From positions 26,105,398 to 26,169,397 of the forward strand of contig CP099841.1 in assembly GCA_030062745.1 (NCBI GenBank): 64,000 bases of DNA, written 5' to 3'. A program made the translations under genes and the position numbers. Below the pieces are notes generated by a model. It made no database searches. It worked only from the letters and a program-made list of their open reading frames with translations, and was not told where the DNA came from. How positions within the stretch are numbered: position 1 is the stretch's first letter; each line of letters opens with the position of its first letter. This DNA is from Capitulum mitella (lineage: Eukaryota; Arthropoda; Thecostraca; Pollicipedomorpha; Pollicipedidae). This document shows positions 1 through 64,000 of the stretch, one piece after another.

Positions 1-786
1 GCGGCCGATCGCAGCGGCAGCCAAGGCCGCGCCCTGATCTGGGACGGCAGGTCAAACGGCCGACCCCTGGTGGTCAGGGGTGTGTGTGAACAAAGCGGCG
101 CCGATGGCCCGTTCCCGCCGGGATCAAACGGCCAGCCCCGGCCGCGCGATGATGATGGCCGCAGGGCAATGACAACCCACAAACGCTGGCAGAAACGCAG
201 CCGAGCGACAAGACGTAGATCCAGCTGCAGAATATCTTACTTATTTATTTATTGTACTTCGTGGAATTCTTCCCAAGCTATGGCAGGAGCCAATTCTGGA
301 TCCAGGGTCAAATATCGGCGACGCGAAAACAAGGTTTGAAAACACACGTCCATACACATACTTCGCACATGCGCGAGGTCAGAACAGCAATGGTCATGGC
401 TTTAAAACACGCTGGGTGGTCACTGGTCGCTACCGTGAAACAGATTCAAGAATTACCAGCCAGGCGTCTGCTTAAAGACGGAGGCCGACATGTCACGATA
501 TTATGGTGGTACCTGCCAAGCGTCTCTTCAGAACGACTGCAGAAGACCGACATATCACGACATTCTTGTGGTACGCAATTATAAAGCACTGTTGTATGAT
601 AAACAAGCTGCTTCTAGCCAGAGGCGGAGTCACGGATGTGAGGCAGGCTTAGAATTTCATCCTGTCTGGTGCTCCTCAGATATTCGAGATGATCCGTGTT
701 TTCGCAACAAAAAAAAAACGAGGCCAACAATTCTGGCTCGCCAAGGAGACGGATCTTGTGCGGCAGCATCAGTGTACGGAGATTTA
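1..786. other. No gene recognised at left edge
   Basis: GC-rich start followed by mixed-composition sequence. The short open frames here show no recognisable family signature. The degraded LINE begins just to the right on the minus strand and may extend a little into this segment. Confidence 0.5.
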
Positions 787-2061
787 CTATGTCCGGTGCA
801 TCCAAGCAACCAAAGCACGCCTGACTATGTTGGTTCCAAAGATAACCCGGGCAGCGAAATCAAAAATTTTCTGAAGAACAGACACGTTGTTAGCAGAGTC
901 ATTACCGTGGACGGTCAGGATTCTTATCACAATATCCAGCATGTGAGGAAGCCAGAACGGACACGATGATAGGAAGAGTGCCGAAGGAAAGGAAATGGCC
1001 GAGATGAGAGATGCCGGTAAGGATCCCGCAGCACTTTCGAGACAGGGGAGTCGTATGGGTGTCCCAGGCCAGAAACTGGTCAAAACGAAGTCCGAGATTC
1101 TTGACTTATGTACAAGGAACGATAGAAGAGTCGCGGAATTTCGCGGGGAAGGAAGAAAGATTGCGTAGCTCGAATTTAGTTTCATTTACTTTAAGTCCAC
1201 GAGCACGGAAGCCTGCAACCTGTGAAGCTAGAGACATTTCCATCTCGACAATGATAGCCGGCAAGACAGATTTTGGGTCAGACACCAGCACCTGCGTCTC
1301 GTCGACGTATTGTAAAACGTATAACGCACAAAGGCGCCGACAGCAAGTAGGCTTAGGCTTTGGCGAATAAGGTGAAGAGCACAGGCCCTAGAGAGGACCC
1401 CTACCAGGATGATTCCCTGGTTGATAGGACGTGAACCAGGGATAAGTGTCGAAATCTGGCTGTCAAGTGACGAAGAGGAGAAACTAAGGCTCGGTTACGC
1501 CCAGACATGCAGTTTTTAAACCATGCTGTACTGATGCAGTGAAACCGCAATTTTTCATGCAGCTTTGAGTGATCGATGACGTCAAAATATTTACTGAGCA
1601 CAATCCGGCAAAGCAAGGAAATCTCCCCTCGTCCATGACAGCCTGAGAGCGGTTTCAGTGACATGCCGGGGTCTGGAATCATGCTGGGTGGAGAAATTGG
1701 TTTCTGGATTTACAGTAGTGTAGCAGGCGTTGAACAGCCTTCTCCATGATTTTAGCAGTGACAGGAAGGAAGAAAATAAGAAATTATTGGTAGGTTTGTC
1801 TGAATCACCTGACCTGAAGACGGGATGAGCCAATGCGTGTTTCCACGCAACGGGAGTGTCGGCGAGACAGAGGCAGGCATTCACAATGTGCAGCAAGACC
1901 CCGCCGCCGATTAAGTCCATAGATATTTTAAAAATCCTGATGCAATATCCGTCAAGACCACAAGCGGACGACTTTCTCACGCTGTTAACAGTGTTAGGAG
2001 GGAGTCGCCGCAGCCAGCCACCCCCGTAGCCATGCGTGCGTCGCTGACAGGTGCTTTCCAT
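787..2061 (-). mobile_element. Degraded non-LTR retrotransposon (LINE) reverse transcriptase fragment
   Basis: Read on the minus strand, successive frames spell reverse-transcriptase blocks in the correct order. At about 1985-1760 there is an 'SACGLDG' finger block followed by a 'WKHALAHPVFRSGD' block. At about 1610-1500 a 'FDVIDHSKLHEKL' block resembles the usual 'F-D-x-V-D-H' motif. At about 1400-1350 'SSLGPVLFTLFAKA' matches the '(Q)GS-LGPxLF' motif. At about 1310-1150 there is a 'YVDETQVLVSDP' catalytic block and an 'ARGLKVNETKFEL' thumb-side block. At about 880-840 'VLQKIFDFAARVIFG' matches the conserved region after the RT. The blocks are split by several frameshifts, and the YADD-type box reads YVDE. 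It is a dead copy. The layout fits the jockey/CR1/RTE type of LINE, but I cannot assign a clade. Confidence 0.8.
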
Positions 2062-3708
2062 CTAATACACCGAGAACAAACTCTGGCTCAGGTACGAAGC
2101 AGTTGACGTCAGCACTCAGCATCGGTAACGAATTTTGCGCTGACAACGAGAAATACAGCTACTGATTTTGACATCGTTAAAAATATAGCGGCTCCCAGGA
2201 CCGGTTTCAGTTCAATACGTAATCCGTGACGTCACCTCTACGCCGCTTATGGCAATGGTTCGCAACGCCAACCACAATGAACAAAATTTTAACCCTTCAC
2301 AGGACCAAATTATGACATAACTCGCCTCTCCTCAGCTTAAAAAAAAACCATGACGATGCACAGTCTAAGCTTGTGCGTTCACTTAAGTCGGCCACTTGCG
2401 GTTGTACTAAGAACACCGATGAAGGTTACAAAGCTTATGAAAGTTGTATCATACACAGAGTTATATCAATCAAGTTATATCAATCACAGAGCGATCCAAT
2501 AGATCTTTTTTTGGTCTTTTTCAACGGCACAACTGGAGTGAACATCCTGCGATATAATTTGAGATATAAATATTAACGCATACCCAAATAGCCGAGCCAA
2601 TGAGAATGGGACCAGCCAGGTCGTGCCCCGTACTGAAATATCACAACGAAGTGATTCCCATCACCACTTCAAACACCACACCACATCGTTATTCCCCGCC
2701 CTTTTCGGGTCCGCAGCTTATGACCGTTTCCACCATTCCCACGTAAAAAGGTCATATCAAAGCACTTCAACCAAGCAACCTTTCCAGTGCCGTCAACCGG
2801 CGTCAATGGGTTAAGGGCACATTTCGTTGTAAGAGGACAACTGTCTAGCTCGGGTGAACACACCGAACTCCGTCTTACTCGAACTGAGAACAGCTGGACT
2901 TTGTGTGTAAGAACTGGAGAGTTCTTACACAACCCACGACGAACAAAATGGAGCCGCGTATTACCAAAACGTTATGAAACGTTCCACATGTTTTCTACGT
3001 AGCATTTGCACATGCGTTACCATGAAATGCTTTACGGCCACAAGATTTAAACAATGCAAAGAATAACTGAGCTGACTACGAAATGCGTTCGGCAATAACG
3101 TCAGAACTGGCTCTTCGGACTAAAACAACTCCATAAAATCAGCTCAGCGTTACGACGCCACGGCGCTCTTCAGCTGCGTGTCAGACAGCCGAAGGTAATC
3201 AAAGAACTATACACATGAAAAATAATCGCATACATGACTAGTGCAAAGCATCGCAACACGCTGACACTACGGGTCTGTTACGAGCAACATATGTTGCCCA
3301 GCGACCAACCGAAGGAAGACAAATCGGATTTCTCGTTGCATTTCACACGCGATTTTGGTGGCCCAGGCTGCGGAGTTGACTCATGCACGTGCCGTGACCT
3401 GGGCATGCCCGGAGGCGCCTACGTGTTTCACCGTGACCCTCGCCTGTTGACATTCTCCACGCAGCCGCACGAGGCCATCCATGCATAATGCCGTCAGAAA
3501 ATGCTAATTGCGGCCGGCAATCACCATACCGGATTTTGTGTGCTTCAAACGACGTCCAAGCGAGGGTAATTGATAGTTACGCCTGGTCTCTGAGTTATGC
3601 AAACGCGACGCGTCATTAACGAGGCGCCGTGATGACGTCACGTGCCTGGAATCGGCCATCTCAGCGACGACCTGAACACCTCCGGCGCGGTCGAACGAGG
3701 ACAAACCG
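2062..3708. other. Intergenic, no gene recognised
   Basis: Mixed-composition DNA without a convincing exon. Short frames are present but have no family signature, no coding bias and no paired splice sites that I could follow. Confidence 0.45.
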
Positions 3709-3985
3709 TCCCTTAGTCCGGCCCCGGTGTCTCAGTGAAGCGACGTCCCTTGGGCCGGCCCCGGGGTCTCGGTGTCTCAGTGAAGCGACGTCCCTTGGGC
3801 CGGCCCCGGAGTCTCGGTGTCTCAGTGAAGCGACGTCCCTTAGTCCGGCCCCGGTGTCTCAGTGAAGCGACGTCCCTTGGTCCGGTCCCGGGGTCTCGGT
3901 GTCTCAGTGAAGAGACGTCCCTTGGGCCGGCCCCGGAGTCTTGGTGTCTCACGAAAGACCTGTCCCTTGGTCTAGCCCCGGGGCG
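3709..3985. repeat. 45-bp minisatellite
   Basis: GC-rich tandem repeat. The marker 'gtgtctcagtgaag' recurs at 3727, 3772, 3817, 3854, 3899 and (diverged) 3944, giving spacings of 45, 45, 37, 45 and 45 bp. The short unit has lost 8 bp. Because 45 is a multiple of three, the array creates long spurious open frames on both strands. Confidence 0.85.
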
Positions 3986-5240
3986 GGAGAAGCGGGCGAG
4001 TTTCCGCCAAGTTCAAATGCGCCGCACTTGGACGCACGGTGTGACGACCGCCGAGCACTGGTCTGTCAGCACAGCCGTCTGCCGACTGGCCGTCATCCCA
4101 GATCACACGGACGGCGGACCGCGCAGACGCCGTCCGTTCCAGGTCGCCGACATACTGACGTATCAGATCACACAATCACCTGTCAGGGCAGGCGCCTTCA
4201 GGTCCAGGTCGTCCATCACACTGACCCACAACATCAGGGTCAGCGCCGATGACTACGTCACGCCCGTCAGGCCGCGGTCCGTGCCCCGACAGGGCGAGAG
4301 CCGCGGCGACAACAGCGACGTCTCCGCAGACACCTGCCTCTGCCGGCGGTGACGGCCGGTCGCCCTCGGCAACGCCGGACCGGCAGCGTCTGGACCTCCA
4401 CCGCCGACTCGTCTCCGCCGCGAGACGCAACCGTCGTCGGCGGCGGCGGCGGCGGACGGCGACCGTTGCGCCCGGGGCGTCCCACAGGGCACGGCTGCCT
4501 GGTCGCGAGGCCGGGATCGCCTCAGCGGGGCCGGAGCCGGCTGGGAGGAAACAGGGCGACCGCACAACGGACGATGCAACGCGGCCACGCAGACCTCGTG
4601 TGGCGTACAGAACGATGCTAGACAAGACTCGCAGACGCTTCACGGCAAGAATGCCGCACACCGCAGCGTCCACAGACTCAGGGCGGAAAAACGCCCAGCT
4701 TTCGTGATCTCACGCCATCGCCACGATGATTCAGTCCACTGACTCGCAACGACGCGCCCAATTCGGCGTCAACGAACCCCGGCGACGCAATGCAGCCGCA
4801 GCTCCGCCCGCTCCGGCCGGGTTAATGATCCAGGCCGGGCGGCCGGCCCGGATCGCGGCGGACGCCCTCCGTTTGGCAGATCGCGCGGCGCCGACCCGTG
4901 AAAGTGCCGACGTTTCGCAGCGGCTGGCGACCTGCCCAGGTCACGGGGCCGCGCCCGGGGCGGCCTCGGGTCGCGACCTCGCCGACCCGGGCCGGGCGCC
5001 GGCCGCGCCGACCTGCGCCCGAGAGCGCGCGCCGAGGCCGGCAGAGTGCCGGTCAGCGCCGCGAACCGTCCATTCAGACCCTCTGCAGCGCTCGGTGCAG
5101 TTCGTGGCACAGCGCGGCAAACGCGGCGCTTTCTCCGCACCGGCCGCGTCGTTTCGTCACCGCCTGCGAGCCGACCTTCAGGCGGCAGCGATGCGCCCCC
5201 GCGCTTCCCGCGGGCCCTGTCCTTCGACGAGGACGAGCCG
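3986..5240. other. GC- and CpG-rich segment, no exon recognised
   Basis: Very GC-rich, CpG-rich DNA in which all six frames stay open for long stretches. Overlapping frames on both strands are Arg/Pro/Ala-rich, as expected from base composition alone. No domain is recognisable. Confidence 0.45.
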
Positions 5241-5244
5241 ACCG

Positions 5245-5540
5245 CCTCCGAACGACGGACGCAGCGCGACAGACCGCCTCCGACCGACGGACGCAGCGCG
5301 ACAGACCGCTTCCGACCGACGGACGCAGCGCGACAGACCGCCTCCGAACGACGGACGCAGCGCGACAGACCGCCTCCGACCGACGGACGCAGCGCGACAG
5401 ACCGCCTCCGACCGACGGACGCAGCGCGACAGACCGCCTCCGAACGACGGACGCAGCGCGACAGACCGCCTCCGAACGACGGACGCAGCGCGACAGACCG
5501 CCTCCGAACGACGGACGCAGCGCGACAGCGAGAGCGGAAC
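5245..5540. repeat. 32-bp minisatellite
   Basis: About nine tandem copies of a 32-bp unit with the core 'ggacgcagcgcgacagacc'. Copies alternate between 'cctccgaacgac' and 'cctccgaccgac' linkers (core starts 5257, 5289, 5321 and onward). Copies are nearly identical, suggesting recent expansion. The period is not a multiple of three, so every frame yields the same repeating Arg/Asp-rich peptide pattern, which is not evidence of a gene. Confidence 0.9.
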
Positions 5541-7955
5541 CCTGCCCAGAGCGCCCGAGGCGGCCGTGAGTGACGTCCAAGCCCTGACACACGACAACAC
5601 CACGTCTCTTCACGACGCGAAGGGGCCGGTGGCAGAGGCCGGCGCCCGACGACGGCCACAGCGGCGCCGGCGCCGCGGGGCCGCAGCTCCGGCACCCTTG
5701 AATTGTCCATCCGGGCGCCGCGCCGCCGCCCCGTCCCCACATAAATCACCTGCCCGCCACCGGGCGAACACACAAAACGCATCGACAGACGGCGTCGCCG
5801 CTAGCGGGTGACGTGAGGGCCACGCGACGCCGCCGTCACGGGCGCGGCCGTCACGTGGCCGAGCGGGGGCGGCGCGGGCGGAGGCGGCGTCCATACATCA
5901 CGGCCGGCGCCCGGGAGCGCGCGGCCGGACGGCGGTGTCGTAACGGCCGGACAGCCGCCGCGTTTCGCCACGGTCGCACACGGCAGGCGCCGGGTCGCCG
6001 GGTCGCCGGCAGGTGACGCGCCCGTCACGGTGACGCAGCGCCGCCATCACGTCGCCGTCCGGCGTGACGCTGCGAGAGGAGGCGCAAACAGCACACGTTG
6101 GCACACCGCGCGCCGGACGGGTGCTGCCTCCAAACGAGCCGTCCGGTCAATGACGGGGTCCGTGGCGAAACGTCTCCAAAACGTCTTGGAACAGCTGGCA
6201 AACGACCGGCGTTTGAAGCGGCGAAAGAGTTGTTTAGGCGGCCTCGCGGGGGTTTGGATAAGTGCGGACCACAAACCCTCTGACTTGGCACACCTGGCTG
6301 ATGGGCCACTTGGCGACGCACGAACGTCACTACTTGGTATTTAGCGTCGCAACGCTTCACATCTGCCACCCGCGGCTTTATGGGACAGGGCTCCGGTCGG
6401 GTCGAAATGTGACCCATTTCGTTCACGAGCCTCTTGCTTTGAACTCACTATGTTAAACGCAAAGTGAGATGTTTGTTTTTATACTACTGTACCAGGTCGA
6501 TGCCGAGAATGACTCCAAAACGCCATCATCAACCACCCAGCCAGCGGCAGGCGTTGCGTAAAACAGTTGTCCGCCGCGCTATAAAAACCGGACACGGGCC
6601 GACATAATGCTTCGGTCACGGCCTTATCTGACGACGCCCACCTGCGAGCCGCCTGGTAACGCACGCGACAGATCCTATCGTGGGCAGGCAATGAGAACGA
6701 CAGAAGGCGTTCAAATACAGCAGCAGCGCTCACGCACATTCAAACGGCACCGTTCCGGCGACTAACAACGCATGCTGGAGGGGCCGCTCCACAAAGCGGA
6801 AATTAGCAGGGCGACGCACCAAAAACATGGTGGTCATTAGCGAGGCACAGCACTGCTTTCTCTGAGCCCCAGCCTTACCTTAAGCCTTCAGAGAACCATG
6901 CGCCGATCACAAAAACCCTCAGCATGGGGAGGAGCTCATAGGGCATATATGGCGGCGGTCCTACCAACCTGAGGTGATCTGACATTCGCTCAACGGTGTT
7001 GCATCCAAACAGCCTGCCTACAAACAGTTCCGGTCCTACCAACTTAAAAACATTCCTGCACTGATGGTCCTCAGCAAACCTTCGGCGGCGACGCAAGCCT
7101 TCCGATATCCCGTAATCGTTATGCGAAGAGCCGGTTGTCCCATTTACCGGTCAAGCAAGTGGAACTTGCAGTGCGTTTCCCGAAACACACAACATCGCGC
7201 ACTTCCTTCGTGATGAGTGTTCAGCAAAGAATCGCGATTTGCAGTCATCTACTTGGACATACCCTACATGATTCGCTTCTGCCTGCCTGTGGTCTAGTTT
7301 GAATTCTACCAGCTACCACAACAACCAATTTCCATGCAACGCACCCCAACCAACCAGCCCGAGCTCCAACAAAGACGCTGTCACGATGCTAATAACATCC
7401 CGTTGCTCCCAGTTCCCACCGTTGACCTTCTACGTTCCAAAACCCCACCCAGAGCCCGGCCCCACGTTCTCGCGTGTCACCGGACGTAACGCTCCACAGC
7501 GTTCGACCGCTGATCACCGCTAACCGCCTCGGCGCGCGGTCCGCTGCTCGGTGACCACGGCCGGCCGCCGCGCCCCCGCAGCCGCCGACGACGGTCTGGA
7601 GACGAATGACGTCACCGTCAGCCGGCCGGCCGCCGTGGCGATGACGTGTGGTGACCGATGTCGGCCAGGCAGTAACGGCCGGGGGAGGCTCCGCGGCCGG
7701 CTAAAGTCTGGTGGGGCCGTGTCCGGCACTGCAGCGGGAGCGGTGAGTCGGCTGCCGCACGCACTGAGATGTCCGCCAGGCGATTTGGGTTGAATTTCGT
7801 TCTCTGGTACGAAGAGGGATTTACAGGATTTTCCAGAAGCAAAGAAGTAAACATTGCCTTCGCTTCACTCACATGAGAATACCCCGGGGAGAGTCCAAAA
7901 TCAAAGACAATACCCCGGGGAACCAGACAATGTACTTCCCTACGACTCACAAGCA
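5541..7955. other. GC-rich to mixed DNA, no exon recognised
   Basis: GC/CpG-rich to about 6100, then more balanced composition. No family signature was found on either strand. Several 'cag' acceptor-like and 'gtgag' donor-like sites occur by chance, but no coding segment could be linked between them. Confidence 0.4.
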
Positions 7956-7959
7956 CACC

Positions 7960-8430
7960 CCGAGGCGGCACACAGGGCACCTCTCCCCGCCTCACACCCA
8001 CACCCCCGGGGCGGCAGACAGGGCACCTCTCCCCGCCTCACACCCAAACCCCCGTGGCGGCAGACAGTGCACCTCTCCTCGTCTCACACCCATACCCCCG
8101 GAGCGGCAGACAGTGCACCTCTCCCAGCCTCACACCCCCACCCCCGGGGCGGCAGACAGGGGACCTCTCCCAGCCTCACACCCTCACCCCCGGGGCGGTA
8201 GTCAGTGCACCTCTCCCAGCCTCACACCCACACCCCCGGGGCGGCAGACAGGGGACCTCTCCCCGCCTCACACCCCCACCCCCGGGGCGGCAGACAGGGG
8301 ACCTCTCCCAGCCTCACACCCTCACCCCCGGGGCGGCAGTCAGTGCACCTCTCCCAGCCTCACACCCACACCCCCGGGGCGGCAGTCAGTGCACCTCTCC
8401 CAGCCTCACACCCACACCCCCGGGCAGCAG
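7960..8430. repeat. 46-bp minisatellite
   Basis: About ten copies of a 46-bp unit containing 'cctctcccagcctcacac', a 'cacccccggggcggcag' core and 'acaggg' or 'tcagtg' variants ('cctcacac' phases near 7990, 8036, 8082). The unit contains a C-rich tract ending in 'cccag' on the plus strand, and 'ggtgtgagg' on the minus strand, so it could carry a splice-site-like element. No adjoining exon could be identified. Confidence 0.9.
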
Positions 8431-10855
8431 AGCGCTCGTCGGAATGCAGCGGCGCCAGGCTGCCATCGCGGCGCGCCGATCGACCCAGATAAGCTCCAGC
8501 CACGCCGCCCTATCGGCTGGCCGTGTCGGCACGCCGGCCGGGTAGCGGCAGGCCCACACTGGCCGCCATCGGCCCTGTCTGAGAGCGCGTCCGAGACCAC
8601 GCGGGGCCCGGACCGACCGCGCCGACCGGGTCCCGGTCCCGGCGCCGACCGCAGCCGTCCGGGGAAAGACCGACGGCGCGCCGAGAACGACACCGCAGCG
8701 CCGGTCTGCGGCCTCGCTCGAGCGCGTGGATGTGTCTGAAGACCGTCGGTGTCGGCGTCGGCCGGCCTCGGGGGTCTCGGGCCTCGTGGGTCGTGGGTCT
8801 CGGGCCAGCCGGGAGACGATAGTTCGCTCCAGCGGAGCACAGAAGGGCCGAACTTTCATGGGTCTGGCGGATGGGCTGCAGATGGGTTTCGCGGTCTTGC
8901 GACGCGGCAGGGGACAGCAAGTAGGTCTGGCTTAAGGCCTGAGAGTGGTCTGCGGGTCTTTAACGCGAGCTGTAGAGAGATCACAAGGCTGTCAGTTCCC
9001 CTTCTCAAAGGTCCGCGAGTCTGAGGATAATGGTAGCCCGAAAGTGTCGAGACAAGCCGATAGTTTACCAGAGGCCTGAAGAGCCAGAAGACCAACAGTC
9101 GTGACCGGAACATTCTGCGTAGACGACAACAAACAAAAAGAGTTCACGACAAAGAATCTGCAGCGATGTGTGGACCGATCGTGGAAAGCCTACTGGATGC
9201 GGTACTGCAGTTTGGTTGATTCTGCTTTTCCGTGGCTTGTTCAACGAACTTCAAGAGTCTGGATTTCCCGCCCTAACAAGAGCTAGAGTTGGAGCGGACG
9301 TTCCGACCATTCAACATTCACCATGGGTGGATCGGATTAAATTCCGCCCTCCCATCAACTGGACTGATGTATATGGATAACGGATCTTTCGGCCCGGTTG
9401 CAGCACGACCTGAAAGGGTCTGCAGAAATGACGTACTGATTACACCACGCTCGCCGACGCGAGGAGGAAACGTTACGACGGGACGACGTGCAAGGCAGAG
9501 GCACAACGACGAGGTAAATTGGCACGTCTCACGCTCAAGAGGAACTGCTCGGATTCTGACCTTGTCATCGGTGGGAAGCCGCACGTTTCCTTCGGCAGCT
9601 TTTGCCTTGTGGCGGTGATATTCAAAACAAGCGACCGAGGCACACAAGATCACCAAGATGTTGTTGTCCGATAGATGTGACTGGCTTTAGCCAACCAACA
9701 ATCATGATCCTCACATACGACCTTCACAAAGATATAAGAATCCATGACAGATGAGCCCACACAAAACCTAACGGCTGCGATCGGCAAGCATCTTTAAGAA
9801 CCCTGAACGACGGCGCATGATCAAGTGGTCCCCGTACGGCCGTTTGCAGAATCCGCCCACCCCTCTTGAATGAGACGTAGATGCGGGGACGGCGGCGGCG
9901 GGGGCACAAAGGGGTCGACCGCCCCGTCCAGAAGCTGCCGCCGTCACCTGCTCACTGCAGCTGCGATTCGGACGCTATCGGGCCAATTTGTCGGCGCGCC
10001 GGCGCCGGGAGCTGTTTGACCAGGCCGCCAGGTGCCATTGCAGCCGGAGTCGCGTGCGGCCCGCCTCGATCGGCGTCAGATAGCGCCCGCGGCAGGTGGG
10101 CGCCGCCGCCCGAAAAGCGGCGCCGCGCCACCGCCGGCCCAAAGACGCCGCCGGCGCCGCCGCCGGCCGCAGCCTCCGGCGCCGTCGTCCGAGCGGTGGC
10201 GGCGGCGCCGGGCCCCTCGGCGCCGCCTCTCCGGCCGGGGGCCCGACTACACGGCGCTGCACTGCGGCGCCGCCGGCGCGGGCCGCTGCAGGGCCAGCGA
10301 CGCGGCCGCTCCATCTCCTTGGCCTTATTCTGACCGGCGGACGGTCCTGACGGGCCGCTCCGGCACGGAGGCGCCAGGACGCGTCCCAGACGGCGGCGGC
10401 GGCGCCGGCCGGCGCAGGCCGACAGACGAACCCATTGACGGGCCTGCCGCCAGGCGGATGCTGCTGGGCGGGCGGCGATCCCAGACCGATCTTCAGACAC
10501 TCGGGAAATCTGTCTCTGACGAATCGGCGAAAACAGGCTGCCAGCAGGCCCAAGGACACGCTCTGATGACATCAGGTCGATCCAGGAAGGTCGTGGTCGC
10601 TTGACATTAGACAGATGACATCATGGCGCTCCCAAGACATACTCGACGGATATCATGGACAAGCCGCACCCGATCCCATCGGGTGCCGGGGTGTATGTAT
10701 GTATGCATCAGACGAACCATCGGACAAACGTTCAGCCATGACATCAATTGAAGCACATCGCCCGATGCCAGTTACTGGCGATGTGAAGACCTTCCAGTTG
10801 CGAGGATCCTGAGGCTGCTCAGTGACGCTCATGAATAATATTCGATCGGAGGTAC

Positions 10856-10858
<3 letters not shown>
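8431..10858. other. GC-rich DNA with a CpG-rich core, no exon recognised
   Basis: The stretch at about 9890-10570 is an extreme GGC/GCC-rich, CpG-rich island with all frames open. It could be a promoter or 5' exon of an unrecognised gene, but no signature supports this. The remainder holds only short frames. Confidence 0.35.

Positions 10859-10904
<46 letters not shown>
10859..10904. repeat. (AT)n microsatellite
   Basis: About 23 uninterrupted AT dinucleotides. Confidence 0.98.
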
Positions 10905-10906
<2 letters not shown>

Positions 10907-11040
10907 GCGTTTCTCGAAGGGTAGTTTAAGTTAAATTCAGTTAAAAGAAAACAAGGATTGTATGCCAAAGATCCAGCCAACATAAGCTTGATTAGCTACC
11001 AGGTACCTTCGGTTTTTGCCACATTGAAAAAAAGTGAATT

Positions 11041-11195
11041 GTTACATCCTTGTGTCGCTCTTTTTCTGATGCATCCCACTTAAATCCCACTTCGCCAAGG
11101 TCTATTTTTCCATGCCAGAAATGATCCTGGCAAAAAGGGAAATCGTCACATCCTTGCGCCGCGCTTTTTCTGATACATTTCTCTTTAAACGCCCC
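11041..11195. repeat. Diverged tandem duplication, about 106 bp
   Basis: The segments beginning at 11041 and 11147 share a 'ttacatccttg..tcgc.ctttttctgat' pattern with scattered substitutions, so one copy is an old duplicate of the other. No coding potential was seen. It would lie in the 3' part or 3' flank of the ARB2A-like gene. Confidence 0.65.
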
Positions 11196-12826
11196 TACGA
11201 AGGTCTTATTCTCCATGTTCGGAATGACTGAGTGTTTCACGAGCTGACAATATTTCATTTAGAGGACGTCCTGTCCGTGGCCCACGACGAACAAAAGCGC
11301 CATCTTTACCGCAAACGTCTCTCACTTTAGAGTCTACCGTGAGGTTCGCTGACTCGCCTGTGTCACAATACAGTTCACATATTTCCCATTTTGCTCAAAG
11401 CTGGAAAAATCACCCCTAATGGAAAATAAAAATACTACTGAAGTTTTACAACACTGCTAAATAAAAACATCAGAGTTATTGACGCACCTGACCGCATTCG
11501 CTTGCTGTTTTGTAAATCAGGAATGTGGTCTGAGACCAACAGTATCGCGATTCAACGTGCAACAAACATTTGGTTCAAAAATGTTTGTTGGCCATCAGTA
11601 AAAAAAGACATGGTACAACCACAAAGTGATATGTAAGGTAACCTGAGATTTCAGCCATACCACTTTCTTTCTGCTTTTCTCATTCGCTTCCAAAATATTC
11701 CGTTCCATGCATAACACATTTCCTTGAATAAACTTTAAAGCGCTTGTAATACTCTCCAAAATGACTTCAATGAGCAATTATTTATAAAGTCAAGCGAAAA
11801 TGTTTTCTTTAAAACATCGTTTTTCTCCAAATCGGGATTTACCTTCAATCAAAGGTGACTTAACATTTCCACCCGGACAAACCATGTTCATTATCACGAA
11901 GGCTGCCAAAGGCACAAACTGTACCTATTGTTTTTCTCCTGTAAGATATAGAGATAAGTTTCCTTTTGCAGCAGGTGCTTTTTTGCAGCATTTGTGGTTT
12001 GTCATTACCTACATTTCGCGGACATCCACGTTTAATTGAGTACTGGAAATTAAAAATTTCCACAAAACTAGCAGGTGACAAATGCAAAACTCGTGAGTCT
12101 TCATTTAGTAACGAACGCAACAAATTGGTCCAAATAACAAGCAGCATACGTCGCTGATTTATTAATCCTGCGCGCAGGTGGCTTCACAAGAGCAGGTGGC
12201 CATTCTTTTACTCACTGACCGCCGTGAGCGATCAAACGAAGGGGAGTGAGTGGTAAAGATCAAAGGTCAACGTGACACATCGCCCGCAGAGGGGAGTCAC
12301 CGTGGAGCGGACCACCGAATTAAATTCAATCTTTATTTTACGTAACGGTTGAAAGTAGCAAGACCAGCATCACGGCACTCAGAGGGGAAGCGCATTCCTC
12401 GGTGATTTCCCATAATCTGGTATAAAAAGTAAATTCATCTTTCGGTCACTTTCCATGGTCAGGTGCAGTAATTTCCTCAAAAACAGAAAAAATTATACAC
12501 AATGAGCCTTCCCTTTTCTTCCTTTCTTCTCTTTTTACTTTTGTGTGGTACGTTTTCTTTTGCTTTTTTCCGTTTTTGTTCTTTTTTTCGTTTTAGTCAT
12601 GCATGCCAGGATAACAGAATGTTGTACAGTGCCTCAGACTCTTCATTCGAGTGCTAGGCCTGGCATGCAAGACCTCTGAACATATTACACAATGTTGATC
12701 TGGAATGCGATATCATCTATGGTTTTCATACGTTTTATGGCTACATCACGAATTCCATTTACCACACAACACCTTTCTTGGAAGTCCACATAGATCACCA
12801 AAGACCTTCGCCTCTGGAAAACTCAC

Positions 12827-12937
12827 GCTGGCGAACCATTCCCGGACGTGTTTGTCGGCCCCAGCCATGGTGTGGACAGAGTCGGTGAGGGCCACGGCCA
12901 CCACCCGCTTCCGCACCTCTTCCCATCTCTTCCTGAC
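12827..12937 (-). CDS. ARB2A: ARB2A-like exon 6
   Basis: Exactly 37 codons, acceptor 'ggtccgcag', donor 'gtgagt'. Encodes 'VRKRWEEVRKRVVAVALTDS' followed by 'VHTMAGADKHVREWFAS'. The next exon was not found. Confidence 0.92.
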
Positions 12938-15900
12938 CTGCGGACCGTGACGGGCTGTAGCGCGAGCCATCTGTTTCTTGATGCTGTTCCGTTATCGGGT
13001 CTGTCCATGTGTGACGTGGTCTTTCGGGTGCCTCGTCATCCAAGGCAAACATAAGAAACAGGTAAAATATGCCCACACAAAAAAGCAGCGACAGAACCAC
13101 GTGTTCAAATGATGACTGCGTTGTACCCAGTCGCCCATGATGAACTGCAACCATGGGCTATTGTTCACAGTCAAATATAACGGGAAAATACACCTACATA
13201 AACACCATCCGCGGCGTATTTGCACCGGTGCACAATGCAGCGTGCAAGGCTCAAGTGAAAAATATCGACAATAACTGCAATCGTACTGCATGTATCGGCA
13301 TGCAGCAATCTTATGTTTACAATTTAAGCATTAATATAAAATATCAAATATATAAGCATAAATATAAAGCATCATATTTACAAGCAATACACATGGCAAA
13401 TGATCCACAACTCAACTTCCACTGCAAATGAACCCACAGCGTAGCATTTAACACGATCTGCCAGCATAATTTTCTCGAATTAATATGGAATAGCCGACAC
13501 ATCAACATGCAGAACGACGGGGCGACGGCGCGCGAGCTCCATCTCAACACACGCTAGCGAAGCCCACCATCGGCAGGCACCACCGGGACCTGACGGTGGG
13601 GAGTGCGTGCTCACCAGATGGGCAGTGACCACGCCTCCATAGCTGTGAGCGACGATGGAGACATCCTTGGCCGCCGCCGGACGCACGAACGTGTCCCACG
13701 CGGTCAGCACGTGCTCCTCCGGACCACTGCTGCCCTGCAGGTGATTGGCGCGCCGGTGATCCCGCCGTCTTACGGCACAACACAGACCGGGACTACCGAT
13801 GGACGATCATACCAAGACAACGCACATGTCGAATGAGACATCTCGCATTAAAAAAATAGTCGTCGTGCCACACAATACCGGAAAATCCTTTGGCCTGTCG
13901 TAGGGCCATTTATAACCTCATCACCTATAACCATTCAACTCTTAACCTACCTGCCAGTAACCTATAACCTTTTGGGTTTTCGAGTATCAACGTCTGTTAT
14001 GGGTATCATCGTGTACACAAACGACCAAGTTGCATGTCCGTTTTTATATCGGTCTTACCCCATCAGGTTCTGAAACGTCTGGAGGGTCGTACCAATGCCC
14101 AATACACGGGGCCACATGGCAAACACTGGCGCAGGGACGTAGCCAAGGGGGCCATGGGGGCCATGGCCCCCTGAGCCAAGCGGTCTACACATATATGGCG
14201 ATTTGTTACGAATACGGAATAGAATATGGAATAGAACTTCCAACATATGTATGTTGGGAAAGCAAAACATTATATGTGTCCGTTAAATATGAGGTAAATT
14301 ATGTAAAACTGCTGCTTTGCCCTATAAATTTTGCCATATTCCAGTGGCATATGACGAAATCTGACATTTGGCCCCCCTCCCCGAGGAAAATCCTGGCTAC
14401 GTGCCTGCAATGGCGAGGGTTAAACTTACCCGCCTCGTAAACTGGCATCAATCGCCTCGTCATCATACGCAAGAGCATCAATTCAGTCGTGTCTACGTCA
14501 CCAGCCATTCACCCACCACCCACCCGGATGAACTGTTTCCGCTTGTTGTGGACGCGGTGGTTGTCATTTGTGTTCAGCACCAGCACACCGTACCCAGCAG
14601 CCAGAGCCCACTTCACATACGGCAGCTGAGTGCCCTCCTTCAGCCCGTTGTTGATGATCAGCCTGCAGACCACAGTGATATACCCACGGAGCAGACGACA
14701 TGACAAAACTACAATAGTCACAAATTAAAAATGCAGTATAACATGGTCCGACAGACATCAAGCAGCCCCACATGAAAAAATCCCATTTACATTACATTAG
14801 ATACCTATGGGACAAATTACTGGCCTTATGGTATCCATCCAAGTTGCAATCTTGGGAGCAGACTTTGAAGCTCTGCTGCCTCTGACCTGCAGCCCCCTGT
14901 CCCTGACTTGTGGTTCCCTGTCCCTGACCCGGAGACCCCTCCTCTGACCTGGGGCCCCTGCCTCTGACTTGCGGTCCCATGTCCCTGACCGGCGGACTCC
15001 TGTCTCTGACCTGCGGGCCCCATCTCTGACCGGCGGTCCCCTGTCCCTGACCCGGGGCCCCTGCCTCTAACCTGCAGGCACCACCTCTGACTGGAGGTCC
15101 CCTGCCTCTGACCTGTGGGCCCCATCTCTGACTGGCGGTCCCCTGTCTCTGACCCGCGGGCCCCTGCCTCTGACCTGCGGGCCCATTGTCCGGCTCGCAC
15201 TACGCCGGAGCCGTGTATCAGCAGCAGCAGACGGTCTGCGGCCGCGTAACCCGGACTGGCGAACACGAAGGTGGCCGGCTCGTCCGGGCCGGCATCCTCC
15301 GGCAGGGGGAGCCGCTGCAGGCCGCCCTCAGTCTCCAGCAGGCCGTAAACCTCCTCTGTAATCACCTGCGGACAGTGTAGCCCATCTGTAATCACCTGTG
15401 GACAGTGCAACTCCTCAGTAACTACCTGCAGTCAGCGTGCCTCCCTACTAACCACCCGCAGACAGCACACCTACCGAATAATCATTGGCACACAGCATAC
15501 TGCCTCAGTAACTGCCTGCCAAATGTGTACCTCCAGAATAATCACCTGCAGACAGTACACTTACTGGTCATGATGTTGATTGTGATGGTATCCATGGCTT
15601 TAAACTGGGGAACATCTGCCACCTATTAAAATGTTGACCTAAGGCAACTTATTAAAATGCTTACCTAAGGCAGTTACTAGATTTGATCCAGAGCCATGAT
15701 TCAAGTATACATATCTTGTACCCAACATTGCTCAAAACAGCATGGGCCACTGTGTGTGATGCATGGGAAAGCACTTGGACTATGCCATTAGTTTGGCTCA
15801 ACACCATTCACTCAAGACATATGAAAATATTGCAGTTGTAGGAAGAGATAAATCACAGGTCAGTAAAAGAAACTGTGTGCAAGGAGCAGGAAAACAATGG

Positions 15901-16847
15901 TTAAGGAAACTGAATGTCCTCATTAAAGGACAAGAACAAACAGCAATCAATTTGTGTTTAAAACCATGGGCCATTAGGTATGGTAAGCATGTAATCCCTC
16001 ATCAAATATACAACTCAACCTACCTCACCCAAAGCTTCATATCTAGCTTGGTTGTACTCTGCATCTTTTGAGACACTGAATTCAAAAGCGCCACCTGTTT
16101 TTATGTCTTTGAGGCATCCATCTGAAAACAGGCAAAGCATACTTGGGTTGTCAGGAAAGATCTTATGAGCTGAGCACGTGACATGTTGGATGACTGATAA
16201 GCTGAACACTCACTTATTGACATCCAAAGTATGGAAACCAGTAGCAGCATATCATGCTGACTGCAAATGGCATAACAGGAACATCTGTAGTCACCAGTGC
16301 CTTCATGATTCTTTTTATTAGCCAATTAGTACACAAGCACTGCCAAAAATATCACAAAAACAACATGTCAACATTTTCAAAGGTGTTTTCAATAGCCACA
16401 TAAATCTTCTTGGGTAAAATTTGGAGCATTAACACAAACATTTAAGTAAAGTGACAGAATATAACTTCAGCACGATCACCTAATGTCATACAGAAATCAC
16501 AGCTTAACATAAAAAATGACAAAAGCTAGCAATAGCTGACTGGCAAATGACAAACACTGTGCAATATAGTATGTTGCATTACATGTATTCTTTCCTTTTC
16601 CATCTTCCCCTAACAATTTGTACCCTTCTCCTCCCCAGTCCAATGAACTGAGGATCTGCTTGAATGAGGATGAAATATGTTGCAAACAGAACTATGCAAT
16701 GAATGAACTTGTGACTCCCAATTGGTGAGATTAATGACTCCTAAGATCCTTGGTTAAGGAAGGCTAAAAGTTCCACATGATGAACACATTACCTTTAAAC
16801 TCATATCCAAACTCCTCCAGCTTAGTAGAAAATGCAGAATTTCCCAT
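12827..16847 (-). CDS. ARB2A: ARB2A/FAM172A-like cotranscriptional regulator (six coding exons, 3' end not found)
   Basis: Six minus-strand exons splice in consistent phase to about 238 residues: 16847-16793, 16121-16024, 15365-15175, 14662-14524, 13734-13615 and 12937-12827. The product follows vertebrate ARB2A/FAM172A closely. There is an N-terminal 'LEEFGYEF...IKTGG' segment and 'ARYEALGE', then 'LIHGSGVVRAGQWARR', 'GTQLPYVKWALAAGYGVLVLN', 'PEEHVLTAWDTFV', the serine motif 'AHSYGG', and 'VAVALTDSVH...REWFAS'. This family has an Arb2-type alpha/beta-hydrolase-like fold. In fission yeast Arb2 belongs to an Argonaute chaperone complex, and the vertebrate protein links Argonaute, chromatin and alternative splicing. 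The final part (in homologues, a 'SAG..HE.TSW' segment) would lie below 12827, but I could not find it. The long Lys/Glu-rich linker of the vertebrate protein is also absent. Exon 3 is bounded on both sides by splice-site-bearing minisatellites. Confidence 0.9.
13615..13734 (-). CDS. ARB2A: ARB2A-like exon 5 (HSYGG motif)
   Basis: Exactly 40 codons, acceptor 'cacctgcag', donor 'gtgagc'. Encodes 'GSSGPEEHVLTAWDTFV' and 'DVSIVAHSYGGVVTAHL'. The Ser in AHSYGG corresponds to the family's hydrolase-type nucleophile position. Confidence 0.92.
14131..14408. mobile_element. MITE-like element in ARB2A intron 4
   Basis: A segment of about 280 bp whose ends are imperfect inverted repeats: 'gcagggacgtagccaag' on the left, and 'gcaggcacgtagccaggatt' on the complement of the right end. 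It is AT-rich inside with G/C-rich subterminal runs. It has no coding capacity and no clear target duplication. A related element lies at 18644-19377. Confidence 0.55.
14524..14662 (-). CDS. ARB2A: ARB2A-like exon 4
   Basis: 139 nt, acceptor 'tctgcag', donor 'gtgggtgg'. Encodes 'LIINNGLKEGTQLPYVKWAL', then 'AAGYGVLVLNTNDNHRV' and 'HNKRKQFIR'. Leaves in phase 0. Confidence 0.9.
14880..15185 (-). repeat. 21-bp minisatellite carrying the ARB2A exon 3 donor
   Basis: Fifteen copies at 20-21-bp spacing. The donor tetranucleotide, seen as plus-strand 'tgac' (or 'taac'), lies at 14883, 14904, 14925, 14945, 14965, 14986, 15007, 15027, 15048, 15068, 15088, 15109, 15129, 15150 and 15171. The last position, 15171, is the true exon 3 donor. 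The minus-strand unit reads about 'gcccgcag|gtcagaggcag'. Confidence 0.93.
15175..15365 (-). CDS. ARB2A: ARB2A-like exon 3
   Basis: 191 nt encoding 'VITEEVYGLLETEG' through 'LLLLIHGSGVVRAGQWAR', with strongly GC-rich codons. The acceptor is 'ctgtccgcag' and the donor is 'cgcag|gtcagag'. Both boundaries lie inside tandem arrays that copy them. The phase-2 exit joins exon 4 to restore Arg-Leu-Ile-Ile. Confidence 0.92.
15356..15560 (-). repeat. 30-bp minisatellite carrying the ARB2A exon 3 acceptor
   Basis: Seven copies at exactly 30-bp spacing: plus-strand 'atcac' or variants at 15361, 15391, 15421, 15451, 15481, 15511 and 15541. The copy at 15361 is the real start of exon 3. On the minus strand the unit reads about 'ctgtccgcag|gtgattac'. 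The copies at 15391, 15421, 15511 and 15541 keep an AG at the equivalent position. The copies at 15451 and 15481 have lost it. Confidence 0.93.
16024..16121 (-). CDS. ARB2A: ARB2A-like exon 2
   Basis: Acceptor 'ttttcag' and donor 'gtaggt', 98 nt, entering in phase 1 and leaving in phase 0. Encodes the 'DGCLKDIKTGGAFEF' and 'ARYEALGE' segment, which is AT-rich in codon use, unlike exons 3-6. Confidence 0.88.
16793..16847 (-). CDS. ARB2A: ARB2A-like exon 1 (coding part)
   Basis: Starts at an ATG (minus 16847-16845), MGNSAFSTKLEEFGYEFK, and ends in phase 1 before a 'gtaatg' donor. The start is chosen because it is the only in-frame Met before the conserved 'LEEFGYEF' block. A further upstream coding exon is possible, since vertebrate homologues have a longer N terminus. 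Confidence 0.75.
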
Positions 16848-18643
16848 AGCCACACCTCAGCCTTCTGCAGTGCAACTAGGATGACCTGGAACAGATTATT
16901 CACCTCCATCAAAAATCACTAACCATTGTTGTTTCTTCTTTTATTCTCTGGAGCATCTCATTTAAGCTAATGCAAAATATGGGTCTTCAAGCCAGGGACT
17001 TCTAACAGTTTCAAGAGGCTATGTCATGATGCCATGTCATATGCCATAATGAATCTTCCCCAAAGCAGTGGACTCTGGATGGTCTATGAGGCACAGCTAC
17101 AGGTGAGGAAGTATTGGGCAAATAGGGCAACTGTCTTACAGCTATACTGCACAGCATAGCAGTATCTGATGGAACATATTAAGGAGTAATGTGCTCCTGG
17201 GTATCACCATCTGTGTGCCTAGGCATGGTGTGCTGTACAGCTCACGCCTTGCTATGCAAAATTCATTCTCAATTGCTCTTTACAGGTCAGTGATGCACAC
17301 TGTTAAATAAAAATACTCCCCTCTTTAATCAGTAATAAATACCAATTTTCTCCATGCTCCCAGATTATTTACCCTGTTCCTATTCCGTACCTGATCCAAT
17401 GAATAATACAAAACACTAGTGGGTTGCTTGGCAATCATGTTCTTAGATACATCATTGTAGGAACGCTTACAAAAGAAGAAAGCGAGGTGGGCTGGTCTGA
17501 GTAATGACAGGCTTGTGCACACGAGCAGTTCTCTTCCGTAAATGCAGTTATTATAACTATAAGACTGGCCAAATTCCAGCCTGTCTTTGGTATCGAACCT
17601 AAAACGGGTCCACAGATCGCGGAAATAAAAAGGCCACGGAATAAGTAAGCCTGCAGCCAGCAGGCAAGGGCCCGTTCGCCAGTGGCCCGCCTGAGTGAGA
17701 ACTGGGGCGACGCCACGAATTTTTGAATGTCGGGTAGTGCTAGGGGCGCAGCCCGGACGACGAGCTGTTGAACGGAGACATCCCCCATCCCCCCAAAAAT
17801 GGATGTCCCCGCGGATTTAGGCACGTATCTTACGATATCCGATCCTTGCAGAAAAAAAAATTGTCGGTTATCTGGCCGAAAAGACAGCAAAACTGGCAAT
17901 CATCTCACAGACAACTGCGTTTTACATAGCAAGGCAAACTGCCTACTTTGCTCTTCACCACATGTTTTCGCAAATTTCTCCTCCTCGGAGCAACAGCCAG
18001 ATTTCCATGATCTCTTTCATGACAGCAAACGTCGTCGCACTATATCCAAAGGTAAATTTCCCTCGCAAAATGACGTCATAAAATTTTGTCATACTGTGCA
18101 CCAGATGTCAGACCTCTATCGAAGTCGGGCAGATAATCGTCACGCATCAGCCAATTTCGTAAACTGGCAAAACTTCCAAAATGCCTCTTATTTCACAAAT
18201 CTAAGAGCCAATCGTATCCTGCACAATATTTCTCCTCACGAGTTACGATTATTATGGGGTACTGGGTATACGCAGAACCTCACAATCAAATAACTGTGGG
18301 ATGCTAGTACCCCACGTGCACCACACGGTGGCGCCGCCCATGCGTGAGAGGCCCGGAAACCAAAGAGCCGTTGGTTAGCGACGCGCAGCCCAGGGCCCGC
18401 ATGCCAGAGGGGCCGTGGGCCAGAGGTCCGTAAGCCAAGGGGCCCGTTAAGACCTCTCCTATAAGTACCCAAAGAGCCCGCAGGCCAGGGGCCCGTAAGT
18501 CATCCAGGATTCGCAGGCTAGGGCCCGTAAGTTAGGGGGCTCGTTGGTTGGGGGTCTGTGGCTAGCCAGGGGCCCGCATGCGTGAGACCGGTGTCACTCC
18601 GGATCTTCGCGGGCCGGAAGTCCGTAGGCGAGTGGTCCGCAGC

Positions 18644-19377
18644 CAGGCACGTAGCTAGGAATCGGCCAAGCGTGGAGGGACGGATCCCCAGAAAGGGATA
18701 TCCTCACTCCATCGGGCCTCCTTAGCCTTAGAAGCGGGTCTTATCTTTCGCAAGGGCCTCCTATAGCACAAGGGACTTCTTTAATTTCAAGGGGGCCTCC
18801 TAGAGTTTCATTATTTTATGAGAATATTTTATGGGCCTCCTATAGCAACATGGAGGGCCCGCTTTAGCCCCAAGGGTCATATCTGAGAATCCTGTAAGCT
18901 CTCAAAGGGGTCCAAAATGGCCCTGGAAGAAAACATGGACATCCCTCCGGGGTCTCCATTTCTGCCTTTTCCCATGGCAGGGAAAATGACGGAGGAAGCG
19001 GGATGGGGGGAGGGGCAGCTCCCTGGTTGGTTACTGGGTTACTTAACGACGCTCTCGACTGCCAGGATCATTTCGCGTCGCAACCTCTCTCGACGGTTGT
19101 CGCGAGGGACGGCGAAATGCCGATATTACCAGGACTCGAACCGGGGACCTTTCAGTCACAAGGCCAGCACGGTAACCACTACACTACGCCGCCCCCGGGC
19201 AGATACCTCCCAACTTTGCTCAAATTTAACACTGAACCTAAGAGTACTGACTGGAAAGACTGACCCAAAATACTTCTCTGCCATTCCCCCCCGCCACAAT
19301 GTGAAGGAGTTCCTGCGCCCCGATAAGGGACACAGCCCCTTCGCCCCCCCCCCCCTTCCCCGGCTACGTCCCCACCC
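18644..19377. mobile_element. MITE-like insertion nested in the inverted-repeat element
   Basis: The left end 'ggcacgtagctagga' and the complement of the right end 'gggacgtagccgggga' form short imperfect inverted repeats. They resemble those of the element at 14131-14408. It carries the SINE-like piece and no transposase. Confidence 0.45.
19122..19194 (-). mobile_element. tRNA-derived (SINE-like) sequence
   Basis: The minus strand contains an A-box-like 'tagtgtagtggtta' and a B box 'ggttcgagtcc' at tRNA-like spacing. The T arm has one mismatch, and the anticodon and acceptor stems do not close. It is therefore a tRNA-derived retroposon head or pseudo-tRNA, not a functional tRNA gene. Confidence 0.6.
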
Positions 19378-19536
19378 GTAGTCCAAGAGCCCACATGTCA
19401 GAGGGGCCCGTGGCTCAGGGGGTCGTAAGCCAGGGTCGTAAGCCAGGATAGTAAGCTGGGGCCGTTTGTTCCGGACCTGTAGTCCAGGGCCGGGTCATCG
19501 GTTAGTGGCCCGGCTGGAGTCGCTTTAATCCACGGG

Positions 19537-19568
19537 CAATATATATACACACACACACATATATATAT

Positions 19569-19602
<34 letters not shown>

Positions 19603-19628
19603 ATGTGTGTGTATATACACGTGTGTGT
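19537..19628. repeat. Self-complementary (AT)/(CA)/(TG) microsatellite
   Basis: Order: AT, CACACA, long AT with two TG interruptions, TGTGTG, ATACACGTGTGTG. The block can fold on itself and lies near the symmetry centre (about 19555) of the inverted-repeat element. Confidence 0.9.
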
Positions 19629-21680
19629 TTCAATTTACAAGTTATGATGTCATAAAGACCCTGAAGAGGGTAGTTTTGGTAACTCCATAGCTCATCGTAA
19701 CTCTGAAAAATATATTGTCAGCGGTTCCAATGGCCCCTAGCCGGACCCGTAACCAATCGCCCAGCCCTAGATTACGGGTCCCCAACCAACGGCCCTCTGG
19801 CTTACTGCCCCCTGCTAAATGGCCCATCTGGTATGCAGGCTCCTGAGGTAGGTGCCACTCACTAACAGACCTCTGATCTGCGAAGGTCCGTAGACTCACG
19901 GGTCCCTCACGCAAGCGGGCCCCTGGCCTGAGCTCCTGGCCCCGGGCGCCAACCAACGATCCCCCAAGCTTACGGGCCCCTGGCTTGTGGGTCCTGTTTG
20001 CCCTAAGCGTCCCTAACCTACCGGATCTTTACGTACGTATAGATGAGAAGCCGGGCCACTGGCTTACGGGCGCCTGACCCACGTACCTCTCGCATGCGGG
20101 TTCTGGCTTGACCCTATTCCCGGCAGGGGGGCCGAACCCGCCCCCTCGGATTTTTTGCTTGCTTATTCCAGGATTTTTGACGCAATTTCACGAAACCTGG
20201 TCACTTTCCCTATTATTCTTTTCTAGGTAGTCAACAAAATTTCGTAATTCTATTTCGTTCAGGGGCGGAGTCAGGCAATGTTTTCTGGAAACATCTCAGG
20301 GCATTTTTGGCCGTATTGAGGGAAAAGGGAAAACGGCTGCCAAAAAATGTGTTCTAATGACAAAACGTAAAACTTTGTTAGATGTACACGTAAATAACTG
20401 GGCAAGCATACAATCAGAACTTTGTTAATCTGACGTAAATTCGCAAGGCAGATCAAGGTCAAAAGTCAAAACTTGATTTCAAGGTAATAATTTTGGGGCT
20501 ATAATCCAAATACCAAACCCAGAATACACATGACGTGAAATTGTACCCTTTTCTTGCGTACCAAGTTTCAGGTTCATATCAGCTTGGGTCACGGAGCAAT
20601 GATCTAAAATGTCCGTGCACGCACCATACACCACAACAGACGTAAAATGGAATTTTAGACATGGAGTGAATTCCTACGACTGGAAACGTTTTCAGACAAT
20701 ATGAAATGCATTCAAGATCATACCAAGTGACTTTAAGGTCACCGGAGGTCATTTATGGCCAAATGTCGCAAGTTTACTCGACAAGCATGTGACCATGACC
20801 TTTCCCCCTTTCTCATGTTGCTGGCATCGCCTATACTAGCATTATACAATGTGGTACGATTCGCACTTCTCTCAGTATCACATGACTAAGGGAAGCTAAA
20901 AAATGTTTTTAACTTTCCCGTCAATTCAGTTTTTTGGGGAAACTGATCCTGTTTCCAAAATCCAGCGAATGCTTTCGAATTTTCTGAAAATTTTGAATGT
21001 ATGGACCAATGGTGCGAGACCCATCCATAATCTCCCGATTCATGCCAAGTGCATCAAAATCGGTCCATGACCAACAGCTACAAGAAGTCCAAAAATGCTT
21101 CCCCCTTTTGAGTTTTTCTCCCCACGTCTTTATTCAACCCTTTTGACATTCTGAAAGCTTCGTTTTATAAGAATATTATTTACGTTATGGCAACTCTATT
21201 GCCGTTTATTGAAATTGGATGTGTAGTTTTCGAGACTTCGGGGAGGAAGGGCGAATCCGTCCCTCCCCCTGTCGGGCATCAGCTATATCTTTAACCCTCT
21301 GGGAATAGCGTTAAGGGCCACTACCCAATGGCTCACTGGCTAGCAGGCCTTTCAAGCACGCGGGCCAACCGCCGACGGGCCCTTACCTGCTGATTCCTGA
21401 CTTGAGAGTCCCTTGACTTTCTTGTTTGCCTGCAGACCCCTCCAAAATTTCGGGTAATGATTTTGGGAAATGACTACGAAAACTTCGTTGCCATCAAGAG
21501 GTCCGATACCAAAGACGAATTTGAATTTGGCCAGTCCTGTGAAGCCACGATGACAACGGCCTTTGCGGAAAAACTGCTCTTGTGCACAACGCTGTTGCAT
21601 TACTCAGGCCAGCTGACTGCACTTTCTTCTTTCGTAAACGCTCCAGCCATGAGGTATCTTAATACATGAGTGTCATTTGC

Positions 21681-23578
21681 TTTAATAGGGTCTGTTGATT
21701 ATGGTCCCAATTCCACATTGCTCAAAATTTAGGGTGATATCTTATATCAGTACCACAAGGAAGATCTGTAATGAAAGTGGCCCATACTAATCATTTGAGC
21801 TATGAACTACATATACTATTTGCAATTTATGTTCTGTGATATCAAGACCCCCAGTTCTGAGTTGATGGTCTGTGGCCACAGTGGTACCATGGCATACTTG
21901 AGCATAATTGACAAAACCTTCCTGCCGCTTTGCGCACTGGCGAACAAGACAATGCGGGAAATGCAGCCCACCACACCTTGTTTTTGTTCTTCGAGGGCTC
22001 GGGCACAGACCCTCGCGGGCTTAGGCATCCATATTGAAGATTACCAGTTACTCAGCTGGATCTTGGATATGCGCTAAAAAGCTTTAAATAGCTGAATCTT
22101 GCCCTGCGGGATGATTATATTGATTCAACGACGTCCGGAGAGTGGTTTTCACGTGCTCTTCGTCACGCGTTGACAAAATACGCGCACTTATCGGGCTTAA
22201 AGCTGCCATATCAAGGAATTTTCCTTCATACGTAACACTATTGAATAAAAAGGAAGACAGAAAAACTTATTTCAAACTTCGAGCACTCGGGTTTTGAGCG
22301 TGCCGAAACAATTACATGTGCGCGGGGTGCGTTGCAGTTGCTGTCGATCTGAGCTCCTACGAATTATATTATTGTTGGAAATGCTTTGAATGTCCTTAGT
22401 TGCGGGTTTTCAAACGGGAAGTGGTTGTCGGTGTACAAAGCTTTGAACAGTAGTTGCATATTGACTTCCCATTATCTACGTTTTGATTTTGCGGCTTGCC
22501 TGCTCACTTCGCCATCCTCAGGTTATAAAGATGCAAATGCTATTTGGAAGCATCGTGTTCCCTGTAGCTGCTACATTGCTAGTAAAGGCATGAGAACAAA
22601 TATTTGTAGTGCAAATGAATGCAAACTTTGACCACTTGTTGAAGACACAATGTCTTAGTTTCATGAACAATTGTGAATTACAGGCCATCTTTAGAAATGA
22701 CCTTATACATTTGTCACCTGACCTGACCCAAGATTAGAACAGAAATAAATATCAGCATGATTTGGTATTTTGATATCAAAACATGCAATGAAGGGCCACT
22801 GGCCACTGCCCTGAAGAGAAAAATAGAAATTTTCTAAAAAAATCAAAATTTTGGAAAAAAAATTTCAGTGCAAGGTTAGGACCCCATATCCAGAGATTTT
22901 AAAAGCAGGCCATAGCATAGGACAGTGGCCAGAGGCTCTTCACTGCATGTTTTCTATATTAAAATATGGCATTTGGCCTTTTTGAGGCACCATGTGTGGC
23001 TGTTTACCTTTTTTGCCCAAAAAAAGAACCTTGAAAAGTCATTAACCTGTCTTTTGCGCTGTTTTTAATTTTTGGCATGTTAAATGGAACAGTTTAATTC
23101 TAAATGTAGAAAAACACTGATTGCATAGACATAATGCTGAAAATAACTGCAATTAAACAGAGGCAGAAAGTTATGCTGAATGGTTTGTGAGGTCATGGAA
23201 AGGGTTCATCATGTTGCTTAAAGTAAGCATTTTTTTTACCAGAAAAGTATTTCACATATTATTTTTGTTTCATTACTCTGTCTTGATTGGAGAGACATGG
23301 GTTGAATGCACTGGCAACTGTCCTGTAGACTTGTGGATAGCTAACTTACATCTGGTGGAGTCAAAAGGAAGATTAAGTTTTGCTGCTGCTAAATTAGTTG
23401 GAGTTTAAGGGTTAAATGAGAAATGATCATGGCTCAGGCCACATCCCCACAAATTGCTGTGTTTATGTTCTTGTTTGTCGAAATGTGATCTGCATTAACA
23501 TTAAGGCTGAACTACCAGATCCTGAAGTTCATGGTATCCTTCCATTTTCAGACAGACAGGACTGGTAATAGTCAGATC
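21681..23578. other. Upstream region of the metaxin-like gene
   Basis: No exon recognised. CpGs are present to about 22400 and then become very rare. If a promoter of the metaxin-like gene is here, the CpG-containing part (21.7-22.4 kb) is the likelier place. No TATA/Inr pair was identified. Confidence 0.4.
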
Positions 23579-23647
23579 ATGAATTTAGAAGTCTGGCCAG
23601 GTGACTGGGGCCTTCCATCTGTGGACTCAAAATGTCTGGAGACTCTG
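23579..23647 (+). CDS. MTX1: Metaxin-like exon 1
   Basis: 23 codons from the ATG at 23579 to a 'gtgaga' donor, phase 0. 'GDWGLPSVDSKCLETL' matches the metaxin start 'GGWGLPSVD..'. The Met is placed as in human metaxin-1. Confidence 0.92.
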
Positions 23648-26600
23648 GTGAGACTGCTTGCATTATTTTTATTATGCATGACAATTGTATGGTCTAATTG
23701 TATGGCTTTTAAAGTCATCAGTCCAGGGCATTCAAAACAGGTGTTCAGTGCTCTTCCAAAATACATGTGATAACAGTGACTTGTAATGGCCTCCTGTGTC
23801 AGCATCAAATGAATGCTTGGAGTTGACTCTGATCAGGTCAAAAGGCTTAAACAAAACAGTATGTCTAGTCCTATGGTCAAGCTGTTTCGTCATCATTGCC
23901 TTTCTATTGCATACTGGTGTGACAGAAGGGGAACGCTCCCTTCAGATGGTCATTTTGATATAAGATATTTAATTTCTGGTCTGTAATTCCAGAAGTCTGT
24001 TTATAATGCACATCATTTCTCAAAACCCTAAACTTGCAAGATGTTGGAGCAACTTCCCATGTTTTTTTGAGGGGGGGGAGTGCAGTCTGCTTGTGGCTGG
24101 TATCACAAATGCATACAGTGAATGTTTGAAGAAGCTGATGAATGTTTGTAGAAGGTCTGTATTTTGTCCTGTTGGTAGACCACTACTGAATCTGTCTTCT
24201 CATCATTTACATGTTGTATTATCTAGCGATTTCTAAAAAAGTGAGTGCTGAAAACAAAATCAGTAACACTTTGTGGACCAACCAAGTCAGTTGCTTAAAA
24301 GTTGACCAAGCTGGAACATTCCAGTGGTGCACCCAGGATTTTCTTAATGGAGACTAGGCCCTTGGCTGGGGGCCCCTCATCAGGGGCCTCCATGTTTGGC
24401 AGCATGCACTGCATTTACCTCACAACCAGCAGCTGAGCTGGGATTTTCCCAAGTGGGAGGGAAGAGGACAGGGAGTTTCAGTGTGGGAGGGGGGTGGTAT
24501 CACTGTGTCTCCTGTGCTGTGGCTGAAGGTTTCCCTAAATAGAAGATAATGGGTCCAGGGTTTTCTGTCTGGAGAGGGGGCAGTATCACTGTTCCTCCCA
24601 TGTAGTGGTTATACTGTCTATTTTCTCAACGGTTAGCTACAAATAGAGATTCAAAGGTCCAAAACTGCATCGGTTTGTTTGCAGATGTGAAGGCCTCCCT
24701 ATAGGAATGAGTTTGGGGGACTCTTTATGGGGCCAGATGTACAGGCCTGCTGGGGCCTTCTGCAGGCTGGCAGAACATCCCTTTACAGGCCAACACAGGG
24801 CCCCTTTACAGGCAGGCAGGTTGTACATCTGCAAGTCAATGGGGTGCCTGGTTGGTCTTCACAGTCAGCAGTAGCAAACCCCATTTGAGGCCAGCAGGAG
24901 CCATCTTAAGGCCCATAGGCAGACCCTTAACAGGCTGGTCAAGCCTGTGGATGCACCTCTGTGCAGTGGTATTACTGGTTTCAATAGTATGCTAAATGAA
25001 ATGTTCCAGAGCTAGATACTATGTTCAGCCATTGACCCTAGGTGGCTTACTTATTGTTTACAGAGTACTGGGCATAGGCATGAAGGAAGTGCATTATGCA
25101 AAATAAAAATGAAGTGTTTTGCAGGCTTTCATGAAGATATGCGGTGCTGAGGTTCAGATAATAGAGGCCAATAACCCTTTGAGGTCGCCTAGTCGAGAGT
25201 TTCCTGTGCTGCAAGATGGTGACACAAAGCTGACATCATTTGAAGACATCTTGATCTACTTGAAGAAGAAGGTATCAGGCACAGCTTTGCTTCTCTACCG
25301 AATTTACCAGCACTGTGTCCATATTAGTTGTGGTCATATTTCCAGTTTAGATCTGTGTGATCCTTTTTGCCATTTTGTTTTACAGTTTTAGTTAAATTGT
25401 TAGTCATGTGTTGTAGCTACAGAGACATTGTCAAGCGGTTATGGATGCACGGAAGCTTCCTGTCCCAGGAAGTTCCTGTGTATGAAAACTTATCTTTTAT
25501 TTACCATGCAACTTGGGCTAGCTCCTGTCTGCTTTACAGATACCATTGGAAGTAATCCTAATGATCCTGTGTTTTGGTTTGTTTGCCAAAACATTGTTCC
25601 CTCACATGCAAGAAGATCTGCCTTTTGTTTCTATGTGAAACTTTGCCATGGATTGGTGAACCAAGGTTTCCTTAATATAACGTAAATGGACGTAAAGGGC
25701 CAAGTACGCCAACCGCACGGGGTCTCGGGCCCGGACACTCGGTCTCGGGCAAATCGTTTGACATGAGGTCATCAGGCTTCTGCAATGCGTCATCACAGTC
25801 AGCATTAATCAGGGCTCCAGGGCCACCAGTGGTCGCACAAGCTGACAGCGAAAGGGCGTGTCTCCATCCTTGTCTTTTGTACGGTTATCTATGAACCGTT
25901 CTGAATCTTTAAGCACAAGTCCTACTTGAGACAACAAGAGAAAATAAAGCTGTAATGGGACTAGCTGCAGAAAGGCAGTTTCAACTTGCTTCGTTTGCAC
26001 CGAACATTTGGGTAATTTGGTAATCGTCATGTGAAGTCTGTTCTATCACGGAGAAGACCGAAAGATAAATGAGCACGTGGGTGCGATTGTGTCAGAAGCC
26101 TTATGAAGAGCAGGGTCTTGTTTAGAGGGATAGTTGTGGGCTGGTCTTTGTAAGACTCTTTTGCAGTTTCGTTTTTCCTTGGGCTTATGGTCATTGATTA
26201 TTTCATACATCATTTCATCCTCTTGCACTGTTCATTGGTCATGAGATTGGCTCTTTCTTTCAATTATCTCATGTTGCCTTGTGTCTTTCCCGCAGAACTT
26301 CAACCCTGACTTCCACCTCTCACCTCGTCAGTGTGCTGATTCGCTAGCCTTCACCAACCTCTTGCAAGACCGTCTAGAACCAGCGCTGTGGTTATGCTGG
26401 TCAGTTGGCTGTCTGCTGTCAGCATGTACTTCATCATGGAGATTGGGGTTTGTTCTGTATGTGCACAAGGAGGTGTAGTTGTGTACATTGCGTGGTAAGT
26501 ACATTGCCAGACATGGTGCAGATATGAACGTTAACCGACGTCGTTGCGTACACACGGCAGTCAGCTTTACTGCCAGTACATGCAGCGTGCCAGTATTGAG

Positions 26601-29600
26601 CATTATTGCGAGCCATACGGCTGTGTTGCATGGTCTGTCACCTTCCCCTCCTCCTTTTCCGGCAGGTGGGTAGATGCAAAGAATAGCACCGAGCTAACGC
26701 GCAAGTGGTACGCTTCCCACCTGCGCTTCCCGCTCAACTTCTACTACCCCAGCGTGTGGGAGGCGGCCGCCAAGAAGAAGCTCGAATCCGTCTGCGACTT
26801 TGACGCTAGCGCCAGCGCAGTAGAGGCCTACGTAAGGAAAGAACCTCCTTGACTGTGTTTTGGTGTTTTGAGTGATGTTTTGGAAGCCTTCCTGGGACAG
26901 CGTGTCTAGTGGGCTGTGAAACGTGGAAACGGTATGTTGTAAATCTTAAATCGTGATATTTTAACGGTTGCACTTTGCAATTCCACCGGAGCTGGATTGC
27001 TAGTGTGCGGTTTGTACCTTCATCTCAGACTGGCCTTGATCCCAAGCTTATTGGGACAAATTAAGGTTGAACTAACACCGATGTGCTCCTGTCTGCCTGG
27101 CCTATGCCAGTGTTTTTTTTTTCGGCGCTGTAACGCCAGAAGCAGAGACCGTAGTGTGGCACTGACAGATAAACCATTACCTGACCCGCCCCGGTCCGCT
27201 CTGCAGGTGTAATGCTGAAAGAGCAGACCCCACGGTTAACCCTGACACAGGACGAGCCGGTCCTTGACCCGTCCCGGCGCCGCGCTGCAGGTGTGACGTC
27301 AGAGGAGAAGACCCGACAGTGTAGCCCTGACATAGGGCGAACCAGTTCCTGACCCGTCCCAGCCCGCTCTGCAGGTGTAACGCCAGAGAAGGAGACCCCG
27401 AAGTATAACACTGACACGGGAGGAGCAGCCCCGTATCCGTCCCAGCCCGCTCTGCAGGTGTAACGCCAGAGGAGGGGACCCCGCAATATAACACTGACAC
27501 GGGAGGATCAGCCTCTGATCTGTCCCAGCCTGCTCTGCAGGTGTAACGTCAGAGGAGACCCCGCGGTTTGGCACTGACATGGGAGGAGCAGCCCCTTATC
27601 TGTCCCAGCCCGCTCTACAGGTGTAACACCAGAGGAGGAGACCCCGCGGTATAACACTGACACGGAAGGAGCAGCCCCTGATCTGTACCAGCCTGCTCTG
27701 CAGGCGTAACGCCGGAGGAGGAGACCGCACAATGTAACCCATACACGGGACGAGCCGCTCCCTGATTCGTCCCACCCCGCCCTGCAGGTGTAACGTCAGA
27801 GGAGGAGACCGCACAGTGTAACCCGTACACGGGACGAGCCGCTCCCTGATTCGTCCCACCCCGCCCTACAGGTGTCACGCCATAGTAGGAGACCGCACAG
27901 TGTAACCCATACATGGGACGAGCCGCTCCCTGACCCGTCCCACCCCGCCCTGCAGGTGTAACGTCAGAGGAGGAGACTCCGCAGTGTAACCCATACACGG
28001 GACGAGCCGCTCCCTGACCCGTCCCACCCCGCCCTGCAGGTGTAACGTCAGAGGAGGAGACTCCGCAGTATAACCCTGACACGGGACGAGCCGCTCCCTG
28101 ACCCGTCCCACCCCGCCCTGCAGGTGTAACGTCAGAGGAGGAGACTCCGCAGTATAACCCTGACACGGGACGAGCCGCGCCCTGACCCGCCCCACCCCGC
28201 CCTGCGGGTGTAACGTCGGAGGAGGAGACTCCGCAGTGTAACCCATACACGGGACGAGCCGCGCCCTGACCCGTGCCGGCGCCTCCCTGCAGGTGTGCCG
28301 ACGAGCCGACGAGTGTTTCGCCACGCTGTCGGAGCAGCTGGGCGAGAGGGACTGGTTCCTGGGCGGCGTGCCCTGCTCGCTGGACGCGCGCGTGTTCGGC
28401 TACCTGGCGCCGCTGCTGCGCGCGCCGCTGCCCAGCGCCCGCCTGCAGACCCTGCTCAAGGCGCACCACAACCTGGTCAGCTTCGTCACGCGCATGCAGC
28501 TGCGCTACTTCGCCAAGGAGTACGCAGGTGGGTAACGGTGTTGCCTCTGTGTGCCCTCCGGGCGTGGGGTGTTGGACTGGGTGCAGGGTTGGACTACTGA
28601 CGTGTGTTCGTCGTATCGCGGTTGTTCCGACTGGGCAAAGCTTACGGGTGGACTCTGTTGGGTTATTTGGCATGCCAGATGTTTTTGCATGACGCATTTG
28701 AGCGACTTTTCCTTCCCAGAATTTCAGCCCCTGCTCACATTCACATTTCCGTCATGTTGAATAGTGCATTATTGTATGCTTCCATCAACATCGACACTGG
28801 TTCGCTCACCTTGTTTTGATCGGTAAACAGTCCTCCGTTTGACGGAATGCTAGTGGTAGCCGCTTGTCGTCATAGGTCGCTGTTGTTCAGGCTTGAGTGA
28901 CACATGTGGAAATCTGCCACGGGGCTCGCTCGCAAGGTCCGGGAATGACGCGGGCTGTTTTGAACTGAATAGCAAGGGTTGTTTGGGCGACGAAGAATGA
29001 CTGCGTTCGACAACATGCGTTCCAACGTGCGTTGCCTTTTAAGGACGTCTTGAGGATTTTCTTCTTCATTCGTGTATCGTCATCAGTGAGGTGGGGAAAT
29101 AATGGAACGTAGAAACGTTTTATCTCACGTTGTAACTCCTGACACCGGTCTAATGAAGCAGCCGCTCCCAAACTTCCCTGGCGGTGTGGGAATTTTCTGT
29201 AACTCTGCAAACTGACTATGTTTCTGCACTGGAGGCGTCTTCAGGCCGATGCGGCCTGTCGTGAGCGTTGTGTGAAGTCTGACGTAGTCTGGAGTCTGAC
29301 GTGGTCTGGTGTTGAGGCCGTCTGCAGGGAGCCCGTGGAGCCCCACGTGGCTTGGTGTAGGACGGGCGCTCTGTAGTCTGACGTCGTAGTCTGGAGTAGC
29401 CGCCGTGTGTAGTCTGACGTAGTGTGGCGTGGGGGTCGTCTGCAGGTGGCCTGTGGGGCTCCACGTGGCTGGGTGCGGCCCCGCTGTGGGGGCGGGCGGA
29501 CTGACAGCCGGACCGAGAGCCGATGGGTGCCGGTGGGTGGAGGCCGGCCCAGTTAAAGGTCACCCCCGTCAGCCGGCCCGACCGTCACTGCCCCGGGCCG

Positions 29601-30340
29601 GCGGCCGCCCTGTCACCTGAACTCAGCGCGGACTCAGCTCCGAAATCACTGGGTCCATTTCTTGTGGGATACGGGCCGGTGGGTGGGAACTGCGAACGGC
29701 GTTCGCCAGTTTACGCTGACTCTGACTCTGTGTAATGGCGTTATGCTATCCATCGACAGCATGCAGTTTTGTGGGGACGGAAACGAGATGACTTAAGTTG
29801 AAGTAGCGCGTCCTTTCAAAATATTGTGACCAAATTCGTCCAGCTGATTGTCACGTCCAAAATGTGTGATTTTTCCCTTATACAGGGATGTCTCGAGCTG
29901 CATGAAGTTTTTCTACATCCCTGAGGCCTTCCCGGGAGAATTTGGCGCCCCTGCTTTGAGCTTGTTTACCCTTTACGCCACTGATATTCCATTGCTCCCG
30001 CAACAATGTTCAGATGTGGTACACTCTTCTTTTTCCCGTCATCGGATGTATTAAAGATCGGCCACGTCTTCTAATTTGAAATGAAGGGAAACGCTGGTGG
30101 CACGACAGCCGTTGAGAGCCATAATCCGCAACTTGCTGAAGGGGGTGGGCGGTATCATACCTCACATTTTTTCTTCCGCATAACCCTGTGATCAAATGAC
30201 GCAGCTTCGGGACATTTTCAATGCCCAGTGGTGGATGAATTACAAACATTTTGATGTAAACTGGTTCGTTAGGGTTATAGCAAAATGACGTCATAAGAAC
30301 GACGTTGTTGATCGATTTTGCCTAGTTTTGCTAGTCCGCT

Positions 30341-30410
<70 letters not shown>

Positions 30411-33361
30411 ATATATATCGAGACTGTGGCCGTGCAGATGGCTGATAGTGTGCGGCTTGTGTTATAATGCCGCAAAACGTCATTGTTTATCTCCCATGAC
30501 CTTGCCCAAGGTTATTGTTGGTCAGATTTGTTGTGGGTCAAATTCATTGTAGGTGAAGTTTGTGTAATTGGTCTCTTACGATTGTATTGGCCATCACATG
30601 ACTTAATGTCGCCCCTGACCCTCCTTGTTTGATTGGCGTATATTGGCATCCTTTGCATGCCATTTTACGTTGCGTTGCCTTAGGATAAAGGGTATACGAT
30701 TTGTATGCAAAAACGGCATATTTCAAGTTGTCTAAATATGGCCGCTTGATGTGAATTGTGATCAAAGACAACTTTTAGGTCCAAAGATGTGGCATGTTCT
30801 GGGTCGCATCATCGACAGCATTCGATTGCCGTTTGAACCAGCCGCATGGATCCATTGGTTGCCGCATTGTCGAGTGGGGACGTCTGACCCTCTTCCCTCA
30901 CAGACTCACTTCACTAGTTTCTGGATGATGTCGGTGGGATGTTTTTGGGAATCACTTGACGCTGTTGTTATTCTTGCGCTCCTTTGACGCAGCGACTGTG
31001 GCTTGGCATCCGCCCACAACGATGTTCGTGGGTGCTGATAAAAATTGTGGTGTCATCCATTATCGAGCTTTGTGTTTCATTTCGAGTGTTTTATTGTACC
31101 CAAGCCAGCAGGTCAGACATCTCCTGAAGTGTTTCGTAAATCCGCTGGTGTGACGCCGTCCACTCCTGTCCACCAGAGCACGAGGCTGAGCAGAAACGGA
31201 GGCGCCGCCGGCCGGCCGGCCGCCGACGCCGCCGTCACGGAGGAGGACGCCGAGTTCCCGAACAAGCGGCGCAACCAGCTGCTGGCCGCCCTGGTGGCCG
31301 CCGCCGCCACGCTGACGTTCGCCCTGGCCAGCGGCATAGTCAAGGTGGGCCACCGTCCGGTACATAGGGCAGGCATAGAAAAGGTATGCTGGACGGTGCG
31401 GGGATTAGGCATGACGAAGGTGGGCTGTCAGCGACATATCAAGGAGGGCTGCCGTGCGATACAGAGGTCAGACTCAGGAAAGGTGTGCTGGACGGTACAG
31501 CGATCACACGTAGTCAGGGTGGGCTGTTAATGAAGAGATCTCCCGTAGCCAGGCTAGGCTTCTGGACAGTGCAGAGATCAAACATAGTCAAGATGGGTTG
31601 CTGAACGGTTCAGAGGTCAGACATAGTCAAGCTAGGCTTCTGGCATCGCATCAGTACAGAGATCACACTCAGTCAAGGCGGGTTGCTAGACGCTTCAGAG
31701 TTCAGAGATCGTCAAGGTGGGCTGCTGTACGTTACGGACAGACGTAGTCATGGTGGGCTGCGGGACGGTACGGAGATTGGACACAATCATGATGGCCTGC
31801 CGGACGTCCAGAGATTGGACACAATCATGATGGCCTGCCGGACGTCCAGAGATTGGACACAATCATGATGGCCTGCCGGACGTCCAGAGATTGGACACAA
31901 TCGTGATGGCCTGCCGGACGTCGAAAGCCATGGACGTGGTCAGGATACGCTGGCGAACGGCACAAAACTGTTGGGCAAGTGGAACATCGGCAGGCTCGGA
32001 CATTGGCACGGCAGTCGCTGTGAACCTCAGGCGTGGTCACCGGGGAACGTCTAATTAGAAACCGCAGGACTGGTGGAACGCGGTCATGGCGAAGGCTGCC
32101 CGGGAATGCAGGAATAACAGTCATAGACATGGTGAGTTGGCAGGCCGAATACGGCTGTTCGTAACCAGAAACAAGGATAAGGTGAAGGGCAGAACAGCAG
32201 AAAGCTGGGAAGGTGAAGGACTGTGGGCCGGCGTGAGAGGGGCAGTCATAGTTTGGGGACGCCGCTGCCTATCAGTCAGCGTGCTCGCCTCTGGAACTAA
32301 ATGGTCTAGCGCCGCAGACGGCGGGACTTCGCCTCCCCGCGACAGCCGGCTGCGATTGAGATTACAGCGCGAAATAGCCCGACAGTCGAAAGCGTTGACA
32401 GATATGCTAGCGACCAGCGGACGGTCACGTGATAAGCTGCTCAGCGGCGCAGTTTAGACCCGGCTAAAGCGGCCGCCGCGCAGTTGAGGCCAGCCAGGAA
32501 GCACAGTCACCGCGAGGCGGCCATGGGTGTGAGTTCCGCGAGCGTCACCGTCGCGGCGGCGGCCGGCAGCGGCGCCGCGCCCTGTCGGCGTGACGGCCGG
32601 TCGTGGCGCCAGGAACCCCCGCCGCCTGTGTCGTCAGCCGGCCGACGGCGCGTCATCGGTGGCGTCCCGCTGACCTTTGGCGGCGCGCTGCCGCGTGCGA
32701 CGCGGCCGGTGCCGGCGGCTCCGGCGGTCGGCCGCCGCCGCCAGGTGCTGGCGGGGTCCTGCCCCGCAGGCGGCCGGCAGGGGGGTTCGTCGGGGTGGCT
32801 GGTGGGGCCGCGGGCTCCGTGTTAGGTAGATGGTTTTTATCCGCGATGTTCGCAGTATGGTTTGTGTGTGCAGCGGCTTAAGAAATTTACGGTGACGATC
32901 TGAATCACTTCGACTGTGATTGTCACCAGGGTTTCGATGGTCCTGCAGCTGCATGGCGTTAGTGGATCGTTGTGGTTACATAACTTGTCCGTGAAGGCAC
33001 ATCGCTCTTGTTCTCTAAAAGAGCCGTTACTCGTGAATCGATCTCTGGTGAACGTGGCCTATTTGTCGTGCTACCGGCGGAAACTTGGGCACTTTCCTGT
33101 CGTCTCGGGAAATGCAGGCGTCTGTGTTGAGCGTCCTGGACCCAGGTGCGGTCATGCTGGCCTGGAGGGTGCTTTTATTTGCAGCCGTCCTGCCCGGTCA
33201 GGTGTCTGGTTTGAACTGCGTCCGACCCTGCCTGGACCGACCCTCTCTAGACGGTCTGACTGAGTGACTGAGTGACTGAGTGACACCCGGGCGCGCCCCG
33301 TCCCCAGATCGAGAACCTGGAGCCGGACGACTTCGAGCTGTCCGAACTGGACGCCGACTGA
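23579..33361 (+). CDS. MTX1: Metaxin-1/3-like mitochondrial outer-membrane protein (seven coding exons)
   Basis: Exons 23579-23647, 25125-25271, 26296-26399, 26666-26831, 28293-28531 (or -28527), about 31179-31344 and 33308-33361 give a product of about 310 residues, the family length. The N terminus 'WPGDWGLPSVDSKCLETL' and 'FPVLQDGDTKLTSFEDI' match the metaxin thioredoxin/GST-N-like fold. 'RQCADSLAFTNLLQDRLEPAL', 'ELTRKWYASHLRFPLNFYYP' and 'FLGGVPCSLDARVFGYLAPL' match its GST-C-like helices. Exon 6 encodes a hydrophobic tail-anchor segment (about 22 residues, 'LLAALVAAAATLTFALASGI'), and exon 7 an acidic tail. Metaxins belong to the SAM/MIB beta-barrel assembly machinery and face the cytosol. 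Exons 1-3 are AT-leaning and exons 4-7 extremely GC3-rich. Two of its introns carry splice-site-derived minisatellites. Confidence 0.92.
24332..24967. mobile_element. MITE-like element in metaxin intron 1
   Basis: The left end 'cagtggtgcacccagga' and the complement of the right end 'gaggtgcatccacagg' form imperfect inverted ends. Inside are GGCC-rich degenerate repeats ('aggcctgctggggcc', 'caggccaacacagggcc'). No coding capacity. The boundaries are approximate. Confidence 0.45.
25125..25271 (+). CDS. MTX1: Metaxin-like exon 2
   Basis: 49 codons, acceptor 'tttgcag', donor 'gtatca', phase 0. Encodes 'AFMKICGAEVQIIEANNPL', 'SREFPVLQDGDTKLTSFEDI' and 'LIYLKKK', the second half of the thioredoxin-like domain. 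Confidence 0.93.
26296..26399 (+). CDS. MTX1: Metaxin-like exon 3
   Basis: 104 nt, acceptor 'cccgcag', donor 'gtcagt', exits in phase 2. Encodes the 'DSLAFTNLLQDRLEPALWLC' helix corresponding to 'DTLAFMSLLEEKLLPVL' in metaxin-1. Confidence 0.92.
26666..26831 (+). CDS. MTX1: Metaxin-like exon 4
   Basis: 166 nt, acceptor 'ccggcag', donor 'gtaagg', exits in phase 0. Encodes 'WVDAKNSTELTRKWYASHLR', 'FPLNFYYPSVWEAAAKKKL' and an acidic linker. GC-rich codons begin here. Confidence 0.93.
27115..28292 (+). repeat. 84-bp minisatellite carrying the metaxin exon 5 acceptor
   Basis: The acceptor-like motif 'ctgcag|gtgt' recurs with its T at 27202, 27286, 27370, 27453, 27536, 27616, 27699, 27783, 27867, 27951, 28035, 28119, 28203 and 28288. 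Spacings are 84 bp, with a few 80-85. The final one is the true 3' splice site. Each unit also repeats the preceding C-rich tract. A degenerate first unit starts near 27115. In most copies the bases after AG read GTG TAA or GTG TGA, an immediate stop in the exon frame. Confidence 0.95.
28293..28531 (+). CDS. MTX1: Metaxin-like exon 5
   Basis: Acceptor 'ctccctgcag'. Encodes 'RRADECFATLSEQLGERDWF', 'LGGVPCSLDARVFGYLAPLL' and 'LLKAHHNLVSFVTRMQLRYF'. There are two possible donors: 'gtgggt' after 28527 (phase 1) and 'gtaacg' after 28531 (phase 2). Only the latter joins exon 6 in frame. The acceptor is the last of 14 tandem copies. Confidence 0.88.
29260..29500. repeat. Imperfect repeats in metaxin intron 5
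   Basis: Short motifs recur imperfectly: 'gtctgacgtagtctgg' and 'gtctgcagg...gtgg.gc.ccacgtggct' (near 29320 and 29440). This looks like a decayed tandem duplication of about 125 bp. No coding sequence was seen. Confidence 0.5.
30343..30418. repeat. (AT)n-(GT)n microsatellite
   Basis: Long AT run with a short GT tract and a terminal AT run, within metaxin intron 5. Confidence 0.98.
31179..31344 (+). CDS. MTX1: Metaxin-like exon 6 (membrane anchor)
   Basis: Ends in phase 0 at 'gtcaag|gtgggc'. Encodes 'EEDAEFPNKRRNQLLAAL' and the hydrophobic anchor. The start is uncertain. The strongest acceptor-like site (31175-31176) would enter in phase 0. The AG two bases further on (31177-31178) fits a phase-2 exon 5. 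A small extra exon between the two is also possible. Confidence 0.82.
31335..31960 (+). repeat. 38-bp minisatellite carrying the metaxin exon 6 donor
   Basis: About sixteen degenerate copies of a unit of about 38 bp resembling 'catagtcaag|gtgggctgc'. They start with the exon 6 donor itself (31344|31345). Later donor-equivalent positions are near 31383, 31419, 31443, 31482, 31517, 31552, 31592, 31631, 31677, 31716, 31752, 31791, 31829, 31867, 31905 and 31943. Several keep a GT at the donor position; the last block of 38-bp copies is nearly identical but has 'atg' instead. Confidence 0.9.
33262..33291. repeat. (GACTGAGT)n short tandem repeat
   Basis: About 3.5 copies of an 8-bp unit shortly before the exon 7 acceptor of the metaxin-like gene. 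It does not include the acceptor. Confidence 0.9.
33308..33361 (+). CDS. MTX1: Metaxin-like exon 7 (C-terminal acidic tail and stop)
   Basis: Acceptor 'tccccag', 17 codons 'IENLEPDDFELSELDAD' and TGA at 33359-33361. The acidic tail resembles the acidic end of metaxin-1. A GCC/CCG trinucleotide run follows immediately in the 3' UTR. Confidence 0.85.
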   Translation: MENLEPDDFELSELDAD

Positions 33362-35996
33362 CGGCCCGGACCGACCTGCCGCCGCCGCCGCCGCCGTCAC
33401 CGTCACAATGTCCAGTCACCAGGGGGACGTGACTGTCGGGAAGTCGCCGGAGCCGAGCAAGGGGGGGACCGGAGCTCAGGTTCTTTGCCTCCGCCGCTTC
33501 CGGGGAGTTTTTATTTCTCGCCAGCAAGCCTGCCAAGTGTTCGACCTGTGACGTCGTCTGGTCAGTGATGACTGGCCGTTATGCAATATGTTGGGGTGCG
33601 CAATGATGGAAGCGCATTGGTTGTGCTATCGACTCTGAAAACGGCTGTGCACGTTGAAGATGTAATATGGGTTGTGTTTTGCCGTATTTGGTCCAGTCGG
33701 GTCATCTGAGGAGCAAAATGCTTTCAGGAGATTTAACCGAAGGAAGCTTTGCTCTTTAGAAGACCTTCGTGCTGTTAGAATGCTTCCATATTTAACGCAG
33801 TGTTGTTCCTTTTGTCATAGCTTCAACGCGGCCATGACGCATGGAAACTTGACGGGAAAATAGATCTTAACCCATGTTTTCGGCGTTTTTTGTGTATGGG
33901 GATGTGAAGAGTTGAAGCTCGACACCACTTGAATATTTTTTTTTCTCTTGTGGGATATGACTGTTTTAATTGAAATCAGTATCGGGTAACCATGAGACGC
34001 TGCCGTTATTGTGAACGAGGCCGTGATTCATACGCAATGCGCCAGCTGTCCATTTTATGACCTTAATACGGTCTGAGAGTAAACGGTCGAGAGTCGAACC
34101 CAGGCCGGCGAAAATCTATAACGTGCGTGAAGTGTACATTTGTGGCCGTATGTATTACGAGTGAGACCGAAGGCCGACTATCTTTCTCAAACAAACAGAA
34201 AAAATTTAAGTGAGCGGCCCGACCCGGTCCGGCCCTGACGTTTTCTGGAAGTTGACAGCTTTGGAACCGATCGGCACAAAAGAACGAAATTTTCGCCAGA
34301 AGATAGCTCAGTTCTTTATTGGCAGCATTTGCGATGGGTCAGTTTGCGAACTTTGCCTTCCACAAAACTACTTCGGAAGTAATGCTCCCTTCTACATACC
34401 GATCGTGAAAGCTTTGCTCCGGTCCAGCGCCCAACTGTGTTGACGGGACGGTACGTTCCGTGCACCGTCCGAAAGGTCTCGCGCTCCATTGCATCGGCTA
34501 ATTATCGTTGCAATGCGGCCCGTCGTTGGTGCGTGATGTGCGATTCAACGGGGACGTTTCACCCAAAAGGACAACACGGAAAACGACACTTATCAACAGC
34601 GTAAAACATAGCATTGGTTCCCGCGAATTTTCTCGGCAGCCACGGGTCGGATCAGCTCGAAATGCGCCATGAATGGGGAATCTCATTATATATAGCGCAT
34701 TCCGATGCCCGAGGGGCGGGTCAGACGCAAGTGATGACAAAGTGAAAAGCCGTTTCTGAGCGTTTTCGCGCATTGCTTGTGGCGATGGCTAACCAGATAT
34801 TGCTGCGACTTGAAAAAAAATCGCCACGTTGTAGCTCGATGTGACGTCTTTCATTGATACCGGGAGCTGGCCGCCTCCGGCCCACAGTTTGGGCGCCGCG
34901 CCACCTGACAGGGGATCACGCACTCATCCTCGAACCTCTTATCGATTCCACCTCAGCATCGCATGGAAGCCATATGCTTTTAGCAATAGACGTGCAGTCC
35001 ATTGTTTTGTGCTACATGTCAACCCAAAACAAGATCGTAATTTACTGTTGGTTCCGTTAGTGACGTAACGTGCCATGATCCGCGGATCCGCATGCGGACG
35101 GTTAGTGACGTGATCTATGCGTTGGCGCTACGTCCGTATTGGCGTCTGTGCTAATCTTATTTCTGCTTATTTGTCAGCCGGAAACATGCCGGGTGGCCCT
35201 CGTCGTGAACATGCCCTTACCCATATCGTACCAGGTTGCAAAGAACCCCTGTCATAAAAATTTACGATGGTCTTCATCTTGAATGACTTGTCTTCGTCGC
35301 TCCTATGGGGCAACACGCTTGGCTCACACCCCGCATTGGCAGGCACCGAAGTTCGATTATCACGAGAATCCAGCATCATTTGACTCAAAAACAGGAAAGA
35401 CCATTCCGGTTACGAGGTAGCTACGGTGGTGTCCTTGTGATGAATAAAATGTCCCAAGGCGCTATCTGGCTCGGCACATGAACAAAATTACTCCCGATTG
35501 GGGTCCCTTTGGGTGGCAGGGTCAAGCTTTACACAACAGACGGTATCTAGCATGGCATGGCTTCGATCCCAGCACCATTGACTTGAAATGCTCATGCAAA
35601 GTTTACCAAAGGCTTCGACCAACTACGCCGATAAGTATCGCTAGCTGGCGTCCTCCCAGCCATGGTCATTCTGCGCCCGCAGTGGCACAGCTCATCCTGT
35701 ACACTTCGGCGTCGGAAGTCGCGATCGGCAGTCGGACTCGTTCAGTATATCTTCATTCGTCTGAAGACCGCAGCCTGCAGCCTTTTGTGCGGCCTTTCTG
35801 CCTTCTCGTCGTTTCCGACTGTGTACCTCCTGGGTCCCGCCGAGTCCGACCGCAGTCGCCGAAGCCGACACGGGCTTCTCGAAGCTGTTGAAGCCCTCCT
35901 GCATCTGGCGTCTGGAGCTGGACTCTTCTGTGTCCACGGTGCGGATCCACTGCGCCGTAGATGTCGTCATCCGATCCCATCCGGCTGCTCCCGGTC
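33362..35996. other. 3' flank of the metaxin-like gene, no further gene recognised
   Basis: Probably contains the metaxin 3' UTR, starting with a GCC-rich run. An AATAAA occurs near 35445, but it is too far away to assign. The remainder has no recognisable exon up to the transposon insertion. Confidence 0.45.
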
Positions 35997-36005
35997 GGCC
36001 GGGTC
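35997..36005. repeat. Left 9-bp target-site duplication
   Basis: 'ggccgggtc' immediately outside the left terminus, identical to 45927-45935. Confidence 0.92.
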
Positions 36006-38200
36006 ATGTCTGTCAAGACAGCCCACGCTCAGCCCACGGTCAGCCCGAACTCGAGACCCATTTAAAATCGCCCAAAACGCGTTAGGAGATAAATGTTGAC
36101 TAGCTGAGCTCATTGGCACCATCAGACGTCCATCGCATCTGTTACTTTGCACTCCAGAGCACAAAACACAAAACACCACAAAAATACGACGGAGACAATC
36201 GTACATCAAAACCCCCACAAATAGGTACTCAAAATGTTCGTCTCGGACCGCTGAGTCTAAAAATGCAGCACACAACACATTTTAATCATAACATTTTGAG
36301 TTAGTACGAAAAATAACCGTTTTTTTGCCCTATGCTTTATTTCCCATTGGATTTAACATGGGACCCTATGGAACTGATTTTGGCGGACCCCTTCGATTTC
36401 GCCAATTTCTTCTACACTAATACCCAGAACCGTCATACACACGAAACCATCATCAGAACTCCATCGCATTGATATCCACATGGTCAAATCGGGCTCCAAA
36501 AGATATACGTCAAAAACACATTTTTTAATATTATTGCAAACCTAGGCAAACAGGTACTCAAAATGTTCCTCTTGTGCCGCTGAGTCCAAAAATAGCGCAT
36601 TAGTAACATTTCGACGAAAACTTTTTGAGTTATAGCGAAACGAAACCGTTTTTCTACCCTATGCTTTATTTCCCATTGGATTTAACATGGGACCCTATGG
36701 AACTGATTTTGGCGGACCCCTTCGATTTCGCCAATTTCTTCTACACTAATGCCCAGATCCGTAATACACACGAAACCATCATCAGAACTCCATCGCATTG
36801 ATATCCACATGGTCAAATCGGGCTCCAAAAGATATACGTCAAAAACACATTTTTTAATATTATTGCAAACCTAGACAACAAGAACCTCAAAATGTTCCTC
36901 TTGTGCCGCTGAGTCCAAAAATAGCGCATACGTAACATTTCGACGAAAACTTTTTGAGTTGTAGCGAAACGAAACCGTTTTTCTACCCTATGCTTTATTT
37001 CCCATTGGATTTAACATGGGACCCTATGGAACTGATTTTGGCGGACCCCTTCGATTTCGCCAATTTCTTCTACACTAATGCCCAGATCCGTAATACACAC
37101 GAAACCATCATCAGAACTCCATCGCATTGATATCCACATGGTCAAATCGGGCTCCAAAAGATATACGTCAAAAACACATTTTTTAATATTATTGCAAACC
37201 TAGCCAAACAGGTACTCAAAATGTTCCTCTTGTGCCGCTGAGTCCAAAAATAGCGCATACGTAACACTTCGACGAAAACTTTTTGAGTTATAGCGAAACG
37301 AAACCGTTTTTCTACCCTATGCTTTATTTCCCATTGGATTTAACATGGGACCCTATGGAACTGATTTTGGCGGACCCCTTCGATTTCGCCAATTTCTTCT
37401 ACACTAATGCCCAGATCCGTAATACACACGAAACCATCATCAGAACTCCATCGCATTGATATCCACATGGTCAAATCGGGCTCCAAAAGATATACGTCAA
37501 AAACACATTTTTTAATATTATTGCAAACCTAGACAACAAGGTACTCAAAATGTTCCTCTTGTGCCGCTGAGTCCAAAAATAGCGCATACGTAACATTTCG
37601 ACGAAAACTTTTTGAGTTGTAGCGAAACGAAACCGTTTTTCTACCCTATGCTTTATTTCCCATTGGATTTAACATGGGACCCTATGGAACTGATTTTGGC
37701 GGACCCCTTCGATTTCGCCAATTTCTTCTACACTAATACCCAGAACCGTCATACACACGAAACCATCATCAGAACTCCATCGCATTGATATCCACATGGT
37801 CAAATCGGGCTCCAGAAGATATACGTCAAAAACACATGTTTTATTATTATTCTAAACCTGGACAAACAAGTACTCAAAATGTTCCTCTTGTGCCGCTGAG
37901 TCCAAAAATAGCGCATTAATAACATTTCGACGAAAACTTTTTGAGTTATAGCGAAACGAAACCGTTTTTCTACCCTATGCTTTATTTCCCATTGGATTTA
38001 ACATGGGACCCTATGGAACTGATTTTGGCGGACCCCTTCGATTTCGCCAATTTCTTCTACACTAATGCCCAGATCCGTAATACACACGAAACCATCATCA
38101 GAACTCCATCGCATTGATAGCCAAACGGTGGAACTGGGCTCCAAAGAAAATGGGTGAAAACCACACTTTGTAATCTGCTTCCAAACTGGCCCAAGCCATG
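36006..38200. repeat. Left terminal inverted repeat with 329-bp tandem array
   Basis: Terminal module 36006-36327, then units whose 'ccctatgctttatttccc' marker falls at 36328, 36657, 36986, 37315, 37644 and 37973, exactly 329 bp apart. The last unit diverges after about 38119 and fades out near 38200, directly before the adenosine-kinase-like segment. Copies differ at only a handful of positions. Confidence 0.95.
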
Positions 38201-38212
38201 ACAGACAACGCA

Positions 38213-39210
38213 TCAACAACAGACAAGTTTATTCCCGTCGGCGATCAGAGACGGCGAGATCGTCAGCACGGCCACCGATAAGGTGCCGACAGCGTTCAGC
38301 AGCACCAACGACTCGACGGTGTGAGTCACGATGTTCTTCACATCTGGCACGCTCCCATCCTGCAGCTCCTTGACCGAGGGTTCCGACTCTTCTGCTCTTG
38401 TCATGGCCTCCACCGTTTGTCGCACGACAGCAGTCTCGGCGATAAGCCGGCAAAACCCCGACGGCGACACGTCAAAATCGTCCTCCTTGAGGCCGACAGC
38501 GCGCGCCAGGGTCGCGTGACCGACCAGGAGCGTGACGTGGGGCAGCATCTGGCAGACAGTGGCTGCGTGCCGTTACCAGAAATACGTGCCCGACAAACTG
38601 AACGCCGGCTGCTTGCTGGTTCGGAGCACCTCTAAGGTCGTCTCCGGGTCACCCGTCACGAAACACCATCAGAATATTCACAAGTGTCGCTACTGAGGAG
38701 AGCCAGCCTGTGCGGCGCGAAGGCGCGCTCAGGTCAGCAGGAATTGGCACCGTCGATGCCGTTCACTAAAGAGCTGTCCGCACCACACACAAGGTTCTTA
38801 AAGCGTCCCATGGGCTGGCCCAAGTGCACTACGTATCTGGTGCCGACGCCGTCCGCGCTGAACAGCTTCTCCAGCCTCTAACGGAGCTTGTCGACACCAA
38901 CAGCGTCGATGAAGGCCACCGATCCGAGCTCCCCCAGAAACCGGCGGTACCGGCGAGTGGTGTTCTCCACCGAGCCGCCCGGACAGAACGACACCTGGCC
39001 GTTGCCGAACACCTCGAACAGCGGCTTCTGCTGCTGGTTAGTCTCAGTCTGGTCGTCGGTCCACAGGCCACACTTGCTCGGTAGTTCGCTACTGTTCACA
39101 TTCAGCAACATGTTCAGCAGCGGGTTGCCGAAGTAAAGCAGACGGTGGCGATCTCGCCCATTATGGGGCTGCGGCACCGGGGCCGCGCGCACAGCTGGAA
39201 AGAGACGCAT
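38213..39210 (-). pseudogene. Adenosine-kinase-like processed pseudogene carried by the MULE
   Basis: Read without introns on the minus strand, this aligns along adenosine kinase (PfkB/ribokinase family). 'LLYFGNPLLNMLLNV' corresponds to the 'GNPLLD' N-terminal motif. 'CPGGSVENTTR' corresponds to 'AGGSTQNS', 'GSVAFIDAVGVDKL' to 'ATFFGCIGIDKF', 'VTGDPETTLEVL' to 'LTVSPESVLKV', and 'MLPHVTLLVGHATLARA' to 'VMPYVDILFGNETEAA'. It is broken by a TAG at 38878-38880, a stop and a frameshift near 38740-38655, and a TAA just before the 'RHAATVCQMLPHV' segment. The catalytic 'NGAGDAF' motif reads 'NAVGTLS', so the catalytic Asp is gone, and the last 35 or so residues are missing. It is dead. The lack of introns suggests an RNA-derived copy or an intron-poor source. 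Confidence 0.75.
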
Positions 39211-40477
39211 AATAAAACGGCGATTCTCCAGAAGGTCCTGGCTTGATTCTGCTTGACCAGCGCAGCAATCTCAAGCTGACTACAGCGGCGTTACCGGCAC
39301 GTTATTGTCACGACTACAGCGATATCGTCATTGTCACGTCTCTCGGGTCCTAGTGCGGCTTGACACCGCAGCGGATTTAACATAGGACCCTATGAACGTG
39401 CGGATGACACTGCCGCAGTCGCACCAGGACAATAGAAACGTGCCAGAGGTTCCGCTGCAGCCGCACCGGGCCTGGCTAAAGTACGGCCAAGGTGGCGGTT
39501 AACGATCCACGCCTATGAAGAAAAGGGCACGACGATGATTGGCGTACATTATGTTTATCCCCGCCCTATCGCTGGTAAGCAAGACATATGAACGAGCATT
39601 ATGAGCTTGGGGCGTACGAACCACTGTGGTGTACATTTGACGATGACAATCTGGGTACCATGCTTACACGCCGGCAAGATACTGCTGAACGGATACACCG
39701 AGCAGCCGCTGGACCTTCAACGTGAATGGGAAACGTCGCGGTGTGTGCTCAAGCTGGTACGCCAGCGGCATCCAGATCACCTCCGATGTCCCAGCTGCTG
39801 TCAGCTTGGTCTGTGAAGACAGAACACAGTGGTTTCATTGGCGTGTTCAAGATGGCAAAATGGATGCTATGTCGCAAACTGCAGTAGGAAAATGATACTT
39901 AAAAAAATGTTAAGGTGGTGTTGACCTCTTACCACCAAAATTTTCGGATGCAAGCTGATGAAAGGAACTATGATTTACGAAGGATTTTTACCACGAACCC
40001 CATCAGCTACCATTTCAGCTTTTGAATAGCATGATTTAAGCCATGCACGTTTGATGCTGCGGGCTGAAGAATATGTTAGCATTAGAAAGTGAATATCAAG
40101 CGTTATGACCGTGCACAAGACACGTGTAGCTAAAGTATTACTTTACTTGCCTATGACTACACCTACGATATTACATCCTGTATGCTTTTTTGCAACGACT
40201 GCCATGCTTCGACCAAGGAGGATTATGCTGCAGGCTCAGTGGAATGTCGAGATATTCTTAGAATATTCTGAACCCATAATGTCCAACAATGCCTTGTTCG
40301 TAATGTACTACGTCGCTAGTCAAGCACAGAGAGACATTCAGTCATATCTAGGGCCATGCAGGTTCCGGTACATCGACGCAACGACACCACAAAACACGGA
40401 TGTACAAAAACACAGATGCCTGCACACTTCCACAACTGCATACAGACGCACAGCATACCTACATGCCTACCTACATC
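39211..40477. other. MULE interior between the pseudogene and the transposase
   Basis: No gene recognised. A 25-bp remnant of the 329-bp unit ('ggatttaacataggaccc' and following) lies at 39373-39397. This shows that the adenosine-kinase-like segment sits between array-derived sequences. This stretch would include the transposase 3' UTR. Confidence 0.6.
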
Positions 40478-43400
40478 CTACAAGCCCACATACACACGAA
40501 CCTCCATCAGGCGTCGCCTGACTTCTCTTCTATAAGTGACATCGAAAAAGTGTTTGTTTTCCTCGTGGCTGTTTCCGATGTCATAAACCTTTCCCGTGCA
40601 GAGAATGTCACCATACAGGCAAACGTGGAGTCCGCACGATCTACCGTCATGCTGGCGGAGTGTGTTGTCCGGAATGAGGATGGTCCATTCTGCCCAACAG
40701 AACGGTCGCTGACCCACGTTCACCAGAGCCAGCAGGTCATACAGGGCTTGCCTTGGAGGATGCCTGTTTCCCATTGAGTCCAGGTATACGACACGTTTGG
40801 CGGTGTGTTCGACGACGAACAACACCCAGTGTAACGGTCCTCCGTACGCCGCCAAGTTAAACGGTACGAGCCATGCCATTGTCTGGTGGACGCCGTACCG
40901 CTCCTTGAGGTACGTGCCCAGGCGTCTGGACTGGGCCAGCCGAGTCATTATGCTGAGCGACGCGGACTGGAAAACTGAGACTGCTAAAATGCTGGCGTTG
41001 GCGACACACAGCAAAAAGGCGTCTATGACACTGTCATCTAGCCACGCGACACTTTCGCTGTGAAGTACGCGTCCGCTAATGAGCTGGTTGTCGATTTCGG
41101 TAAAATATACCAGCAGGTTGCCGATCTTCAGCGATTTCCTGGGTTCCTTCCCGCTCGTGGAGCTCTGGCCAGCTGATGTGATGCTCTGGTTCCTTGTCTC
41201 CGTTGGAGTTTCGGCCGGAGTCTTGAATGGAGTCTGGGCTGAGATCTTGGCTGGAGTCTCAGCCGGGATCTTGGCCGGAGTCTCAGCTGGAGTCTCAGCT
41301 GGAGCCTCGGCCAGAGTCTCAGTTGAAGTCTCGGATGGAGTTCTGGCTGCATTTCTGGCTGGAGTCTCAGCTGGAGTCTCAGTTGGAGTCTCGGCCAGAG
41401 TCTCAGCTGAAGTCTCGGATGGAGTTTTGGCTGCATTCCTGGCTGGAGTCTTGGTCGGAGTCTCAGGTGAAGTCTCGGATGGGGTCTTGGCTGCATTCCT
41501 GGCTGGAGTCTTGGCTTGAGTTTCGGCTGGAGTTTCGGCTGGCGTAATCTGGCTCCTTGCTGAGTGGATGGAGGCAGTAGATGACGAAGGAAAACCTTTC
41601 TGGAGGTATGTGGACCTTCTCTGTCTCCTTTCTTTTCTGGGTTTCCACTGCTCCTTCACATCATCCATGTCACTTGTCATCGTCCTTTTATGTCTCCGGC
41701 TTTGCTGTGGGATGAGTGACTCCTTTTGTCGCGCCGAGCTGTCTTGCAACAGGAGCTCGACGAACTCGCCGGGCTGCAATCGCCTCCTCTTCTGCATGAG
41801 CTGGTTCTTGATGGTCTTGAACCAGGACTCAACGCAGGCATTTGATGCTGGCCTTGTCGTGATCAGCTGTGACCACAGAGGGGCGAGAGGCATGACAGAA
41901 GACAGCAGGTAGTCCAGCAGCAGTGGGCAGTAGCTGCTGTTCTGTTCTTCGCCTTGGTTCCCACTTTGAGTGTCTTTTGCGACAGACCTCATCACTTCTT
42001 CGAAGTGCTTGCCGAACTTGGTGGAGCGTCGGTACGACTGCCACCTGTCCTTGGCTGATTGGCCTTCGGGTGGCTTCGGCTGGTCTTCGGTGTCGTCCAT
42101 TTCGTCGTCAAGCAGCGGCACATCGAGAGCAGGCGTGCACGGCGACAGCAGCAGCCGACACGCGAACCGGAACAGTCGGTCTAGCTTTGCCAGGCCGGAC
42201 GCCTGCTGCATGCGTGCAAATAGCCACATCAGCCTCTGCCGCTCGGTTTTCTTTTTCCTCCCTAGGCGGGCGATAATCGCAGACGAAACTTGGTGGCTGA
42301 TGTGCGCGGTGCACAAGCTGACAGATGTAGCTGGTGGCCGCGCGTGCTCACCCCCCTCCACTGCGGTGCTCCAGCATGCGTCCAGGTACGCTGGGAGGTC
42401 CATTTGATTGAATGCCAGACACGTGGCGTGCAGCAGCGCGTACGAACAGTCCGTCACAACGCGCGGCGGCCGGAGTGATACTGAATTTCCGTTTGCCACT
42501 CGGTAGTCGTAAGCCACCTGCATTAGAAAATGGGTGATGGCCGGGACGTTATGTCGCTCTGACAGGAAGTGGGCTATAGGGTACGACGTGTTCCCACCCC
42601 GCCCTTCTGCAACCACGGCGTAGTAGAAGGGCTCCGTGTCGCCATATTTTTTGGTCACTGAACCGGTTGAGTCCAAATGGAGCTCCGTCGGTGCGTTTCT
42701 GTACCTTTGGAAAAAAAACTCTCGGTAAACATGCACCATGAGCGGAGCATCCGCGATGAAGTGGATGTCACCTTTCAGAGCAGACGAGCTGGCAGCATCG
42801 AGAGCGTGAGACATCCGTCGCATAATGTTTAGGTCCTCGATTAGTCTGGGAGAGTAGCGATCTTTAGCCCGTTGTTCTGCCGCTGCTTGTCGCAGCACTT
42901 GGGCACTTGGCACCGACGAAGTGTTGCCGTCACGAAGTTCTGCGTCCGAGGCCTCGACCAACTTCTCTTGTCGGGTGCGATGAGGGCCGATGTGCCGTGT
43001 ACGCTCCGCTGCATTGACACGTTCTTTGCCTCGCATCCACCTTCCCGTGTGTCCCTCGTGTGCCTTCTGCCCGGAGCGGAACACTGTCACGCGCACAGGG
43101 CCCTTCGGGGGCACTCTGTGGATTCGAAAAACGAACGTGCACGGGCATGTTTCGAACTTGCAAGAGGCGTTTGCGCGGAAGTCTGACGCCTTCCAGTTTC
43201 TCGATGCCCTTTTCTTCAGATGGCCACGTTTGAATCTCAGCGGGCACAGCTCGTTAGTTTGAGTGCAATACTTCTCATACAGTTGGTCAGTCCAAGAACA
43301 CTGCAGTGAGTCTTGATCATTAACCATGTTTGACCATTGCTCTTCATTGAACGAGAGCAGAAAGTGCTGTAACGGTGCTCTGGGCTCTCCTGGGTGTGTC

Positions 43401-43984
43401 TTGGCTCCTGCTTGTACTTGCGAGTGTTTTGGTGGGCGTGAGGACGCTTTAGGTGGAGAATCAGGCGTGACACATGGAGAATGAAGCCAGCATGACGCAT
43501 CAGAGGAATCATCACAAGCTGATAGAGGATGGTCGGTGGCCACTCCTCCGTTGGGGTTGTCAGTGGCTGCAAACTGAGTTGAATGGCCCGTGGCCGAGTC
43601 TTGGGTTGGCTGCTCGGTGGCCGCGCCTCGGAATGACTTGTCCGTGGTCGTGAACTCGGTTGGCCGTTCGGTGGCCAGTAACAGAAATGGCTCATCTGTG
43701 GCACACTCAGCCGAGGGAAGGTGGCCAGAGTGCAGCAGTTTATCCACAGAGCGTTCGACGAAGTCCACTCTACGGTATGCGTCATACCATCGTAATGCCT
43801 GCTTCTTTATAAGTCTGCGCTGTTTCGAATTCTTGGGACCTGAGGTCCTTAATTCCACCAAAATCCTCCAAAAACCAGGCGATGAAACGTTTGCATTCAT
43901 TTGAGCGGTTTGAAGAAGCAGGCCTGGATCCTGGGAAAACAAGTCAGTGTAAAAACAGTACCAATACAGTAGCTTCTGACTCAT
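40478..43984 (-). CDS. MULE-type transposase with C-terminal Ulp1/C48 protease domain, 1168 aa
   Basis: Uninterrupted 1168-codon frame. Residues about 262-313 form a zinc-binding region (C275, C280, C282, H309, H312) like the WRKY/GCM1- or FLYWCH-type fingers of Mutator transposases. Residues about 405-720 look like the MULE DDE core. Candidate acids are D438 in 'LHLDSTGSV', D512 in 'VTDCSYALLHA' and E719 in 'ACVESWFKTIKNQ', with a C558-x2-H561 pair between. Residues about 815-925 are a Thr/Pro/Ala/Glu tandem repeat. Residues about 975-1130 resemble a cysteine peptidase of the Ulp1 family: H1052 in 'HWVLFVVE', D1069 in 'YLDSMG', Q1111 and C1117 in 'QHDGRSCGLHVC'. The transposase would bind the terminal repeats and cut and paste the element. 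The role of Ulp1 domains in such elements is not settled. Confidence 0.9.
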   Translation of the reverse strand: MSQKLLYWYCFYTDLFSQDPGLLLQTAQMNANVSSPGFWRILVELRTSGPKNSKQRRLIKKQALRWYDAYRRVDFVERSVDKLLHSGHLPSAECATDEPFLLLATERPTEFTTTDKSFRGAATEQPTQDSATGHSTQFAATDNPNGGVATDHPLSACDDSSDASCWLHSPCVTPDSPPKASSRPPKHSQVQAGAKTHPGEPRAPLQHFLLSFNEEQWSNMVNDQDSLQCSWTDQLYEKYCTQTNELCPLRFKRGHLKKRASRNWKASDFRANASCKFETCPCTFVFRIHRVPPKGPVRVTVFRSGQKAHEGHTGRWMRGKERVNAAERTRHIGPHRTRQEKLVEASDAELRDGNTSSVPSAQVLRQAAAEQRAKDRYSPRLIEDLNIMRRMSHALDAASSSALKGDIHFIADAPLMVHVYREFFFQRYRNAPTELHLDSTGSVTKKYGDTEPFYYAVVAEGRGGNTSYPIAHFLSERHNVPAITHFLMQVAYDYRVANGNSVSLRPPRVVTDCSYALLHATCLAFNQMDLPAYLDACWSTAVEGGEHARPPATSVSLCTAHISHQVSSAIIARLGRKKKTERQRLMWLFARMQQASGLAKLDRLFRFACRLLLSPCTPALDVPLLDDEMDDTEDQPKPPEGQSAKDRWQSYRRSTKFGKHFEEVMRSVAKDTQSGNQGEEQNSSYCPLLLDYLLSSVMPLAPLWSQLITTRPASNACVESWFKTIKNQLMQKRRRLQPGEFVELLLQDSSARQKESLIPQQSRRHKRTMTSDMDDVKEQWKPRKERRQRRSTYLQKGFPSSSTASIHSARSQITPAETPAETQAKTPARNAAKTPSETSPETPTKTPARNAAKTPSETSAETLAETPTETPAETPARNAARTPSETSTETLAEAPAETPAETPAKIPAETPAKISAQTPFKTPAETPTETRNQSITSAGQSSTSGKEPRKSLKIGNLLVYFTEIDNQLISGRVLHSESVAWLDDSVIDAFLLCVANASILAVSVFQSASLSIMTRLAQSRRLGTYLKERYGVHQTMAWLVPFNLAAYGGPLHWVLFVVEHTAKRVVYLDSMGNRHPPRQALYDLLALVNVGQRPFCWAEWTILIPDNTLRQHDGRSCGLHVCLYGDILCTGKVYDIGNSHEENKHFFDVTYRREVRRRLMEVRVYVGL
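41210..41542 (-). repeat. Coding minisatellite inside the transposase (TPAET/TPSET repeats)
   Basis: Short tandem repeats encode alternating 'ETPAETPA', 'KTPSETS' and 'ARNAAKTPSE' blocks (residues about 815-925) between the DDE core and the Ulp1 domain. It keeps frame throughout, which suggests a flexible linker. Repeat number is likely variable between copies. Confidence 0.85.
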
Positions 43985-44681
43985 GGGGACACTGGAAATT
44001 CCAGATCTTGCGTCCCTTAGTCGCTAGTCTCAAGGATCTGCTCATTATTTCGAAGCGGCAACAATTATAGAGAAACTCAGTGTTCAGATGCAAGGCTGTG
44101 ACTAGCAATACACCGAAGAATAGAGACCACAGGGTCATGAAACTGGTCATCCGCTTTGCTAAGCCGGATTTCGCACTTTGTTGATTATATCATCATTCTG
44201 GTTCCCAAAACAAAGCTATTATTTTCTTCGAATCCAAAGCTATTGTTAATGACCAGAATCACGATAACCGGAATCATGACTTTCAAAGGCGACATAGCCA
44301 GGTGGCCAAACATTTTGATTGCTTTCCAAGTTTCCGGCCGTCCCACGGTGTTCCGTTATCCCACTTTTTGAAGCATATTTAGTAGAAAGGAGAATCAGCT
44401 GTTTTCTCATGGGGAAAACCATCGGCAATTCGCACCACCCTATAATATCCGCCATGTGTAAGGTTTCGCTCTCTTCGGCTGTTAGAGATCTAGTACTAGT
44501 GAAGCCGAAGCCGAAACCATTGGCCTCTTTACTTAGACTTGATTAATCACAGCCCTGTAGATCTGAGCCGTTCCTGGGGTTCATGTTCATGTGAGTTCAC
44601 GGCTATGAGAAAATATGTACAGGGTGTGAATGACTCACATAGTATCGACACGTAAAAATGAGGCCAGTTTAAGTGCCAGCC
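43985..44681. other. MULE subterminal region upstream of the transposase
   Basis: Noncoding stretch between the transposase start and the right repeat array, the expected place for the transposase promoter. No specific element was recognised. Confidence 0.5.
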
Positions 44682-45926
44682 AGCGGCACAAGAGGAACAT
44701 TTTGAGTACCTGTTTGCCTAGGTTTGCAATAATATTAAAAAATGTGTTTTTGACGTATATCTTTTGGAGCCCGATTTGACCACGTGGATATCAATGCGAT
44801 GGAGTTCTGATGATGGTTTCGTGTGTATTACGGATCTGGGCATTAGTGTAGAAGAAATTGGCGAAATCGAAGGGGTCCGCCAAAATCAGTTCCATAGGGT
44901 CCCATGTTAAATCCAATGGGAAATAAAGCATAGGGTAGAAAAACGGTTTCGTTTCGCTATAACACAAAAAGTTTTCGTCGAAATGTTATTAATGCGCTAT
45001 TTTTGGACTCAGCGGCACAAGAGGAACATTTTGAGTACCTGTTTGCCTAGGTTTGCAATAATATTAAAAAATGTGTTTTTGACGTATATCTTTTGGAGCC
45101 CGATTTGACCATGTGGATATCAATGCGATGGAGTTCTGATGATGGTTTCGTGTGTATTACGGATCTGGGCATTAGTGCAGAAGAAATTGGCGAAATCGAA
45201 GGGGTCCGCCAAAATCAGTTCCATAGGGTCCCATGTTAAATCCAATGGGAAATAAAGCATAGGGTAGAAAAACGGTTTCGTTTCGCTATAACTCAAAAAG
45301 TTTTCGTCGAAATGTTATTAATGCGCTATTTTTGGACTCAGCGGCACAAGAGGAACATTTTGAGTACCTTGTTGTCTAGGTTTGCAATAATATTAAAAAA
45401 TGTGTTTTTGACGTATATCTTTTGGAGCTCGATTTGACCATGTGGATATCAATGCGATGGAGTTCTGATGATGGTTTCGTGTGTATTACGGATCTGGGCA
45501 TTAGTGTAGAAGAAATTGGCGAAATCGAAGGGGTCCGCCAAAATCAGTTCCATAGGGTCCCATGTTAAATCCAATGGGAAATAAAGCATAGGGCAAAAAA
45601 ACGGTTATTTTTCGTACTAACTCAAAATGTTATGATTAAAATGTGTTGTGTGCTGCATTTTTAGACTCAGCGGTCCGAGACGAACATTTTGAGTACCTAT
45701 TTGTGGGGGTTTTGATGTACGATTGTCTCCGTCGTATTTTTGTGGTGTTTTGTGTTTTGTGCTCTGGAGTGCAAAGTAACAGATGCGATGGACGTCTGAT
45801 GGTGCCAATGAACTCAGCTAGTCAACATTTATCTCCTAACGCGTTTTGGGCGATTTTAAATGGGTCTCGAGTTCGGGCTGACCGTGGGCTGACCGTGGGC
45901 TGAGCGTGGGCTGTCTTGACAGACAT
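44682..45926. repeat. Right terminal inverted repeat with 329-bp tandem array
   Basis: Inverted counterpart of the left end. A partial unit from 44682 is followed by full units; the marker 'gcataggg' lies at 44928, 45257 and 45586, 329 bp apart. The terminal module then runs 45594-45926. It has fewer units than the left side, and one extra 'gctgaccgtggg' 12-bp subterminal repeat. Confidence 0.95.
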
Positions 45927-45935
45927 GGCCGGGTC
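45927..45935. repeat. Right 9-bp target-site duplication
   Basis: 'ggccgggtc' immediately outside the right terminus, identical to 35997-36005. Confidence 0.92.
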
Positions 45936-49880
<3,945 letters not shown>

Positions 49881-49881
49881 C

Positions 49882-49914
49882 ATAAAGCGAGCACTGAGGC
49901 GGCGGCCGCCCAGT
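49882..49914 (+). promoter_or_regulatory. Possible core promoter of the A2M-like gene
   Basis: A TATA-like 'ataaag' at 49882-49887 lies about 30 bp before an initiator-like 'ccagt' (49910-49914), which resembles the arthropod TCAGT initiator. The start codon follows 26 bp later. A run of 13 G lies upstream at 49823-49835. Spacing is right, but both motifs are imperfect. Confidence 0.4.
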
Positions 49915-49937
49915 ACAGTGTTTCCAACGCCGCCGAC

Positions 49938-50020
49938 ATGGCGTCCTCTGTGTGGCTCGGCATATGGCTGCCGTTGCTGGCGTCGCTCGTGGGCGTCGCC
50001 TCACCGGCCTACGTTGACCA
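49938..50020 (+). CDS. A2M-like exon 1 (signal peptide)
   Basis: ATG at 49938, 27 codons plus 2 nt, donor 'gtgagt'. Encodes a short N terminus and a hydrophobic core ending in ASPAYVD, with likely cleavage near Ala-Ser-Pro-Ala. Confidence 0.88.
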
Positions 50021-53000
50021 GTGAGTGCTCAGATGTGGGGGCCGTGGAAAGGGGGGGGGGGCGGCGTTGCTCCGACCGATGTTTCATGAGTCAGCGGATG
50101 TTTGACCGCACCCACGTTAAGCATCTGTTGACGGACGGCGTGGGATGATGGGCAATGTTCCGCACGAGATCAGCACGCGCTGCTTAGTCGGATGGCAGGA
50201 TCAGGCGTGGGCTTCTAGTGTTGGGCCTTTCAGCCTCCGCAACGCTTTTTGAAAAAGCACAGATATGCTCATTAATTAAAAACAATGAGAGCCTAACGTC
50301 TCATCTTTTGGCCATGCGACATTTGGAAAAGATCTCGCAAACTCGTATTAAAACGGAAAAAGAAGGTAGCCAATGTCGTTGGAACGTGGTTTAAGCTCAC
50401 GGCACGTTAGCAGCCCATGCTTTGACGTCATTCCTGGTGAACAGTGTGCTGCCACATAAAATTTTTTCCAGGAAGTTACGCCTTTTCTGTCCTTCCTCTT
50501 TAAGACTGTCTATCACAATAATTGTGAAATTTTTTAACCTTTCATAAAATGAAGAAAATCGTAAATAATGAGTGCTCACTAACTGCTTTGTTCCACAATA
50601 ATTCTTTAGTAGTCTATGAGCCTGATGAGCCCAATTTCTGAATTAAGTATAAGTCTCAGAAAACAATGACCAACTGATAACAGTGCCAATGGCAGATTCA
50701 TTTCTGCATGTCTAAATCCAACTCGGCTGCCACTGTTGGTCACAGAGCGGAGGCTTTCCTTTGTTGAAACCTTTGATACTCTTAGTTCCTTACAAATTCC
50801 TGGGCTCAACAATTTCTGTGTCGTGGGCCACAGGCATATGCAAGGAACTGGAATATGATATTCGCGCAATCTGAAAACTGTTTCTTTTCAACATTTTGTT
50901 AGCCTTTGGTAGATATATTGTGTCATATAAAATGTGCTTGGTACGTGCATACCCTCTGAAATGGATTAAGGGTGCTCGTCCCTGCGTTTTCTTGGGAATT
51001 GCCAAAAGCATTTCGGATGCCTACGCCATATGGTTGCAAATTGAATTTACAGATGTTCGGAAGTGCCCGGCCAATATTCATGGTGCCAAGGCAACCACAA
51101 GAGCGTTAATTACACCCATAGAAAATGTGTAACAGTACATTCAAAACCTCGGAGCAAGGGTGAACAACTGTTCATATAGTAAGGGTTTTTTGCTTTTTAG
51201 GCTTTTTAGGCATGCATAAGCTTTTTAGGTTTCTTTGGAAACAGCTACGATTTTAATGAGGCATTTGAACCTGGAACACGCAAGTTATTGCTCATCATAA
51301 GAAAAATTTGTGTGTTCAGCCGTGATCAAGAAAATGCCGTTTTTTTCTACAAAGAAAGAGATGATGAAACGCCGCGTCATGCGCTGCCTGGCTTCCGTTC
51401 TCTTTTTTCGTAAAGTCTGATCGTACGTCTCTGAGTGTCCAACATCGTAGAATGTTTGCGGGTTTACGGGATACTTCGTTCTTCTTTAAGAACGCAGCAC
51501 GAATTATATTGAGTTCCTGGTGACAATTAATTTGGCCGTTTTGTTCGATGACTGCGTTTTCCCACCCTCACGCAACAGCTTCAAATGTAATATCTTCCTT
51601 GGACGCCAAATTTCCTAACGTTGTGCGCCTTTGTCTCGTGATATGCAAATGCACCGGTGAGGTCCAACTTCGGTTAATCATCAAACTAGCTGTCAACAGA
51701 ATCTAAAAGGTCGCCAGTTCACCTTTTCCGCCATCACGATGACACTGCCCAAGAACAAAATTGGCTCTCTGGCGTTTGTTTCATCGACTCGAGTGCGAGC
51801 ATTTCCACGCAATACCTGCGGCGAACTTTCCGTTAAACATCGCCGCCTCCACGACAGGGGCTTCCTGTTGACCACTCCAAAGGTGTTGACGGCTGGCACA
51901 ACGGAACGTTTCTGCGTGACCTTCTACAACCTGGACGATTCGGCGCACCTGGCCGTCCACCTGTTGCCAAAGCAGAACAGCACGGTCGCCCAGAGTCTCA
52001 TGCGCTTCTCTCGGACATTTGACGCGAGTGGCATCGGTACGTTCGGGGCTCTGGGCGCCTTCAGCAACGAAGAGCGTGGTTTGTCGTCCACATACACAAC
52101 CGGCGTTGCTGTTCCAGCGCTGAACGAGCTTGTGATATTTGTTGTCGTTATAGGTCGTGGTAATGTGAACTGCCCGCGCGATGTTAACTTATAACAGTTT
52201 TGTGCTTTCACTCTTTCAATATGGTACCGTGGGCCTCACGGTGCCATATTTAGAGTCCCAAGGGACCCTGTCTACGAAATTCAGCGCTCCAGAAACAATG
52301 GAAATCACGTATGCCACAAAACTGTCACTGAGATTTCGTGCCTTCAAGCACCTCTAGTTCAATAGGTTCATAGATTATCTTTCCTCTTTTACATGAAGAA
52401 GTTATGCAGTTTTTCAGTAAAATTCCACGGATGTCGTGCGTATTGCATGGTTTAAAGACTGTCGTTGTCTCTAGCCTGGCTTGCTCTTCAGGTCAGAAAA
52501 GCTCATGCTTTGACGTCCCGATACCAAGAAAAATTACCCAGACTCGTCCGTATCTGCGCGCTTCCGTTCTTTCCGGCTTCTTCGCCTCAACCAAAACCTC
52601 CCCGGTAAGCCAAGACCTAACCTTCAACAGGGCTGTTTCTCGCCGTCCATTTGTCTGCGGAAGGGACTTTCCAAGAGAGACTATGTGGCCCGTCTCACAA
52701 GATCATGCTCCGTCGTTCTGGTTTCGCCATGTCCGTTTCGTTGTTCTGATGGACCTTGCAGGTCTTTGCCCTTTATTATGTGTTTTGTCTAGTGTTCCTT
52801 GATCTTCCGTCACCCGGACGAAGCAGCACACCTAATAGTACCTCCTTTTCCTTCGTCGGCACTGCGCTCACACGCGTTCTCCCAGGGACTGACCTTCACC
52901 AATTGTCACCACACCGCCCCAGATCAGCCTGATGCCGTTCGCGCTGGTGACGCTGGTGCAGACGGACAAGACCAAGTACAAGGCCGGCCAGCTGGTGCAG

Positions 53001-56000
53001 TTCCGCGTGGTGACGCTCAAGAGCGACCTCACCGCGCTGGAGGAAGTAGTGAGTGGTCTGGCACGGTGATGACGGGGCTGACGGTCGGGCTGGGCTGGCC
53101 ACTGAGCGGCCGATTCACAGTTTGTTTGCGTGTTAGACGATCCGATCCGTGAACCTGGGGCCGGATACTGGGAATCGTTGCTTCATCACAGTACTGTATC
53201 TGTCTCCCGACATTCGCACGCTTCGGTCGACAGCAGAACTTTGCGCAAGACTGTTCTGCGTTTCCACGCACCCGAGGAGATGACGTTTTCGCTCGTTTTG
53301 CGGTCCACGTAGGTGGACCAGATATTCATCACCACGCCGGGAAACACGAGATTGGCCCAGTTCGACAAGGTGGCTACGAAGTCTGGCATCATCCAGAAAA
53401 CGTTCCAGCTCACCAACGAACCCCCTCTGGTCAGTCCCTATCTCGTCAGTTGCATGCAACGAACTGATAGTTGTTGCGTGTAAAGTTAATTTGTGATGGT
53501 TGCAGTAATGAATCAATATTCGCCTTCGTGCATTATGGCCGTTCTGATTTGTCAGTGCTATGATGGTGCGTTGCATGAAGGATTGACTGAAATTTAAGGC
53601 TGTGGTCTCCTATCTAGTGGAAGATAAAGCAATGCTCTTCCCGTCCGTTCCATTAAGCCATTTAATGTACCATGAATGTCGTCCGCAAAATAACGTCACC
53701 ACTCTAGCAGCATTCCAGCATCAGATAAATTCGTTTATCATGTCCGAGCGGCCCCTGCCTGAACCAAAAGCACGCAGCACCGTGCTGACCAGCCTCCGGC
53801 CGACGCGCAGGGCAAATGGACCATCCACGTGAAGCGCGGCGACAGCTTCACCAGGCAGACGTTCGAGGTGGACGAGTTCGTTCTACCCCGTTTCGAGGTG
53901 AAGATCACAGGGCCCAAGTTTATCGTCCGGAGAGCCAACACCGTCACGCTGAAAGTCTGTGCCGAGTAAGTGTCGCCGCGACTGCCGAAGAGTTCCGCCA
54001 GACCGCCAGTGGTGGGCGGTGAAGCTGTAGCGGGATGTCCGCGGCGTCATGCCCAGGAACGCGGAAGGTGAAGTGGCCGGGCATTAAGCTCGTTACGGAA
54101 AGGTACTGTTTCCGCTCCAGTGAAGTGCGTAGTTCGCGAGTGATAGTGGAGCAGCTGTTGCGGCGGTTTGCGATGACTAGTGGTACAGGACGCTGCGATC
54201 CCAAGTCACGAAGTTCCGTTACGTTCTGCTCCGTGGCGGTAGGGCCTCGAGACCACATTTTGGCCGTGGCCCTGCCATCGTGAGAGGCGACTGCATCATT
54301 TCACGACGTCTTTGACTGCTTCGGTCGCTTCACGCCAGAATTTCGGACGACGGTTTCTGCGTTTAGGCTGGAGCGTTCTGCCAAACTCACGCGCGTAACA
54401 ACTGGGATTCTGGAACGCTGACAAAGAAACGCGACGCTACCTAGCCGACCGCCTGACAGCTCATTCTGCTGCCGCAGCTACACCTTCGGCAAACCGGTGA
54501 CGTCAGCGGCGGTGAAGATGAGAGTGAAGCGATCCGGCAGGTTCTTCAGAAGGGGCAACAAGGACGTGCCGAATAACGTCACCATCACTGAGCAGGTCAG
54601 GTAGCCACCGCCAGATCGCACCTGGAGTCAGCCTCGCTTCGACGCTCGGCATGGCGCGAGCGTCACGCACACACACACACACACACACACGTCTACGCAT
54701 TCGAAAGATTTGCAAATGCTCGTTTGTAATTGGTTAAGAGTGGAACTACGCCGCTTGCTCCGAACGCTTTTACGTACTCAGTTTAGGCGGAGTAGGTCGG
54801 GAAATGTTCGCGGTTCTGAACGGACGTATCTGAAAGTACTATGTCGTAATTGTTTGTGTTTTTTTCCAGACGGGCAAAGATGGATGCGTGGAGGTGGACG
54901 TGCTCATGGTGAAAATCGGTCTCGGACCCTCGAGTCGTCAGTACTCAAGCAGGGTAAGCGGATTCGTAGTGAATAAAGAGAGCCTAAGTCAGCTTTGTTC
55001 AGTTCATCAACCACTGTTTATTTTGTAGGGCAACCGCGCAAATGCATTGATCCAGAAATCAACGGTTCACCCTCTATAAGCCTTTCTGCGGCCATTTTTG
55101 CATGGCTTGTTAGAGGCTGATGCAGTCCATGCATTCATTTGCTGATATGCTGCACATTATCGGCAATCCACTGTTTAAACGCCCTCCGCAGCCTGAGCGC
55201 AGTGTTCCGTCCAATAACAGCCACGCGCCACGCCACAGGTTCCTGCCATCGCGCCCGCCCAGACATTCGTTTCTCGCCATCTCAGACCTGTCGTACAGTC
55301 GAGCCCGCTTGTCTTCGGTGTCGGAAAGGCGCATCGTGAACTCACGGTCGGGCGGCCGAAAACCTCGGCCAACCAACCACCCCTTCCTCGGTAGCCCTGA
55401 CCCCCCAAACAAGGCGTCAAGGGAGGCGACGTGGCGCGTGACGCCGCCCGTCTCTGACCAGGTGTACGTGGAGGCGAACGTGACAGAGAGCGGCACAGGC
55501 CTGACCGAGAGCGGCGACGTCTCCATCCCGATCCAGAACCCCAGCCTGCGCGTCACCGTCGACAAACGAGCGTCCACCTTCATCAAGCCCAAGCTGGAGT
55601 ACATCGGCTACGTGAGTGGGGTCGCGCCGGCTGGTCCGCCTGCCGCGGCGAGACTGGCGCGACGGCGCGGGCAGTGTCCTGCGCCCTGTCGTGCTGGCGA
55701 TGGGGGGGGGGGGAGCGGGAGGAGGGGTCGACAGCGCGACGCTGTCATCTCAGATGAATAGATCTGAATATGTTTTCAGTCCCAGCACTTATGCGGGAAA
55801 TTAGCGTCCTCCGTGTTCACGTTTTGACAACGGCCCAGTTGCAAGTGCATCTGCTGCTGCCTGCACCGCTTTGTGGCGTTCAGATATTCCAAATATAGAC
55901 AATAACGGCCTCTCAGACGCGCTTGATCCAGTATAAGATGTGGTTTGAAACGTTTTTTTTTCTTTTTCGATTTTTTCCGAATTTTTTTCGACTGCCGTCT

Positions 56001-59000
56001 TGTCCCGCCTATGTTTCAATTTGTTCTTTGCCTGCTACCAGGCAACCATCAAAGACACCGACAATAAGCCAGTGGAAAAGCATATCGTCGAGGTCTGCTA
56101 TACCGCAACGTCCAGAGGCAAGAGGGATAATGCCATAATTCCCGGATTCCGCTCTTCGTGAGTTATCGTTTTAATTCTCCCTTTGTGATGCATGCCAGTC
56201 AGGGAGTTGTCTCCGTTTCAATTGACTGCAGCTTTTCTGTTCGTGCATTGGTCATCACAAACGACGCATTCGTAAGTGCATAACGTGACACAGTCTTTTC
56301 GTGTATGGTATACATTATACCTCTCCAAGTCTCCATTTTTTTGGGTCTGTTAGGCAGGAAACTGCATCACAAGTCTTCTCCTTTGTCGGCGCAACACTAT
56401 AGGAAAACAACTCACTCGCCGCAATCATGCATAACAGAGAATATGTTGCTTCGCAGTTGTATTCAGTTGTATTCGTTCCTAAGGGCTCCTCCATACAGTG
56501 GCTCTTAGGGTCCAGTCAGTGCAATATAAGGACATAAAACGCATCCGGCATTATAAAATACTCCCCTCCCGCACCACTCAGCAGCTACCGTCTTCGTGGA
56601 GCCTTTGCATGTACGCGCTTTAATTACAACTGCGACTGACTGCACTTGAGTAGGCACGTGCGCAGCTTCGTAGAGGTGAGGCACGGGCTTCGGCCAGCCG
56701 GGCCGGTGGTGTGCAGCCCACCAACTGTGCCCGTGACTGCGCCTGAAGCCAAGGCACTGATATGTGGTCGTGGGCCGTGCCGGTAGGCCTGACGGAGGCG
56801 CCGCGCTGGCCAGCCCCAGCTTCCGCAGGCTGCCCATCATCATACCGCCCGATCCCGGCAACACCATCTCCTCCAGGGTCTGTCGCGAGTACACCAGCGA
56901 CGAGAACGGCCGCATCAAGTACAGAATCCCGGGCCTCGATCTGGGCCTGCTCCGGGTCTCCATCAACGTACGGTCTCTCTCTCTCTCCCTTTCTCTGTCT
57001 CTCTCTTCCGGTCTCTTCACCTTTTTTTCTTTGCCTTACTTTTGTTGAAATTTGGGAGACATACCGCGCAGATATTCTTTTGTTTCGGAACAGAAGTGGC
57101 AAGGTGTCCGTTTTCCGAAACATGAGGTACATATGCCGACATTTTAGTGCTATCGGCTGCTGTTAAATGTTCTTCAACAACAGCCGTCAAACTGTTACAA
57201 AACAAACAAAAATTCGCCTGTTTTTTTTTTTTTAATTGAGCAAACCTCGAACTTTCTCACAGATGAGACCAAAGCGGACTGGCATCGGCACTTCATCTGG
57301 ATATCACAACCTTAGAGTATGGTTCTCGCCGACAAATTCCTTTATCTCGGTCGACCCGGTGACAGATCCCTTTGACCTGAAGTGCAGCGGATTCCTGGAC
57401 ATGAAGATAACGACGACATTCCCGAGGTCGAACAAGCAAATAACTTATATGGTATGTTGATGGAAGTGAACTGATATAATGAGCCCCGTTGAGAGTGAAC
57501 GCAAGTCAGTATGGACTTGGCCAATGTGTGTAACTGATTTGCTAGGAATGACAGGGTTTACGGCACTTTGTATAATACGCAATCGTAAAATGGCCTCAGT
57601 TAAAAGCCACTTTATCAGAAGACGTCATGGGAAGTAAGTGCAACGCTGGAAACATTTCAGCTTTAGTGTAACAAAAACACTGCCAGCTAACGCAAGACCA
57701 TGGTATTCACGAAGACTGTCTTGTTTCAGATCATGACTCGAGGTCAGATTATTCGCATGGGGCTGGTCGGTGCCGACGGAATAATCAAAATTCCTCTGGC
57801 CTTCGACGTGTCGCCTGTTTTCAAGATCCTTGTTTACCACGTTAACACTCAGGGCGAAATCGTTAGCGACTCCAAGACGTTCGAAGTCGCCAAATGCTTC
57901 CAGAACCAGGTACGCGATGACTGTGCGCTCCTTGCGACTTCCTGGGACCCGCCGGCGACAACGTACTCCAGTTTACGCCCTGATGAACCAGAATCCCAGT
58001 CGATTTCATCGCCTTTTGGCTTTTGCTCTGATTCGGTACTGGATCCATTTTGCACTGTGAGCAAACCGTTAGGGGGACAAAATGCAAAAGGTGAACACCA
58101 GGTCCAGAGAGATGTAGTTTTTTCGAGGTCAAATGTCGTATGGTAGGTGGTAACTTTGTAGAGACACAGCTGTTCCGTTCCAAGCTGACATTTCGGTATG
58201 ATCGCGCGACATTTTGTCAGCCAGGTCAGCAAACAATCGACGGGTTTGAGAAAGCAGCGTCTCCAGAACGCCAGCGGGCCCTACATCCTTGATCCGTGAA
58301 GAATCATCCACAAAATGGAACCAACAGTGAATCAGAGCGCAAGTCTGCACCCGACGACAAGTCTCCCAGTCAGGCGATGACGAGCCGCCCAGCCCATTCT
58401 TATTTCCCAGCTCCCACCAGTCAGGCAAACGCTGTCCACTGCACTTTGTCAGCAGTCCTCGCCCGCCTCGACACCACGTCCTGTCCGCTCCACCCCGCTC
58501 CGACGGCACTCATCCGCCCCACTCGCATCTCTTCCCATCTCACTCCACTCCGACGACGGCACTCCTCGTCCACCTCAGCCCACACCTCTGGCACTTCTCG
58601 TGCGTCCACTCGCGTCGGCGGCCCCCTCGTCCTGTCTGACGCCACCCCGGTGACGCTTCTCATCCCACCTCCACCGATGCGAGCTCCAAGCTCCGGCTGC
58701 AAGCCCCGAGCCCCGGCACTGCTCTTTCACCCCGAGCCGGGCGGGCTAGCTAGGAGCCCTTTGCACCGGAGGCCGTTCGCAGCACCCTTAGCGCCGGTGG
58801 GCAAACTACAGAAGACTGACACGCCAATCTGTCTTCAGGTGCGCGTCTCGTGGGACCGGAAACAGGTGCAGCCAGGCGAGACGGCCACGTTCACGGTTAA
58901 GGGCGCCCCGAACTCGCTCTGCGGTGTCTGTGAGTTCTTTTGTTGCCGTGTGGTGACAGGGATGGACTGAGGGGTCCATCCACTTCGGACTCAGAAATCC

Positions 59001-61451
59001 ATGGAGCCATTTTTCCAACTCATAAATATTTCGGTTTTGTACCGAAGTTTTGGCTAATCGTCTTTCAAGGTCATAATCACAATATTTGTGTACGTCATCC
59101 TGTATTTCAAATTTCATCCTTCCGATCCCAACATTTTCCCTCCAAGCGGTTTGGCCGTTCAAAAACAGTCGGTTGCATCCGTCCCTGTGCTTCTAAAAGC
59201 TCTATGTGCAAAGCATCTGGTAGAATGTACCGCGGCTGGTGGCTGGAAGGCGAAGACTGACGCCTTCTCAGTACCTGATACACGATTCCCACAAGCAGTT
59301 TTAAGCTTGTCACGACTGGTTCACTTTAGAGGGTATCCGTTGTAGCGAGGTTCCTGAGGTGGGGCCCCATGTGGTACGTCCGTTCTCCCCAACGGCAGCA
59401 CTGCTGGCGGTTTCACTCACGGCGCGACGCCGGCTCCTGCTTCCTTGCAGCCGCTGTGGACCGCAGCGTGGAGTTGTTGAGCAGTGCCAACAAGCTCACG
59501 GCTGAAAGCGTCTTCAGCAAGCTGCAGCGCTTCGTCATTCCCACTTATGCCCACCCGCGACTGGTGAAAAGCCCGAACGAGTATTGCAAGCGCAAGCCGC
59601 TCTTTGCGAGACCATCGTTCTTCGAGGCAATCAGTTTTCCCGCGCAGCCACCGGTGGCGCCGGAGGATGACAGACCTGGGTGAGTCGCTGTTCGGAACAG
59701 ACGCATCGGTATTAAAACGCACTTTAGTGGGCCTAACAGACATTTGGGCCAGTGTGGTTGGTTTTGTTAGTTTCACACGTATTACGAACAAACTCCATAC
59801 ATTCCAATAAAAATAAGAATCAGAGGCGGCTCCAGCGCAGTGTTAAAGAGAGTATTTCGTTTCTTCTTAGTCATGAAAAGCTATTATTCAGTTTACGATG
59901 TAGAAGGTTGCTCCATTTTTGTGGCAACTGGATCCGCCTGTTGGACGTTGTCATAGAAAATCGGCCTCTTCCTAACATATATGATAGACCAATCAGTTGT
60001 TGGCAGAATGGCGTGAATCAGAACAGAATCGGTCTATAATGAGATGTGGTCAGGGACTTCGTGTAAATAAACCCTTATGTATGCCCATATTTCGACACCC
60101 TGTCCCCTTTTTAAAATTTTCAACATTTCTTGTTTCAGAAATGCAGAATTCGCTGCATGCTATCGGACAATTATTTCCGCTAGAAAATCGGACAAATAGT
60201 TTTCGAGGTCGCGAGGAGGCAGAATCTGACCCCCACAGCACGGAATTATACGTAGCGGACAGGAGCACGGATTAAACAAGTCTAATACCCAAGGCTTGAA
60301 CTGAAGAATTAGTTATCTACACTAAGTAAAGTTAATTAGGTCGACCATGAATGAGGAAAAGCTGTTCGGTAATCTGCGTCAATTTTCAGAAGGATCGTGC
60401 CGCCACCTCAACGAAGAGAATTTTATTACGTTGTCCATGAAGACGATGCTATCAAGGCATTTGACGTAAGTACAATTTTCATGAGCATCGCGTCTTCAGA
60501 CTTTTTTTGATTCTCTGTCCTGGATGTTCATTGTATCTTGAGATGAAGCTTCTTGCTCCAAGTTGTTCCCACTTGGAATATACAGATCCTCATCAGGATG
60601 ATGCATGTAAAGGAGGCAAAAACGCAGTATCAAATGCGCAATGTATCACAAAACCAAAGTGCTTGTCTTGGATATCTGGAATAATCAACATTTATTTTGT
60701 TTGCATTCGAAATTTATCGTCTTTTGATGTTGTTTTGTGAGATATTCCTTTATCTCTGTTCTCTCCATCTTTATTACATTTCAAATATGCCAGAATGACC
60801 AAAGGTGTGCATTCATGTAAAGCGCATGCCTACGCAAACACCCGCGCGTAATATCGCAAAAGATAGAGACTCCAGCTGGCGTCCACTTAATGCCACTGTC
60901 GCGAATTTCTCAAAACCTCACGACGTCCCCGTTCCAGTGCCAATGTGATCGAACAAGCCCATCTTAAAGCCTTTACAAAGCCCCTAAGCTGCTGCAGACG
61001 TTGCCTGGTCTCCGACCGTCCGTCTGACGGCGGGCCCACCACTCCCGGCCTCGCCGGTGTCCAGCTGCACCTCCTCTCTGCGGGAGAGCGCGGCAGTTAC
61101 GGCGGCGCCGCTTCTCCGCGGCGTGCGGCGAACCTGACGCGGCCGAAAACGCGCGCCGTTGCAGGTGGCAGGCTACCTCCCGCTGACGAACCTCGTGCTG
61201 GAGACGCGGCCGTGCGAGCGTAGGAACCGCACGGTCTGTCGGTTTTGCTACCCGTCGAGAGGACGAGTCGTTAGAGGGTTCGTGCACCAGAGACGCATGC
61301 TCAAGGCGTCGGGTGCCGCGGAGGCTGCCGTCGGCCTGGATGACGCGGATGCCGCGTCGAGCGCGCAGGTCGCGCCGCCGTCGGCGCCCGTCCAGCAGGC
61401 GATACGCTCCTTTTTCCCGGAGACGTTCCTCTTCCAGCTGGAGGGTCTGGG
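49938..61451 (+). CDS. Alpha-2-macroglobulin / thioester-containing protein-like gene, 5' part (17 exons)
   Basis: Seventeen exons join without a phase conflict to about 980 residues of a secreted A2M/TEP-family protein. It starts with a signal peptide ('WLGIWLPLLASLVGVASPAY'). MG1 follows ('TTPKVLTAGTTERFCVTFYN'; 'KSSCFDVPIP'). MG2 carries the hallmark 'LVQTDKTKYKAGQLVQFRV', and MG3 has 'EVDEFVLPRFEVKI'. MG4 has 'VYVEANVTESGTGLTESG'. MG5/MG6 show 'MTRGQIIRMG', 'VYHVNTQGEIVSDSKTFEV' and 'AVDRSVELLSSANKL'. A bait-like variable stretch and 'FFPETFLFQLEG' (entry to MG7) end the last exon. The thioester, CUB and receptor-binding parts lie beyond the window, so I cannot tell whether the GCGEQ thioester is present. 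Such proteins act in the haemolymph as protease traps or complement-like opsonins. No anaphylatoxin-type Cys-rich insert was seen, which argues against a C3/C4/C5 type. Confidence 0.93.
51858..52036 (+). CDS. A2M-like exon 2 (MG1)
   Basis: Acceptor 'cacgacag', donor 'gtacgt', enters phase 2 and exits phase 1. Encodes 'GFLLTTPKVLTAGTTERFCV', 'DDSAHLAVHLLPKQNSTVAQ' (with an N-glycosylation sequon NST) and 'LMRFSRTFDASGI'. Confidence 0.88.
52492..52604 (+). CDS. A2M-like exon 3 (end of MG1)
   Basis: Acceptor 'tgctcttcag' chosen because only it keeps phase 1. Donor 'gtaagc', phase 0. Encodes 'QKSSCFDVPIPRKITQTRPY' and 'LRASVLSGFFASTKTSP'. Confidence 0.8.
52923..53048 (+). CDS. A2M-like exon 4 (start of MG2)
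   Basis: 42 codons, acceptor 'gccccag', donor 'gtgagt'. Contains 'LVQTDKTKYKAGQLVQFRVV', the strongest family signature ('QTDKPIYKPGQ.V.FR'). Confidence 0.95.
53313..53429 (+). CDS. A2M-like exon 5 (MG2)
   Basis: 39 codons, acceptor 'cacgtag', donor 'gtcagt'. 'VDQIFITTPGNTRLAQFDKV' and 'GIIQKTFQLTNEPPL' match the 'I.I.DP.GNRI.QW' segment of MG2. Confidence 0.92.
53793..53965 (+). CDS. A2M-like exon 6 (MG2-MG3)
   Basis: Acceptor 'gctgaccag', donor 'gtaagt', exits phase 2. 'GKWTIHVKRGDSFTRQTFEV' and 'DEFVLPRFEVKITGPKFI' match the 'F.VEEYVLPKFEV' boundary of MG2 and MG3. Confidence 0.95.
54478..54595 (+). CDS. A2M-like exon 7 (MG3)
   Basis: 118 nt, acceptor 'gccgcag', donor 'gtcagg', exits phase 0. 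'YTFGKPVTSAAVKMRVKRSG' matches the 'Y.YGKPV.G.V' segment of MG3. Confidence 0.92.
54666..54690. repeat. (CA)n microsatellite in A2M-like intron 7
   Basis: About 12 CA dinucleotides. Confidence 0.97.
54870..54953 (+). CDS. A2M-like exon 8 (MG3)
   Basis: 28 codons, acceptor 'tttttccag', donor 'gtaagc'. Encodes 'TGKDGCVEVDVLMVKIGL', corresponding to the 'G...FEV.L' turn of MG3. Confidence 0.85.
55462..55611 (+). CDS. A2M-like exon 9 (MG3-MG4)
   Basis: 50 codons, acceptor 'tctgaccag', donor 'gtgagt'. 'VYVEANVTESGTGLTESG' and 'TFIKPKLEYIGY' match the 'V.A.VTE.GTG' and 'FKPGLPY.G' hallmarks. Confidence 0.95.
56042..56157 (+). CDS. A2M-like exon 10 (MG4)
   Basis: 116 nt, acceptor 'tgctaccag', donor 'gtgagt', exits phase 2. 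'ATIKDTDNKPVEKHIVEVCY' matches 'V.V...DGKPV....V.V'. Confidence 0.9.
56814..56967 (+). CDS. A2M-like exon 11 (MG4-MG5)
   Basis: Acceptor 'tggccag' (a second AG six bases on, 'ccccag', would also keep the phase), donor 'gtacgg', phase 0. Encodes 'DPGNTISSRVCREYTSDENG' and 'RIKYRIPGLDLGLLRVSIN', matching the 'T..G...Y.IP' segment. Confidence 0.88.
57263..57451 (+). CDS. A2M-like exon 12 (MG5)
   Basis: 63 codons, acceptor 'tctcacag', donor 'gtatgt'. 'HNLRVWFSPTNSFISVDPVT' and 'FDLKCSGFLDMKITTTFP' match the 'SPS.SYL.I......L.CG....V' region. Confidence 0.92.
57730..57909 (+). CDS. A2M-like exon 13 (MG5)
   Basis: 60 codons, acceptor 'tgtttcag', donor 'gtacgc'. 'MTRGQIIRMGLVG', 'SPVFKILVYHV' and 'GEIVSDSKTFEVAKCFQNQ' match 'SRG.I', 'P...LL.YYV..NGEIVADS' and 'CF.N.V'. 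Confidence 0.95.
58296..58760. other. Pyrimidine-rich intron sequence in the A2M-like gene
   Basis: C/T-rich, weakly repetitive stretch ('ccactc.catctc', 'cgacggcactc') in intron 13. It keeps one plus-strand frame open for about 220 codons, but the translation is low-complexity Pro/Ser/Thr with no family match. Not treated as an exon. Confidence 0.6.
58839..58929 (+). CDS. A2M-like exon 14 (MG6)
   Basis: 91 nt, acceptor 'gtcttcag', donor 'gtgagt', exits phase 1. 'WDRKQVQPGETATFTVKGAP' and 'NSLCGV' match the 'PG..V.L.V.A.P.SLCG' signature. Confidence 0.93.
59451..59679 (+). CDS. A2M-like exon 15 (MG6)
   Basis: 229 nt, acceptor 'ccttgcag', donor 'gtgagt', phase 1 to phase 2. 'AVDRSVELLSSANKLTAESV' matches 'VD.SV.LL...N.L....V'. 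Confidence 0.93.
60390..60465 (+). CDS. A2M-like exon 16
   Basis: 76 nt, acceptor 'ttttcag', donor 'gtaagt', phase 2 to phase 0. Encodes 'RIVPPPQRREFYYVVHEDDA' and 'IKAFD'. Phase fits exons 15 and 17, but the sequence is less conserved. Confidence 0.75.
61165..61451 (+). CDS. A2M-like exon 17 (bait-like region)
   Basis: 287 nt, acceptor 'ccgttgcag', donor 'gtgagt', exits phase 2. 'GYLPLTNLVLETRPCERR' is followed by a basic stretch and an Ala/Asp/Ser/Pro-rich low-complexity segment, where the protease bait lies in A2M proteins. It closes with 'IRSFFPETFLFQLEGLG', matching 'R.FFPETWLW'. Confidence 0.92.
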
Positions 61452-61580
61452 GTGAGTCGGCAGGCCATCTGCAGCTGTACGGAGCAGATCGGGGTGAGGT
61501 GGCGTCCGCCGCAGATGTGTGAAACAGATTAGGGTGAGACGGGGACGGCCGCAGGTGAATGGAGCAGACCGGGATGAGAT
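61443..61580 (+). repeat. Short repeat carrying the A2M exon 17 donor
   Basis: Four degenerate copies of a unit of about 40 bp. The true donor 'g|gtgagt' (61452) is followed by 'ggggtgagg' (GT at 61494), 'agggtgaga' (61534) and 'gggatgaga' (61573), with 'cagat' or 'cagacc' preceding each. The similarity is weaker than in the other splice-site arrays. Confidence 0.6.
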
Positions 61581-64000
61581 AAGAGAGGAGACGAGAGGAG
61601 CCCAGGACGGGGATGCCGGCTCTGACACCTGGACCTGAATGTCTGTCCTTCCGCACGCAGAATGATCCATCGGAAGGTTTACGATTCTTTCCTCGTTCCA
61701 CGTGCGCATTCTGAGAGAGGCTGGAAAAGTGGGTCGTTGGCCTGTAAAGCCTATCATGCTGTCGGACCACAACTGGCATGCTGAATTTTATTGATTGCCA
61801 TTGCTTTTATTGGCGTGAACTTGACGGAGTATTTCTTAGTTGGCTCATGACCAAGTCTTGGACAACATGGACGTGAAAAGGATGGTGCATGGTGGAGAAG
61901 TCCTCACCAGCTTTGTTCTGAGAAGAGCTGTTATGTAGGAAGCGAGATGACGTCAGTCCGTAACCACAAATCGAGAGTACTCATCACTGCACTAAATTAA
62001 TTAGAAAACCCGATCAACGAGATCGAAAACGAAAGAAAATCGTGAACATGTTGAATGAATGTTAAAAGTGAAAGCGTAACCCCATCCATGGTGCAATCTT
62101 TCATGCATAGTTGTTGGTATTTAAAGATAGCGCGTGCGGTCGAAACTGTGACATGATACCGAAATAAATCAGGACAGTTCGGAATGTCGAACTGATTTCC
62201 GACTATTCTTCATTAACCGGCTTCGATTCATGTTTAATAAATTCAATTTGAGTCATTCATTTGTCCAGTATTGTAGGGGAGACAGGGTTAAATGATACAG
62301 GGGTAGGTTGATACTACGACTTCTCCAGCCTAATCAAGGTTTGCGTTGTCACGAAAACTTTGTACAGTGCTTCTTGCGACCTTTTCTTTCTGTCAGTGCT
62401 GCTTAACGAACGTTCGGCGCATAATTGCGGAGAGATGAGGAATGGTTAAAATCCCGGTGTTTAATTAAATTCCGACCCTTACATATTACCTTTAAATACT
62501 TTTCATCGTTGGTCTGCCAATATCATTTTGTACACCACTGTCAGTTCAATCGTTTTCGTTCGCAGTACCGAATTATTTCGACGTCTGGTGCGATAAGCTG
62601 CTAGACATGTTACGCGATAGGTTTGGACAAACAGCGGAAGACGTATGGGGCACAATGATACAAGCGGTTTCAGCTTCGGATTACGTTCCTCGGACTTCAA
62701 TTCTTCACCTTTGTGGGTCTCACAGTTTGAATATTTGGGCCTTAGTCCTCCTGGCTGTCCCACCGCTGCCACCCACAGCATCAAACAGAGGAGCCCATAA
62801 AACCTTAGATACTATGTATAAATATCTCGAAAATCGGAATCCATGACGTATTTATGAATGACAAGAACCCATGAAACAATTATTTGTACACAATGCCCAA
62901 CATTTTATTTTCCTCACCAAGCTCATAACGCCCTTCTGACAATGACCTTATGCGAAGGCGACACAAAAGTCTTTTGTTTATTTAATGCAAATACTTTTGT
63001 TGGTTTGAATGGCGTACGTCGAACAACGCTTAATATCTAGTTTTGGCCCGTAATAGTTCCGAAAGCGTGAAAACGTTTACTAACTGGAAACTATGTTTGC
63101 CTTCTGGCCCAATTTAAAATATGACTAAGAGCCGTTCTCGCTAAATTTTGCCGCGATGCACGATTTTTTTATCTTTTTTTTAGCTGAAACCCTATGCATA
63201 ACCGTTCAAGAAAAACTTTTCTTGCAGAAATTACAGCATGCGTTACTGTTCTATGTTGCGTAAATTTACTTCAACCTTGGTTTGGCTATATTCATCAGGT
63301 TATTAAGGAACTAGTTTCATTTCCTTAACAGCACTAACCTTTATATAGCAGTCATTGCGTCAATTTGCCCCTTCGTCTGTAACAATCTCTACCAGCCCAC
63401 GCCCCCTTCCCCATGGGATAAGGTGATACGAATGATGTTATGTCACACGTCACTTTCTGCGATGAACCAGAAAAGATTTTGGGAGAAAAATTAGCATTAC
63501 CAATGCTTCTAAGATCAGACATTATTTAGCTGTGGAGTTATTTCGCACATTTTTTTTCAAACAAACGAGATATACCAAGTTTCCGGAATATTGCATCAGG
63601 TAACTCCAGTCTCCCTTTTAAGAGCATGTACAACATAAGGTGAATAATAAGGGTATGTACAACATACGACAGGAGAATCGTTAATACTTGCCTCTATTTA
63701 AACCGGATTAACGAGCGTGCTGCTGAGCCTTTTGGCATCCCGCTCTGACCTAAGACCTCCCAGCCAACCGAACGGAGATCGGCTATTGTGGGGAAAAACG
63801 GAACATTGCCAGCTGTGGTAAAGATGGCCATTGATAAAAAAACAACTAACTCTTACCTCCACCATCAGTCCTCAGGCGGTCCTGACGCCGTCAACTGCCC
63901 TTCTGTTTTGACAGTTCACGTCTTTTGAAATTGTCGTAAATACTATAGCGGAATTCTGTAGCTGATCAGTACAGTTTTCGTTGATGGAACACATGATTGA
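61581..64000. other. Intron 17 of the A2M-like gene to the window edge
   Basis: No exon encoding MG7, CUB or thioester-domain sequence was found on the plus strand in this 2.4 kb. The intron is presumably long and the gene continues beyond the window. The sequence is AT-rich with no strong repeats. Confidence 0.6.

Follow-up and report, generated by a model that had tools for sequence, protein, structure and literature searches.

A 64,000-nucleotide stretch of the genome of the barnacle Capitulum mitella (contig CP099841.1, positions 26,105,398 to 26,169,397; the window) carries minisatellites whose units repeat a splice site of the adjoining exon, which raises the question of whether tandem duplication favors exon-intron junctions and what becomes of the additional splice sites. 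The original prediction named five such arrays, each beginning or ending exactly on a junction, among about 60 junctions. Four of them stand as TRF arrays that hold the junction plus coding exon, while the fifth, at the exon 17 donor of an A2M-like gene, is weak (Table 1). The four arrays are not flush with their junctions, but reach into the exon: the last copy of the 30-bp array at the ARB2A exon 3 acceptor takes in 15 nt, the first copy of the 21-bp array at the donor of the same exon holds 10 nt (coding W-A-R), the 84-bp metaxin-1 array ends 4 nt inside exon 5, and the compound metaxin-1 array, which repeats the donor region, starts 16 nt inside exon 6. The junctions counted in the window are the 50 of 25 introns and the A2M exon 17 donor, rather than about 60; within this list, some ends of A2M exons and of metaxin exon 2/3 are approximate. 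Junctions were placed by homology, and splice sites were scored with a generic weight matrix.

Table 1. Exons and junction-associated arrays in the window and in the independent sample. Positions are those of the window unless a locus is given; a slash marks the exon-intron boundary.
Feature	Position	Strand	Unit and exon content	Basis or relation to junction
ARB2A (FAM172A) exon 3, VITEEVYGLLE...GQWAR	15175..15365	-		tblastn with human ARB2A, splice scan, barnacle alignment
ARB2A exon 3 splice sites	acceptor 15366/15365; donor 15175/15174	-	acceptor CAG/GTG; donor CAG/GTCAGA	
Array over ARB2A exon 3 acceptor	15351..15560	-	30 bp	TRF 15351-15429; far end ~15560 from probe matching
Array over ARB2A exon 3 donor	14876..15184	-	21 bp, ~15 copies (TRF row 14882-15184)	TRF
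Metaxin-1 exon 5 (VCRRADECF...YFAKEYA)	28293..28527	+		tblastn with human MTX1, splice scan, MTX1 alignment
Array over metaxin-1 exon 5 acceptor	27180..28296	+	84 bp, 13.4 copies	TRF score 1178
Metaxin-1 exon 6, transmembrane helix ...FALASGIVK	31177..31344	+	donor AAG/GTGGGC at 31344/31345	tblastn, splice scan
Compound array over metaxin-1 exon 6 donor	31329..31922	+	99, 85, 38 bp	three neighboring TRF rows
Metaxin-1 last exon (exon 7), IENLEPDDFELSELDAD-stop	33308..33361	+		resembles Amphibalanus and Pollicipes C-termini
A2M-like exon 17	61165..61451	+		frame-consistent joining; tblastn with barnacle A2M P0001, P0002
Three diverged copies at A2M exon 17 donor (weak)	61444..61564	+	40 bp	lag-40 identity 53/92
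CCT-beta acceptor array	L039		55 bp, 34 nt of exon	junction inside
CCT-eta donor array	L044		35 bp, 21 nt of exon	junction inside
Kinase acceptor array	L036		44 bp, 2.2 copies, 10 nt of exon	junction inside
CCT-eta array in neighboring intron	L044:4944-6046		27-28 bp, G-rich, ~42 copies	begins 4 nt past real donor

The closest ARB2A relatives of the Capitulum gene are those of Pollicipes (78%) and Amphibalanus (75%), and among the barnacle relatives shown the alignment to exon 3 is gap-free at both ends, except for one Amphibalanus amphitrite record (P0110, see below). At the acceptor, a junction probe matches five more copies at 60% identity or above, located at -30, -60, -90, -150 and -180, and the AG is kept in four of these. 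Translation from either of the two nearest decoys stays open and in frame, with +10 and +20 residues. A unit equal to the first 30 nt of the exon throughout was also considered and is weak, since the nearest copy matches at only 8/15 positions past the first 15 nt, a level reached by 1.7% of the window 15-mers tried. Copies of the 21-bp array alternate, with a period of roughly 62 bp. GT is present in 14/14 later copies, with probe-based donor scores of -2.5 to 2.9 (2.9 for the real donor), and the +21 decoy is open and in frame.

The metaxin-1 exon 5 acceptor is repeated with the AG before GTGT kept in nine of the ten copies that match the junction probe. Five decoy acceptors have the highest score, 4.5, and the real site scores 3.6. 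Read in the exon 5 frame, four of the five decoys translated give V-stop at once. Of four probe copies of the exon 6 donor, the two at +372 and +408 keep the GT. The end of exon 6 is placed at GIVK because the barnacle relatives run on with IE...DAD, which is present as exon 7 at 33308. A Pollicipes metaxin-1-like record, P0090, is without the exon 4 stretch, and some 18 residues ahead of exon 5 match poorly, as if a gene predictor had taken a decoy acceptor.

The A2M-like protein is closest to proteins of Chelonibia (47%) and Amphibalanus (42%). Sixteen exons were located, and the number 17 follows the count of the earlier reader. The donor of this exon is GG/GTGAGT at 61451/61452. The best 40-column stretch there has 28 matches at lag 40, which is above all 1000 shuffles (maximum 26), and this level is also reached by 25 of the 658 stretches tiled across the window. 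The junction probe has no copy at 60%, and no TRF row with a score of at least 30 begins at this donor.

An independent intron sample was drawn from about 170 kb plus three kinase loci, located through exon hits to five Pfam families: kinase, SNF transporter, TCP-1, myosin and kinesin. Splice-site pairs were assigned to 114 introns, of which 103 (206 junctions) were kept; the other 11 had negative splice scores. No splice pair was obtained for five neighboring exon pairs, and exons separated by more than 25 profile positions were not paired. The sample favors compact genes. P450 genes, many of them intronless, and AMP-binding genes were searched and left out of the sample. Many of the best-scoring P450 matches (PF00067) span nearly the whole profile in a single open frame; the sampled chaperonins, kinesins and myosins are intron-rich.

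Three of the 206 sample junctions lie inside a TRF array, in a CCT-beta, a CCT-eta and a kinase gene, and a fourth lies 4 nt from an array in a neighboring intron of CCT-eta. Nearly all of the 27-28 bp units of the latter have a GGTCAGAGGG donor-like site that repeats the real donor. A fifth touching array (L052) only abuts its junction. By probe, the splice signal is kept in 10/11 copies of the CCT-beta array, in 13/13 of the 35-bp CCT-eta array and in 0/1 of the kinase array. The part of the CCT-beta exon that lies in the array, QLIYNYPEQLF, is identical at 11/11 residues to the best solved CCT-beta, and the CCT-eta part reads LRHTHAQ against LRARHAQ in solved CCT-eta. Since these exon parts match solved structures, the coding sequence is older than the arrays. 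The same holds for the conserved WAR residues inside the ARB2A donor array. Donors and acceptors are both duplicated: two acceptors and two donors (plus the weak A2M donor) in the window, and two acceptors (L039 and L036) and two donors (both in L044) in the sample. The pattern of junction arrays thus recurs beyond the window, in unrelated genes of the same genome.

Whether junctions are hit more often than expected depends on the null. Uniform placement of whole arrays was tried (expected 5.1 of 14, observed 4) and dropped, because an array grows from one seed while its flanks stay put, so that only the seed position counts. The null used here places seeds, with 6 nt of slack; both are our own choice. 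In the window, with TRF rows merged across gaps of up to 60 nt, each of the four strong arrays in introns touches a junction (0.81 expected, P 0.0008). At a score of 50 the figure is five of seven (1.12 expected, P 0.0007), and one of these five, a TC-rich tract, only lies next to its junction. With metaxin intron 6 left out, four of six arrays touch (P 0.0065). The window was chosen for the pattern, so its P values cannot serve as an independent test. Base-level coverage in the window (18/24 match) has no junction excess, with 3/50 junctions (6.0%) covered compared with 14.1% of intron interior.

The sample has 19 arrays in its 103 introns (TRF period of at least 10 and score of at least 50, with only overlapping rows merged), and five of them, including the one that only abuts, touch a junction where 2.77 are expected (P 0.13). 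At a score of 80 the count is 4/13 with 2.29 expected (P 0.18), and at a score of 100 and a period of 15 it is 4/12 with 2.19 expected (P 0.16). Local-repeat coverage includes 13/206 junctions (6.3%), 8.3% of intron interior and 2.6% of exon interior, a junction to intron ratio of 0.76 (CI 0.35-1.54). At stricter match levels the ratio falls to 0.40 (6/206 junctions at 19/24) and 0.15 (2/206 at 20/24). A junction coverage peak is absent both from the first version of the sample (77 introns) and from the full set of 103. In 17 kinase loci, none of the 20 one-sided junction calls touches an array; three of the donors are shared with the intron set, and several calls are of low confidence. Junction arrays are therefore not clearly commoner than chance placement of intron repeats would give. 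The genome-wide junction excess that had been anticipated is not borne out by the independent sample, which is small and, with an estimate 1.8-fold over expectation, compatible with a modest excess.

These numbers bear on two readings of the arrays. The one that we consider likely is that they are minisatellites of the "mirage" type known from amphioxus, in which local tandem duplications over an exon end were later expanded and tolerated, with decoys that are mostly passive. A short segment holding the exon end and its splice site would be duplicated in tandem locally, by slippage or unequal exchange, and expanded afterwards. The units were probably born locally, because searches of the 16 contigs (477 Mb) of the genome, which skip simple repeats and very common words, gave no match elsewhere for the two metaxin-1 arrays (the exon-proximal part in the case of the 84-bp array) and just two weak partial matches for the ARB2A donor array. 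A duplication that spans a junction would be nearly neutral: the exon-adjacent copy continues to provide the correct splice site, and the remaining copies are absorbed into the intron. With introns rich in minisatellites, some seeds would then land on junctions and persist.

The second reading, that junctions are hotspots at which AG/GT microhomology, R-loops at splice sites or replication slippage at the exon edge start tandem duplications, would account for the four of four strong arrays in the window. The ARB2A exon 3 acceptor also seems to be duplicated in Amphibalanus, where the protein record points to a duplicate of 39 nt compared with the 30-nt unit in Capitulum. The touching counts of the independent sample, the coverage ratio that falls with stricter matching and the kinase calls all argue against a hotspot, which we regard as unlikely. 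Of the mechanism or selective tolerance that was first proposed to favor duplication across the boundary, what survives is that the duplications are real and recur in unrelated genes elsewhere; an excess that would need a special mechanism is unsupported (P 0.13, coverage ratio 0.76).

The predicted ladders of decoy splice sites are confirmed: in seven of the eight arrays probed, at least one decoy has a score no lower than that of the real site (the A2M donor has no copies). Complete silence of the decoys would therefore need another explanation. It is easy to imagine that exon definition selects the correct site in donor ladders. It is less obvious how it would do so in acceptor ladders, in which the real site is the last of the row.

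It has also been proposed that the ladders are functional, tuning splicing or extending exons in frame and being kept by selection. The open, in-frame decoys at the ARB2A acceptor (the two nearest) and donor (+21) would permit this, and in human IFI6 (6-16) downstream units of a minisatellite have been reported as used as splice donors (PMC4526556, citing Turri 1995). The barnacle arrays are like IFI6 in that their units carry donors beside an exon, although the barnacle donor decoys are predicted sites. The Amphibalanus record P0110 hints at decoy use: it has VITEEVYALPLPK and then VITEEVYALL exactly at the exon 3 acceptor, an in-frame tandem duplicate of 13 residues of the exon 3 start. A second Amphibalanus record, P0109, is without the duplicate, and a pattern scan of the collected protein records, including 120 listed of 751 ARB2A relatives, has the duplicated motif only in P0110. 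Elsewhere the barnacle ARB2A and MTX1 records align with no insertion at these junctions, except for the odd record P0090. Most of the translated metaxin decoys stop at once, and in CCT-beta (55 nt) and CCT-eta (35 nt) use of the nearest decoy would shift the frame. Selection for functional ladders is, on these predictions, quite improbable.

The Amphibalanus DNA presumably holds a duplicate at this acceptor, and the duplicate in the protein may come from a gene prediction that reads a decoy. A broader suggestion, which we hold only tentatively, is that some junction minisatellites in barnacles persist for long or arise again at one and the same junction in different genera, and that their in-frame acceptor decoys lengthen exons; the ladder in Capitulum and the 13-residue duplicate in Amphibalanus at the ARB2A exon 3 acceptor would fit this. 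If so, they would be a standing source of change in exon ends and protein length in arthropods.

An artefact, with the true exon ends elsewhere or the arrays misassembled, is hardly credible. Homology runs without gaps over the two ARB2A junctions (except in P0110), the last metaxin exon is where it should be, the A2M exons join in a consistent frame, and chaperonin genes that match solved structures show the pattern too.

The mirage-type reading has a precedent in amphioxus, where mirages are known in Adh3, troponin C, the globins BflGb6 and BflGb9, and PGBD5; there, splicing is reported as undisturbed and length as unstable, and intron gain is proposed (PMC3087553, PMC3902484). As there, four window arrays and three sample arrays are tandem duplications across the exon-intron boundary, which may be a donor or an acceptor alike, and many units keep AG or GT. 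They differ in their barnacle host, in having up to ~42 copies in one CCT-eta intron and in being counted over a defined set of junctions. In anatomy, the barnacle junction arrays match the lancelet mirages. Searches of the open-licence literature, judged by titles and abstract openings, listed no report of junction arrays in a barnacle or other arthropod. A related route to intron gain has been described, in which tandem duplication of AGGT segments copies splice-like AG/GT, so that the intervening sequence can be removed by splicing (PMC3443670). There the new intron arises within an exon, whereas in the barnacle arrays existing introns lengthen at their ends.

If the sample is typical, arrays lie on roughly 2% of the junctions in this genome (3 to 4 of 206). 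Such a genome would offer many natural tests of how the spliceosome chooses among equal or stronger neighboring sites, and likewise of whether new exon ends or introns come from tandem duplication at the edges of exons. For annotators, junctions that bear arrays are liable to mis-calling.

The window has other repeats as well. Strong minisatellites with units of 45, 32 and 46 bp lie in GC-rich sequence outside the genes assigned here, at 3707-3981, 5240-5528 and 7946-8431. Two 329-bp tandem arrays, at 36217-38145 and 44681-45703, have consensus units that are reverse complements by eye. Both flank an ORF at 44023-40478 on the minus strand, which encodes 1181 residues with an Ulp1-type protease domain (Pfam PF02902). 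Together the arrays and the ORF resemble a large DNA transposon whose sub-terminal repeats are tandem and inverted.
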